DNA of 64,000 nt, taken from positions 1 through 64,000 of the forward strand of contig OU015524.1 in NCBI GenBank assembly GCA_907165065.1, written 5' to 3'. Numbering within the stretch: the stretch's first letter is position 1; the number at the start of each line of letters is the position of its first letter. The DNA is from Caprimulgus europaeus. Its lineage: Eukaryota; Chordata; Aves; Caprimulgiformes; Caprimulgidae. Below the pieces are notes generated by a model that saw only the letters and a program-made list of their open reading frames with translations, ran no database searches and had not been told where the DNA came from. Of this stretch, positions 1-64,000 are shown piece after piece. A program made the translations under genes and the position numbers.

Positions 1-9
1 ACTGCCGAG

Positions 10-27
10 AGAGCCCTGCCGGGCTCT
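10..27 (+). other. Flipped hairpin, copy in array 1
   Basis: The first monomer of the window has AGAGCCC-TGCC-GGGCTCT, the reverse complement of the standard 18-bp hairpin. The rest of its left half lies outside the window. Confidence 0.85.
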
Positions 28-3000
28 GAAACTGCGAATGAACGCTGCCTGCTCCAAGGCCAAAGGAGCCAGGCTTGAAAGCTGCTGCTGGATCTTTTCT
101 CCAACCGCCCACGCACTTATAGCCCCAATCAACTCGGGCCTCAGTCCTTTGCCTGGCTCGCCAGGAGCGTTTCGTTCACCCAGAGCCACACTGCCGAGAG
201 AGCCCGGCAGGGCTCTGAAACTGCGAATGAACGCTGCCTGCTCCAAGGCCAAAGGAGCCAGGCTTGAAAGCTGCTGCTGGATCTTTTCTCCAACCGCCCA
301 CGCACTTATAGCCCCATTCAACTCGGGCCTCAGTCCTTTGCCTGGCTTGCCAGGAGCGTTTTCGTTCCCCTGGGAACCACACTGCCGAGAGAGCCCGGCA
401 GGGCTCTGAAACTGCGAATGAACGCTGCCTGCTCCAAGGCCAAAGGAGCCAGGCTTGAAAGCTGCTGCTGGATCTTTTCTCCAACCGCCCACGCACTTAT
501 AGCCCCATCAACTCGGGCCTCAGTCCTTTGCCTGGCTCGCCAGGAGCGTTTTCGTTCACCCAGAGCCACACTGCCGAGAGAGCCCGGCAGGGCTCTGAAA
601 CTGCGAATGAACGCTGCCTGCTCCAAGGCCAAAGGACCAGGCTTGAAAGCTGCTGCTGGATCTTTTCTCCAACCGCCCACGCACTTATAGCCCCAATCAA
701 CTCGGGCCTCAGTCCTTTGCCTGGCTTGCCAGGAGCGTTTTCGTTCACCCAGAGCCACACTGCCGAGAGAGCCCGGCAGGGCTCTGAAACTGCGAATGAA
801 CGCTGCCTGCTCCAAGGCCAAAGGAGCCAGGCTTGAAAGCTGCTGCTGGATCTTTTCTCCAACCGCCCACGCACTTATAGCCCCAATCAACTCGGGCCTC
901 AGTCCTTTGCCTGGCTTGCCAGGAGCGTTTTCGTTCACCCAGAGCCACACTGCCGAGAGAGCCCGGCAGGGCTCTGAAACTGCGAATGAACGCTGCCTGC
1001 TCCAAGGCCAAAGGAGCCAGGCTTGAAAGCTGCTGCTGGATCTTTTCTCCAACCGCCCACGCACTTATAGCCCCAATCAACTCGGGCCTCAGTCCTTTGC
1101 CTGGCTCCAGGAGCGTTTTCGTTCACCCAGAGCCACACTGCCGAGAGAGCCCGGCAGGGCTCTGAAACTGCGAATGAACGCTGCCTGCTCCAAGGCCAAA
1201 GGAGCCAGGCTTGAAAGCTGCTGCTGGATCTTTTCTCCAACCGCCCACGCACTTATAGCCCCATTCAACTCGGGCCTCAGTCCTTTGCCTGGCTCGCCAG
1301 GAGCGTTTTCGTTCCCCGGACCACACTGCCGAGAGAGCCCGGCAGGGCTCTGAAACTGCGAATGAACGCTGCCTGCTCCAAGGCCAAAGGAGCCAGGCTT
1401 GAAAGCTGCTGCTGGATCTTTTCTCCAACCGCCCACGCACTTATAGCCCCAATCAACTCGGGCCTCAGTCCTTTGCCTGGCTCGCCAGGAGCGTTTTCGT
1501 TCACCCAGAGCCACACTGCCGAGAGAGCCCGGCAGGGCTCTGAAACTGCGAATGAACGCTGCCTGCTCCAAGGCCAAAGGAGCCAGGCTTGAAAGCTGCT
1601 GCTGGATCTTTTCTCCAACCGCCCACGCACTTATAGCCCCAATCAACTCGGGCCTCAGTCCTTTGCCTGGCTTGCCAGGAGCGTTTTCGTTCCCCAGGAG
1701 CCACACTGCCGAGAGAGCCCGGCAGGGCTCTGAAACTGCGAATGAACGCTGCCTGCTCCAAGGCCAAAGGAGCCAGGCTTGAAAGCTGCTGCTGGATCTT
1801 TTCTCCAACCGCCCACGCACTTATAGCCCCAATCAACTCGGGCCTCAGTCCTTTGCCTGGCTCGCCAGGAGCGTTTTCGTTCACCCAGAGCCACACTGCC
1901 GAGAGAGCCCGGCAGGGCTCTGAAACTGCGAATGAACGCTGCCTGCTCCAAGGCCAAAGGAGCCAGGCTTGAAAGCTGCTGCTGGATCTTTTCTCCAACC
2001 GCCCACGCACTTATAGCCCCAATCAACTCGGGCCTCAGTCCTTTGCCTGGCTCGCCAGGAGCGTTTTCGTTCACCCGGAGAGCCACACTGCCGAGAGAGC
2101 CCGGGCAGGGCTCTGAAACTGCGAATGAACGCTGCCTGCTCCAAGGCCAAAGGGAGCCAGGCTTGAAAGCTGCTGCTGGATCTTTTCTCCAACCGCCCAC
2201 GCACTTATAGCCCCATTCAACTCGGGCCTCAGTCCTTTGCCTGGCTCGCCAGGAGCGTTTTCGTTCCCAGAGAGCCACACTGCCGAGAGAGCCCGGCAGG
2301 GCTCTGAAACTGCGATATGAACGCTGCCTGCTCCAAGGCCAAAGGAGCCAGGCTTGAAAGCTGCTGCTGGATCTTTTCTCCAACCGCCCACGCACTTATA
2401 GCCCCAATCAACTCGGGCCTCAGTCCTTTGCCTGGCTCGCCAGGAGCGTTTTCGTTCCCCCAGAACCACACTGCCGAGAGAGCCCGGCAGGGCTCTGAAA
2501 CTGCGAATGAACGCTGCCTGCTCCAAGGCCAAAGGAGCCAGGCTTGAAAGCTGCTGCTGGATCTTTTCTCCAACCGCCCACGCACTTATAGCCCCATTCA
2601 ACTCGGGCCTCAGTCCTTTGCCTGGCTCGCCAGGAGCGTTTTCGTTCACCCGGAGCCACACTGCCGAGAGAGCCCGGCAGGGCTCTGAAACTGCGAATGA
2701 ACGCTGCCTGCTCCAAGGCCAAAGGAGCCAGGCTTGAAAGCTGCTGCTGGATCTTTTCTCCCACCCGCCCACGCACTTATAGCCCCAATCAACTCGGGCC
2801 TCAGTCCTTTGCCTGGCTCGCCAGGAGCGTTTTCGTTCACCCAGAGCCACACTGCCGAGAGAGCCCGGCAGGGCTCTGAAACTGCGAATGAACGCTGCCT
2901 GCTCCAAGGCCAAAGGAGCCAGGCTTGAAAGCTGCTGCTGGATCTTTTCTCCAACCGCCCACGCACTTATAGCCCCATTCAACTCGGGCCTCAGTCCTTT

Positions 3001-6000
3001 GCCTGGCTCGCCAGGAGCGTTTTCGTTCCCCGAGAGCCACACTGCCGAGAGAGCCCGGCAGGGCTCTGAAACTGCGAATGAACGCTGCCTGCTCCAAGGC
3101 CAAAGGAGCCAGGCTTGAAAGCTGCTGCTGGATCTTTTCTCCAACCGCCCTACGCACTTATAGCCCCATTCAACTCGGGCCTCAGTCCTTTGCCTGGCTC
3201 GCCAGGAGCGTTTTCGTTCACCCGGGAGCCACACTGCCGAGAGAGCCCGCAGGGCTCTGAAACTGCGAATGAACGCTGCCTGCTCCAAGGCCAAAGGAGC
3301 CAGGCTTGAAAGCTGCTGCTGGATCTTTTCTCCAACCGCCCACGCACTATAGCCCCATTCAACTCGGGCCTCAGTCCTTTGCCTGGCTCGGCCAGGAGCG
3401 TTTTCGTTCACCCGGAAGCCACACTGCCGAGAGAGCCCGGCAGGGCTCTGAAACTGCGAATGAACGCTGCCTGCTCCAAGGCCAAAGGAGCCAGGCTTGA
3501 AAGCTGCTGCTGGATCTTTTCTCCAACCGCCCACGCACTTATAGGCCCCATTCAACTCGGGCCTCAGTCCTTTGCCTGGCTCGCCAGGAGCGTTTTCGTT
3601 CACCCAGAGCCACACTGCCGAGAGAGCCCGGCAGGGCTCTGAAACTGCGAATGAACGCTGCCTGCTCCAAGGCCAAAGGAGCCAGGCTTGAAAGCTGCTG
3701 CTGGATCTTTTCTCCAACCGCCCACGCACTTATAGCCCCATTCAACTCGGGCCTCAGTCCTTTGCCTGGCTCGCCAGGAGCGTTTTCGTTCACCCAGAGC
3801 CACACTGCCGAGAGAGCCCGGCAGGGCTCTGAAACTGCGAATGAACGCTGCCTGCTCCAAGGCCAAAGGAGCCAGGCTTGAAAGCTGCTGCTGGATCTTT
3901 TCTCCAACCGCCCACGCACTTATAGCCCCAATCAACTCGGGCCTCAGTCCTTTGCCTGGCTCGCCAGGAGCGTTTTCGTTCCCGGGAGCCACACTGCCGA
4001 GAGAGCCCGGCAGGGCTCTGAAACTGCGAATGAACGCTGCCTGCTCCAAGGCCAAAGGAGCCAGGCTTGAAAGCTGCTGCTGGATCTTTTCTCCAACCGC
4101 CCACGCACTTATAGCCCCATTCAACTCGGGCCTCAGTCCTTTGCCTGGCTCGCCAGGAGCGTTTTCGTTCACCCAGAGCCACACTGCCGAGAGAGCCCGG
4201 CAGGGCTCTGAAACTGCGAATGAACGCTGCCTGCTCCAAGGCCAAAGGAGCCAGGCTTGAAAGCTGCTGCTGGATCTTTTCTCCAACCGCCCACGCACTT
4301 ATAGCCCCATTCAACTCGGGCCTCAGTCCTTTGCCTGGCTCGCCAGGAGCGTTTTCGTTCACCCAGGAGCCACACTGCCGAGAGAGCCCGGCAGGGCTCT
4401 GAAACTGCGAATGAACGCTGCCTGCTCCAAGGCCAAAGGAGCCAGGCTTGAAAGCTGCTGCTGGATCTTTTCTCCAACCGCCCACGCACTTATAGCCCCA
4501 ATCAACTCGGGCCTCAGTCCTTTGCCTGGCTCGCCAGGAGCGTTTTCGTTCACCGGGAACCACACTGCCGAGAGAGCCCGGCAGGGCTCTGAAACTGCGA
4601 ATGAACGCTGCCTGCTCCAAGGCCAAAGGAGCCAGGCTTGAAAGCTGCTGCTGGATCTTTTCTCCAACCGCCCACGCACTTATAGCCCCATCAACTCGGG
4701 CCTCAGTCCTTTGCCTGGCTTCGCCAGGAGCGTTTTCGTTCCCCGGGAGCCACACTGCCGAGAGAGCCCGGCAGGGCTCTGAAACTGCGAATGAACGCTG
4801 CCTGCTCCAAGGCAAAGGAGCCAGGCTTGAAAAGCTGCTGCTGGATCTTTTCTCCAACCGCCCACGCACTTATAGCCCCAATCAACTCGGGCCTCAGTCC
4901 TTTGCCTGGCTCGCCAGATCGTTTTTCGTATCACCAGAGCCACACTGCCGAGAGAGCCCGGCAGGGCTCTGAAACTGCGAATGAACGCTGCCTGCTCCAA
5001 GGCCAAAGGAGCCAGGCTTGAAAGCTGCTGCTGGATCTTTTCTCCAACCGCCCACGCACTTATAGCCCCATTCAACTCGGGCCTCAGTCCTTTGCCTGGC
5101 TCGCCAGGAGCGTTTTCGTTCACCCAGAGCCACACTGCCGAGAGAGCCCGGCAGGGCTCTGAAACTGCGAATGAACGCTGCCTGCTCCAAGGCCAAAGGA
5201 GCCAGGCTTGAAAGCTGCTGCTGGATCTTTTCTCCAACCGCCCACGCACTTATAGCCCCATTCAACTCGGGCCTCAGTCCTTTGCCTGGCTCGCCAGGAG
5301 CGTTTTCGTTCCCCGAGAGCCACACTGCCGAGAGAGCCCGGCAGGGCTCTGAAACTGCGAATGAACGCTGCCTGCTCCAAGGCCAAAGGAGCCAGGCTTG
5401 AAAGCTGCTGCTGGATCTTTTCTCCAACCGCCCACGCACTTATAGCCCCAATCAACTCGGGCCTCAGTCCTTTGCCTGGCTCGCCAGGAGCGTTTTCGTT
5501 CACCCGGGAACCACACTGCCGAGAGAGCCCGGCAGGGCTCTGAAACTGCGAATGAACGCTGCCTGCTCCAAGGCCAAAGGAGCCAGGCTTGAAAGCTGCT
5601 GCTGGATCTTTTCTCCAACCGCCCACGCACTTATAGCCCCAATCAACTCGGGCCTCAGTCCTTTGCCTGGCTCGCCAGGAGCGTTTTCGTTCACCCAGAG
5701 CCACACTGCCGAGAGAGCCCGGCAGGGCTCTGAAACTGCGAATGAACGCTGCCTGCTCCAAGGCCAAAGGAGCCAGGCTTGAAAGCTGCTGCTGGATCTT
5801 TTCTCCAACCGCCCACGCACTTATAGCCCCAATCAACTCGGGCCTCAGTCCTTTGCCTGGCTCGCCAGGAGCGTTTTCGTTCCCCGAGAGCCACACTGCC
5901 GAGAGAGCCCGGCAGGGCTCTGAAACTGCGAATGAACGCTGCCTGCTCCAAGGCCAAAGGAGCCAGGCTTGAAAGCTGCTGCTGGATCTTTTCTCCAACC

Positions 6001-9000
6001 GCCCACGCACTTATAGCCCCATTCAACTCGGGCCTCAGTCCTTTGCCTGGCTCGCCAGGAGCGTTTTCGTTCACCAGGAGCCACACTGCCGAGAGAGCCC
6101 GGCAGGGCTCTGAAACTGCGAATGAACGCTGCCTGCTCCAAGGCCAAAGGAGCCAGGCTTGAAAGCTGCTGCTGGATCTTTTCTCCAACCGCCCACGCAC
6201 TTATAGCCCCATTCAACTCGGGCCTCAGTCCTTTGCCTGGCTCGCCAGGAGCGTTTTCGTTCCCCAGGAACCACACTGCCGAGAGAGCCCGGCAGGGCTC
6301 TGAAACTGCGAATGAACGCTGCCTGCTCCAAGGCCAAAGGAGCCAGGCTTGAAAGCTGCTGCTGGATCTTTTCTCCAACCGCCCACGCACTTATAGCCCC
6401 AATCAACTCGGGCCTCAGTCCTTTGCCTGGCTTGCCAGGAGCGTTTTCGTTCCCCAGGAGCCACACTGCCGAGAGAGCCCGGCAGGGCTCTGAAACTGCG
6501 AATGAACGCTGCCTGCTCCAAGGCCAAAGGAGCCAGGCTTGAAAGCTGCTGCTGGATCTTTTCTCCAACCGCCCACGCACTTATAGCCCCATTCAACTCG
6601 GGCCTCAGTCCTTTGCCTGGCTCGCCAGGAGCGTTTTCGTTCCCCGGGAGCCACACTGCCGAGAGAGCCCGGCAGGGCTCTGAAACTGCGAATGAACGCT
6701 GCCTGCTCCAAGGCCAAAGGAGCCAGGCTTGAAAGCTGCTGCTGGATCTTTTCTCCAACCGCCCACGCACTTATAGCCCCATTCAACTCGGGCCTCAGTC
6801 CTTTGCCTGGCTCGCCAGGAGCGTTTTCGTTCCCCGAGAGCCACACTGCCGAGAGAGCCCGGCAGGGCTCTGAAACTGCGAATGAACGCTGCCTGCTCCA
6901 AGGCCAAAGGAGCCAGGCTTGAAAGCTGCTGCTGGATCTTTTCTCCAACCGCCCACGCACTTATAGCCCCAATCAACTCGGGCCTCAGTCCTTTGCCTGG
7001 CTCGCCAGGAGCGTTTTCGTTCACCCAGAGCCACACTGCCGAGAGAGCCCGGCAGGGCTCTGAAACTGCGAATGAACGCTGCCTGCTCCAAGGCCAAAGG
7101 AGCCAGGCTTGAAAGCTGCTGCTGGATCTTTTCTCCAACCGCCCACGCACTTATAGCCCCATTCAACTCGGGCCTCAGTCCTTTGCCTGGCTCGCCAGGA
7201 GCGTTTTCGTTCACCCAGAGCCACACTGCGAGAGAGCCCGGCAGGGCTCTGAAACTGCGAATGAACGCTGCCTGCTCCAAGGCCAAAGGAGCCAGGCTTG
7301 AAAGCTGCTGCTGGATCTTTTCTCCAACCGCCCACGCACTTATAGCCCCAATCAACTCGGGCCTCAGTCCTTTGCCTGGCTTGCCAGGAGCGTTTTCGTT
7401 CCCCGAGAGCCACACTGCCGAGAGAGCCCGGCAGGGCTCTGAAACTGCGAATGAACGCTGCCTGCTCCAAGGCCAAAGGAGCCAGGCTTGAAAGCTGCTG
7501 CTGGATCTTTTCTCCAACCGCCCACGCACTTATAGCCCCATTCAACTCGGGCCTCAGTCCTTTGCCTGGCTTGCCAGGAGCGTTTTCGTTCACCCAGGAG
7601 CCACACTGCCGAGAGAGCCCGGCAGGGCTCTGAAACTGCGAATGAACGCTGCCTGCTCCAAGGCCAAAGGAGCCAGGCTTGAAAGCTGCTGCTGGATCTT
7701 TTCTCCAACCGCCCACGCACTTATAGCCCCATTCAACTCGGGCCTCAGTCCTTTGCCTGGCTTGCCAGGAGCGTTTTCGTTCACCCAGAGCCACACTGCC
7801 GAGAGAGCCCGGCAGGGCTCTGAAACTGCGAATGAACGCTGCCTGCTCCAAGGCCAAAGGAGCCAGGCTTGAAAGCTGCTGCTGGATCTTTTCTCCAACC
7901 GCCCACGCACTTATAGCCCCAATCAACTCGGGCCTCAGTCCTTTGCCTGGCTCGCCAGGAGCGTTTTCGTTCACCCAGAGCCACACTGCCGAGAGAGCCC
8001 GGCAGGGCTCTGAAACTGCGAATGAACGCTGCCTGCTCCAAGGCCAAAGGAGCCAGGCTTGAAAGCTGCTGCTGGATCTTTTCTCCAACCGCCCACGCAC
8101 TTATAGCCCCATTCAACTCGGGCCTCAGTCCTTTGCCTGGCTTGCCAGGAGCGTTTTCGTTCCCCGGGAACCACACTGCCGAGAGAGCCCGGCAGGGCTC
8201 TGAAACTGCGAATGAACGCTGCCTGCTCCAAGGCCAAAGGAGCCAGGCTTGAAAGCTGCTGCTGGATCTTTTCTCCAACCGCCCCACGCACTTATAGCCC
8301 CAATCAACTCGGGCCTCAGTCCTTTGCCTGGCTCGCCAGGAGCGTTTTCGTTCACCCGAGAGCCACACTGCCGAGAGAGCCCGGCAGGGCTCTGAAACTG
8401 CGAATGAACGCTGCCTGCTCCAAGGCCAAAGGAGCCAGGCTTGAAAGCTGCTGCTGGATCTTTTCTCCAACCGCCCACGCACTTATAGCCCCAATCAACT
8501 CGGGCCTCAGTCCTTTGCCTGGCTTGCCAGGAGCGTTTTCGTTCACCCGAGAGCCACACTGCCGAGAGAGCCCGGCAGGGCTCTGAAACTGCGAATGAAC
8601 GCTGCCTGCTCCAAGGCCAAAGGAGCCAGGCTTGAAAGCTGCTGCTGGATCTTTTCTCCAACCGCCCACGCACTTATAGCCCCAATCAACTCGGGCCTCA
8701 GTCCTTTGCCTGGCTCGCCAGGAGCGTTTTCGTTCCCCGGAACCACACTGCCGAGAGAGCCCGGCAGGGCTCTGAAACTGCGAATGAACGCTGCCTGCTC
8801 CAAGGCCAAAGGAGCCAGGCTTGAAAGCTGCTGCTGGATCTTTTCTCCAACCGCCCACGCACTTATAGCCCCAATCAACTCGGGCCTCAGTCCTTTGCCT
8901 GGCTCGCCAGGAGCGTTTTCGTTCCCCAGAGCCACACTGCCGAGAGAGCCCGGCAGGGCTCTGAAACTGCGAATGAACGCTGCCTGCTCCAAGGCCAAAG

Positions 9001-12000
9001 GAGCCAGGCTTGAAAGCTGCTGCTGGATCTTTTCTCCAACCGCCCACGCACTTATAGCCCCAATCAACTCGGGCCTCAGTCCTTTGCCTGGCTCGCCAGG
9101 AGCGTTTTCGTTCCCCGAGAGCCACACTGCCGAGAGAGCCCGGCAGGGCTCTGAAACTGCGAATGAACGCTGCCTGCTCCAAGGCCAAAGGAGCCAGGCT
9201 TGAAAGCTGCTGCTGGATCTTTTCTCCAACCGCCCACGCACTTATAGCCCCAATCAACTCGGGCCTCAGTCCTTTGCCTGGCTCGCCAGGAGCGTTTTCG
9301 TTCCCCAGGAGCCACACTGCCGAGAGAGCCCGGCAGGGCTCTGAAACTGCGAATGAACGCTGCCTGCTCCAAGGCCAAAGGAGCCAGGCTTGAAAGCTGC
9401 TGCTGGATCTTTTCTCCAACCGCCCACGCACTTATAGCCCCATTCAACTCGGGCCTCAGTCCTTTGCCTGGCTCGCCAGGAGCGTTTTCGTTCACCCAGA
9501 GCCACACTGCCGAGAGAGCCCGGCAGGGCTCTGAAACTGCGAATGAACGCTGCCTGCTCCAAGGCCAAAGGAGCCAGGCTTGAAAGCTGCTGCTGGATCT
9601 TTTCTCCAACCGCCCACGCACTTATAGCCCCATTCAACTCGGGCCTCAGTCCTTTGCCTGGCTCGCCAGGAGCGTTTTCGTTCCCCGGGAGCCACACTGC
9701 CGAGAGAGCCCGGCAGGGCTCTGAAACTGCGAATGAACGCTGCCTGCTCCAAGGCCAAAGGAGCCAGGCTTGAAAGCTGCTGCTGGATCTTTTCTCCAAC
9801 CGCCCACGCACTTATAGCCCCAATCAACTCGGGCCTCAGTCCTTTGCCTGGCTCGCCAGGAGCGTTTTCGTTCCCCAGGAGCCACACTGCCGAGAGAGCC
9901 CGGCAGGGCTCTGAAACTGCGAATGAACGCTGCCTGCTCCAAGGCCAAAGGAGCCAGGCTTGAAAGCTGCTGCTGGATCTTTTCTCCAACCGCCCACGCA
10001 CTTATAGCCCCATTCAACTCGGGCCTCAGTCCTTTGCCTGGCTCGCCAGGAGCGTTTTCGTTCCCCAGGAACCACACTGCCGAGAGAGCCCGGCAGGGCT
10101 CTGAAACTGCGAATGAACGCTGCCTGCTCCAAGGCCAAAGGAGCCAGGCTTGAAAGCTGCTGCTGGATCTTTTCTCCAACCGCCCACGCACTTATAGCCC
10201 CATTCAACTCGGGCCTCAGTCCTTTGCCTGGCTCGCCAGGAGCGTTTTCGTTCCCCGGGAGCCACACTGCCGAGAGAGCCCGGCAGGGCTCTGAAACTGC
10301 GAATGAACGCTGCCTGCTCCAAGGCCAAAGGAGCCAGGCTTGAAAGCTGCTGCTGGATCTTTTCTCCAACCGCCCACGCACTTATAGCCCCATTCAACTC
10401 GGGCCTCAGTCCTTTGCCTGGCTTGCCAGGAGCGTTTTCGTTCCCCGGAACCACACTGCCGAGAGAGCCCGGCAGGGCTCTGAAACTGCGAATGAACGCT
10501 GCCTGCTCCAAGGCCAAAGGAGCCAGGCTTGAAAGCTGCTGCTGGATCTTTTCTCCAACCGCCCACGCACTTATAGCCCCAATCAACTCGGGCCTCAGTC
10601 CTTTGCCTGGCTCGCCAGGAGCGTTTTCGTTCACCCAGAGCCACACTGCCGAGAGAGCCCGGCAGGGCTCTGAAACTGCGAATGAACGCTGCCTGCTCCA
10701 AGGCCAAAGGAGCCAGGCTTGAAAGCTGCTGCTGGATCTTTTCTCCAACCGCCCACGCACTTATAGCCCCATTCAACTCGGGCCTCAGTCCTTTGCCTGG
10801 CTCGCCAGGAGCGTTTTCGTTCCCCAGAGCCACACTGCCGAGAGAGCCCGGCAGGGCTCTGAAACTGCGAATGAACGCTGCCTGCTCCAAGGCCAAAGGA
10901 GCCAGGCTTGAAAGCTGCTGCTGGATCTTTTCTCCAACCGCCCACGCACTTATAGCCCCATTCAACTCGGGCCTCAGTCCTTTGCCTGGCTCGCCAGGAG
11001 CGTTTTCGTTCCCCGGGAACCACACTGCCGAGAGAGCCCGGCAGGGCTCTGAAACTGCGAATGAACGCTGCCTGCTCCAAGGCCAAAGGAGCCAGGCTTG
11101 AAAGCTGCTGCTGGATCTTTTCTCCAACCGCCCACGCACTTATAGCCCCATTCAACTCGGGCCTCAGTCCTTTGCCTGGCTCGCCAGGAGCGTTTTCGTT
11201 CCCCGGGAACCACACTGCCGAGAGAGCCCGGCAGGGCTCTGAAACTGCGAATGAACGCTGCCTGCTCCAAGGCCAAAGGAGCCAGGCTTGAAAGCTGCTG
11301 CTGGATCTTTTCTCCAACCGCCCACGCACTTATAGCCCCAATCAACTCGGGCCTCAGTCCTTTGCCTGGCTCGCCAGGAGCGTTTTCGTTCCCCGGGAAC
11401 CACACTGCCGAGAGAGCCCGGCAGGGCTCTGAAACTGCGAATGAACGCTGCCTGCTCCAAGGCCAAAGGAGCCAGGCTTGAAAGCTGCTGCTGGATCTTT
11501 TCTCCAACCGCCCACGCACTTATAGCCCCAATCAACTCGGGCCTCAGTCCTTTGCCTGGCTCGCCAGGAGCGTTTTCGTTCCCGGGAGCCACACTGCCGA
11601 GAGAGCCCGGCAGGGCTCTGAAACTGCGAATGAACGCTGCCTGCTCCAAGGCCAAAGGAGCCAGGCTTGAAAGCTGCTGCTGGATCTTTTCTCCAACCGC
11701 CCACGCACTTATAGCCCCAATCAACTCGGGCCTCAGTCCTTTGCCTGGCTCGCCAGGAGCGTTTTCGTTCACCCAGAGCCACACTGCCGAGAGAGCCCGG
11801 CAGGGCTCTGAAACTGCGAATGAACGCTGCCTGCTCCAAGGCCAAAGGAGCCAGGCTTGAAAGCTGCTGCTGGATCTTTTCTCCAACCGCCCACGCACTT
11901 ATAGCCCCAATCAACTCGGGCCTCAGTCCTTTGCCTGGCTCGCCAGGAGCGTTTTCGTTCCCCGGGAACCACACTGCCGAGAGAGCCCGGCAGGGCTCTG

Positions 12001-13266
12001 AAACTGCGAATGAACGCTGCCTGCTCCAAGGCCAAAGGAGCCAGGCTTGAAAGCTGCTGCTGGATCTTTTCTCCAACCGCCCACGCACTTATAGCCCCAA
12101 TCAACTCGGGCCTCAGTCCTTTGCCTGGCTTGCCAGGAGCGTTTTCGTTCACCCAGAGCCACACTGCCGAGAGAGCCCGGCAGGGCTCTGAAACTGCGAA
12201 TGAACGCTGCCTGCTCCAAGGCCAAAGGAGCCAGGCTTGAAAGCTGCTGCTGGATCTTTTCTCCAACCGCCCACGCACTTATAGCCCCAATCAACTCGGG
12301 CCTCAGTCCTTTGCCTGGCTCGCCAGGAGCGTTTTCGTTCCCCGGGAACCACACTGCCGAGAGAGCCCGGCAGGGCTCTGAAACTGCGAATGAACGCTGC
12401 CTGCTCCAAGGCCAAAGGAGCCAGGCTTGAAAGCTGCTGCTGGATCTTTTCTCCAACCGCCCACGCACTTATAGCCCCAATCAACTCGGGCCTCAGTCCT
12501 TTGCCTGGCTCGCCAGGAGCGTTTTTCGTTCACCCAGAGCCACACTGCCGAGAGAGCCCGGCAGGGCTCTGAAACTGCGAATGAACGCTGCCTGCTCCAA
12601 GGCCAAAGGAGCCAGGCTTGAAAGCTGCTGCTGGATCTTTTCTCCAACCGCCCACAGCACTTATAGCCCCATTCAACTCGGGCCTCAGTCCTTTGCCTGG
12701 CTCGCCAGGAGCGTTTTCGTTCCCCGGGAGCCACACTGCCGAGAGAGCCCGGCAGGGCTCTGAAACTGCGAATGAACGCTGCCTGCTCCAAGGCCAAAGG
12801 AGCCAGGCTTGAAAGCTGCTGCTGGATCTTTTCTCCAACCGCCCACGCACTTATAGCCCCATTCAACTCGGGCCTCAGTCCTTTGCCTGGCTCGCCAGGA
12901 GCGTTTTCGTTCCCCGGGAACCACACTGCCGAGAGAGCCCGGCAGGGCTCTGAAACTGCGAATGAACGCTGCCTGCTCCAAGGCCAAAGGAGCCAGGCTT
13001 GAAAGCTGCTGCTGGATCCTTTCTCCAACCGCCCACGCACTTATAGCCCCATTCAACTCGGGGCCTCAGTCCTTTGCCTGGCTCGCCAGGAGCGTTTTCG
13101 TTCACCCAGAGCCACACTGCCGAGAGAGCCCGGCAGGGCTCTGAAACTGCGAATGAACGCTGCCTGCTCCAAGGCCAAAGGAGCCAGGCTTGAAAGCTGC
13201 TGCTGGATCTTTTCTCCAACCGCCCACGCACTTATAGCCCCATTCAACTCGGGCCTCAGTCCTTTG

Positions 13267-13280
13267 CCTGGCGAGCCAGG
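13267..13280 (+). other. Flipped second dyad
   Basis: CCTGGC-GA-GCCAGG stands in place of the usual CCTGGC-TC-GCCAGG. It is the exact reverse complement of the normal 14 bp, with the flanks unchanged. Confidence 0.8.
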
Positions 13281-13476
13281 AGCGTTTTCGTTCACCCAGA
13301 CCCACACTGCCGAGAGAGCCCCGGCAGGGCTCTGAAACTGCGAATGAACGCTGCCTGCTCCAAGGCCAAAGGAGCCAGGCTTGAAAGCTGCTGCTGGATC
13401 TTTTCTCCAACCGCCCACGCACTTATAGCCCCAATCAACTCGGGCCTCAGTCCTTTGCCTGGCTCGCCAGGAGCGT

Positions 13477-13493
13477 TTTCGTTCCACCCGGGA
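13477..13493 (+). promoter_or_regulatory. Candidate CENP-B-box-like site
   Basis: TTTCGTTCCACCCGGGA fits the published essential core NTTCGNNNNANNCGGGN of the mammalian CENP-B box at every fixed position. It arises because this monomer's hypervariable cassette is two bases longer than the common CCCCGGGAA type, in which TTCG and CGGG are too close together. It is a single exact match that I noticed in the window. Binding is not implied, and a host outside mammals may have no CENP-B. Confidence 0.35.
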
Positions 13494-15699
13494 AGCCACA
13501 CTGCCGAGAGAGCCCGGCAGGGCTCTGAAACTGCGAATGAACGCTGCCTGCTCCAAGGCCAAAGGAGCCAGGCTTGAAAGCTGCTGCTGGATCTTTTCTC
13601 CAACCGCCCACGCACTTATAGCCCCAATCAACTCGGGCCTCAGTCCTTTGCCTGGCTCGCCAGGAGCGTTTTCGTTCACCCAGGAGCCACACTGCCGAGA
13701 GAGCCCGGCAGGGCTCTGAAACTGCGAATGAACGCTGCCTGCTCCAAGGCCAAAGGAGCCAGGCTTGAAAGCTGCTGCTGGATCTTTTCTCCAACCGCCC
13801 ACGCACTTATAGCCCCATTCAACTCGGGCCTCAGTCCTTTGCCTGGCTTGCCAGGAGCGTTTTCGTTCCCCGGGAGCCACACTGCCGAGAGAGCCCGGCA
13901 GGGCTCTGAAACTGCGAATGAACGCTGCCTGCTCCAAGGCCAAAGGAGCCAGGCTTGAAAGCTGCTGCTGGATCTTTTCTCCAACCGCCCACGCACTTAT
14001 AGCCCCAATCAACTCGGGCCTCAGTCCTTTGCCTGGCTCGCCAGGAGCGTTTTCGTTCACCCAGAGCCACACTGCCGAGAGAGCCCGGCAGGGCTCTGAA
14101 ACTGCGAATGAACGCTGCCTGCTCCAAGGCCAAAGGAGCCAGGCTTGAAAGCTGCTGCTGGATCTTTTCTCCAACCGCCCACGCACTTATAGCCCCATTC
14201 AACTCGGGCCTCAGTCCTTTGCCTGGCTCGCCAGGAGCGTTTTCGTTCCCCGGGAACCACACTGCCGAGAGAGCCCGGCAGGGCTCTGAAACTGCGAATG
14301 AACGCTGCCTGCTCCAAGGCCAAAGGAGCCAGGCTTGAAAGCTGCTGCTGGATCTTTTCTCCAACCGCCCACGCACTTATAGCCCCATTCAACTCGGGCC
14401 TCAGTCCTTTGCCTGGCTCGCCAGGAGCGTTTTCGTTCCCCGGGAACCACACTGCCGAGAGAGCCCGGCAGGGCTCTGAAACTGCGAATGAACGCTGCCT
14501 GCTCCAAGGCCAAAGGAGCCAGGCTTGAAAGCTGCTGCTGGATCTTTTCTCCAACCGCCCACGCACTTATAGCCCCATTCAACTCGGGCCTCAGTCCTTT
14601 GCCTGGCTTGCCAGGAGCGTTTTCGTTCCCCGAGAGCCACACTGCCGAGAGAGCCCGGCAGGGCTCTGAAACTGCGAATGAACGCTGCCTGCTCCAAGGC
14701 CAAAGGAGCCAGGCTTGAAAGCTGCTGCTGGATCTTTTCTCCAACCGCCCACGCACTTATAGCCCCATTCAACTCGGGCCTCAGTCCTTTGCCTGGCTCG
14801 CCAGGAGCGTTTTCGTTCCCCGAGAGCCACACTGCCGAGAGAGCCCGGCAGGGCTCTGAAACTGCGAATGAACGCTGCCTGCTCCAAGGCCAAAGGAGCC
14901 AGGCTTGAAAGCTGCTGCTGGATCTTTTCTCCAACCGCCCACGCACTTATAGCCCCATTCAACTCGGGCCTCAGTCCTTTGCCTGGCTCGCCAGGAGCGT
15001 TTTCGTTCCCCGAGAGCCACACTGCCGAGAGAGCCCGGCAGGGCTCTGAAACTGCGAATGAACGCTGCCTGCTCCAAGGCCAAAGGAGCCAGGCTTGAAA
15101 GCTGCTGCTGGATCTTTTCTCCAACCGCCCACGCACTTATAGCCCCATTCAACTCGGGCCTCAGTCCTTTGCCTGGCTCGCCAGGAGCGTTTTCGTTCCC
15201 CGGAAGCCACACTGCCGAGAGAGCCCGGCAGGGCTCTGAAACTGCGAATGAACGCTGCCTGCTCCAAGGCCAAAGGAGCCAGGCTTGAAAGCTGCTGCTG
15301 GATCTTTTCTCCAACCGCCCACGCACTTATAGCCCCAATCAACTCGGGCCTCAGTCCTTTGCCTGGCTCGCCAGGAGCGTTTTCGTTCCCCGAGAGCCAC
15401 ACTGCCGAGAGAGCCCGGCAGGGCTCTGAAACTGCGAATGAACGCTGCCTGCTCCAAGGCCAAAGGAGCCAGGCTTGAAAGCTGCTGCTGGATCTTTTCT
15501 CCAACCGCCCACGCACTTATAGCCCCAATCAACTCGGGCCTCAGTCCTTTGCCTGGCTCGCCAGGAGCGTTTTCGTTCCCCCGAGAGCCACACTGCCGAG
15601 AGAGCCCGGCAGGGCTCTGAAACTGCGAATGAACGCTGCCTGCTCCAAGGCCAAAGGAGCCAGGCTTGAAAGCTGCTGCTGGATCTTTTCTCCAACCGC

Positions 15700-18600
15700 C
15701 CACGCACTTATAGCCCCAATCAACTCGGGCCTCAGTCCTTTGCCTGGCTAACCAGGAGCGTTTTCGTTCCCCGGGAACCACACTGCCGAGAGAGCCCGGC
15801 AGGGCTCTGAAACTGCGAATGAACGCTGCCTGCTCCAAGGCCAAAGGAGCCAGGCTTGAAAGCTGCTGCTGGATCTTTTCTCCCAACCGCCCACGCACTT
15901 ATAGCCCCAATCAACTCGGGCCTCAGTCCTTTGCCTGGCTCGCCAGGAGCGTTTTCGTTACCCGGGAACCACACAGCCGAGAGAGCCCGGCAGGGCTCTG
16001 AAACTGCGAATGAACGCTGCCTGCTCCAAGGCCAAAGGAGCCAGGCTTGAAAGCTGCTGCTGGATCTTTTCTCCAACCGCCCACGCACTTATAGCCCCAT
16101 TCAACTCGGGCCTCAGTCCTTTGCCTGGCTCGCCCAGGAGCGTTTTCGTTCCCCGGAGCCACACTGCCGAGAGAGCCCGGCAGGGCTCTGAAACTGCGAA
16201 TGAACGCTGCCTGCTCCAAGGCCAAAGGAGCAGGCTTGAAAGCTGCTGCTGGATCTTTTCTCCAACCGCCCACGCACTTATAGCCCCAATCAACTCGGGC
16301 CTCAGTCCTTTTCCTGGCTCGCCAGGAGCGTTTTCGTTCCCCAGGAGCCACACTGCCGAGAGAGCCCGGCAGGGCTCTGAAACTGCGAATGAACGCTGCC
16401 TGCCTCCAAGGCCAAAGGAGCCAGGCTTGAAAGCTGCTGCTGATCTTTTCTCCAACCGCCCACGCACTTATAGCCCCATTCAACTCGGGCCTCAGTCCTT
16501 TGCCTGGCTTGCAGGAGCGTTTTCGTTCCCCGGGAACCACACTGCCGAGAGAGCCCCGGCAGGGCTCTGAACTGCGACTATGAACGCTGCCTGCTCCAAG
16601 GCCAAAGGAGCCAGGCTTGAAAGCTGCTGCTGGATCTTTTCTCCAACCGCCCACGCACTTATAGCCCCATTCAACTCGGGCCTCAGTCTTTGCCTGGCTT
16701 GCCAGGAGCGTTTTCGTTCCCCGGGAACCACACTGCCGAGAGAGCCCGGCAGGGCTCTGAAACTGCGAATGAACGCTGCCTGCTCCAAGGCCAAAGGAGC
16801 CAGGCTTGAAAGCTGCTGCTGGATCTTTTCTCCAACCGCCCACGCACTTTTAGCCCCATTCAACTCGGGCCTCAGTCCTTTGCCTGGCTCGCCAGAAGCG
16901 TTTTCGTTCCCCGGGAGCCACACTGCCAGGAGAGCCCGGCAGGGCTCTGAAACTGCGAATGAACGCTGCCTGCTCCAAGGCCAAAGGAGCCAGGCTTGAA
17001 AGCTGCTGCTGGATCTTTTCTCCAACCGCCCACGCACTTATAGCCCCCTTCAACTCGGGCCTCAGTCCTTTGCCTGGCTCGCCAGGAGCGTTTTCGTTCC
17101 CAGGGAACCACACTGCCGAGAGAGCCCGGCAGGGCTCTGAAACTGCGTATGAACGCTGCCTGCTCCAAGGCCAAAGGAGCCAGGCTTGAAAGCTGCTGCT
17201 GGATCTTTTCTCCAACCGCCCACGCACTTATAGCCCCATTCAACTCTGGCCTCAGTCCTTTGCCTGGCTTGCCAGGAGCGTTTTCGTTCACCAGAGCCAC
17301 ACTGCCGAGAGAGCCCGGCAGGGCTCTGAAACTGCGAATGAACGCTGCCTGCTCCAAGGCCAAAGGAGCCAGGCTTGAAAGCTGCTGCTGGATCTTTTCT
17401 CCAACCGCCCACGCACTTATAGCCCCATTCAACTCGGGCCTCAGTCCTTTGCCTGGCTTGCCAGGAGTGTTTTCGTTCCCCGGGAACCACACTGCCGCGA
17501 GAGCCCGGCAGGGCTCTGAAACTGCGAATGAACGCTGCCTGCTCCAAGGCCAAAGGAGCCAGGCTTGAAAGCTGCTGCTGGATCTTTTCTCCAACCGCCC
17601 ACGCACATATAGCCCCATTCAACTCGGGCCTCAGTCTTTTGCCTGGCTTGCCAGGAGCGTTTTCGTTCTCCGGGAGCCACACTGCTGAGAAAGCCCGGCA
17701 GGGCTCTGTAACTGCGAATGAACGCTGCCTGCTCCAAGGCCAAAGGAGCCAGGCTTGAAAGCTGCTGCTGGATCTTTTCTCCAACCGCCCACGCACTTCT
17801 AGCCCCATTCAACTCGGGCCTCAGTCCTTTGCCTGGCTCGCCAGGAGCGTTTTCGTTCCCCGGGAACCACACTGCCGAGAGAGCCCGGCAGGGCTCTGAA
17901 ACTGCGAATGAACGCTGCCTGCTCCAAGGCCAAAGGAGCCAGGCTTGAAAGCTGCTGCTGGATCTTTTCTCCAACCGCCCACGCACTTATAGCCCCATTC
18001 AACTCGGGCCTCAGTCCTTGCCTGGCTCGCCAGGAGCGTTTTCGTTCCCCGGGAACCACACTGCCGAGAGAGCCCGGCAGGGCTCTGAAACTGCGAATGA
18101 ACGCTGCCTGCTCCAAGGCCAAAGGAGCCAGGCTTGAAAGCTGCTGCTGGATCTTTTCTCCAACCGCCCACGCACTTATAGCCCCATTCAACTCGGGCCT
18201 CAGTCCTTTGCCTGGCTCGCCAGGAGCGTTTTCGTTCCCCGGGAACCACACTGCCGAGAGAGCCCGGCAGGGCTCTGAAACTGCGAATGAACGCTGCCTG
18301 CTCCAAGGCCAAAGGAGCCAGGCTTGAAAGCTGCTGCTGGATCTTTTCTCCAACCGCCCACGCACTTATAGCCCCATTCAACTCGGGCCTCAGTCCTTTG
18401 CCTGGCTTGCCAGGAGCGTTTTCGTTCCCCGGGAACCACACTGCCGAGAGAGCCCGGCAGGGCTCTGAAACTGCGAATGAACGCTGCCTGCTCCAAGGCC
18501 AAAGGAGCCAGGCTTGAAAGCTGCTGCTGGATCTTTTCTCCAACCGCCCACGCACTTATAGCCCCAATCAACTCGGGCCTCAGTCCTTTGCCTGGCTCGC

Positions 18601-21600
18601 CAGGAGCGTTTTCGTTCCCCGGGAGCCACACTGCCGAGAGAGCCCGGCAGGGCTCTGAAACTGCGAATGAACGCTGCCTGCTCCAAGGCCAAAGGAGCCA
18701 GGCTTGAAAGCTGCTGCTGGATCTTTTCTCCAACCGCCCACGCACTTATAGCCCCAATCCAACTCGGGCCTCAGTCCTTTGCCTGGCTTGCCAGGAGCGT
18801 TTTCAGTTCACCGAGAGCCACACTGCCGAGAGAGCCCGGCAGGGCTCTGAAGACTGCGAATGAACGCTGCCTGCTCCAAGGCCAAAGGAGCCAGGCTTGT
18901 TAGCTGCTGCTGGATCTTTTCTCCCAACCGCCCACGCACTTATAGCCCCATTCAACTCGTGCCTCAGTCCTTTGCCTGGCTCGCCAGGAGCGTTTTCGTT
19001 CCCCGGGAGCCACACTGCCGAGAGAGCCCGGCAGGGCACTGAAACTGCGAATGAACGCTGCCTGCTCCTAGGCCAAAGGAGCCAGGCTTGAATGCTGCTG
19101 CTGGATCTTTTCTCCAACCGCCCACGCACTTATAGCCCCCATTCAACTCGGGCCTCAGTCCTTTGCCTGGCTCGCCAGGAGCGTTTTCGTTCACCGAGAG
19201 CCACACTGCCGAGAGAGCCCAGCAGGGCTCTGAAACTGCGAATGAACGCTGCCTGCTCCCAAGGCCAAAGGAGCCAGGCTTGAAAGCTGCTGCTGGATCT
19301 TTTCTCCAACCGCCCACGCACTTATAGCCCCAATCAACTCGGGCCTCAGTCCTTTGCCTGGCTCGCCAGGAGCGTTTTCGTTCCCCGGGAGCCACACTGC
19401 CGAGAGAGCCCGGCAGGGCTCTGAAACTGCGAATGAACGCTGCCTGCTCCAAGGCCAAAGGAGCCAGGCTTGAAAGCTGCTGCTGGATCTTTTCTCCAAC
19501 CGCCCACAGCACTTATAGCCCCATTCAACTCGGGCCTCAGTCCTTTGCCTGGCTTGCCAGGAGCGTTTTCGTTCCCCGGGAGCCACACTGCCGAGAGAGC
19601 CCGGCAGGGCTCTGAAACTGCGAATGAACGCTGCCTGCTCCAAGGCCAAAGGAGCCAGGCTTGAAAGCTGCTGCTGGATCTTTTCTCCAACCGCCCCACG
19701 CACTTATAGCCCCATCAACTCGGGCCTCAGTCCTTTGCCTGGCTTGCCAGGAGCGTTTTCGTTCCCCAGGGAGCCACACTGCCGAGAGAGCCCGGCAGGG
19801 CTCTGAAACTGCGAATGAACGCTGCCTGCTCCAAGGCCAAAGGAGCCAGGCTTGAAAGCTGCTGCTGGATCTTTTCTCCAACGCCCACGCACTTATAGCC
19901 CCATTCAACTCGGGCCTCAGTCCTTTGCCTGGCTCGCCAGGAGCGTTTTCGTTCCCCAGGAGCCACACTGCCGAGAGAGCCCGGCAGGGGTCTGAAACTG
20001 CGAATGAACGCTGCCTGCTCCAAGGCCAAAGGAGCCAGGCTTGAAAGCTGCTGCGGATCTTTTCTCCAACCGCCCACGCACTTATAGCCCCAATCAACTC
20101 GGGCCTCAGTCCTTTGCCTGGCTCGCCAGGAGCGTTTTCGTTCCCCGGGAACCACACTGCCGAGAGAGCCCGGCAGGGCTCTGAAACTGCGAATGAACGC
20201 TGCCTGCTCCAAGGCCAAAGGAGCCAGGCTTGAAAGCTGCTGCTGGATCTTTTCTCCAACGCCCACGCACTTATAGCCCCATTCAACTCGGGCCTCAGTC
20301 CTATTGCCTTGCTCGCCAGGAGCGTTTTCGTTCCCCGGAACCCACACTGCCGAGAGAGCCCGGCAGGGCTCTGAAACTGCGATATGAACGCTGCCTGCTC
20401 CAAGGCCAAAGGAGCAGGCTTGAAAGCTGCTGCTGGATCTTTTCTCCAACAGCCCACGCACTTATAGCCCCATTCAACTCGGGCCTCAGTCCTTTGCCTG
20501 GCTCGCCAGGAGCGTTTTCGTTCCCCGAGACCCACACTGCCGAGAGAGCCCGGCAGGGCTCTGAAACTGCGAATGAACGCTGCCTGCTCCAAGGCCAAAG
20601 GAGCCAGGCTTGAAAGCTGCTGCTGGATCTTTTCTCCAACCGCCCACGCACTTATAGCCCCATTCAACTCGGGCCTCAGTCCTTTGCCTGGCTTGCCAGG
20701 AGCGTTTTCGTTCCCCCGGGACCACACTGCCGAGAGAGCCCGGCAGGGCTCTGAAACTGCGAATGAACGCTGCCTGCTCCAAGGCCAAAGGAGCCAGGCT
20801 TGAAAGCTGCTGCTGGATCTTTTCTCCCAACCGCCCACGCACTTATAGGCCCCTTCAACTCGGGCCTCAGTCCTTTGCCTGGCTTGCCAGGAGCGTTTTC
20901 GTTCACCCAGAGCCACACTGCCGAGAGAGCCCGGCAGGGCTCTGAAACTGCGAATGAACGCTGCCTGCTCCAAGGCCAAAGGAGCCAGGCTTGAAAGCTG
21001 CTGCTGGATCTTTTCTCCAACCGCCCACACACTTATAGCCCCATTCAACTCGGGCCTCAGTCCTTTGCCTGGCTAGCCAGGAGCGTTTTCGTTCCCCCGG
21101 AACCACACTGCCGAGAGAGCCCGGCAGGGCTCTGAAACTGCGAATGAACGCTGCCTGCTCCAAGGCCAAAGGAGCCAGGCTTGAAAGCTGCTGCTGGATC
21201 TTTTCTCCAACCGCCCACGCACTTATAGCCCCTTCAACTCGGGCCTCAGTCCTTTGCCTGGCTCGCCAGGAGCGTTTTCGTTCCCCGGGAACCACACTGC
21301 CGAGAGAGCCCGGCAGGGCTCTGAAACTGCGAATGAACGCTGCTGCTCCAAGGCCAAAGGAGCCAGGCTTGAAGCTGCTGCTGGATCTTTTCTCCAACCG
21401 CCCAAGCACTTATAGCCCCAATCAACTCGGGCCTCAGTCCTTTGCCTGGCTCGCCAGGAGCGTTTTCGTTCCCCGAGAGCCACACTGCCGAGAGAGCCCG
21501 GCAGGGCTCTGAAACTGCGAATGAACGCTGCCTGCTCCAAAGCCAAAGGAGCCAGGCTTGAAAGCTGCTGCTGGATCTTTTCTCCAACCGCCCACGCACT

Positions 21601-24600
21601 TATAGCCCCAATCAACTCGGGCCTCAGTCCTTTGCCTGGCTCGCCAGGAGCGTTTTCGTTCCCCAGAGCCACACTGCCGAGAGAGCCCGGCAGGGCTCTG
21701 AAACTGCGAATGAACGCTGCCTGCTCCAAGGCCAAAGGAGCCAGGCTTGAAAGCTGCTGCTGGATCTTTTCTCCAACCGCCCACGCACTTATAGCCCCAT
21801 TCAACTCGGGCCTCAGTCCTTTGCCTGGCTCGCCAGGAGCGTTTTCGTTCCCCAGAGCCACACTGCCGAGAGAGCCCGGCAGGGCTCTGAAACTGCGAAT
21901 GAACGCTGCCTGCTCCAAGGCCAAAGGAGCCAGGCTTGAAAGCTGCTGCTGGATCTTTTCTCCAACCGCCCACGCACTTATTAGCCCCATTCAACTCGGG
22001 CCTCAGTCCTTTGCCTGGCTCGCCAGGAGCGTTTTCGTTCCCCGGAGCCACACTGCCGAGAGAGCCCGGCAGGGCTCTGAAACTGTAAATGAACGCTGCC
22101 TGCTCCAAGGCCAAAGGAGCCAGGCTTGAAAGCTGCTGCTGGATCTTTTCTCCAACCGCCCACGCACTTATAGCCCCATTCACTCGGGCCTCAGTCCTTT
22201 GCCTGGCTCGCCAGGAGCGTTTTCGTTCCCCGAGACCACACTGCCGAGAGAGCCCGGCAGGGCTCTGAAACTGCGAATGAACGCTGCCTGCTCCAAGGCC
22301 AAAGGAGCCAGGCTTGAAAGCTGCTGCTGGATCTTTTCTCCAACCGCCCACGCACTTATAGGCCCCATTCAACTCGGGCCTCAGTCCTTTGCCTGGCTCG
22401 CCAGGAGCGTTTTCGTTCACCCGAGAGCCACACTGCCGAGAGAGCCCGGCAGGGCTCTGAAACTGCGAATGAACGCTGCCTGCTCCAAGGCCAAAGGAGC
22501 CAGGCTTGAAAGCTGCTGCTGGATCTTTTCTCCAACCGCCCACGCACTTATAGCCCCATTCAACTCGGGCCTCAGTCCTTTGCCTGGCTCGCCAGGAGCG
22601 TTTTCGTTCCCCGGGAACCACACTGCCGAGAGAGCCCGGCAGGGCTCTGAAACTGCGAATGAACGCTGCCTGCTCCAAGGCCAAAGGAGCCAGGCTTGAA
22701 GCTGCTGCTGGATCTTTTCTCCAACCACCACGCACTTATAGCCCCATTCAACTCGGGCCTCAGTCCTTTGCCTGGCTCGCCAGGAGCGTTTTCGTTTTTC
22801 GCCAGGAACACTGCCGAGAGAGCCCGGCAGGGCTCTGAAACTGCGAATGAACGCTGCCTGCTCCAATGGCCAAAGGAGCCAGGCTTGAAAGCTGCTGCTG
22901 GATCTTTTCTCCAACCGCCCACGCACTTATAGCCCCATTCAACTCGGGCCTCAGTCCTTTTGCCTGGCTTGCCAGGAGCGTTTTCGTTCCCCAGAGCCAC
23001 ACTGCCGAGAGAGCCCGGCAGGGCTCTGAAACTGCGAATGAACGCTGCCTGCTCCAAGGCCAAGGAGCCAGGCTTGAAAGCTGCTGCTGGATCTTTTCTC
23101 CAACCGCCCACGCACTTATAGCCCAATCAACTCGGGCCTCAGTCCTTTGCCTGGCTCGCCAGGAGCGTTTTCGTTCCCCAGGAACCACACTGCCGAGAGA
23201 GCCCGGCAGGGCTCTGAAACTGCGAAATGAACGCTGCCTGCTCCAAGGCCAAAGGAGCCAGGCTTGAAAGCTGCTGCTGGATCTTTTCTCCAACCGCCCA
23301 CGCACTTATAGCCCCATTCAACTCGGGCCTCAGTCCTTTGCCTGGCTCGCCAGGAGCGTTTTCGTTCCCCGAGAGCCACACTGCCGAGAGAGCCCGGCAG
23401 GGCTCTGAAACTGCGAATGAACGCTGCCTGCTCCAAGGCCAAAGGAGCCAGGCTTGAAAGCTGCTGCTGGATCTTTTCTCCAACCGCCCACGCACTTATA
23501 GCCCCAATTCAACTCGGGCCTCAGTCCTTTGCCTGGCTTGCCAGGAGCGTTTTCGTTCCCCAGAGCCACACTGCCGAGAGAGCCCGGCAGGGCTCTGAAA
23601 CTGCGAATGAACGCTGCCTGCTCCAAGGCCAAAGGAGCCAGGCTTGAAAGCTGCTGCTGGATCTTTTCTCCAACCGCCCACGCACTTATAGCCCAATCAA
23701 CTCGGGCCTCAGTCCTTTGCCTGGCTCGCCAGGAGCGTTTTCGTTCCCCGGAAGCCACACTGCCGAGAGAGCCCGGCAGGGCTCTGAAACTGCGAATGAA
23801 CGCTGCCTGCTCCAAGGCCCAAGGAGCCAGGCTTGAAAGCTGCTGCTGGATCTTTTCTCCAACCGCCCACGCACTTATAGCCCCATTCAACTCGGGCCTC
23901 AGTCCTTTGCCTGGCTCGCCAGGAGCGTTTTCGTTCCCCGGAGCCACACTGCCGAGAGAGCCCGGCAGGGCTCTGAAACTGCGAATGAACGCTGCCTGCT
24001 CCAAGGCCAAACGGAGCCAGGCTTGAAAGCTGCTGCTGGATCTTTTCTCCAACCGCCCACGCACTTATAGCCCCATTCAACTCGGGCCTCAGTCCTTTGC
24101 CTGGCTCGCCAGGAGCGTTTTCGTTCCCCCAGAGCCACACTGCCGAGAGAGCCCGGCAGGGCTCTGAAACTGCGAATGAACGCTGCCTGCTCCAAGGCCA
24201 AAGGAGCCAGCTTGAAAGCTGCTGCTGGATCTTTTCTCCAACCGCCCACGCACTTATAGCCCCATTCAACTCGGGCCTCAGGTCCTTTGCCTGGCTTGCC
24301 AGGAGCGTTTTCGTTCCCCGGGACCCACACTGCCGAGAGAGCCCGGCAGGGCCATGAAACTGCGAATGAACGCTGCCTGCTCCAAGGCCAAAGGAGCCAG
24401 GCTTGAAAGCTGCTGCTGGATCTTTTCTCCAACCGCCCACGCACTTATAGCCCCATTCAACTCGGGCCTCAGTCCTTTGCCTGGCTTGCCAGGAGCGTTT
24501 TCGTTCCCCAGAGCCACACTGCCGAGAGAGCCCGGCAGGGCTCTGAAACTGCGAATGAACGCTGCCTGCTCCAAGGCCAAAGGAGCCAGGCTTGAAAGCT

Positions 24601-25960
24601 GCTGCTGGATCTTTTCTCCAACCGCCCACGCACTTATAGCCCCAATCAACTCGGGCCTCAGTCCTTTGCCTGGCTTGCCAGGAGCGTTTTCGTTCACCCA
24701 GAGCCACACTGCCGAGAGAGCCCGGCAGGGCTCTGAAACTGCGAATGAACGCTGCCTGCTCCAAGGCCAAAGGAGCCAGGCTTGAAAGCTGCTGCTGGAT
24801 CTTTTCTCCAACCCCCCACGCACTTATAGCCCAATTCAACTCGGGCCTCAGTCCTTTGCCTGGCTCGCCAGGAGCGTTTTCGTTCCCCGGGAACCACACT
24901 GCTGAGAGAGCCCGGCAGGGCTCTGAAACTGCGAATGAACGCTGCCTGCTCCAAGGCCAAAGGAGCCAGGCTTGAAAGCTGCTGCTGGATCTTTTCTCCA
25001 ACCGCCCACGCACTTATAGCCCCATTCAACTCGGGCCTCAGTCCTTTGCCTGGCTCACCAGGAGCGTTTTCGTTCACCCAGAGCCACACTGCCGAGAGAG
25101 CCCGGCAGGGCTCTGAAACTGCGAATGAACGCTGCCTGCTCCAAGGCCAAAGGAGCAGGCTTGAAAGCTGCTGCTGGATCTTTTCTCCAACCGCCCACAG
25201 CACTTATAGCCCCATTCAACTCGGGCCTCAGTCCTTTGCCTGGCTCGCCAGGAGCGTTTTCGTTCACCCGGGAGCCACACTGCCGAGAGAGCCCGGCAGG
25301 GCTCTGAAACTGCGAATGAACGCTGCATGCTCCAAGGCCAAAGGAGCCAGGCTTGAAAGCTGCTGCTGGATTTTTTCCAACCGCCCACGCACTTATAACC
25401 CCAATCAACTCGGGCCTCAGTCCTTTGCCTGGCTTGCCAGGAGCGTTTTCGTTCCCCGGGAACCACACTGCCGAGAGAGCCCGGCAGGGCTCTGAAACTG
25501 CGAATGACGCTGCCTGCTCCAAGTCCAAAGGAGCCAGGCTTGAAAGCTGCTGCTGGATCTTTTCTCCAACCGCCCTCGCACTTATAGCCCCAATCAACTC
25601 GGGCCTCAGTCCTTGCCTGGCTCGCCAGGAGCGATTTCGTTCACCCAGAGCCACACTGCCGAGAGAGCCCGGCAGGGCTCTGAAACTGCGAATGAACGCT
25701 GCCTGCTCCAAGGCCAAAGGAGCCAGGCTTGAAAGCTGCTGCTGGATCTTTTCTCCAACCGCTCACGCACTTATAGCCCCATTCAACTCGGGCCTCAGTC
25801 CTTTGCCTGGCTCGCCAGGAGCGTTTTCGTTCACGGGAACCACGCTGCCGAGAGAGCCCGGCAGGGCTCTGAAACTGCGAATGAACGCTGCCTGCTCCAA
25901 GGCCAAAGGAGCCAGCTTGAAAGCTGCTGCTGGATCTTTTCTCCAACCGCCCACGCACTT
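15700..25960 (+). repeat. Degenerate sector of array 1
   Basis: Within array 1 this stretch carries far more private substitutions and one-base indels than the flanks. Examples are ACTTTTAG for ACTTATAG near 16847, ACATATAG near 17605, a scrambled cassette at 22785-22810, ACTGTAAATG near 22082 and TGGATTTTTTCC near 25367. Monomers before about 15.5 kb and after about 26 kb are much cleaner. Either this is an older block that escaped homogenisation or the consensus here is less accurate. Many changes are homopolymer indels, which suits sequencing error, but there are also plain substitutions, which suit age. Confidence 0.75.
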
Positions 25961-28900
25961 ATAGCCCCATTCAACTCGGGCCTCAGTCCTTTGCCTGGCT
26001 CGCCAGGAGCGTTTTCGTTCACCCAGAGCCACACTGCCGAGAGAGCCCGGCAGGGCTCTGAAACTGCGAATGAACGCTGCCTGCTCCAAGGCCAAAGGAG
26101 CCAGGCTTGAAAGCTGCTGCTGGATCTTTTCTCCAACCGCCCACGCACTTATAGCCCCAATCAACTCGGGCCTCAGTCCTTTGCCTGGCTCGCCAGGAGC
26201 GTTTTCGTTCCCCGGGAACCACACTGCCGAGAGAGCCCGGCAGGGCTCTGAAACTGCGAATGAACGCTGCCTGCTCCAAGGCCAAAGGAGCCAGGCTTGA
26301 AAGCTGCTGCTGGATCTTTTCTCCAACCGCCCACGCACTTATAGCCCCATTCAACTCGGGCCTCAGTCCTTTGCCTGGCTCGCCAGGAGCGTTTTCGTTC
26401 CCCGAGAGCCACACTGCCGAGAGAGCCCGGCAGGGCTCTGAAACTGCGAATGAACGCTGCCTGCTCCAAGGCCAAAGGAGCCAGGCTTGAAAGCTGCTGC
26501 TGGATCTTTTCTCCAACCGCCCACGCACTTATAGCCCCAATCAACTCGGGCCTCAGTCCTTTGCCTGGCTCGCCAGGAGCGTTTTCGTTCACCCAGAGCC
26601 ACACTGCCGAGAGAGCCCGGCAGGGCTCTGAAACTGCGAATGAACGCTGCCTGCTCCAAGGCCAAAGGAGCCAGGCTTGAAAGCTGCTGCTGGATCTTTT
26701 CTCCAACCGCCCACGCACTTATAGCCCCATTCAACTCGGGCCTCAGTCCTTTGCCTGGCTCGCCAGGAGCGTTTTCGTTCCCCAGGGAACCACACTGCCG
26801 AGAGAGCCCGGCAGGGCTCTGAAACTGCGAATGAACGCTGCCTGCTCCAAGGCCAAAGGAGCCAGGCTTGAAAGCTGCTGCTGGATCTTTTCTCCAACCG
26901 CCCACGCACTTATAGCCCCATTCAACTCGGGCCTCAGTCCTTTGCCTGGCTCGCCAGGAGCGTTTTCGTTCACCCAGGAGACCACACTGCCGAGAGAGCC
27001 CGGCAGGGCTCTGAAACTGCGAATGAACGCTGCCTGCTCCAAGGCCAAAGGAGCCAGGCTTGAAAGCTGCTGCTGGATCTTTTCTCCAACCAGCCCACGC
27101 ACTTATAGCCCCATTCAACTCGGGCCTCAGTCCTTTGCCTGGCTGCCAGGAGCGTTTTCGTTCCCCGGGAGCCACACTGCCGAGAGAGCCCGGCAGGGCT
27201 CTGAAACTGCGAATGAACGCTGCCCTGCTCCAAGGCCAAAGGAGCCAGGCTTGAAAGCTGCTGCTGGATCTTTTCTCCAACCGCCCACGCACTTATAGCC
27301 CCAATCAACTCGGGCCTCAGTCCTTTGCCTGGCTCGCCAGGAGCGTTTTCGTTCCCCGGAGACCACACTGCCGAGAGAGCCCGGCAGGGCTCTGAAACTG
27401 CGAATGAACGCTGCCTGCTCCAAGGCCAAAGGAGCCAGGCTTGAAAGCTGCTGCTGGATCTTTTCTCCAACCGCCCACGCACTTATAGCCCCATTCAACT
27501 CGGGCCTCAGTCCTTTGCCTGGCTCGCCAGGAGCGTTTTCGTTCCCCGGGAGCCACACTGCCGAGAGAGCCCGGCAGGGCTCTGAAACTGCGAATGAACG
27601 CTGCCTGCTCCAAGGCCAAAGGAGCCAGGCTTGAAAGCTGCTGCTGGATCTTTTCTCCAACCGCCCACGCACTTATAGCCCCAATCAACTCGGGCCTCAG
27701 TCCTTTGCCTGGCTTGCCAGGAGCGTTTTCGTTCCCCAGAGCCACGCTGCCGAGAGAGCCCGGCAGGGCTCTGAAACTGCGAATGAACGCTGCCTGCTCC
27801 AAGGCCAAAGGAGCCAGGCTTGAAAGCTGCTGCTGGATCTTTTCTCCAACCGCCCACGCACTTATAGCCCCATTCAACTCGGGCCTCAGTCCTTTGCCTG
27901 GCTCGCCAGGAGCGTTTTCGTTCCCCGGAGCCACACTGCCGAGAGAGCCCGGCAGGGCTCTGAAACTGCGAATGAACGCTGCCTGCTCCAAGGCCAAAGG
28001 AGCCAGGCTTGAAAGCTGCTGCTGGATCTTTTCTCCAACCGCCCACGCACTTATAGCCCCATTCAACTCGGGCCTCAGTCCTTTGCCTGGCTCGCCAGGA
28101 GCGTTTTCGTTCCCCGGAGCCACACTGCCGAGAGAGCCCGGCAGGGCTCTGAAACTGCGAATGAACGCTGCCTGCTCCAAGGCCAAAGGAGCCAGGCTTG
28201 AAAGCTGCTGCTGGATCTTTTCTCCAACCGCCCACGCACTTATAGCCCCAATCAACTCGGGCCTCAGTCCTTTGCCTGGCTCGCCAGGAGCGTTTTCGTT
28301 CCCCAGGAGCCACACTGCCGAGAGAGCCCGGCAGGGCTCTGAAACTGCGAATGAACGCTGCCTGCTCCAAGGCCAAAGGAGCCAGGCTTGAAAGCTGCTG
28401 CTGGATCTTTTCTCCAACCGCCCACGCACTTATAGCCCCAATCAACTCGGGCCTCAGTCCTTTGCCTGGCTCGCCAGGAGCGTTTTCGTTCCCCGGGAAC
28501 CACACTGCCGAGAGAGCCCGGCAGGGCTCTGAAACTGCGAATGAACGCTGCCTGCTCCAAGGCCAAAGGAGCCAGGCTTGAAAGCTGCTGCTGGATCTTT
28601 TCTCCAACCGCCCACGCACTTATAGCCCCATTCAACTCGGGCCTCAGTCCTTTGCCTGGCTCGCCAGGAGCGTTTTCGTTCCCCGGAAGCCACACTGCCG
28701 AGAGAGCCCGGCAGGGCTCTGAAACTGCGAATGAACGCTGCCTGCTCCAAGGCCAAAGGAGCCAGGCTTGAAAGCTGCTGCTGGATCTTTTCTCCAACCG
28801 CCCACGCACTTATAGCCCCAATCAACTCGGGCCTCAGTCCTTTGCCTGGCTTGCCAGGAGCGTTTTCGTTCCCCCGGGAACCACACTGCCGAGAGAGCCC

Positions 28901-31900
28901 GGCAGGGCTCTGAAACTGCGAATGAACGCTGCCTGCTCCAAGGCCAAAGGAGCCAGGCTTGAAAGCTGCTGCTGGATCTTTTCTCCAACCGCCCACGCAC
29001 TTATAGCCCCATTCAACTCGGGCCTCAGTCCTTTGCCTGGCTCGCCAGGAGCGTTTTCGTTCCCCGAGAGCCACACTGCCGAGAGAGCCCGGCAGGGCTC
29101 TGAAACTGCGAATGAACGCTGCCTGCTCCAAGGCCAAAGGAGCCAGGCTTGAAAGCTGCTGCTGGATCTTTTCTCCAACCGCCCACGCACTTATAGCCCC
29201 AATCAACTCGGGCCTCAGTCCTTTGCCTGGCTTGCCAGGAGCGTTTTCGTTCCCCGGGAACCACACTGCCGAGAGAGCCGGGCAGGGCTCTGAAACTGCG
29301 AATGAACGCTGCCTGCTCCAAGGCCAAAGGAGCCAGGCTTGAAAGCTGCTGCTGGATCTTTTCTCCAACCGCCTACGCACTTATAGCCCCATTCAACTCG
29401 GGCCTCAGTCCTTTGCCTGGCTGGCCAGGAGCGTTTTCGTTCCCCGGGAACCACACTGCCGAGAGAGCCCGGCAGGGCTCTGAAACTGCGAATGAACGCT
29501 GCCTGCTCCAAGGCCAAAGGAGCCAGGCTTGAAAGCTGCTGCTGGATCTTTTCTCAAACCGCCCACGCACTTATAGCCCCAATCAACTCGGGCCTCAGTC
29601 CTTTGCCTGGCTTGCCAGCAGCGTTTTCGTTCCCCGGAGACCACACTGCCGAGAGAGCCCGGCAGGGCTCTGAAACTGCGAATGAACGCTGCCTGCTCCA
29701 AGGCCAAAGGAGCCAGGCTTGAAAGCTGCTGCTGGATCTTTTCTCCAACCCCACGCACTTATAGCCCCAATCACTCGGGCCTCAGTCCTTTGCCTGGCTC
29801 GCCAGGAGCGTTTTCGTTCACCCAGAGCCACACTGCCGAGAGAGCCCGGCAGGGCTCTGAAACTGCGAATGAACGCTGCCTGCTCCAAGGCCAAAGGAGC
29901 CAGGCTTGAAAGCTGCTGCTGGATCTTTTCTCCAACCGCCCACGCACTTATAGCCCCATTCAACTCGGGCCTCAGTCCTTTGCCTGGCTCGCCAGGAGCG
30001 TTTTCGTTCCCCGAGAGCCACACTGCCGAGAGAGCCCGGCAGGGCTCTGAAACTGCGAATGAACGCTGCCTGCTCCAAGGCCAAGGAGCCAGGCTTGAAA
30101 GCTGCTGCTGGATCTTTTCTCCAACCGCCCACGCACTTATAGCCCCAATCAACTCGGGCCTCAGTCCTTTGCCTGGTTCGCCAGGAGCGTTTTCGTTCAC
30201 CCAGAGCCACACTGCCGAGAGAGCCCGGCAGGGCTCTGAAACTGCGAATGAACGCTGCCTGCTCCAAGGCCAAAGGAGCCAGGCTTGAAAGCTGCTGCTG
30301 GATCTTTTCTCCAACCGCCCACGCACTTATAGCCCCAATCAACTCGGGCCTCAGTCCTTTGCCTGGCTCGCCAGGAGCGTTTTCGTTCCCCGGGAGCCAC
30401 ACTGCCGAGAGAGCCCGGCAGGGCTCTGAAACTGCGAATGAACGCTGCCTGCTCCAAGGCCAAAGGAGCCAGGCTTGAAAGCTGCTGCTGGATCTTTTCT
30501 CCAACCGCCCACGCACTTATAGCCCCAATCAACTCGGGCCTCAGTCCTTTGCCTGGCTCGCCAGGAGCGTTTTCGTTCCCCGGGAACCACACTGCCGAGA
30601 GAGCCCGGCAGGGCTCTGAAACTGCGAATGAACGCTGCCTGCTCCAAGGCCAAAGGAGCCAGGCTTGAAAGCTGCTGCTGGATCTTTTCTCCAACCGCCC
30701 ACGCACTTATAGCCCCAATCAACTCGGGCCTCAGTCCTTTGCCTGGCTCGCCAGGAGCGTTTTCGTTCACCCAGAACCACACTGCCGAGAGAGCCCGGCA
30801 GGGCTCTGAAACTGCGAATGAACGCTGCCTGCTCCAAGGCCAAAGGAGCCAGGCTTGAAAGCTGCTGCTGGATCTTTTCTCCAACCGCCCACGCACTTAT
30901 AGCCCCAATCAACTCGGGCCTCAGTCCTTTGCCTGGCTCGCCAGGAGCGTTTTCGTTCCCCGGGAACCACACTGCCGAGAGAGCCCGGCAGGGCTCTGAA
31001 ACTGCGAATGAACGCTGCCTGCTCCAAGGCCAAAGGAGCCAGGCTTGAAAGCTGCTGCTGGATCTTTTCTCCAACCGCCCACGCACTTATAGCCCCATTC
31101 AACTCGGGCCTCAGTCCTTTGCCTGGCTCGCCAGGAGCGTTTTCGTTCCCCAGAGCCACACTGCCGAGAGAGCCCGGCAGGGCTCTGAAACTGCGAATGA
31201 ACGCTGCCTGCTCCAAGGCCAAAGGAGCCAGGCTTGAAAGCTGCTGCTGGATCTTTTCTCCAACCGCCCACGCACTTATAGCCCCATTCAACTCGGGCCT
31301 CAGTCCTTTGCCTGGCTCGCCAGGAGCGTTTTCGTTCCCCGAGCCACACTGCCGAGAGAGCCCGGCAGGGCTCTGAAACTGCGAATGAACGCTGCCTGCT
31401 CCAAGGCCAAAGGAGCCAGGCTTGAAAGCTGCTGCTGGATCTTTTCTCCAACCGCCCACGCACTTATAGCCCCAATCAACTCGGGCCTCAGTCCTTTGCC
31501 TGGCTCGCCAGGAGCGTTTTCGTTCACCCAGAGCCACACTGCCGAGAGAGCCCGGCAGGGCTCTGAAACTGCGATATGAACGCTGCCTGCTCCAAGGCCA
31601 AAGGAGCCAGGCTTGAAAGCTGCTGCTGGATCTTTTCTCCAACCGCCCACGCACTTATAGCCCCAATCAACTCGGGCCTCAGTCCTTTGCCTGGCTCGCC
31701 AGGAGCGTTTTCGTTCCCCGAGAGCCACACTGCCGAGAGAGCCCGGCAGGGCTCTGAAACTGCGAAGAACGCTGCCTGCTCCAAGGCCAAAGGAGCCAGG
31801 CTTGAAAGCTGCTGCTGGATTCTTTTCTCCAACCGCCCCACGCACTTATAGCCCCAATCAACTCGGGCCTCAGTCCTTTGCCTGGCTCGCCAGGAGCGTT

Positions 31901-34900
31901 TTCGTTCCCCGAGAGCCACACTGCCGAGAGAGCCCGGCAGGGCTCTGAAACTGCGAATGAACGCTGCCTGCTCCAAGGCCAAAGGAGCCAGGCTTGAAAG
32001 CTGCTGCTGGATCTTTTCTCCAACCGCCCACGCACTTATAGCCCCAATCAACTCGGGCCTCAGTCCTTTGCCTGGCTCGCCAGGAGCGTTTTCGTTCCCC
32101 GGGAACCACACTGCCGAGAGAGCCCGGCAGGGCTCTGAAACTGCGAATGAACGCTGCCTGCTCCAAGGCCAAAGGAGCCAGGCTTGAAAGCTGCTGCTGG
32201 ATCTTTTCTCCAACCGCCCACGCACTTATAGCCCCAATCAACTCGGGCCTCAGTCCTTTGCCTGGCTCGCCAGGAGCGTTTTCGTTCACCCAGAGCCACA
32301 CTGCCGAGAGAGCCCGGCAGGGCTCTGAAACTGCGAATGAACGCTGCCTGCTCCAAGGCCAAAGGAGCCAGGCTTGAAAGCTGCTGCTGGATCTTTTCTC
32401 CAACCGCCCACGCACTTATAGCCCCAATCAACTCGGGCCTCAGTCCTTTGCCTGGCTTGCCAGGAGCGTTTTCGTTCACCAGGAACCACACTGCCGAGAG
32501 AGCCCGGCAGGGCTCTGAAACTGCGAATGAACGCTGCCTGCTCCAAGGCCAAAGGAGCCAGGCTTGAAAGCTGCTGCTGGATCTTTTCTCCAACCGCCCA
32601 CGCACTTATAGCCCCAATCAACTCGGGCCTCAGTCCTTTGCCTGGCTCGCCAGGAGCGTTTTCGTTCACCGAGAGCCACACTGCCGAGAGAGCCCGGCAG
32701 GGCTCTGAAACTGCGAATGAACGCTGCCTGCTCCAAGGCCAAAGGAGCCAGGCTTGAAAGCTGCTGCTGGATCTTTTCTCCAACCGCCCACGCACTTATA
32801 GCCCCAATCAACTCGGGCCTCAGTCCTTTGCCTGGCTCGCCAGGAGCGTTTTCGTTCCCCGGGAACCACACTGCCGAGAGAGCCCGGCAGGGCTCTGAAA
32901 CTGCGAATGAACGCTGCCTGCTCCAAGGCCAAAGGAGCCAGGCTTGAAAGCTGCTGCTGGATCTTTTCTCCAACCGCCCACGCACTTATAGCCCCATTCA
33001 ACTCGGGCCTCAGTCCTTTGCCTGGCTCGCCAGGAGCGTTTTCGTTCACCCAGAGCCACACTGCCGAGAGAGCCCGGCAGGGCTCTGAAACTGCGAATGA
33101 ACGCTGCCTGCTCCAAGGCCAAAGGAGCCAGGCTTGAAAGCTGCTGCTGGATCTTTTCTCCAACCGCCCACAGCACTTATAGCCCCATTCAACTCGGGCC
33201 TCAGTCCTTTGCCTGGCTCGCCAGGAGCGTTTTCGTTCCCCGGGAACCACACTGCCGAGAGAGCCCGGCAGGGCTCTGAAACTGCGAATGAACGCTGCCT
33301 GCTCCAAGGCCAAAGGAGCCCAGGCTTGAAAGCTGCTGCTGGATCTTTTCTCCAACCTGCCCACGCACTTATAGCCCCAATCAACTCGGGCCTCAGTCCT
33401 TTGCCTGGCTCGCCAGGAGCGTTTTCGTTCCCCAGAGCCACACTGCCGAGAGAGCCCGGCAGGGCTCTGAAACTGCGAATGAACGCTGCCTGCTCCAAGG
33501 CCAAAGGAGCCAGGCTTGAAAGCTGCCGCTGGATCTTTTCTCCAACCGCCCACGCACTTATAGCCCCATTCAACTCGGGCCTCAGTCCTTTGCCTGGCTT
33601 GCCAGGAGCGTTTTCGTTCACCCAGAGCCACACTGCCGAGAGAGCCCGGCAGGGCTCTGAAACTGCGAATGAACGCTGCCTGCTCCAAGGCCAAAGGAGC
33701 CAGGCTTGAAAGCTGCTGCTGGATCTTTTCTCCAACCGCCCACGCACTTATAGCCCCAATCAACTCGGGCCTCAGTCCTTTGCCTGGCTCGCCAGGAGCG
33801 TTTTCGTTCCCCGAGAGCCACACTGCCGAGAGAGCCCGGCAGGGCTCTGAAACTGCGAATGAACGCTGCCTGCTCCAAGGCCAAAGGAGCCAGGCTTGAA
33901 AGCTGCTGCTGGATCTTTTCTCCAACCGCCCACGCACTTATAGCCCCAATCAACTCGGGCCTCAGTCCTTTGCCTGGCTCGCCAGGAGCGTTTTCGTTCA
34001 CCCAGAGCCACACTGCCGAGAGAGCCCGGCAGGGCTCTGAAACTGCGAATGAACGCTGCCTGCTCCAAGGCCAAAGGAGCCAGGCTTGAAAGCTGCTGCT
34101 GGATCTTTTCTCCAACCGCCCACGCACTTATAGCCCCATTCAACTCGGGCCTCAGTCCTTTGCCTGGCTCGCCAGGAGCGTTTTCGTTCCCCAGAGCCAC
34201 ACTGCCGAGAGAGCCCGGCAGGGCTCTGAAACTGCGAATGAACGCTGCCTGCTCCAAGGCCAAAGGAGCCAGGCTTGAAAGCTGCTGCTGGATCTTTTCT
34301 CCAACCGCCCACGCACTTATAGCCCCAATCAACTCGGGCCTCAGTCCTTTGCCTGGCTCGCCAGGAGCGTTTTCGTTCCCCAGAGCCACACTGCCGAGAG
34401 AGCCCGGCAGGGCTCTGAAACTGCGAATGAACGCTGCCTGCTCCAAGGCCAAAGGAGCCAGGCTTGAAAGCTGCTGCTGGATCTTTTCTCCAACCGCCCA
34501 CGCACTTATAGCCCCAATCAACTCGGGCCTCAGTCCTTTGCCTGGCTCGCCAGGAGCGTTTTCGTTCACCCAGAGCCACACTGCCGAGAGAGCCCGGCAG
34601 GGCTCTGAAACTGCGAATGAACGCTGCCTGCTCCAAGGCCAAAGGAGCCAGGCTTGAAAGCTGCTGCTGGATCTTTTCTCCAACCGCCCACGCACTTATA
34701 GCCCCAATCAACTCGGGCCTCAGTCCTTTGCCTGGCTCGCCAGGAGCGTTTTCGTTCACCCAGAGCCACACTGCCGAGAGAGCCCGGCAGGGCTCTGAAA
34801 CTGCGAATGAACGCTGCCTGCTCCAAGGCCAAAGGAGCCAGGCTTGAAAGCTGCTGCTGGATCTTTTCTCCAACCGCCCACGCACTTATAGCCCCAATCA

Positions 34901-37900
34901 ACTCGGGCCTCAGTCCTTTGCCTGGCTCGCCAGGAGCGTTTTCGTTCCCCAGAGCCACACTGCCGAGAGAGCCCGGCAGGGCTCTGAAACTGCGAATGAA
35001 CGCTGCCTGCTCCAAGGCCAAAGGAGCCAGGCTTGAAAGCTGCTGCTGGATCTTTTCTCCAACCGCCCACGCACTTATAGCCCCATTCAACTCGGGCCTC
35101 AGTCCTTTGCCTGGCTTGCCAGGAGCGTTTTCGTTCACCCAGAGCCACACTGCCGAGAGAGCCCGGCAGGGCTCTGAAACTGCGAATGAACGCTGCCTGC
35201 TCCAAGGCCAAAGGAGCCAGGCTTGAAAGCTGCTGCTGGATCTTTTCTCCAACCGCCCACGCACTTATAGCCCCAATCAACTCGGGCCTCAGTCCTTTGC
35301 CTGGCTTGCCAGGAGCGTTTTCGTTCCCCAGGAGCCACACTGCCGAGAGAGCCCGGCAGGGCTCTGAAACTGCGAATGAACGCTGCCTGCTCCAAGGCCA
35401 AAGGAGCCAGGCTTGAAAGCTGCTGCTGGATCTTTTCTCCAACCGCCCACGCACTTATAGCCCCAATCAACTCGGGCCTCAGTCCTTTGCCTGGCTCGCC
35501 AGGAGCGTTTTCGTTCCCCGAGAGCCACACTGCCGAGAGAGCCCGGCAGGGCTCTGAAACTGCGAATGAACGCTGCCTGCTCCAAGGCCAAAGGAGCCAG
35601 GCTTGAAAGCTGCTGCTGGATCTTTTCTCCAACCGCCCACGCACTTATAGCCCCAATCAACTCGGGCCTCAGTCCTTTGCCTGGCTTGCCAGGAGCGTTT
35701 TCGTTCACCCAGAGACCACACTGCCGAGAGAGCCAGGCAGGGCTCTGAAACTGCGAATGAACGCTGCCTGCTCCAAGGCCAAAGGAGCCAGGCTTGAAAG
35801 CTGCTGCTGGATCTTTTCTCCAACCGCCCACGCACTTATAGCCCCAATCAACTCGGGCCTCAGTCCTTTGCCTGGCTCGCCAGGAGCGTTTTCGTTCCCC
35901 AGAGCCACACTGCCGAGAGAGCCCGGCAGGGCTCTGAAACTGCGAATGAACGCTGCCTGCTCCAAGGCCAAAGGAGCCAGGCTTGAAAGCTGCTGCTGGA
36001 TCTTTTCTCCAACCGCCCACGCACTTATAGCCCCAATCAACTCGGGCCTCAGTCCTTTGCCTGGCTCGCCAGGAGCGTTTTCGTTCCCCGAGAACCACAC
36101 TGCCGAGAGAGCCCGGCAGGGCTCTGAAACTGCGAATGAACGCTGCCTGCTCCAAGGCCAAAGGAGCCAGGCTTGAAAGCTGCTGCTGGATCTTTTCTCC
36201 AACCGCCCACGCACTTATAGCCCCATTCAACTCGGGCCTCAGTCCTTTGCCTGGCTCGCCAGGAGCGTTTTCGTTCCCCAGAGCCACACTGCCGAGAGAG
36301 CCCGGCAGGGCTCTGAAACTGCGAATGAACGCTGCCTGCTCCAAGGCCAAAGGAGCCAGGCTTGAAAGCTGCTGCTGGATCTTTTCTCCAACCGCCCACG
36401 CACTTATAGCCCCAATCAACTCGGGCCTCAGTCCTTTGCCTGGCTCGCCAGGAGCGTTTTCGTTCCCCGAGAGCCACACTGCCGAGAGAGCCCGGCAGGG
36501 CTCTGAAACTGCGAATGAACGCTGCCTGCTCCAAGGCCAAAGGAGCCAGGCTTGAAAGCTGCTGCTGGATCTTTTCTCCAACCGCCCACGCACTTATAGC
36601 CCCATTCAACTCGGGCCTCAGTCCTTTGCCTGGCTTGCCAGGAGCGTTTTCGTTCACCCAGAGCCACACTGCCGAGAGAGCCCGGCAGGGCTCTGAAACT
36701 GCGAATGAACGCTGCCTGCTCCAAGGCCAAAGGAGCCAGGCTTGAAAGCTGCTGCTGGATCTTTTCTCCAACCGCCCACGCACTTATAGCCCCATTCAAC
36801 TCGGGCCTCAGTCCTTTGCCTGGCTCGCCAGGAGCGTTTTCGTTCCCCGGGAACCACACTGCCGAGAGAGCCCGGCAGGGCTCTGAAACTGCGAATGAAC
36901 GCTGCCTGCTCCAAGGCCAAAGGAGCCAGGCTTGAAAGCTGCTGCTGGATCTTTTCTCCAACCGCCCACGCACTTATAGCCCCATTCAACTCGGGCCTCA
37001 GTCCTTTGCCTGGCTTGCCAGGAGCGTTTTCGTTCCCCGGGACCACACTGCCGAGAGAGCCCGGCAGGGCTCTGAAACTGCGAATGAACGCTGCCTGCTC
37101 CAAGGCCAAAGGAGCCAGGCTTGAAAGCTGCTGCTGGATCTTTTCTCCAACCGCCCACGCACTTATAGCCCCATTCAACTCGGGCCTCAGTCCTTTGCCT
37201 GGCTTGCCAGGAGCGTTTTCGTTCCCCGGAGCCACACTGCCGAGAGAGCCCGGCAGGGCTCTGAAACTGCGAATGAACGCTGCCTGCTCCAAGGCCAAAG
37301 GAGCCAGGCTTGAAAGCTGCTGCTGGATCTTTTCTCCAACCGCCCACGCACTTATAGCCCCATTCAACTCGGGCCTCAGTCCTTTGCCTGGCTCGCCAGG
37401 AGCGTTTTCGTTCACCCGAGAGCCACACTGCCGAGAGAGCCCGGCAGGGCTCTGAAACTGCGAATGAACGCTGCCTGCTCCAAGGCCAAAGGAGCCAGGC
37501 TTGAAAGCTGCTGCTGGATCTTTTCTCCAACCGCCCACGCACTTATAGCCCCAATCAACTCGGGCCTCAGTCCTTTGCCTGGCTCGCCAGGAGCGTTTTC
37601 GTTCCCCGGGAACCACACTGCCGAGAGAGCCCGGCAGGGCTCTGAAACTGCGAATGAACGCTGCCTGCTCCAAGGCCAAAGGAGCCAGGCTTGAAAGCTG
37701 CTGCTGGATCTTTTCTCCAACCGCCCACGCACTTATAGCCCCAATCAACTCGGGCCTCAGTCCTTTGCCTGGCTCGCCAGGAGCGTTTTCGTTCCCCAGA
37801 GCCACACTGCCGAGAGAGCCCGGCAGGGCTCTGAAACTGCGAATGAACGCTGCCTGCTCCAAGGCCAAAGGAGCCAGGCTTGAAAGCTGCTGCTGGATCT

Positions 37901-38479
37901 TTTCTCCAACCGCCCACGCACTTATAGCCCCAATCAACTCGGGCCTCAGTCCTTTGCCTGGCTTGCCAGGAGCGTTTTCGTTCCCCGGGAACCACACTGC
38001 CGAGAGAGCCCGGCAGGGCTCTGAAACTGCGAATGAACGCTGCCTGCTCCAAGGCCAAAGGAGCCAGGCTTGAAAGCTGCTGCTGGATCTTTTCTCCAAC
38101 CGCCCACGCACTTATAGCCCCATTCAACTCGGGCCTCAGTCCTTTGCCTGGCTTGCCAGGAGCGTTTTCGTTCCCCAGGAACCACACTGCCGAGAGAGCC
38201 CGGCAGGGCTCTGAAACTGCGAATGAACGCTGCCTGCTCCAAGGCCAAAGGAGCCAGGCTTGAAAGCTGCTGCTGGATCTTTTCTCCAACCGCCCACGCA
38301 CTTATAGCCCCAATCAACTCGGGCCTCAGTCCTTTGCCTGGCTCGCCAGGAGCGTTTTCGTTCCCCGAGAGCCACACTGCCGAGAGAGCCCGGCAGGGCT
38401 CTGAAACTGCGAATGAACGCTGCCTGCTCCAAGGCCAAAGGAGCCAGGCTTGAAAGCTGCTGCTGGATCTTTTCTCCAT

Positions 38480-38700
38480 CTGCCAATGCATTCATAAACC
38501 CAGACATCTTGAAGCTCAGTCCCTTGCCTGGCTTGCAAAGAGCATATGAATTCAGCAGGAGCCAGAATGACTATCGATCCAGCACGGCTACGAAGATGCA
38601 ATCAAACGCTCCTTTCTCAAGGCAAAAGTAGCCAGGGTGAAAATGTGTTGCTGGATCTTTTCTCCATATGCCAGCACATTTATTCACTCATACATTTTTC
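38480..38700 (+). repeat. Decayed edge monomers closing array 1
   Basis: The clean array stops after GGATCTTTTCTCC at 38465. The next copy of that anchor begins at 38653, 188 bp later, so one full monomer lies between, but it is heavily diverged. Recognisable remnants in canonical order include CTCAGTCCCTTGCCTGGCTTGC, split at 38516-38537, then GCAGGAGCCAGAATG, CAATCAAACGCTCC and TAGCCAGGGTGAAAATG. A further partial copy fades out by about 38700. Loss of identity over one to two units is the usual picture at the edge of a satellite array, where homogenisation no longer reaches. Confidence 0.88.
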
Positions 38701-39270
38701 ATTTTGGTACTCTGCCTTGCCAATCTGTATTTTTTGTTCTCCTAAGGGTTGAAATTCTCCTAATCAACTATTTGAAAACCCGTGTTGAACACTTCAAAAC
38801 TTCTAGGCATTCTTCTGCATTTGTAGAAAGTCCCAATTCTCCTCAGCTTCATGCAACCTTCTACAACCTTATGCAATATCCCTACGACCTCTTTCAGTAT
38901 TCATGATCCCCTGTAACATGCTACAGAGTCTATCTACTTTCCATGGCATCTTGCTTTGCCTTACAGCTCTTTGCCACTCCCTATCTCTTCATATGGTTTC
39001 CCTATAGCCTCGTGCAAGGCCTCTCTACCTTTGCCAACCCCCTACGATCCCATACCACTGCCTACAGCTTCGTGCAACATCATACAACCACTTGCTAAGC
39101 ACCTGACATTGTGCCATACAAAGTTCCTTGGACTCTGACAACACCCCATAGCATCTGGCAACCCTCCACAGCTTTGTGCAACATGCTATGACTTTGTACA
39201 AGGTCCCAATAACTTTGTGTAACATTCCACAGCATCTGGCAGCACCACACAGCTTTGTACCACACCCCAT
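38700..39270. repeat. Spacer with a degenerate ~21-bp tandem repeat
   Basis: From about 38846 to 39270 a motif like CTTTGTGCAACAT recurs at multiples of 20-21 bp: 38847 (CTTCATGCAAC), 38868 (CTTATGCAAT), 38889, 39068 (CTTCGTGCAAC), 39172 (CTTTGTGCAAC), 39192 (CTTTGTACAAG), 39213 (CTTTGTGTAAC) and 39253 (CTTTGTACCAC). It is old and strongly diverged. The first ~145 bp (38700-38845) is AT-richer and shows nothing recognisable. I see no gene. Confidence 0.65.
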
Positions 39271-39710
39271 CTGGACAAGGTTGAAAGGCAGAAAGTGGCT
39301 CTGGGACACTGTGAAACTCAAGAAGATGTCCCAGCAATGTACGGGTGTCCTCAGGGCACCAAATAGAGGCATCTGACATGGCAGAGGGGAAGGTAAGAGA
39401 GCTCTGGGGCACAGAGAAAGCCTGAGGAAGGAATTGTCTCTGAAGAAGAAAGACATAAAGCAAAGTGGCCAAGGACTAAAGGACTCACCACAGCTCCTGC
39501 AGCCAGCAGAAGGCCTATGCTCCTCCAAAGCTTCTCTCTCTGCCTCTTCCTCCTGGCATCATGTGCTGGTGGTGGGCTCTTTCAGGGATGGATCCTTCCT
39601 CAGTGCTGAGACCGGCTATTCCTGGCTGGAGACAGCTGCCCGTGGAAGCCCCTTCCTTCCCCTGCTCAGCAGGGAAAGACCTGTTCAGGCAGGCCCAGGA
39701 ACACCTCAGC
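39271..39710. other. Unassigned non-repetitive spacer
   Basis: About 440 bp without visible tandem structure. Open frames cross it, but they show no recognisable domain. The longest forward frame (39434-40144) runs on through the 79-bp repeat and the first edge unit, and the second copy of that unit does not keep the frame. I treat it as non-coding. There are no LTR ends, target-site duplications or poly-A tail that I can point to, so an eroded transposon fragment is possible but unsupported. Confidence 0.5.
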
Positions 39711-39893
39711 CTCACAAGTCCCACCTGGGGCTGCTCCAGCCCATCCCCACTCCAGCCTTTTTCAACTCTTGGCTCAGCCCCATCATCAGCTCACGAGTCC
39801 CACCTGGGGCTGCTCCAGCCCATCCCCACTCCAGCCTTTGTCAACTCTTGGCTCAGCCCCATCATCAGCTCACGAGTCCCACCTGGGGCTGCC
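39711..39893 (+). repeat. 79-bp tandem repeat, two full copies plus a third start
   Basis: AGTCCCACCTGGGGCTG begins at 39717, 39796 and 39875, giving two exact 79-bp steps. The first two copies differ by only a few bases, such as CTTTTTC versus CTTTGTC. The third copy starts identically but after GGGGCTG changes to CCCCAACCCA and becomes the head of the ~390-bp edge unit. The later edge units at 40442 and 63251 start with the same CTCACGAG motif, so this repeat unit appears to be where the satellite was joined. Confidence 0.92.
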
Positions 39894-40259
39894 CCAACCC
39901 ACTGCTGGAGCCAGTCAGGATTGGGGAACCATCAACCCAGCCTCACAGCAGCCCAAAGGCAGCAGGACCAAAGGAAAAAGAGAGAAGAGGAAAGCAGGAG
40001 GAAAGACAGAGGGACAAAGAGAAGAAATGTGGGACAAGGAGACAAAAAAAGAGATGTTGCAAACGAGAGATGTTTGTAAACAGAGACCCTGGTTCCACAC
40101 CAAAAGTCCTTGGGAGTACCCCTGGTTTTGGTGTGGAACCCTAGTTGTAGCCTGGAAGTCCCTGGCAGTACCCCTAGTTCCAGGGGAAAAAAAAACCTAA
40201 TTCCAGAGTGAACATCCCTCGGGGTACTCTGAGGTCTAAGGTGGAACCCTGATTCCACA
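39870..40259 (+). repeat. Edge unit copy 1
   Basis: A ~390-bp segment that recurs at 40442-40830 and 63251-63638. In order it holds the CTCACGAG start, CAGGATTGGGGAACCATC, a long purine-rich tract, GAGATGTTGCAAACGAGA, and then the first three to four 52-bp units. It ends inside a 52-bp unit at ...CCCTGATTCCACA, where a satellite monomer begins. It is visibly more different from copies 2 and 3 than those are from each other, so it is probably the oldest copy or lies outside the recent duplication. Confidence 0.88.
39970..40054 (+). other. Purine-rich tract, copy 1
   Basis: About 85 bp almost entirely A and G on the plus strand, built from GGAAA, GAGAAGA and GGGACAA motifs. The same tract is kept in the other two edge units. 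Long polypurine runs can adopt triplex structures and exclude nucleosomes; a role here is inference. Confidence 0.75.
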
Positions 40260-40439
40260 GCCAAAGGAGCCAGGCTTGAAAGCTGCTGCTGGATCTTTTC
40301 TCCAACCGCCCACGCACTTATAGCCCCATTCAACTCGGGCCTCAGTCCTTTGCCTGGCTCGCCAGGAGCGTTTTCGTTCCCCGGGAACCACACTGCCGAG
40401 AGATCCCGGCAGGGCTCGGAAACTGCAAACAAATGCTGC
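40260..40439 (+). repeat. Solitary satellite monomer
   Basis: About 180 bp of canonical satellite, from GCCAAAGGAGCCAGGC to GCAAACAAATGCTGCC, in the same orientation as both arrays. It lacks only about 10 bp of a full unit. It is of the ATTCAAC / CTCGCC / CCCCGGGAACC type. Its right end carries the edge-specific changes GGGCTCGG and ACTGCAAAC, also present in the last monomer of array 2 near 63223-63240. The left junction lies in a 52-bp unit and the right junction in an edge unit. It looks like an array reduced to one unit, or the seed of an array. Confidence 0.93.
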
Positions 40440-40440
40440 C

Positions 40441-40830
40441 TTCTCACGAGTTTCACCTGGGGTGCCCCAACCCACTGCTGAAGCCATTCAGGATTGGGGA
40501 ACCATCTACCTTGCCCCACAGTAGCCCAAAGGCAGCAGGACCAAAGCAAAATGGAGAAGAGGAAAGCAGGAGGAAAGACAGGTGGACAAAGAGAAGAAAT
40601 GTGGGACAAGGAGACAATAAATGAGATGTTGCAAACGAGAGATATTAGCAAACAGAGACCCTAGTTCCAAACCAGAAGTCCTTGGGAGTACCCCTGGTTT
40701 TGGTGTGGAACCCTAATTGTAGCCTGGAAGTCCCTGCGAGTACCCCTAGTTCCAGGGGAAAAAAACCCCTAACTCCAGAGTGAACATCCCTCGGGGTACT
40801 CTGAGGTCTAAGGTGGAACCCTAATTCCAC
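40441..40830 (+). repeat. Edge unit copy 2
   Basis: A second copy of the ~390-bp segment, beginning TTCTCACGAG directly after the solitary satellite monomer. It contains a purine-rich tract at about 40543-40626 and then passes into the 52-bp array. Over 40442-41192 I count by eye only about nine differences from 63251-64000, against clearly more from copy 1. The interior shows no gene. Confidence 0.92.
40543..40626 (+). other. Purine-rich tract, copy 2
   Basis: The counterpart of the tract at 39970-40054, with slightly more interruptions (ATGG and AATAAATG). It lies about 100 bp to the right of the satellite edge. Confidence 0.72.
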
Positions 40831-42540
40831 ACCAGAAGTCCCTAGGGGAACCCTTTGTGGCAGAACTGAACCCTAATTCCATACCAAGATTCACTGGGGG
40901 CAACCGAAGTTGCAGGGCAGATCTCTAATTCCATACCGAAAGTCCCTAGGAGTACCCCTGGTTTCAGTGTGGAACCCTAATTGTACCCTGGAAGTCCCTG
41001 GGGGTACCCCTAGTTTGAGGGATGAACCCTAATTCCACCCTGGAAGTCCATGAGGGTACCTCTAGTTTCTTGGCGGAACCCTAATTCTGCCCAAGAAGTT
41101 CCTGGGGGTACCCCTAATTCCAGGGCAGAATCTTAATTCTTCACCGGAAGTCTTTAGGGGTACCCCTAGCTCCGGGGAGAAACCCTAATTCCACCCTGGA
41201 AGTCTGTGAGGGCACCTCTAGTTTCTTGGTAGAACCCTAATTCTGCCCTGGAATTTCCTGGGGGTAACCCTAGTTCCAGGGCGGAACCCTAATCCCATAC
41301 CTGAAGTCTCTAGGAGTACCCCTCGTTGCAAGGAGGAATCCTAATTCCACACCGAATGTCCTCGGGGGTAGCCCTGGTTTCGGAGTGAAACCCTAATTGT
41401 ACCCTGGAAGTCCCTGGGGGTACCCCTGGTTGCAGGGCGGAACCTGAATTCCACATCAGAAGTTCCTTTGGGTACTCCTAGTTTCAAGGTGGAACCCCAA
41501 TTCTACCCTGGAAGTTACTGAGGGTACCCCTAATTCCAGGGCAGAATCCTAATTCCACACTGGAAGTCCCATGGGGAACTCCCTATTCCATCCTGGAATT
41601 CCCTAGGGGTACCCCAAGTTCCAGAGCAGAATCCTAATTCCACAGCGGAAGTCCCTGGGGGTACCCCTACTTCCAGGACGGAATCTTATTTACAGTCCAA
41701 AAGTCTCTTGGGGAATCCCAACTTCCCTGGCAGAACCCTAATTCTACTCCCAAAGTCCCTAGGGGTACCCATAGTTCTGGGGCAGAATCCTAATCCCACT
41801 CCCAAAGTCCCTAGCAGTACCCCTACTTCCGGGGTGGAACCCTACTGCCACTCCCAAAGTCCCTAAGGGTATCAATACTTCTGGGGCGAAACCCTAAGTC
41901 CACTCCTGAAGTCCCTAGGCGTAACCCTACTTCCAGGGCAGAACCTTAATTCCACTCCCGAAGTGCCTAGAGGTAACCCTACTTCTGGGGCGGAACCCTA
42001 ATTCCACTCCCGAAGTCCTTACAGGTAACCCTACTTCCAGGACAGAAACCTAATTCCACTCCCAAAGTCCCTAGGGGTACCCCTACGTCCGGGACAGAAC
42101 TCTAAATCCACACTGGAAGTCCCTGGGGATGTTCGTAGTTGCGAGGTGGAGCCCTACATCTAAAAGGGAACTCCCTAGGGATAAACCTACTTTAGAGGAC
42201 AAAACCCTAACTCCACTCCTGAGCTCCCTAGGGGTATCCCAACATCCGTGGCGGAACACTAATTCCACATTGGAAGTCCCTAGGGGTACCCCTGCTTCTG
42301 AAGCAGAACCTTAATTCCACTCCCAAAGTCTCTACGGGTACCCATAGTTCTGGGGCAGAACCCTAAATGCACTCAGGAAGTCCCTAGGGGTAACCCTACT
42401 TCTGAGGTGGAACCTTAATTCCACTCCCAAAGTCCCTAGGGGTACGCCTACTTCCGGGACGGAACCCTAATTCCACACTGGAAGTCCCTGAGGGTACCCC
42501 TATGTGTGGGGCAGAACCCCAATTCCACTCCAAAAGTCAT
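40650..42540 (+). repeat. 52-bp tandem repeat, forward orientation
   Basis: About 36 diverged units of the form GGAACCCTAATTCCA...GAAGTCCCTAGGGGTACCCC... . Anchors give exact 52-bp steps: ATTCC at 40824, 40876 and 40928, then ATTG at 40980, and again 41949, 42001 and 42053. Each unit has one CCCTAA hexamer and a GGGGTACCCC palindrome, which is perfect over 14 bp in some units (42072-42085, 41155-41168). Units differ from one another much more than satellite monomers do, so this array is older or less homogenised. The first units already lie inside the edge unit. Confidence 0.93.
41848..42540 (+). repeat. Left arm of an in-register inverted duplication
   Basis: Every position x here pairs with a right-arm position 85661 minus x. 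I checked this with no shift at four places: 41921-41930 with 43731-43740, 42156-42166 with 43495-43505, 42250-42278 with 43383-43411 (28 of 29 bases), and 42511-42540 with 43121-43150. Unit-specific oddities such as ACATCTAAAAG and GCGGAACACT are mirrored, so this is a true inverted copy and not just a 52-bp array that changes direction. Confidence 0.9.
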
Positions 42541-42712
42541 AAAAAAAAACAAAAATGGAAAAAAAAAACAACCCAGAGGAATAACAAAAAAAAAAGAGAA
42601 AAAATATTTTTAAAATTTAGAAAAATAAAAAAAGGAATAAAATTAAAAAAGAAAAAAAAAGGGAAAAATAATGCGGAAAAAAATATATTAAAAAAAAGAG
42701 CAAAAAACCCCC
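42541..42712. repeat. A-rich low-complexity block at the inversion hub
   Basis: About 170 bp of runs of A with scattered G and T on the plus strand, ending in a C-run before the 55-bp repeat. It starts exactly where the left inverted arm ends. It has no counterpart on the right side. It could be a slippage-expanded poly-A tail of an inserted element, but no element body is recognisable. Confidence 0.85.
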
Positions 42713-42976
42713 CTCCAGTCCGACCAGAACTAGTGAGCCGGCACTTTGGTTCCGCTGCCGTCACCGAAATGGGTCCGGCTGGAACTAGTGAGCCGGAACT
42801 TTGGTTCCGCTGCCGTCACCGAAATGGGTCCGGCTGGAACTAGTGAGCCGGAACTTTGGTTCCGCTGCCGTCACCGAAATGGGTCCGGCTGGAACTAGTG
42901 AGCCGGCACTTTGGTTCCGCTGCCGTCACCGAAATGGGTCCGGCTGGAACTAGTGAGCCGGAACTTTGGTTCCGGG
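42713..42976 (+). repeat. 55-bp tandem repeat, four full copies plus partial ends
   Basis: ACTAGTGAGCCGG begins at 42729, 42784, 42839, 42894 and 42949, four exact 55-bp steps. The copies are almost identical, differing mainly in CCGGCAC versus CCGGAAC, which implies recent amplification. The last, partial copy ends in CCGGAAC-TTTG-GTTCCGG (42958-42975), a perfect 7-bp stem with a four-base loop, right at the entry to the inverted 52-bp array. The centre of the inverted duplication, 42830.5, falls inside this repeat. Confidence 0.95.
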
Positions 42977-43813
42977 GCAGAATTTTTGTTCCTCCTTGGA
43001 ATTTGGGGTACCCCCAGGGACTTCGGGAGTGGAATTAAGGTTCCGCCCCGGAAGTAGAGGTAGCCCTAGGGACTTTGGGAGTGGAAGTAGGGTTCCATCC
43101 TGGAAGTAGGGTTGCCCCTAGCAACTTTGGGAGTGGAATTAGGGTTCCGCCCCAGAAGTTTGGACACCTCTAGGGACTTCAGGAGTGGAATTAGGGTTTC
43201 GCCCCAGAAGTTGGGATACCCCTAGGGATTTCAGGAGTTGAATTAAGGTTCCACTTCAGAATCAGGGTTACCCCTAGGGACTTCGGGAGTGGAATTAGGG
43301 TTCAGGGCAAAAAGAAAGGTTATCCCCAGGGACTTTGAGAGTGGACTTAGGGTTCCGCCCGGGAAGTTGGGTTACCCCAAGGGACTTCCAATGTGGAATA
43401 AGTGTTCCGCCACGGACGTTAGGATACACCTAGGGAGCTCAGGAGTGGAATTAGGGTTCCGTCCTCGAATGTAGGTTTACCCCTAGGGACTTACCTTTTA
43501 GATGTAGGGTTCCACCCCGCAATTAGGAACATCCCCAGGGACTTCCAGTGTGGATTTAGAGTTCTGTCCTGGAAGTAGGGTTACCACTAGGGACTTTGGG
43601 TGTGAAATCAGGGTCCCACCCTGGAAGACGGGTCACCTTGAGTGACTTCCCAAGTGCAATTAGGGTTCCACCAGGGAAGTTGGGATACCCCTTGGGACTT
43701 CTGGAGTGTAATTAAGATTCCATCCTGGAAGTAGGGTTACGCCTAGGGACTTTGGGAGTGGATTTAAGGTTGCACACCAGAACTAGGGTTACGCCTAGGA
43801 ACTTCAGGAGTTG
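42977..43813 (-). repeat. 52-bp tandem repeat, reverse orientation
   Basis: About 16 units reading as the reverse complement of the forward array: GGGACTTCGGGAGTGG, GGAATTAGGGTTCC, CCCCGGAAGTAGGG. The spacing is again 52 bp, with GGAGTGG at 43026 and 43078. The inner ~144 bp (42977-43120) has no mirrored partner, because the A-rich block lies there on the other side. The outer part is the right inverted arm. The array is cut off at 43813 by satellite. Confidence 0.93.
43121..43813 (-). repeat. Right arm of the inverted duplication
   Basis: The reverse-complement partner of 41848-42540, in exact register and separated from it by a 580-bp centre. It stops abruptly at the satellite junction, whereas the left arm continues outward as forward 52-bp repeats. 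The satellite therefore interrupts this arm, and the original inverted repeat may have been longer. Confidence 0.9.
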
Positions 43814-46800
43814 CGTTCCCCGGGAACCACACTGCCGAGAGAGCCCGGCAGGGCTCTGAAACTGCGAATGAACGCTGCCTGCTCCAAGGCCAAAGGAGCC
43901 AGGCTTGAAAGCTGCTGCTGGATCTTTTCTCCAACCGCCCACGCACTTATAGCCCCATTCAACTCGGGCCTCAGTCCTTTGCCTGGCTCGCCAGGAGCGT
44001 TTTCGTTCCCCGAGAACCACACTGCCGAGAGAGCCCGGCAGGGCTCTGAAACTGCGAATGAACGCTGCCTGCTCCAAGGCCAAAGGAGCCAGGCTTGAAA
44101 GCTGCTGCTGGATCTTTTCTCCAACCGCCCACGCACTTATAGCCCCAATTCAACTCGGGCCTCAGTCCTTTGCCTGGCTTGCCAGGAGCGTTTTCGTTCC
44201 CCAGAGCCACACTGCCGAGAGAGCCCGGCAGGGCTCTGAAACTGCGAATGAACGCTGCCTGCTCCAAGGCCAAAGGAGCCAGGCTTGAAAGCTGCTGCTG
44301 GATCTTTTCTCCAACCGCCCACGCACTTATAGCCCCATTCAACTCGGGCCTCAGTCCTTTGCCTGGCTCGCCAGGAGCGTTTTCGTTCCCCGAGAGCCAC
44401 ACTGCCGAGAGAGCCCGGCAGGGCTCTGAAAACTGCGAATGAACGCTGCCTGCTCCAAGGCCAAAGGAGCCAGGCTTGAAAGCTGCTGCTGGATCTTTTC
44501 TCCAACCGCCCACGCACTTATAGCCCCAATCAACTCGGGCCTCAGTCCTTTGCCTGGCTCGCCAGGAGCGTTTTCGTTCCCCGGGAACCACACTGCCGAG
44601 AGAGCCCGGCAGGGCTCTGAAACTGCGAATGAACGCTGCCTGCTCCAAGGCCAAAGGAGCCAGGCTTGAAAGCTGCTGCTGGATCTTTTCTCCAACCGCC
44701 CACGCACTTATAGCCCCAATCAACTCGGGCCTCAGTCCTTTGCCTGGCTCGCCAGGAGCGTTTTCGTTCCCCGGGAACCACACTGCCGAGAGAGCCCGGC
44801 AGGGCTCTGAAACTGCGAATGAACGCTGCCTGCTCCAAGGCCAAAGGAGCCAGGCTTGAAAGCTGCTGCTGGATCTTTTCTCCAACCGCCCACGCACTTA
44901 TAGCCCCATTCAACTCGGGCCTCAGTCCTTTGCCTGGCTTGCCAGGAGCGTTTTCGTTCACCCAGAGCCACACTGCCGAGAGAGCCCGGCAGGGCTCTGA
45001 AACTGCGAATGAACGCTGCCTGCTCCAAGGCCAAAGGAGCCAGGCTTGAAAGCTGCTGCTGGATCTTTTCTCCAACCGCCCACGCACTTATAGCCCCAAT
45101 CAACTCGGGCCTCAGTCCTTTGCCTGGCTCGCCAGGAGCGTTTTCGTTCACCAGAGCCACACTGCCGAGAGAGCCCGGCAGGGCACTGAAACTGCGAATG
45201 AACGCTGCCTGCTCCAAGGCCAAAGGAGCCAGGCTTGAAAGCTGCTGCTGGATCTTTTCTCCAACCGCCCACGCACTTATAGCCCCATTCAACTCGGGCC
45301 TCAGTCCTTTGCCTGGCTCGCCAGGAGCGTTTTCGTTCCCCGGAGCCACACTGCCGAGAGAGCCCGGCAGGGCTCTGAAACTGCGAATGAACGCTGCCTG
45401 CTCCAAGGCCAAAGGAGCCAGGCTTGAAAGCTGCTGCTGGATCTTTTCTCCAACCGCCCACGCACTTATAGCCCCATTCAACTCGGGCCTCAGTCCTTTG
45501 CCTGGCTCGCCAGGAGCGTTTTCGTTCCCCGAGAGCCACACTGCCGAGAGAGCCCGGCAGGGCTCTGAAACTGCGAATGAACGCTGCCTGCTCCAAGGCC
45601 AAAGGAGCCAGGCTTGAAAGCTGCTGCTGGATCTTTTCTCCAACCGCCCACGCACTTATAGCCCCAATCAACTCGGGCCTCAGTCCTTTGCCTGGCTTGC
45701 CAGGAGCGTTTTCGTTCCCCGAGAGCCACACTGCCGAGAGAGCCCGGCAGGGCTCTGAAACTGCGAATGAACGCTGCCTGCTCCAAGGCCAAAGGAGCCA
45801 GGCTGAAAGCTGCTGCTGGATCTTTTCTCCAACCGCCCACGCACTTATAGCCCCATTCAACTCGGGCCTCAGTCCTTTGCCTGGCTCGCCAGGAGCGTTT
45901 TCGTTCCCCGGGAACCACACTGCCGAGAGAGCCCGGCAGGGCTCTGAAACTGCGAATGAACGCTGCCTGCTCCAAGGCCAAAGGAGCCAGGCTTGAAAGC
46001 TGCTGCTGGATCTTTTCTCCAACCGCCCACGCACTTATAGCCCCATTCAACTCGGGCCTCAGTCCTTTGCCTGGCTTGCCAGGAGCGTTTTCGTTCCCCG
46101 GGAACCACACTGCCGAGAGAGCCAGGCAGGGCTCTGAAACTGCGAATGAACGCTGCCTGCTCCAAGGCCAAAGGAGCCAGGCTCGAAAGCTGCTGCTGGA
46201 TCTTTTCTCCAACCGCCCACGCACTTATAGCCCCAATCAACTCGGGCCTCAGTCCTTTGCCTGGCTCGCCAGGAGCGTTTTCGTTCCCCGAGAGCCACAC
46301 TGCCGAGGGAGCCCGGCAGGGCTCTGAAACTGCGAATGAACGCTGCCTGCTCCAGGCCAAAGGAGCCAGGCTTGAAAGCTGCTGCTGGATCTTTTCTCCA
46401 ACCGCCCACGCACTTATAGCCCCATTCAACTCGGGCCTCAGTCCTTTGCCTGGCTCGCCAGGAGCGTTTTCGTTCCCCGGGAACCACACTGCCGAGAGAG
46501 CCCGGCAGGGCTCTGAAACTGCGAATGAACGCTGCCTGCTCCAAGGCCAAAGGAGCCAGGCTTGAAAGCTGCTGCTGGATCTTTTTCTCCAACCGCCCAC
46601 GCACTTATAGCCCCATTCAACTCGGGCCTCAGTCCTTTGCCTGGCTCGCCAGGAGCGTTTTCGTTCCCCGAGAGCCACACTGCCGAGAGAGCCCGGCAGG
46701 GCTCCGAAACTGCGAATGAACGCTGCCTGCTCCAAGGCCAAAGGAGCCAGGCTTGAAAGCTGCTGCTGGATCTTTTCTCCAACCGCCCACGCACTTATAG

Positions 46801-49800
46801 CCCCAATCAACTCGGGCCTCAGTCCTTTGCCTGGCTCGCCAGGAGCGTTTTCGTTCCCCGGGAACCACACTGCCGAGAGAGCCCGGCAGGGCTCTGAAAC
46901 TGCGAATGAACGCTGCCTGCTCCAAGGCCAAAGGAGCCAGGCTTGAAAGCTGCTGCTGGATCTTTTCTCCAACCGCCCACGCACTTATAGCCCCATTCAA
47001 CTCGGGCCTCAGTCCTTTGCCTGGCTCGCCAGGAGCGTTTTCGTTCCCCGGAGCCACACTGCCGAGAGAGCCCGGCAGGGCTCTGAAACTGCGAATGAAC
47101 GCTGCCTGCTCCAAGGCCAAAGGAGCCAGGCTTGAAAGCTGCTGCTGGATCTTTTCTCCAACCGCCCACGCACTTATAGCCCCCATTCAACTCGGGCCTC
47201 AGTCCTTTGCCTGGCTTGCCAGGAGCGTTTTCGTTCCCCGGGAACCACACTGCCGAGAGAGCCCGGCAGGGCTCTGAAACTGCGAATGAACGCTGCCTGC
47301 TCCAAGGCCAAAGGAGCCAGGCTTGAAAGCTGCTGCTGGATCTTTTCTCCAACCGCCCACGCACTTATAGCCCCCATCAACTCGGGCCTCAGTCCTTTGC
47401 CTGGCTCGCCAGGAGCGTTTTCGTTCCCCGAGAGCCACACTGCCGAGAGAGCCCGGCAGGGCTCTGAAACTGCGAATGAACGCTGCCTGCTCCAAGGCCA
47501 AAGGAGCCAGGCTTGAAAGCTGCTGCTGGATCTTTTCTCCAACCGCCCACGCACTTATAGCCCCCAATCAACTCGGGCCTCAGTCCTTTGCCTGGCTCGC
47601 CAGGAGCGTTTTCGTTCCCCGGGAACCACACTGCCGAGAGAGCCCAGGCAGGGCTCTGAAACTGCGAATGAACGCTGCCTGCTCCAAGGCCAAAGGAGCC
47701 AGGCTTGAAAGCTGCTGCTGGATCTTTTCTCCAACCGCCCACGCACTTACAGCCCCAATCAACTCGGGCCTCAGTCCTTTGCCTGGCTCGCCAGGAGCGT
47801 TTTCGTTCCCCGGGAACCACACTGCCTAGAGAGCCCGGCAGGGCTCTGAAACTGCGAATGAACGCTGCCTGCTCCAAGGCCAAAGGAGCCAGGCTTGAAA
47901 GCTGCTGCTGGATCTTTTCTCCAACCGCCCACGCACTTATAGCCCCATTCAACTCGGGCCTCAGTCCTTTGCCTGGCTCGCCAGGAGCGTTTTCGTTCCC
48001 CGGGAAGCCACACTGCCGAGAGAGCCCGGCAAGGGCTCTGAAACTGCGAATGAACGCTGCCTGCTCCAAGGCCAAAGGAGCCAGGCTTGAAAGCTGCTGC
48101 TGGATCTTGTCTCCAACCGCCCACGCACGTATAGCCCCATTCTACTCGGGCCTCAGTCCTTTGCCTGGCTCGCCTGGAGCGTTTTCGTTCCCCGAGAGCC
48201 ACACTGCCGAGAGAGCCCGGCAGGGCCTGAAACTGCGAATGAACGCTGCCTGCTCCAAGGCCAAAGGAGCCAGGCTTGAAAGCTGCTGCTGGATCTTTTC
48301 TCCAACCGCCCACGCACTTATAGCCCCAATTGAACTCGGGCCTCAGTCCTTTGCCTGGCTTGCCAGGAGCGTTTTCGTTCCCCGAGAGCCACACTGCCTA
48401 GAGAGCCCGGCAGGGCTCTGAAACTGCGAATGAACGCTGCCTGCTCCAAGGCCAAAGGAGCCAGGCTTGAAAGCTGCTGCTGGATCTTTTCTCAACCGCC
48501 CACGCACTTATAGCCCCAATCAACTCGGGCCTCAGTCCTTTGCCTGGCTTGCCAGGAGCGTTTTCGTTCCCCGAGAGCCACACTGCCGAGAGAGCCCGGC
48601 AGGGCTCTGAAACTGCGAATGAACGCTGCCTGCTCCAAGGCCAAAGGAGCCAGGCTTGAAAGCTGCTGCTGGATCTTTTCTCCAACCGCCCACGCACTTA
48701 TAGCCCCATTCAACTCGGGCCTCAGTCCTTTGCCTGGCTCGCCAGGAGCGTTTTCGTTCCCCGAGAGCCACACTGCCGAGAGAGCCCGGCAGGGCTCTGA
48801 AACTGCGAATGAACGCTGCCTGCTCCAAGGCCAAAGGAGCCAGGCTTGAAAGCTGCTGCTGGATCTTTTCTCCAACCGCCCACGCACTTATAGCCCCAAT
48901 CAACTCGGGCCTCAGTCCTTTGCCTGGCTCGCCAGGAGCGTTTTCGTTCCCCGAGAGCCACACTGCCGAGAGAGCCCGGCAGGGCTCTGAAACTGCGAAT
49001 GAACGCTGCCTGCTCCAAGGCCAAAGGAGCCAGGCTTGAAAGCTGCTGCTGGATCTTTTCTCCAACCGCCCACGCACTTATAGCCCCAATCAACTCGGGC
49101 CTCAGTCCTTTGCCTGGCTTGCCAGGAGCGTTTTCGTTCACCCAGAGCCACACTGCCGAGAGAGCCCGGCAGGGCTCTGAAACTGCGAATGAACGCTGCC
49201 TGCTCCAAGGCCAAAGGAGCCAGGCTTGAAAGCTGCTGCTGGATCTTTTCTCCAACCGCCCACGCACTTATAGCCCCAATCAACTCGGGCCTCAGTCCTT
49301 TGCCTGGCTCGCCAGGAGCGTTTTCGTTCCCCGAGAGCCACACTGCCGAGAGAGCCCGGCAGGGCTCTGAAACTGCGAATGAACGCTGCCTGCTCCAAGG
49401 CCAAAGGAGCCAGGCTTGAAAGCTGCTGCTGGATCTTTTCTCCAACCGCCCACGCACTTATAGCCCCAATCAACTCGGGCCTCAGTCCTTTGCCTGGCTC
49501 GCCAGGAGCGTTTTCGTTCCCCGGAAGCCACACTGCCGAGAGAGCCCGGCAGGGCTCTGAAACTGCGAATGAACGCTGCCTGCTCCAAGGCCAAAGGAGC
49601 CAGGCTTGAAAGCTGCTGCTGGATCTTTTCTCCAACCGCCCACGCACTTATAGCCCCAATCAACTCGGGCCTCAGTCCTTTGCCTGGCTCGCCAGGAGCG
49701 TTTTCGTTCCCCGGGAACCACACTGCCGAGAGAGCCCGGCAGGGCTCTGAAACTGCGAATGAACGCTGCCTGCTCCAAGGCCAAAGGAGCCAGGCTTGAA

Positions 49801-52800
49801 AGCTGCTGCTGGATCTTTTCTCCAACCGCCCACGCACTTATAGCCCCATTCAACTCGGGCCTCAGTCCTTTGCCTGGCTCGCCAGGAGCGTTTTCGTTCC
49901 CCGGGAGCCACACTGCCGAGAGAGCCCGGCAGGGCTCTGAAACTGCGAATGAACGCTGCCTGCTCCAAGGCCAAAGGAGCCAGGCTTGAAAGCTGCTGCT
50001 GGATCTTTTCTCCAACCGCCCACGCACTTATAGCCCCAATCAACTCGGGCCTCAGTCCTTTGCCTGGCTCGCCAGGAGCGTTTTCGTTCCCCGAGAGCCA
50101 CACTGCCGAGAGAGCCCGGCAGGGCTCTGAAACTGCGAATGAACGCTGCCTGCTCCAAGGCCAAAGGAGCCAGGCTTGAAAGCTGCTGCTGGATCTTTTC
50201 TCCAACCGCCCACGCACTTATAGCCCCAATCAACTCGGGCCTCAGTCCTTTGCCTGGCTCGCCAGGAGCGTTTTCGTTCCCCGAGAGCCACACTGCCGAG
50301 AGAGCCCGGCAGGGCTCTGAAACTGCGAATGAACGCTGCCTGCTCCAAGGCCAAAGGAGCCAGGCTTGAAAGCTGCTGCTGGATCTTTTCTCCAACCGCC
50401 CACGCACTTATAGCCCCAATCAACTCGGGCCTCAGTCCTTTGCCTGGCTCGCCAGGAGCGTTTTCGTTCCCCGGAGCCACACTGCCGAGAGAGCCCGGCA
50501 GGGCTCTGAAACTGCGAATGAACGCTGCCTGCTCCAAGGCCAAAGGAGCCAGGCTTGAAAGCTGCTGCTGGATCTTTTCTCCAACCGCCCACGCACTTAT
50601 AGCCCCATTCAACTCGGGCCTCAGTCCTTTGCCTGGCTCGCCAGGAGCGTTTTCGTTCCCCGGGAGCCACACTGCCGAGAGAGCCCGGCAGGGCTCTGAA
50701 ACTGCGAATGAACGCTGCCTGCTCCAAGGCCAAAGGAGCCAGGCTTGAAAGCTGCTGCTGGATCTTTTCTCCAACCGCCCACGCACTTATAGCCCCATTC
50801 AACTCGGGCCTCAGTCCTTTGCCTGGCTCGCCAGGAGCGTTTTCGTTCCCCGGGAACCACACTGCCGAGAGAGCCCGGCAGGGCTCTGAAACTGCGAATG
50901 AACGCTGCCTGCTCCAAGGCCAAAGGAGCCAGGCTTGAAAGCTGCTGCTGGATCTTTTCTCCAACCGCCCACGCACTTATAGCCCCAATCAACTCGGGCC
51001 TCAGTCCTTTGCCTGGCTCGCCAGGAGCGTTTTCGTTCCCCGGAAGCCACACTGCCGAGAGAGCCCGGCAGGGCTCTGAAACTGCGAATGAACGCTGCCT
51101 GCTCCAAGGCCAAAGGAGCCAGGCTTGAAAGCTGCTGCTGGATCTTTTCTCCAACCGCCCACGCACTTATAGCCCCAATCAACTCGGGCCTCAGTCCTTT
51201 GCCTGGCTCGCCAGGAGCGTTTTCGTTCCCCAGGAGCCACACTGCCGAGAGAGCCCGGCAGGGCTCTGAAACTGCGAATGAACGCTGCCTGCTCCAAGGC
51301 CAAAGGAGCCAGGCTTGAAAGCTGCTGCTGGATCTTTTCTCCAACCGCCCACGCACTTATAGCCCCATTCAACTCGGGCCTCAGTCCTTTGCCTGGCTCG
51401 CCAGGAGCGTTTTCGTTCACCCGGAGCCACACTGCCGAGAGAGCCCGGCAGGGCTCTGAAACTGCGAATGAACGCTGCCTGCTCCAAGGCCAAAGGAGCC
51501 AGGCTTGAAAGCTGCTGCTGGATCTTTTCTCCAACCGCCCACGCACTTATAGCCCCAATCAACTCGGGCCTCAGTCCTTTGCCTGGCTCGCCAGGAGCGT
51601 TTTCGTTCCCGGGAGCCACACTGCCGAGAGAGCCCGGCAGGGCTCTGAAACTGCGAATGAACGCTGCCTGCTCCAAGGCCAAAGGAGCCAGGCTTGAAAG
51701 CTGCTGCTGGATCTTTTCTCCAACCGCCCACGCACTTATAGCCCCATTCAACTCGGGCCTCAGTCCTTTGCCTGGCTCGCCAGGAGCGTTTTCGTTCACC
51801 CAGAGCCACACTGCCGAGAGAGCCCGGCAGGGCTCTGAAACTGCGAATGAACGCTGCCTGCTCCAAGGCCAAAGGAGCCAGGCTTGAAAGCTGCTGCTGG
51901 ATCTTTTCTCCAACCGCCCACGCACTTATAGCCCCATTCAACTCGGGCCTCAGTCCTTTGCCTGGCTCGCCAGGAGCGTTTTCGTTCCCCGGGAACCACA
52001 CTGCCGAGAGAGCCCGGCAGGGCTCTGAAACTGCGAATGAACGCTGCCTGCTCCAAGGCCAAAGGAGCCAGGCTTGAAAGCTGCTGCTGGATCTTTTCTC
52101 CAACCGCCCACGCACTTATAGCCCCAATCAACTCGGGCCTCAGTCCTTTGCCTGGCTCGCCAGGAGCGTTTTCGTTCCCCGGGAAGCCACACTGCCGAGA
52201 GAGCCCGGCAGGGCTCTGAAACTGCGAATGAACGCTGCCTGCTCCAAGGCCAAAGGAGCCAGGCTTGAAAGCTGCTGCTGGATCTTTTCTCCAACCGCCC
52301 ACGCACTTATAGCCCCATTCAACTCGGGCCTCAGTCCTTTGCCTGGCTCGCCAGGAGCGTTTTCGTTCCCCGGGAGCCACACTGCCGAGAGAGCCCGGCA
52401 GGGCTCTGAAACTGCGAATGAACGCTGCCTGCTCCAAGGCCAAAGGAGCCAGGCTTGAAAGCTGCTGCTGGATCTTTTCTCCAACCGCCCACGCACTTAT
52501 AGCCCCATTCAACTCGGGCCTCAGTCCTTTGCCTGGCTCGCCAGGAGCGTTTTCGTTCCCCGGAGAGCCACACTGCCGAGAGAGCCCGGCAGGGCTCTGA
52601 AACTGCGAATGAACGCTGCCTGCTCCAAGGCCAAAGGAGCCAGGCTTGAAAGCTGCTGCTGGATCTTTTCTCCAACCGCCCACGCACTTATAGCCCCATT
52701 CAACTCGGGCCTCAGTCCTTTGCCTGGCTCGCCAGGAGCGTTTTCGTTCCCCGGAGCCACCCTGCCGAGAGAGCCCGGCAGGGCTCTGAAACTGCGAATG

Positions 52801-55800
52801 AACGCTGCCTGCTCCAAGGCCAAAGGAGCCAGGCTTGAAAGCTGCTGCTGGATCTTTTCTCCAACCGCCCACGCACTTATAGCCCCATTCAACTCGGGCC
52901 TCAGTCCTTTGCCTGGCTCGCCAGGAGCGTTTTCGTTCCCCGGGAGCCACACTGCCGAGAGAGCCCGGCAGGGCTCTGAAACTGCGAATGAACGCTGCCT
53001 GCTCCAAGGCCAAAGGAGCCAGGCTTGAAAGCTGCTGCTGGATCTTTTCTCCAACCGCCCACGCACTTATAGCCCCAATCAACTCGGGCCTCAGTCCTTT
53101 GCCTGGCTCGCCAGGAGCGTTTTCGTTCCCCAGGAGCCACACTGCCGAGAGAGCCCGGCAGGGCTCTGAAACTGCGAATGAACGCTGCCTGCTCCAAGGC
53201 CAAAGGAGCCAGGCTTGAAAGCTGCTGCTGGATCTTTTCTCCAACCGCCCACGCACTTATAGCCCCATTCAACTCGGGCCTCAGTCCTTTGCCTGGCTCG
53301 CCAGGAGCGTTTTCGTTCCCCGGGAGCCACACTGCCGAGAGAGCCCGGCAGGGCTCTGAAACTGCGAATGAACGCTGCCTGCTCCAAGGCCAAAGGAGCC
53401 AGGCTTGAAAGCTGCTGCTGGATCTTTTCTCCAACCGCCCACGCACTTATAGCCCCATTCAACTCGGGCCTCAGTCCTTTGCCTGGCTCGCCAGGAGCGT
53501 TTTCGTTCCCTGGAGCCACACTGCCGAGAGAGCCCGGCAGGGCTCTGAAACTGCGAATGAACGCTGCCTGCTCCAAGGCCAAAGGAGCCAGGCTTGAAAG
53601 CTGCTGCTGGATCTTTTCTCCAACCGCCCACGCACTTATAGCCCCATTCAACTCGGGCCTCAGTCCTTTGCCTGGCTCGCCAGGAGCGTTTTCGTTCCCC
53701 GGGAACCACACTGCCGAGAGAGCCCGGCAGGGCTCTGAAACTGCGAATGAACGCTGCCTGCTCCAAGGCCAAAGGAGCCAGGCTTGAAAGCTGCTGCTGG
53801 ATCTTTTCTCCAACCGCCCACGCACTTATAGCCCCATTCAACTCGGGCCTCAGTCCTTTGCCTGGCTCGCCAGGAGCGTTTTCGTTCCCCGGGAACCACA
53901 CTGCCGAGAGAGCCCGGCAGGGCTCTGAAACTGCGAATGAACGCTGCCTGCTCCAAGGCCAAAGGAGCCAGGCTTGAAAGCTGCTGCTGGATCTTTTCTC
54001 CAACCGCCCACGCACTTATAGCCCCAATCAACTCGGGCCTCAGTCCTTTGCCTGGCTCGCCAGGAGCGTTTTCGTTCCCCGGAGACCACACTGCCGAGAG
54101 AGCCCGGCAGGGCTCTGAAACTGCGAATGAACGCTGCCTGCTCCAAGGCCAAAGGAGCCAGGCTTGAAAGCTGCTGCTGGATCTTTTCTCCAACCGCCCA
54201 CGCACTTATAGCCCCATTCAACTCGGGCCTCAGTCCTTTGCCTGGCTCGCCAGGAGCGTTTTCGTTCCCCGAGAGCCACACTGCCGAGAGAGCCCGGCAG
54301 GGCTCTGAAACTGCGAATGAACGCTGCCTGCTCCAAGGCCAAAGGAGCCAGGCTTGAAAGCTGCTGCTGGATCTTTTCTCCAACCGCCCACGCACTTATA
54401 GCCCCAATCAACTCGGGCCTCAGTCCTTTGCCTGGCTCGCCAGGAGCGTTTTCGTTCCCCGAGAGCCACACTGCCGAGAGAGCCCGGCAGGGCTCTGAAA
54501 CTGCGAATGAACGCTGCCTGCTCCAAGGCCAAAGGAGCCAGGCTTGAAAGCTGCTGCTGGATCTTTTCTCCAACCGCCCACGCACTTATAGCCCCAATCA
54601 ACTCGGGCCTCAGTCCTTTGCCTGGCTCGCCAGGAGCGTTTTCGTTCACCCAGGAGCCACACTGCCGAGAGAGCCCGGCAGGGCTCTGAAACTGCGAATG
54701 AACGCTGCCTGCTCCAAGGCCAAAGGAGCCAGGCTTGAAAGCTGCTGCTGGATCTTTTCTCCAACCGCCCACGCACTTATAGCCCCAATCAACTCGGGCC
54801 TCAGTCCTTTGCCTGGCTCGCCAGGAGCGTTTTCGTTCCCGGGAGCCACACTGCCGAGAGAGCCCGGCAGGGCTCTGAAACTGCGAATGAACGCTGCCTG
54901 CTCCAAGGCCAAAGGAGCCAGGCTTGAAAGCTGCTGCTGGATCTTTTCTCCAACCGCCCACGCACTTATAGCCCCAATCAACTCGGGCCTCAGTCCTTTG
55001 CCTGGCTTGCCAGGAGCGTTTTCGTTCACCCGGAGCCACACTGCCGAGAGAGCCCGGCAGGGCTCTGAAACTGCGAATGAACGCTGCCTGCTCCAAGGCC
55101 AAAGGAGCCAGGCTTGAAAGCTGCTGCTGGATCTTTTCTCCAACCGCCCACGCACTTATAGCCCCAATCAACTCGGGCCTCAGTCCTTTGCCTGGCTCGC
55201 CAGGAGCGTTTTCGTTCCCCGGGAACCACACTGCCGAGAGAGCCCGGCAGGGCTCTGAAACTGCGAATGAACGCTGCCTGCTCCAAGGCCAAAGGAGCCA
55301 GGCTTGAAAGCTGCTGCTGGATCTTTTCTCCAACCGCCCACGCACTTATAGCCCCATTCAACTCGGGCCTCAGTCCTTTGCCTGGCTCGCCAGGAGCGTT
55401 TTCGTTCCCCGAGAGCCACACTGCCGAGAGAGCCCGGCAGGGCTCTGAAACTGCGAATGAACGCTGCCTGCTCCAAGGCCAAAGGAGCCAGGCTTGAAAG
55501 CTGCTGCTGGATCTTTTCTCCAACCGCCCACGCACTTATAGCCCCATTCAACTCGGGCCTCAGTCCTTTGCCTGGCTCGCCAGGAGCGTTTTCGTTCCCC
55601 GGGAGCCACACTGCCGAGAGAGCCCGGCAGGGCTCTGAAACTGCGAATGAACGCTGCCTGCTCCAAGGCCAAAGGAGCCAGGCTTGAAAGCTGCTGCTGG
55701 ATCTTTTCTCCAACCGCCCACGCACTTATAGCCCCATTCAACTCGGGCCTCAGTCCTTTGCCTGGCTTGCCAGGAGCGTTTTCGTTCCCCGGGAACCACA

Positions 55801-58800
55801 CTGCCGAGAGAGCCCGGCAGGGCTCTGAAACTGCGAATGAACGCTGCCTGCTCCAAGGCCAAAGGAGCCAGGCTTGAAAGCTGCTGCTGGATCTTTTCTC
55901 CAACCGCCCACGCACTTATAGCCCCATTCAACTCGGGCCTCAGTCCTTTGCCTGGCTCGCCAGGAGCGTTTTCGTTCCCCGGGAGCCACACTGCCGAGAG
56001 AGCCCGGCAGGGCTCTGAAACTGCGAATGAACGCTGCCTGCTCCAAGGCCAAAGGAGCCAGGCTTGAAAGCTGCTGCTGGATCTTTTCTCCAACCGCCCA
56101 CGCACTTATAGCCCCATTCAACTCGGGCCTCAGTCCTTTGCCTGGCTCGCCAGGAGCGTTTTCGTTCCCCGAGAGCCACACTGCCGAGAGAGCCCGGCAG
56201 GGCTCTGAAACTGCGAATGAACGCTGCCTGCTCCAAGGCCAAAGGAGCCAGGCTTGAAAGCTGCTGCTGGATCTTTTCTCCAACCGCCCACGCACTTATA
56301 GCCCCAATCAACTCGGGCCTCAGTCCTTTGCCTGGCTTGCCAGGAGCGTTTTCGTTCCCCGGGAACCACACTGCCGAGAGAGCCCGGCAGGGCTCTGAAA
56401 CTGCGAATGAACGCTGCCTGCTCCAAGGCCAAAGGAGCCAGGCTTGAAAGCTGCTGCTGGATCTTTTCTCCAACCGCCCACGCACTTATAGCCCCAATCA
56501 ACTCGGGCCTCAGTCCTTTGCCTGGCTCGCCAGGAGCGTTTTCGTTCCCCGGAGCCACACTGCCGAGAGAGCCCGGCAGGGCTCTGAAACTGCGAATGAA
56601 CGCTGCCTGCTCCAAGGCCAAAGGAGCCAGGCTTGAAAGCTGCTGCTGGATCTTTTCTCCAACCGCCCACGCACTTATAGCCCCATTCAACTCGGGCCTC
56701 AGTCCTTTGCCTGGCTCGCCAGGAGCGTTTTCGTTCCCCGGAGACCACACTGCCGAGAGAGCCCGGCAGGGCTCTGAAACTGCGAATGAACGCTGCCTGC
56801 TCCAAGGCCAAAGGAGCCAGGCTTGAAAGCTGCTGCTGGATCTTTTCTCCAACCGCCCACGCACTTATAGCCCCAATCAACTCGGGCCTCAGTCCTTTGC
56901 CTGGCTCGCCAGGAGCGTTTTCGTTCACCAGAGCCACACTGCCGAGAGAGCCCGGCAGGGCTCTGAAACTGCGAATGAACGCTGCCTGCTCCAAGGCCAA
57001 AGGAGCCAGGCTTGAAAGCTGCTGCTGGATCTTTTCTCCAACCGCCCACGCACTTATAGCCCCAATCAACTCGGGCCTCAGTCCTTTGCCTGGCTCGCCA
57101 GGAGCGTTTTCGTTCCCCGGGAACCACACTGCCGAGAGAGCCCGGCAGGGCTCTGAAACTGCGAATGAACGCTGCCTGCTCCAAGGCCAAAGGAGCCAGG
57201 CTTGAAAGCTGCTGCTGGATCTTTTCTCCAACCGCCCACGCACTTATAGCCCCAATCAACTCGGGCCTCAGTCCTTTGCCTGGCTCGCCAGGAGCGTTTT
57301 CGTTCCCCGGGAGCCACACTGCCGAGAGAGCCCGGCAGGGCTCTGAAACTGCGAATGAACGCTGCCTGCTCCAAGGCCAAAGGAGCCAGGCTTGAAAGCT
57401 GCTGCTGGATCTTTTCTCCAACCGCCCACGCACTTATAGCCCCATTCAACTCGGGCCTCAGTCCTTTGCCTGGCTCGCCAGGAGCGTTTTCGTTCCCCGG
57501 AGCCACACTGCCGAGAGAGCCCGGCAGGGCTCTGAAACTGCGAATGAACGCTGCCTGCTCCAAGGCCAAAGGAGCCAGGCTTGAAAGCTGCTGCTGGATC
57601 TTTTCTCCAACCGCCCACGCACTTATAGCCCCATTCAACTCGGGCCTCAGTCCTTTGCCTGGCTCGCCAGGAGCGTTTTCGTTCCCCGGAGCCACACTGC
57701 CGAGAGAGCCCGGCAGGGCTCTGAAACTGCGAATGAACGCTGCCTGCTCCAAGGCCAAAGGAGCCAGGCTTGAAAGCTGCTGCTGGATCTTTTCTCCAAC
57801 CGCCCACGCACTTATAGCCCCAATCAACTCGGGCCTCAGTCCTTTGCCTGGCTCGCCAGGAGCGTTTTCGTTCCCCGGGAGCCACACTGCCGAGAGAGCC
57901 CGGCAGGGCTCTGAAACTGCGAATGAACGCTGCCTGCTCCAAGGCCAAAGGAGCCAGGCTTGAAAGCTGCTGCTGGATCTTTTCTCCAACCGCCCACGCA
58001 CTTATAGCCCCATTCAACTCGGGCCTCAGTCCTTTGCCTGGCTCGCCAGGAGCGTTTTCGTTCCCCGGAACCACACTGCCGAGAGAGCCCGGCAGGGCTC
58101 TGAAACTGCGAATGAACGCTGCCTGCTCCAAGGCCAAAGGAGCCAGGCTTGAAAGCTGCTGCTGGATCTTTTCTCCAACCGCCCACGCACTTATAGCCCC
58201 AATCAACTCGGGCCTCAGTCCTTTGCCTGGCTCGCCAGGAGCGTTTTCGTTCCCCGGGAACCACACTGCCGAGAGAGCCCGGCAGGGCTCTGAAACTGCG
58301 AATGAACGCTGCCTGCTCCAAGGCCAAAGGAGCCAGGCTTGAAAGCTGCTGCTGGATCTTTTCTCCAACCGCCCACGCACTTATAGCCCCATTCAACTCG
58401 GGCCTCAGTCCTTTGCCTGGCTCGCCAGGAGCGTTTTCGTTTCCCCGGAGCCACACTGCCGAGAGAGCCCGGCAGGGCTCTGAAACTGCGAATGAACGCT
58501 GCCTGCTCCAAGGCCAAAGGAGCCAGGCTTGAAAGCTGCTGCTGGATCTTTTCTCCAACCGCCCACGCACTTATAGCCCCATTCAACTCGGGCCTCAGTC
58601 CTTTGCCTGGCTCGCCAGGAGCGTTTTCGTTCCCCGGGAACCACACTGCCGAGAGAGCCCGGCAGGGCTCTGAAACTGCGAATGAACGCTGCCTGCTCCA
58701 AGGCCAAAGGAGCCAGGCTTGAAAGCTGCTGCTGGATCTTTTCTCCAACCGCCCACGCACTTATAGCCCCATTCAACTCGGGCCTCAGTCCTTTGCCTGG

Positions 58801-58871
58801 CTCGCCAGGAGCGTTTTCGTTCCCCGGGAACCACACTGCCGAGAGAGCCCGGCAGGGCTCTGAAACTGCGA

Positions 58872-59061
58872 ATGAACGCTGCCTGCTCCAAGGCCAAAGG
58901 AGCCAGGCTTGAAAGCTGCTGCTGGATCTTTTCTCCAACCGCCCACGCACTTATAGCCCCATTCAACTCGGGCCTCAGTCCTTTGCCTGGCTCGCCAGGA
59001 GCGTTTTCGTTCCCCGGGAACCACACTGCCGAGAGAGCCCGGCAGGGCTCTGAAACTGCGA
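58872..59061 (+). repeat. Reference satellite monomer with its internal dyads
   Basis: A clean, typical 190-bp unit used here to map internal structure. GAGCCAGGC at 58900-58908 is the reverse complement of GCCTGGCTC at 58985-58993. CCTGGC-TC-GCCAGG (58986-58999) is a 6-bp stem with a two-base loop. GTTCCC-C-GGGAAC (59009-59021) is a 6-bp dyad around one base. AGAGCCC-GGCA-GGGCTCT (59034-59051) is a perfect 7-bp stem with a four-base loop. The last three dyads fall within 66 bp. Because 190 is not a multiple of three, no protein frame continues in phase from unit to unit. Dyad-rich satellites are known from centromeres that lack CENP-B boxes; applying that to this locus is inference. Confidence 0.9.
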
Positions 59062-61500
59062 ATGAACGCTGCCTGCTCCAAGGCCAAAGGAGCCAGGCTT
59101 GAAAGCTGCTGCTGGATCTTTTCTCCAACCGCCCACGCACTTATAGCCCCATTCAACTCGGGCCTCAGTCCTTTGCCTGGCTCGCCAGGAGCGTTTTCGT
59201 TCCCCGGGAGCCACACTGCCGAGAGAGCCCGGCAGGGCTCTGAAACTGCGAATGAACGCTGCCTGCTCCAAGGCCAAAGGAGCCAGGCTTGAAAGCTGCT
59301 GCTGGATCTTTTCTCCAACCGCCCACGCACTTATAGCCCCATTCAACTCGGGCCTCAGTCCTTTGCCTGGCTTGCCAGGAGCGTTTTCGTTCCCCGGGAA
59401 CCACACTGCCGAGAGAGCCCGGCAGGGCTCTGAAACTGCGAATGAACGCTGCCTGCTCCAAGGCCAAAGGAGCCAGGCTTGAAAGCTGCTGCTGGATCTT
59501 TTCTCCAACCGCCCACGCACTTATAGCCCCATTCAACTCGGGCCTCAGTCCTTTGCCTGGCTCGCCAGGAGCGTTTTCGTTCCCCGGGAACCACACTGCC
59601 GAGAGAGCCCGGCAGGGCTCTGAAACTGCGAATGAACGCTGCCTGCTCCAAGGCCAAAGGAGCCAGGCTTGAAAGCTGCTGCTGGATCTTTTCTCCAACC
59701 GCCCACGCACTTATAGCCCCATTCAACTCGGGCCTCAGTCCTTTGCCTGGCTCGCCAGGAGCGTTTTCGTTCCCCGGAGACCACACTGCCGAGAGAGCCC
59801 GGCAGGGCTCTGAAACTGCGAATGAACGCTGCCTGCTCCAAGGCCAAAGGAGCCAGGCTTGAAAGCTGCTGCTGGATCTTTTCTCCAACCGCCCACGCAC
59901 TTATAGCCCCATTCAACTCGGGCCTCAGTCCTTTGCCTGGCTCGCCAGGAGCGTTTTCGTTCCCCGGGAACCACACTGCCGAGAGAGCCCGGCAGGGCTC
60001 TGAAACTGCGAATGAACGCTGCCTGCTCCAAGGCCAAAGGAGCCAGGCTTGAAAGCTGCTGCTGGATCTTTTCTCCAACCGCCCACGCACTTATAGCCCC
60101 ATTCAACTCGGGCCTCAGTCCTTTGCCTGGCTCGCCAGGAGCGTTTTCGTTCCCCGGGAGCCACACTGCCGAGAGAGCCCGGCAGGGCTCTGAAACTGCG
60201 AATGAACGCTGCCTGCTCCAAGGCCAAAGGAGCCAGGCTTGAAAGCTGCTGCTGGATCTTTTCTCCAACCGCCCACGCACTTATAGCCCCATTCAACTCG
60301 GGCCTCAGTCCTTTGCCTGGCTCGCCAGGAGCGTTTTCGTTCCCCGGAGCCACACTGCCGAGAGAGCCCGGCAGGGCTCTGAAACTGCGAATGAACGCTG
60401 CCTGCTCCAAGGCCAAAGGAGCCAGGCTTGAAAGCTGCTGCTGGATCTTTTCTCCAACCGCCCACGCACTTATAGCCCCATTCAACTCGGGCCTCAGTCC
60501 TTTGCCTGGCTTGCCAGGAGCGTTTTCGTTCCCCGGGAACCACACTGCCGAGAGAGCCCGGCAGGGCTCTGAAACTGCGAATGAACGCTGCCTGCTCCAA
60601 GGCCAAAGGAGCCAGGCTTGAAAGCTGCTGCTGGATCTTTTCTCCAACCGCCCACGCACTTATAGCCCCATTCAACTCGGGCCTCAGTCCTTTGCCTGGC
60701 TCGCCAGGAGCGTTTTCGTTCCCCGGGAACCACACTGCCGAGAGAGCCCGGCAGGGCTCTGAAACTGCGAATGAACGCTGCCTGCTCCAAGGCCAAAGGA
60801 GCCAGGCTTGAAAGCTGCTGCTGGATCTTTTCTCCAACCGCCCACGCACTTATAGCCCCATTCAACTCGGGCCTCAGTCCTTTGCCTGGCTCGCCAGGAG
60901 CGTTTTCGTTCCCCGGAGCCACACTGCCGAGAGAGCCCGGCAGGGCTCTGAAACTGCGAATGAACGCTGCCTGCTCCAAGGCCAAAGGAGCCAGGCTTGA
61001 AAGCTGCTGCTGGATCTTTTCTCCAACCGCCCACGCACTTATAGCCCCATTCAACTCGGGCCTCAGTCCTTTGCCTGGCTCGCCAGGAGCGTTTTCGTTC
61101 CCTGGAGCCACACTGCCGAGAGAGCCCGGCAGGGCTCTGAAACTGCGAATGAACGCTGCCTGCTCCAAGGCCAAAGGAGCCAGGCTTGAAAGCTGCTGCT
61201 GGATCTTTTCTCCAACCGCCCACGCACTTATAGCCCCATTCAACTCGGGCCTCAGTCCTTTGCCTGGCTTGCCAGGAGCGTTTTCGTTCCCCGGGAAGCC
61301 ACACTGCCGAGAGAGCCCGGCAGGGCTCTGAAACTGCGAATGAACGCTGCCTGCTCCAAGGCCAAAGGAGCCAGGCTTGAAAGCTGCTGCTGGATCTTTT
61401 CTCCAACCGCCCACGCACTTATAGCCCCATTCAACTCGGGCCTCAGTCCTTTGCCTGGCTCGCCAGGAGCGATTGCGTTGCCTGAAGCCACACTGCCGAG

Positions 61501-61518
61501 AGAGCCCTGCCGGGCTCT
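61501..61518 (+). other. Flipped hairpin, copy in array 2
   Basis: AGAGCCC-TGCC-GGGCTCT replaces the usual AGAGCCC-GGCA-GGGCTCT. The stem is unchanged and the loop is reverse-complemented, so the whole 18 bp is inverted. The same flipped form is at 10-27. Confidence 0.85.
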
Positions 61519-63250
61519 GAAACTGCGAATGAACGCTGCCTGCTCCAAGGCCAAAGGAGCCAGGCTTGAAAGCTGCTGCTGGATCTTTTCTCCAACCGCC
61601 CACGCACTTATAGCCCCATTCAACTCGGGCCTCAGTCCTTTGCCTGGCTTGCCAGGAGCGTTTTCGTTCCCCGGAGCCACACTGCCGAGAGAGCCCGGCA
61701 GGGCTCTGAAACTGCGAATGAACGCTGCCTGCTCCAAGGCCAAAGGAGCCAGGCTTGAAAGCTGCTGCTGGATCTTTTCTCCAACCGCCCACGCACTTAT
61801 AGCCCCATTCAACTCGGGCCTCAGTCCTTTGCCTGGCTCGCCAGGAGCGTTTTCGTTCCCCGGGAACCACACTGCCGAGAGAGCCCGGCAGGGCTCTGAA
61901 ACTGCGAATGAACGCTGCCTGCTCCAAGGCCAAAGGAGCCAGGCTTGAAAGCTGCTGCTGGATCTTTTCTCCAACCGCCCACGCACTTATAGCCCCAATC
62001 AACTCGGGCCTCAGTCCTTTGCCTGGCTTGCCAGGAGCGTTTTCGTTCCCCGGGAGCCACACTGCCGAGAGAGCCCGGCAGGGCTCTGAAACTGCGAATG
62101 AACGCTGCCTGCTCCAAGGCCAAAGGAGCCAGGCTTGAAAGCTGCTGCTGGATCTTTTCTCCAACCGCCCACGCACTTATAGCCCCATTCAACTCGGGCC
62201 TCAGTCCTTTGCCTGGCTCGCCAGGAGCGTTTTCGTTCCCCGAGAGCCACACTGCCGAGAGAGCCCGGCAGGGCTCTGAAACTGCGAATGAACGCTGCCT
62301 GCTCCAAGGCCAAAGGAGCCAGGCTTGAAAGCTGCTGCTGGATCTTTTCTCCAACCGCCCACGCACTTATAGCCCCATTCAACTCGGGCCTCAGTCCTTT
62401 GCCTGGCTTGCCAGGAGCGTTTTCGTTCCCCGGGAACCACACTGCCGAGAGAGCCCGGCAGGGCTCTGAAACTGCGAATGAACGCTGCCTGCTCCAAGGC
62501 CAAAGGAGCCAGGCTTGAAAGCTGCTGCTGGATCTTTTCTCCAACCGCCCACGCACTTATAGCCCCATTCAACTCGGGCCTCAGTCCTTTGCCTGGCTCG
62601 CCAGGAGCGTTTTCGTTCCCCGGGAGCCACACTGCCGAGAGAGCCCGGCAGGGCTCTGAAACTGCGAATGAACGCTGCCTGCTCCAAGGCCAAAGGAGCC
62701 AGGCTTGAAAGCTGCTGCTGGATCTTTTCTCCAACCGCCCACGCACTTATAGCCCCATTCAACTCGGGCCTCAGTCCTTTGCCTGGCTCGCCAGGAGCGT
62801 TTTCGTTCCCCGGGAACCACACTGCCGAGAGAGCCCGGCAGGGCTCTGAAACTGCGAATGAACGCTGCCTGCTCCAAGGCCAAAGGAGCCAGGCTTGAAA
62901 GCTGCTGCTGGATCTTTTCTCCAACCGCCCACGCACTTATAGCCCCATTCAACTCGGGCCTCAGTCCTTTGCCTGGCTCGCCAGGAGCGTTTTCGTTCCC
63001 CGAGAGCCACACTGCCGAGAGAGCCCGGCAGGGCTCTGAAACTGCGAATGAACGCTGCCTGCTCCAAGGCCAAAGGAGCCAGGCTTGAAAGCTGCTGCTG
63101 GATCTTTTCTCCAACCGCCCACGCACTTATAGCCCCATTCAACTCGGGCCTCAGTCCTTTGCCTGGCTCGCCAGGAGCGTTTGCGTTCCCCGGGAACCAC
63201 ACTGCCGAGAGAGCCCGGCAGGGCTCGGAAACTGCAAACAAACGCTGCCT

Positions 63251-63640
63251 TCTCACGAGTTTCACCTGGGGTGCCCCAACCCACTGCTGAAGCCATTCAG
63301 GATTGGGGAACCATCTATCTTGCCCCACAGTAGCCCAAAGGCAGCAGTACCAAAGCAAAATGGAGAAGAGGAAAGCAGGAGGAAAGACAGGTGGACAAAG
63401 AGAAGAAATGTGGGACAAGGAGACAAAAAATGAGATGTTGCAAACGAGACATATTAGCAAACAGAGACCCTAGTTCCAAACCAGAAGTCCTTGGGAGTAC
63501 CCCTGGTTTTGGTGTGGAACCCTAATTGTAGCCTGGAAGTCCCTGCGAGTACCCCTAGTTCCAGGGGAAAAAAAACCCTAACTCCAGAGTGAACATCCCT
63601 CGGGGTACTCTGAGGTCAAAGTGGAACCCTAATTCCACAC
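63251..63640 (+). repeat. Edge unit copy 3
   Basis: A third copy of the ~390-bp segment, starting TCTCACGAG after the last monomer of array 2 with the same junction as copy 2. It contains a purine-rich tract at about 63353-63435. It differs from copy 2 at only a handful of positions, such as ACAAAAAATG for ACAATAAATG and GAGGTCAAAG for GAGGTCTAAGG. Confidence 0.92.
63353..63435 (+). other. Purine-rich tract, copy 3
   Basis: The counterpart of the tracts at 39970 and 40543, again about 100 bp to the right of the satellite edge. Confidence 0.72.
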
Positions 63641-64000
63641 CAGAAGTCCCTAGGGGAACCCTTTGTGGCAGAACTGAACCCTAATTCCATACCAAGATTC
63701 ACTGGGGGCACCCGAAGTTGCAGGGCAGATCTCTAATTCCATACCGAAAGTCCCTAGGAGTACCCCTGGTTTCAGTGTGGAACCCTAATTGTACCCTGGA
63801 AGTCCCTGGGGGTACCCCTAGTTTGAGGGATGAACCCTAATTCCACCCTGGAAGTCCATGAGGGTACCTCTAGTTTCTTGGCGGAACCCTAATTCTTCCC
63901 AAGAAGTTCCTGGGGGTACCCCTAATTCCAGGGCAGAATCTTAATTCTTCACCGGAAGTCTTTAGGGGTACCCCTAGCTCCGGGGAGAAACCCTAATTCC
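63460..64000 (+). repeat. 52-bp tandem repeat, forward orientation, running off the window
   Basis: The same 52-bp units as at 40650-41192, in the same order and nearly identical. The window ends at the equivalent of 41192, so whether the A-rich hub and inverted arm follow cannot be seen here. Confidence 0.92.

Follow-up and report, generated by a model that had tools for sequence, protein, structure and literature searches.

Introduction

Macrosatellites are tandem arrays of kilobase-sized units. The locus analysed here, the first 64,000 bp of contig C2 in the Caprimulgus europaeus assembly (the window, meaning this whole stretch), shares with them a kilobase-sized unit repeated head to tail; unlike them it lacks a fixed period, the edge-to-edge distances read ranging from 3.5 to 22.8 kb. 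Its architecture resembles that of the African great ape subterminal caps, though satellite and spacer both differ. In those caps the 32-bp pCht satellite is found with segmental-duplication spacers of 32-34 kb, which are copied from gene regions, number some 400-700 per haplotype, are less methylated than the satellite and have been proposed as sites of ectopic exchange (PMC12758386). The two systems share satellite arrays near chromosome ends that are irregularly interrupted by copies of one spacer, as well as near-identical stretches on non-homologous chromosomes. They differ in that the satellite here has a period of 190 bp and a G+C content of about 60%, and in that the spacer is a module of about 3.5 kb, with an A-rich hub between inverted minisatellite arms, present in at least about 40 copies. 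A monomer of 190 bp is also described for the duck satellite APL-HaeIII, which is centromeric by FISH and averages 51.6% G+C (PMC6435179); of the two properties compared, the satellite studied here agrees with it in monomer length and differs in G+C content.

Results

Architecture of the window

All features of the window lie on the plus strand, except for one inverted arm. About 203 satellite units (1-38480) run off the start of C2 on the left, followed by diverged outer-edge satellite (38481-38742) that matches the consensus at 149 of 205 columns (38465-38666) and 54 of 90 (38655-38742). A non-satellite flank, U (38743-39705), and two copies of a 79-bp repeat (39706-39868) lead into E1 (39869-40259), an older copy of the module edge that reaches the first part of its 52-bp minisatellite before breaking off at 40259. 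A single 183-bp satellite unit carrying edge-unit variants (40260-40442) separates E1 from a complete spacer module, which comprises edge E2 (40443-40657), a forward 52-bp minisatellite arm (40658-42538), an A-rich hub (42539-42726; about 65% A), 4.5 copies of a 55-bp repeat (42727-42974) and the inverted 52-bp arm on the minus strand (42975-43814), of which 43124-43814 shows a match of about 82% to 41847-42537 read in reverse complement. The right satellite array (43815-63251) then extends to the next module, which begins at 63252 and runs on beyond the window to about C2:66733.

No clear higher-order repeat was found in either array, only weak excess similarity at lags of 2, 5 and 22 units on the left and 10 on the right. 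Nor do the two arrays match in register, the best 10-unit block showing 1.5 differences where permutation gave a mean of 1.64. An Rfam scan of 36000-46000 gave no match at gathering scores, a plasmid collection searched with 38480-40440 gave none, and an exact satellite 24-mer was absent from viral and prokaryote contigs. Among the matches listed from open-licence PMC papers searched by topic, none describes the 190-bp satellite or the spacer module in its title or the start of its abstract; the two papers listed for a search by sequence words are, to judge by their titles, on soybean and sugarcane.

The module recurs near contig ends

We searched the whole assembly (1.18 Gb, 121 contigs) with the first 750 bp of the spacer and obtained at least 40 matches on 18 contigs, a count that is a lower bound. 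For the eight long contigs whose length is known, every edge match listed falls within about 100 kb of a contig end, in plus orientation at contig starts and minus at contig ends. Contig C20 carries telomere repeats at 1-3198 and its first module at 21805, which places the modules next to a telomere; a centromeric reading was dropped because these telomere repeats lie outside the modules. The CENP-B-box consensus has one match in the 64 kb. C2, C3, C23 and C24 break off in satellite at their module-bearing ends, before any telomere is reached. C55 and C70 may represent other haplotypes of placed ends.

Some modules are nearer to modules on other long contigs than to their neighbours on the same contig, both in pairwise comparison and in a tree. 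The module that follows the second of two E1-unit joins on C24 (described below), for example, differs by 0.51% from a C23 module and by 2.14% from the other C24 module. These relationships suggest that modules have been exchanged between chromosome ends.

Two copies of one junction

The initial annotation had counted about nine differences by eye between the two junctions of the window, and alignment of 40443-41192 with 63252-64000 returns the same figure (9 in 750 columns). With the satellite unit included, 40260-41192 and 63069-64000 differ at 12 of 933 columns (1.29%), up to the last base of the window. The edge-specific changes GGGCTCGG and ACTGCAAAC are, as claimed, common to both junction units and occur nowhere else in the window, and a third, CTGCCTTCTC, is likewise confined to them. 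Ten of the 12 differences could be polarised, six being derived at 63 kb and four at 40 kb; this split over both junctions is as expected of two real copies. The two are not each other's closest relatives, the 40-kb module differing by 0.65% from a C24 module and by 0.83% from the 63-kb module. A duplicated block had been proposed, with a further hub and inverted arm predicted near 65.3-66.6 kb, and the copy does continue past 64000 with an A-rich hub at 65347-65526 and an inverted arm at 65894-66730. Two further spacer copies start on C2 at 70032 and 87454. The next two edges thus follow after 6.8 and 17.4 kb, and the proposed macro-repeat of about 22.8 kb does not hold as a period.

An older edge and a recurrent join

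The left neighbour of the single unit, overlooked previously, is the truncated edge copy 39869-40259 with its cut forward arm. E1 and E2 are direct repeats 574 bp apart that differ at 30 of 391 columns. Among 16 edges compared, the outermost C20 edge is closest to E1 (14-15 differences, 15 for the E1 of the window, against 24-34 to the others). The join at 40259/40260 occurs in six exact copies on five contigs, with no more found in the genome within 2 mismatches, and in all six it is followed by the same 183-bp unit, with 0-2 differences among them. Such recurrence makes a one-off assembly join unlikely, in agreement with the earlier proposal of a true duplication.

U with the 79-bp repeat shows 1-6 differences in 1126 columns against five other blocks of this kind, C2 differing from each of C3 and C55 at a single column. 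Its C20 counterpart, with about one copy of the 79-bp repeat, is 6.2% diverged (65 differences in 1046 columns, 20 of them gaps). The block with the join is the outermost block read on C2 and C3, and remnants of older satellite are found beyond U on both C2 and C20.

C20 is the sole example seen in which the corresponding module is whole. It reads U, 79-bp repeat, E, full forward arm, hub, 55-bp repeat, inverted arm, flank, satellite and next E, and is uninterrupted where the join would fall.

Fixed junctions and two array-length ladders

In the copies read, the bases at which satellite and module adjoin are constant and array lengths change by whole units, giving two ladders; unequal exchange in register is the probable cause. 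We provisionally call the two main kinds of junction on the left side of the arrays older (C20) and newer (elsewhere). On C20 an inverted arm of 1.26 kb and a flank of 46 bp precede the array, and all five arrays measure 190n+182 to +189 bp (n = 7, 8, 11, 13 and 15; nominally about 190n+183). At newer left junctions the array usually follows a 0.84-kb inverted arm. All ten paired newer arrays under 6 kb measure 190n+66 to +70 bp (n = 1, 2, 4, 6, 11, 17, 20, 20, 23 and 30), and a further array on C26 (n = 2) brings the short arrays on about 190n+67 bp to 11 of 11. Arrays of one and two units are present on this newer ladder (C22:37078-37334, C3 and C26).

The right array of the window, 19,437 bp or about 102 units, belongs to the newer ladder. 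The single unit at first appeared to fit neither ladder, a view rejected once more C20 sequence had been read: it begins and ends at the same satellite bases as the five C20 arrays and by these end bases takes the n = 0 position on the older ladder. The contrast of one unit with about 102 drawn in the initial annotation thus sets two kinds of array side by side, and the reading of them as two sizes of one array is not supported. The 102-unit array has a different satellite base at its start and an inverted arm on its left, where the single unit has a cut forward arm.

The same annotation supposed that the satellite had either collapsed to one unit or grown from one. Growth of the 102-unit array from the unit at 40260 is unlikely because no interior unit has its edge variants; the single unit may have shrunk from a C20-type array or never have grown into one. 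The first and last units of the right array share TTGCG, a hint of one base at growth from a single unit, but this was dropped, since other last units and the other newer left junctions read carry TTGCG too.

Discussion

We propose that the window is part of a subtelomeric satellite field in which the one-unit array is the scar of a deletion in E1's module that later spread, a reading to which we give odds of about two in three. In this field, near chromosome ends, 190-bp satellite arrays are interspersed with copies of a single spacer module. The deletion would have cut E1 after 391 bp and taken out the rest of its module, including the hub and the inverted arm, to leave one satellite unit before E2. 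Measured on C20 it would amount to about 3.6 kb, or more if satellite units went too; these may have been lost in the same event, or the array may always have been one unit. The left neighbour of the unit is wrong for the older ladder: the forward arm of E1 abuts it in place of an inverted arm and flank. Copies of the deleted block would afterwards have reached at least six sites distributed over five contigs.

Several observations weigh against this reading. Firstly, had the deletion cut at random within the last unit, the chance of hitting the C20 start base would have been 1 in 190. Local likeness of the 52-bp arm to the satellite could favour that base when 8 bp are taken on each side (it ties for first among 190), but not with 10 or more (ranks 39, 13 and 17). 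The deletion may thus have ended exactly at the start of an array that was one unit long or later shrank. Secondly, the undeleted state is represented by one example, C20, and U is 6.2% diverged there. Finally, the five scar-bearing modules compared do not form one clade, with three label changes in the tree, so a deletion history requires later exchange.

Alternatively, the block formed by the cut arm, the single unit and E2 may be the original left end of an amplified segment, in keeping with the start base that this unit shares with all five C20 arrays. Modules and arrays would have multiplied from a segment starting at the single unit, with the arrays growing later and C20 losing the unit and one edge through exchange between E1 and E2. 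The presence of exactly one unit in all six copies and the outermost position of the block on C2 and C3 also speak for this history. We nonetheless regard it as unlikely: the satellite remnants outside U imply that the satellite predates the block, the edge variants are missing from interior units, and this history would still need the duplicated segment to have begun precisely at the join. Its stronger form is more doubtful still, namely that the one-unit block is a seed and not a remnant, with six unamplified founder copies surviving beside arrays that have the same end bases and grew unit by unit. Were that true, the initial condition of a subtelomeric satellite and its grown form would be preserved together in one genome.

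Similarly improbable is the reduction of a C20-type array to one unit by unequal exchange, with separate loss of the left module. The place of the single unit on the older ladder and the one- and two-unit arrays of the newer ladder are consistent with such shrinkage, but it needs two events where one deletion would serve, and no join with more than one unit was found in the genome search. That misassembled repeats created the join or the duplicated junction is scarcely credible: highly similar repeats do lie at contig ends, and U is nearly invariant between C2, C3 and C55, but the six join copies sit beside different modules and arrays, and both junction copies in the window have private changes.

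Whichever history applies to the single unit, the locus provides a base-resolved case of subtelomeric satellite change, in which junctions are fixed, ladders step by whole units and a marked join can be traced between chromosome ends. In a bird, it would add another origin for chromosome ends composed of satellite and spacer.

The spacer module and its surroundings

We searched the whole genome (1.178 Gb in 121 contigs), in which contig C2 (125.4 Mb) begins with the 64-kb window. The initial annotation had described 40442-41192 and 63251-64000 as one junction with either one or about 102 satellite copies, and had predicted an A-rich hub and an inverted 52-bp arm to the right of 64000. Both features were found: the forward arm of the 63-kb module continues to C2:65346 and is followed by the hub (65347-65526), a 55-bp repeat and the inverted arm (65894-66730). 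Seventeen satellite units then lead to the next module, from C2:70032, and 73 units separate this from a further module, from C2:87454. Inward of these modules, diverged relatives of the arms lie amid other sequence as far as 99126, with no matches on C2 between 99126 and 124000. The 40442-41192 query returned at least 40 genome matches spanning 750 or 751 bases of the query and one partial match, on 18 contigs, the two in the window included.

The near-identity of the two window junctions also holds, with 9 differences over 750 columns (40443-41192 against 63252-64000; about nine had been counted by eye), or 12 over 933 columns reaching the final base of the window when the satellite unit is included (40260-41192 against 63069-64000). 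Ten of the 12 can be polarised, six having arisen at 63 kb and four at 40 kb. The satellite has a period of 190 bp, and 303 complete units were excised, 202 from the left array and 101 from the right. The edge-specific changes GGCAGGGCTCGG, ACTGCAAAC and CTGCCTTCTC occur exactly twice each in the window, in the final unit preceding each edge. In a comparison of 304 units, the last unit of the right array came closest to the single unit, 3 positions apart, with the runner-up 9 apart. Unit 62880-63069 contains short dyads, e.g. CCTGGCTCGCCAGG, and as single-stranded DNA folds somewhat better than its shuffles (z -2.0; 8 of 200 equally good).

Fixed junctions and array ladders

The satellite-to-edge junction occurs 36 times in the genome within 3 mismatches (27 exact), and the breakpoint falls at one base in all 16 copies of the sequence stretches examined. 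Contigs C20 (five), C22 (one) and C26 (one) carry a slightly different form that retains the shared bases GCTC. For the newer left junction, from inverted arm to satellite, the genome holds 42 copies with no more than 3 mismatches, 33 of them exact, and the junction was read at 12 places; at the C3:100089110 array the inverted arm is shortened and meets the satellite by another join, beside a GGTTCC that resembles both sides.

When each newer start was matched to the edge that follows it, 24 intervals resulted and 18 starts lacked a partner. All ten intervals below 6 kb measure 190n+66 to +70 (n = 1, 2, 4, 6, 11, 17, 20, 20, 23, 30), a C26 array lies on this ladder at n = 2, and a true one-unit array of 257 bp was read at C22:37078-37334. 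Longer intervals, with n reaching about 140 and several known from their ends alone, stray from the ladder through small indels; three include other DNA, one (C24:13291) covering a second block of the non-satellite flank U and two on C3 having an insertion. On C3, insertions of 4318-4319 bp (100071655-100075973, 100091849-100096166 and 100113135-100117452) interrupt the satellite immediately outside each of three modules in succession. The first has 326-bp terminal repeats that are 98.5% alike, the first two are 99.1% identical, and the element was probably inserted once and then multiplied together with the module.

The five C20 arrays begin at a different satellite base, GCCAAAGG, which is preceded by an inverted arm of 1.26 kb and then a flank of 46 bp; their lengths of 3033, 2279, 1517, 1703 and 2652 bp equal 190n+182 to +189 (n = 15, 11, 7, 8, 13). 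This flank (C20:25718-25763) is homologous to C2:91284, after the innermost C2 module, where it leads into other DNA without satellite; it is probably the original neighbour of the module.

Origin of the single unit

An older copy of the edge at 40443 (E2) was overlooked in the initial annotation. This copy, E1, lies left of the single unit at 39869-40259, shares the first base of E2 (CTCACGAGT) and differs from it at 30 of 391 columns. It is preceded, where satellite would stand, by a 79-bp repeat and U. E1 ends within its 52-bp minisatellite, and satellite is joined from 40260. The single unit is 183 bp long, starts at the C20 start base and ends at the base common to all array ends; it is the n = 0 rung of the C20 ladder. 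Its left neighbour is the forward arm of E1, cut after 391 bp, rather than the C20 flank.

The genome contains six exact copies of the 40259/40260 join (C2, C3, C55, C70 and two on C24) and no additional ones within 2 mismatches. All six copies follow the order satellite, U, 79-bp repeat, E1, 183 bp, E2; their 183-bp units vary by 0-2 positions among themselves, and U together with the 79-bp repeat departs from the window's version in 1-6 of 1126 columns. The C55 and C70 copies may represent other haplotypes. The two C24 copies (9236-9809 and 27901-28474) lie 18.7 kb apart, with E1 identical and modules 2.14% apart.

On C20 the order is U, about one 79-bp copy, E, full forward arm, hub, inverted arm, flank and satellite; this E is nearest to E1, at 14-15 differences, with 24-34 separating it from the other edges. 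The simplest account of the join, to which we give roughly two chances in three, is loss of the remainder of the E1 module by deletion, which would have left the cut E1 arm against the single unit before E2. The fit of the unit to the C20 ladder weakens this account and raises the odds of two rivals in which a one-unit array is kept. The join itself has no shared bases, and the similarity surrounding it is weak: that between arm and satellite ties for first of 190 over 8 bp each side and is unremarkable over 10, 12 or 16. For a deletion with a random endpoint in the last unit, agreement with the C20 start base would be a 1-in-190 coincidence. This agreement, together with similarity that is unremarkable beyond 8 bp, suggests that the deletion may have stopped where the array itself begins, the array being one unit long before or after.

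Growth of the 102-unit array from this single unit is argued against by the absence of edge variants from interior satellite units of the window and of any repeated run of at least three identical units.

Six aligned satellite positions vary at 5% or more (window 1-38480 and 43815-63251). Linkage between them in the left array is almost nil beyond about 20 bp (r2 at most 0.02), and neighbouring units are little alike, a pattern that short-tract gene conversion would give. In the right array, distance from consensus is about twofold higher in the first 28 units (43882-49200; 3.07) than in the remaining 73 (49203-63251; 1.59).

Relationships among modules

In a comparison of 12 whole modules, with gap columns omitted, the two window modules are not each other's closest relatives. 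The 40-kb module lies 0.45% from C70, 0.65% from C24, 0.80% from C3 and 0.83% from the 63-kb module, which is itself nearest to C70 (0.51%) and C82 (0.56%). The tree groups the 40-kb module with C70 and C24 (95/95 support) and places the 63-kb module outside. The module following C24's second join sides with C23 (0.51%), away from the first C24 module (2.14%). Five modules of the tree carry the join, or scar, and their placement requires three label changes, a number as low in 117 of 500 shuffles; the history of the scar is therefore unreadable from the modules alone.

A subtelomeric field

Among the edge matches listed, all those on the eight long contigs of known length (C2, C3, C19, C20, C22, C23, C24 and C26) are no more than about 100 kb from an end of their contig, on the plus strand at starts and the minus strand at ends. 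The first 3.2 kb of C20 are telomere repeat, and modules begin there at 21805; C2, C3, C23 and C24 terminate in satellite. The 2-kb ends C3:1-2000, C19:1-2000 and C24:7568460-7570459 hold, by eye, an apparent 52-bp minisatellite, with an A-rich hub too on C24; the 190-bp satellite is not present within them.

The satellite-plus-module stretches are a subtelomeric field. The closest described architecture that came to light is found in chimpanzee and gorilla, whose subterminal caps consist of satellite broken by spacers, with ectopic exchange evidenced at the spacers (PMC12758386). The ape cap differs from the nightjar field in satellite, spacer and scale.
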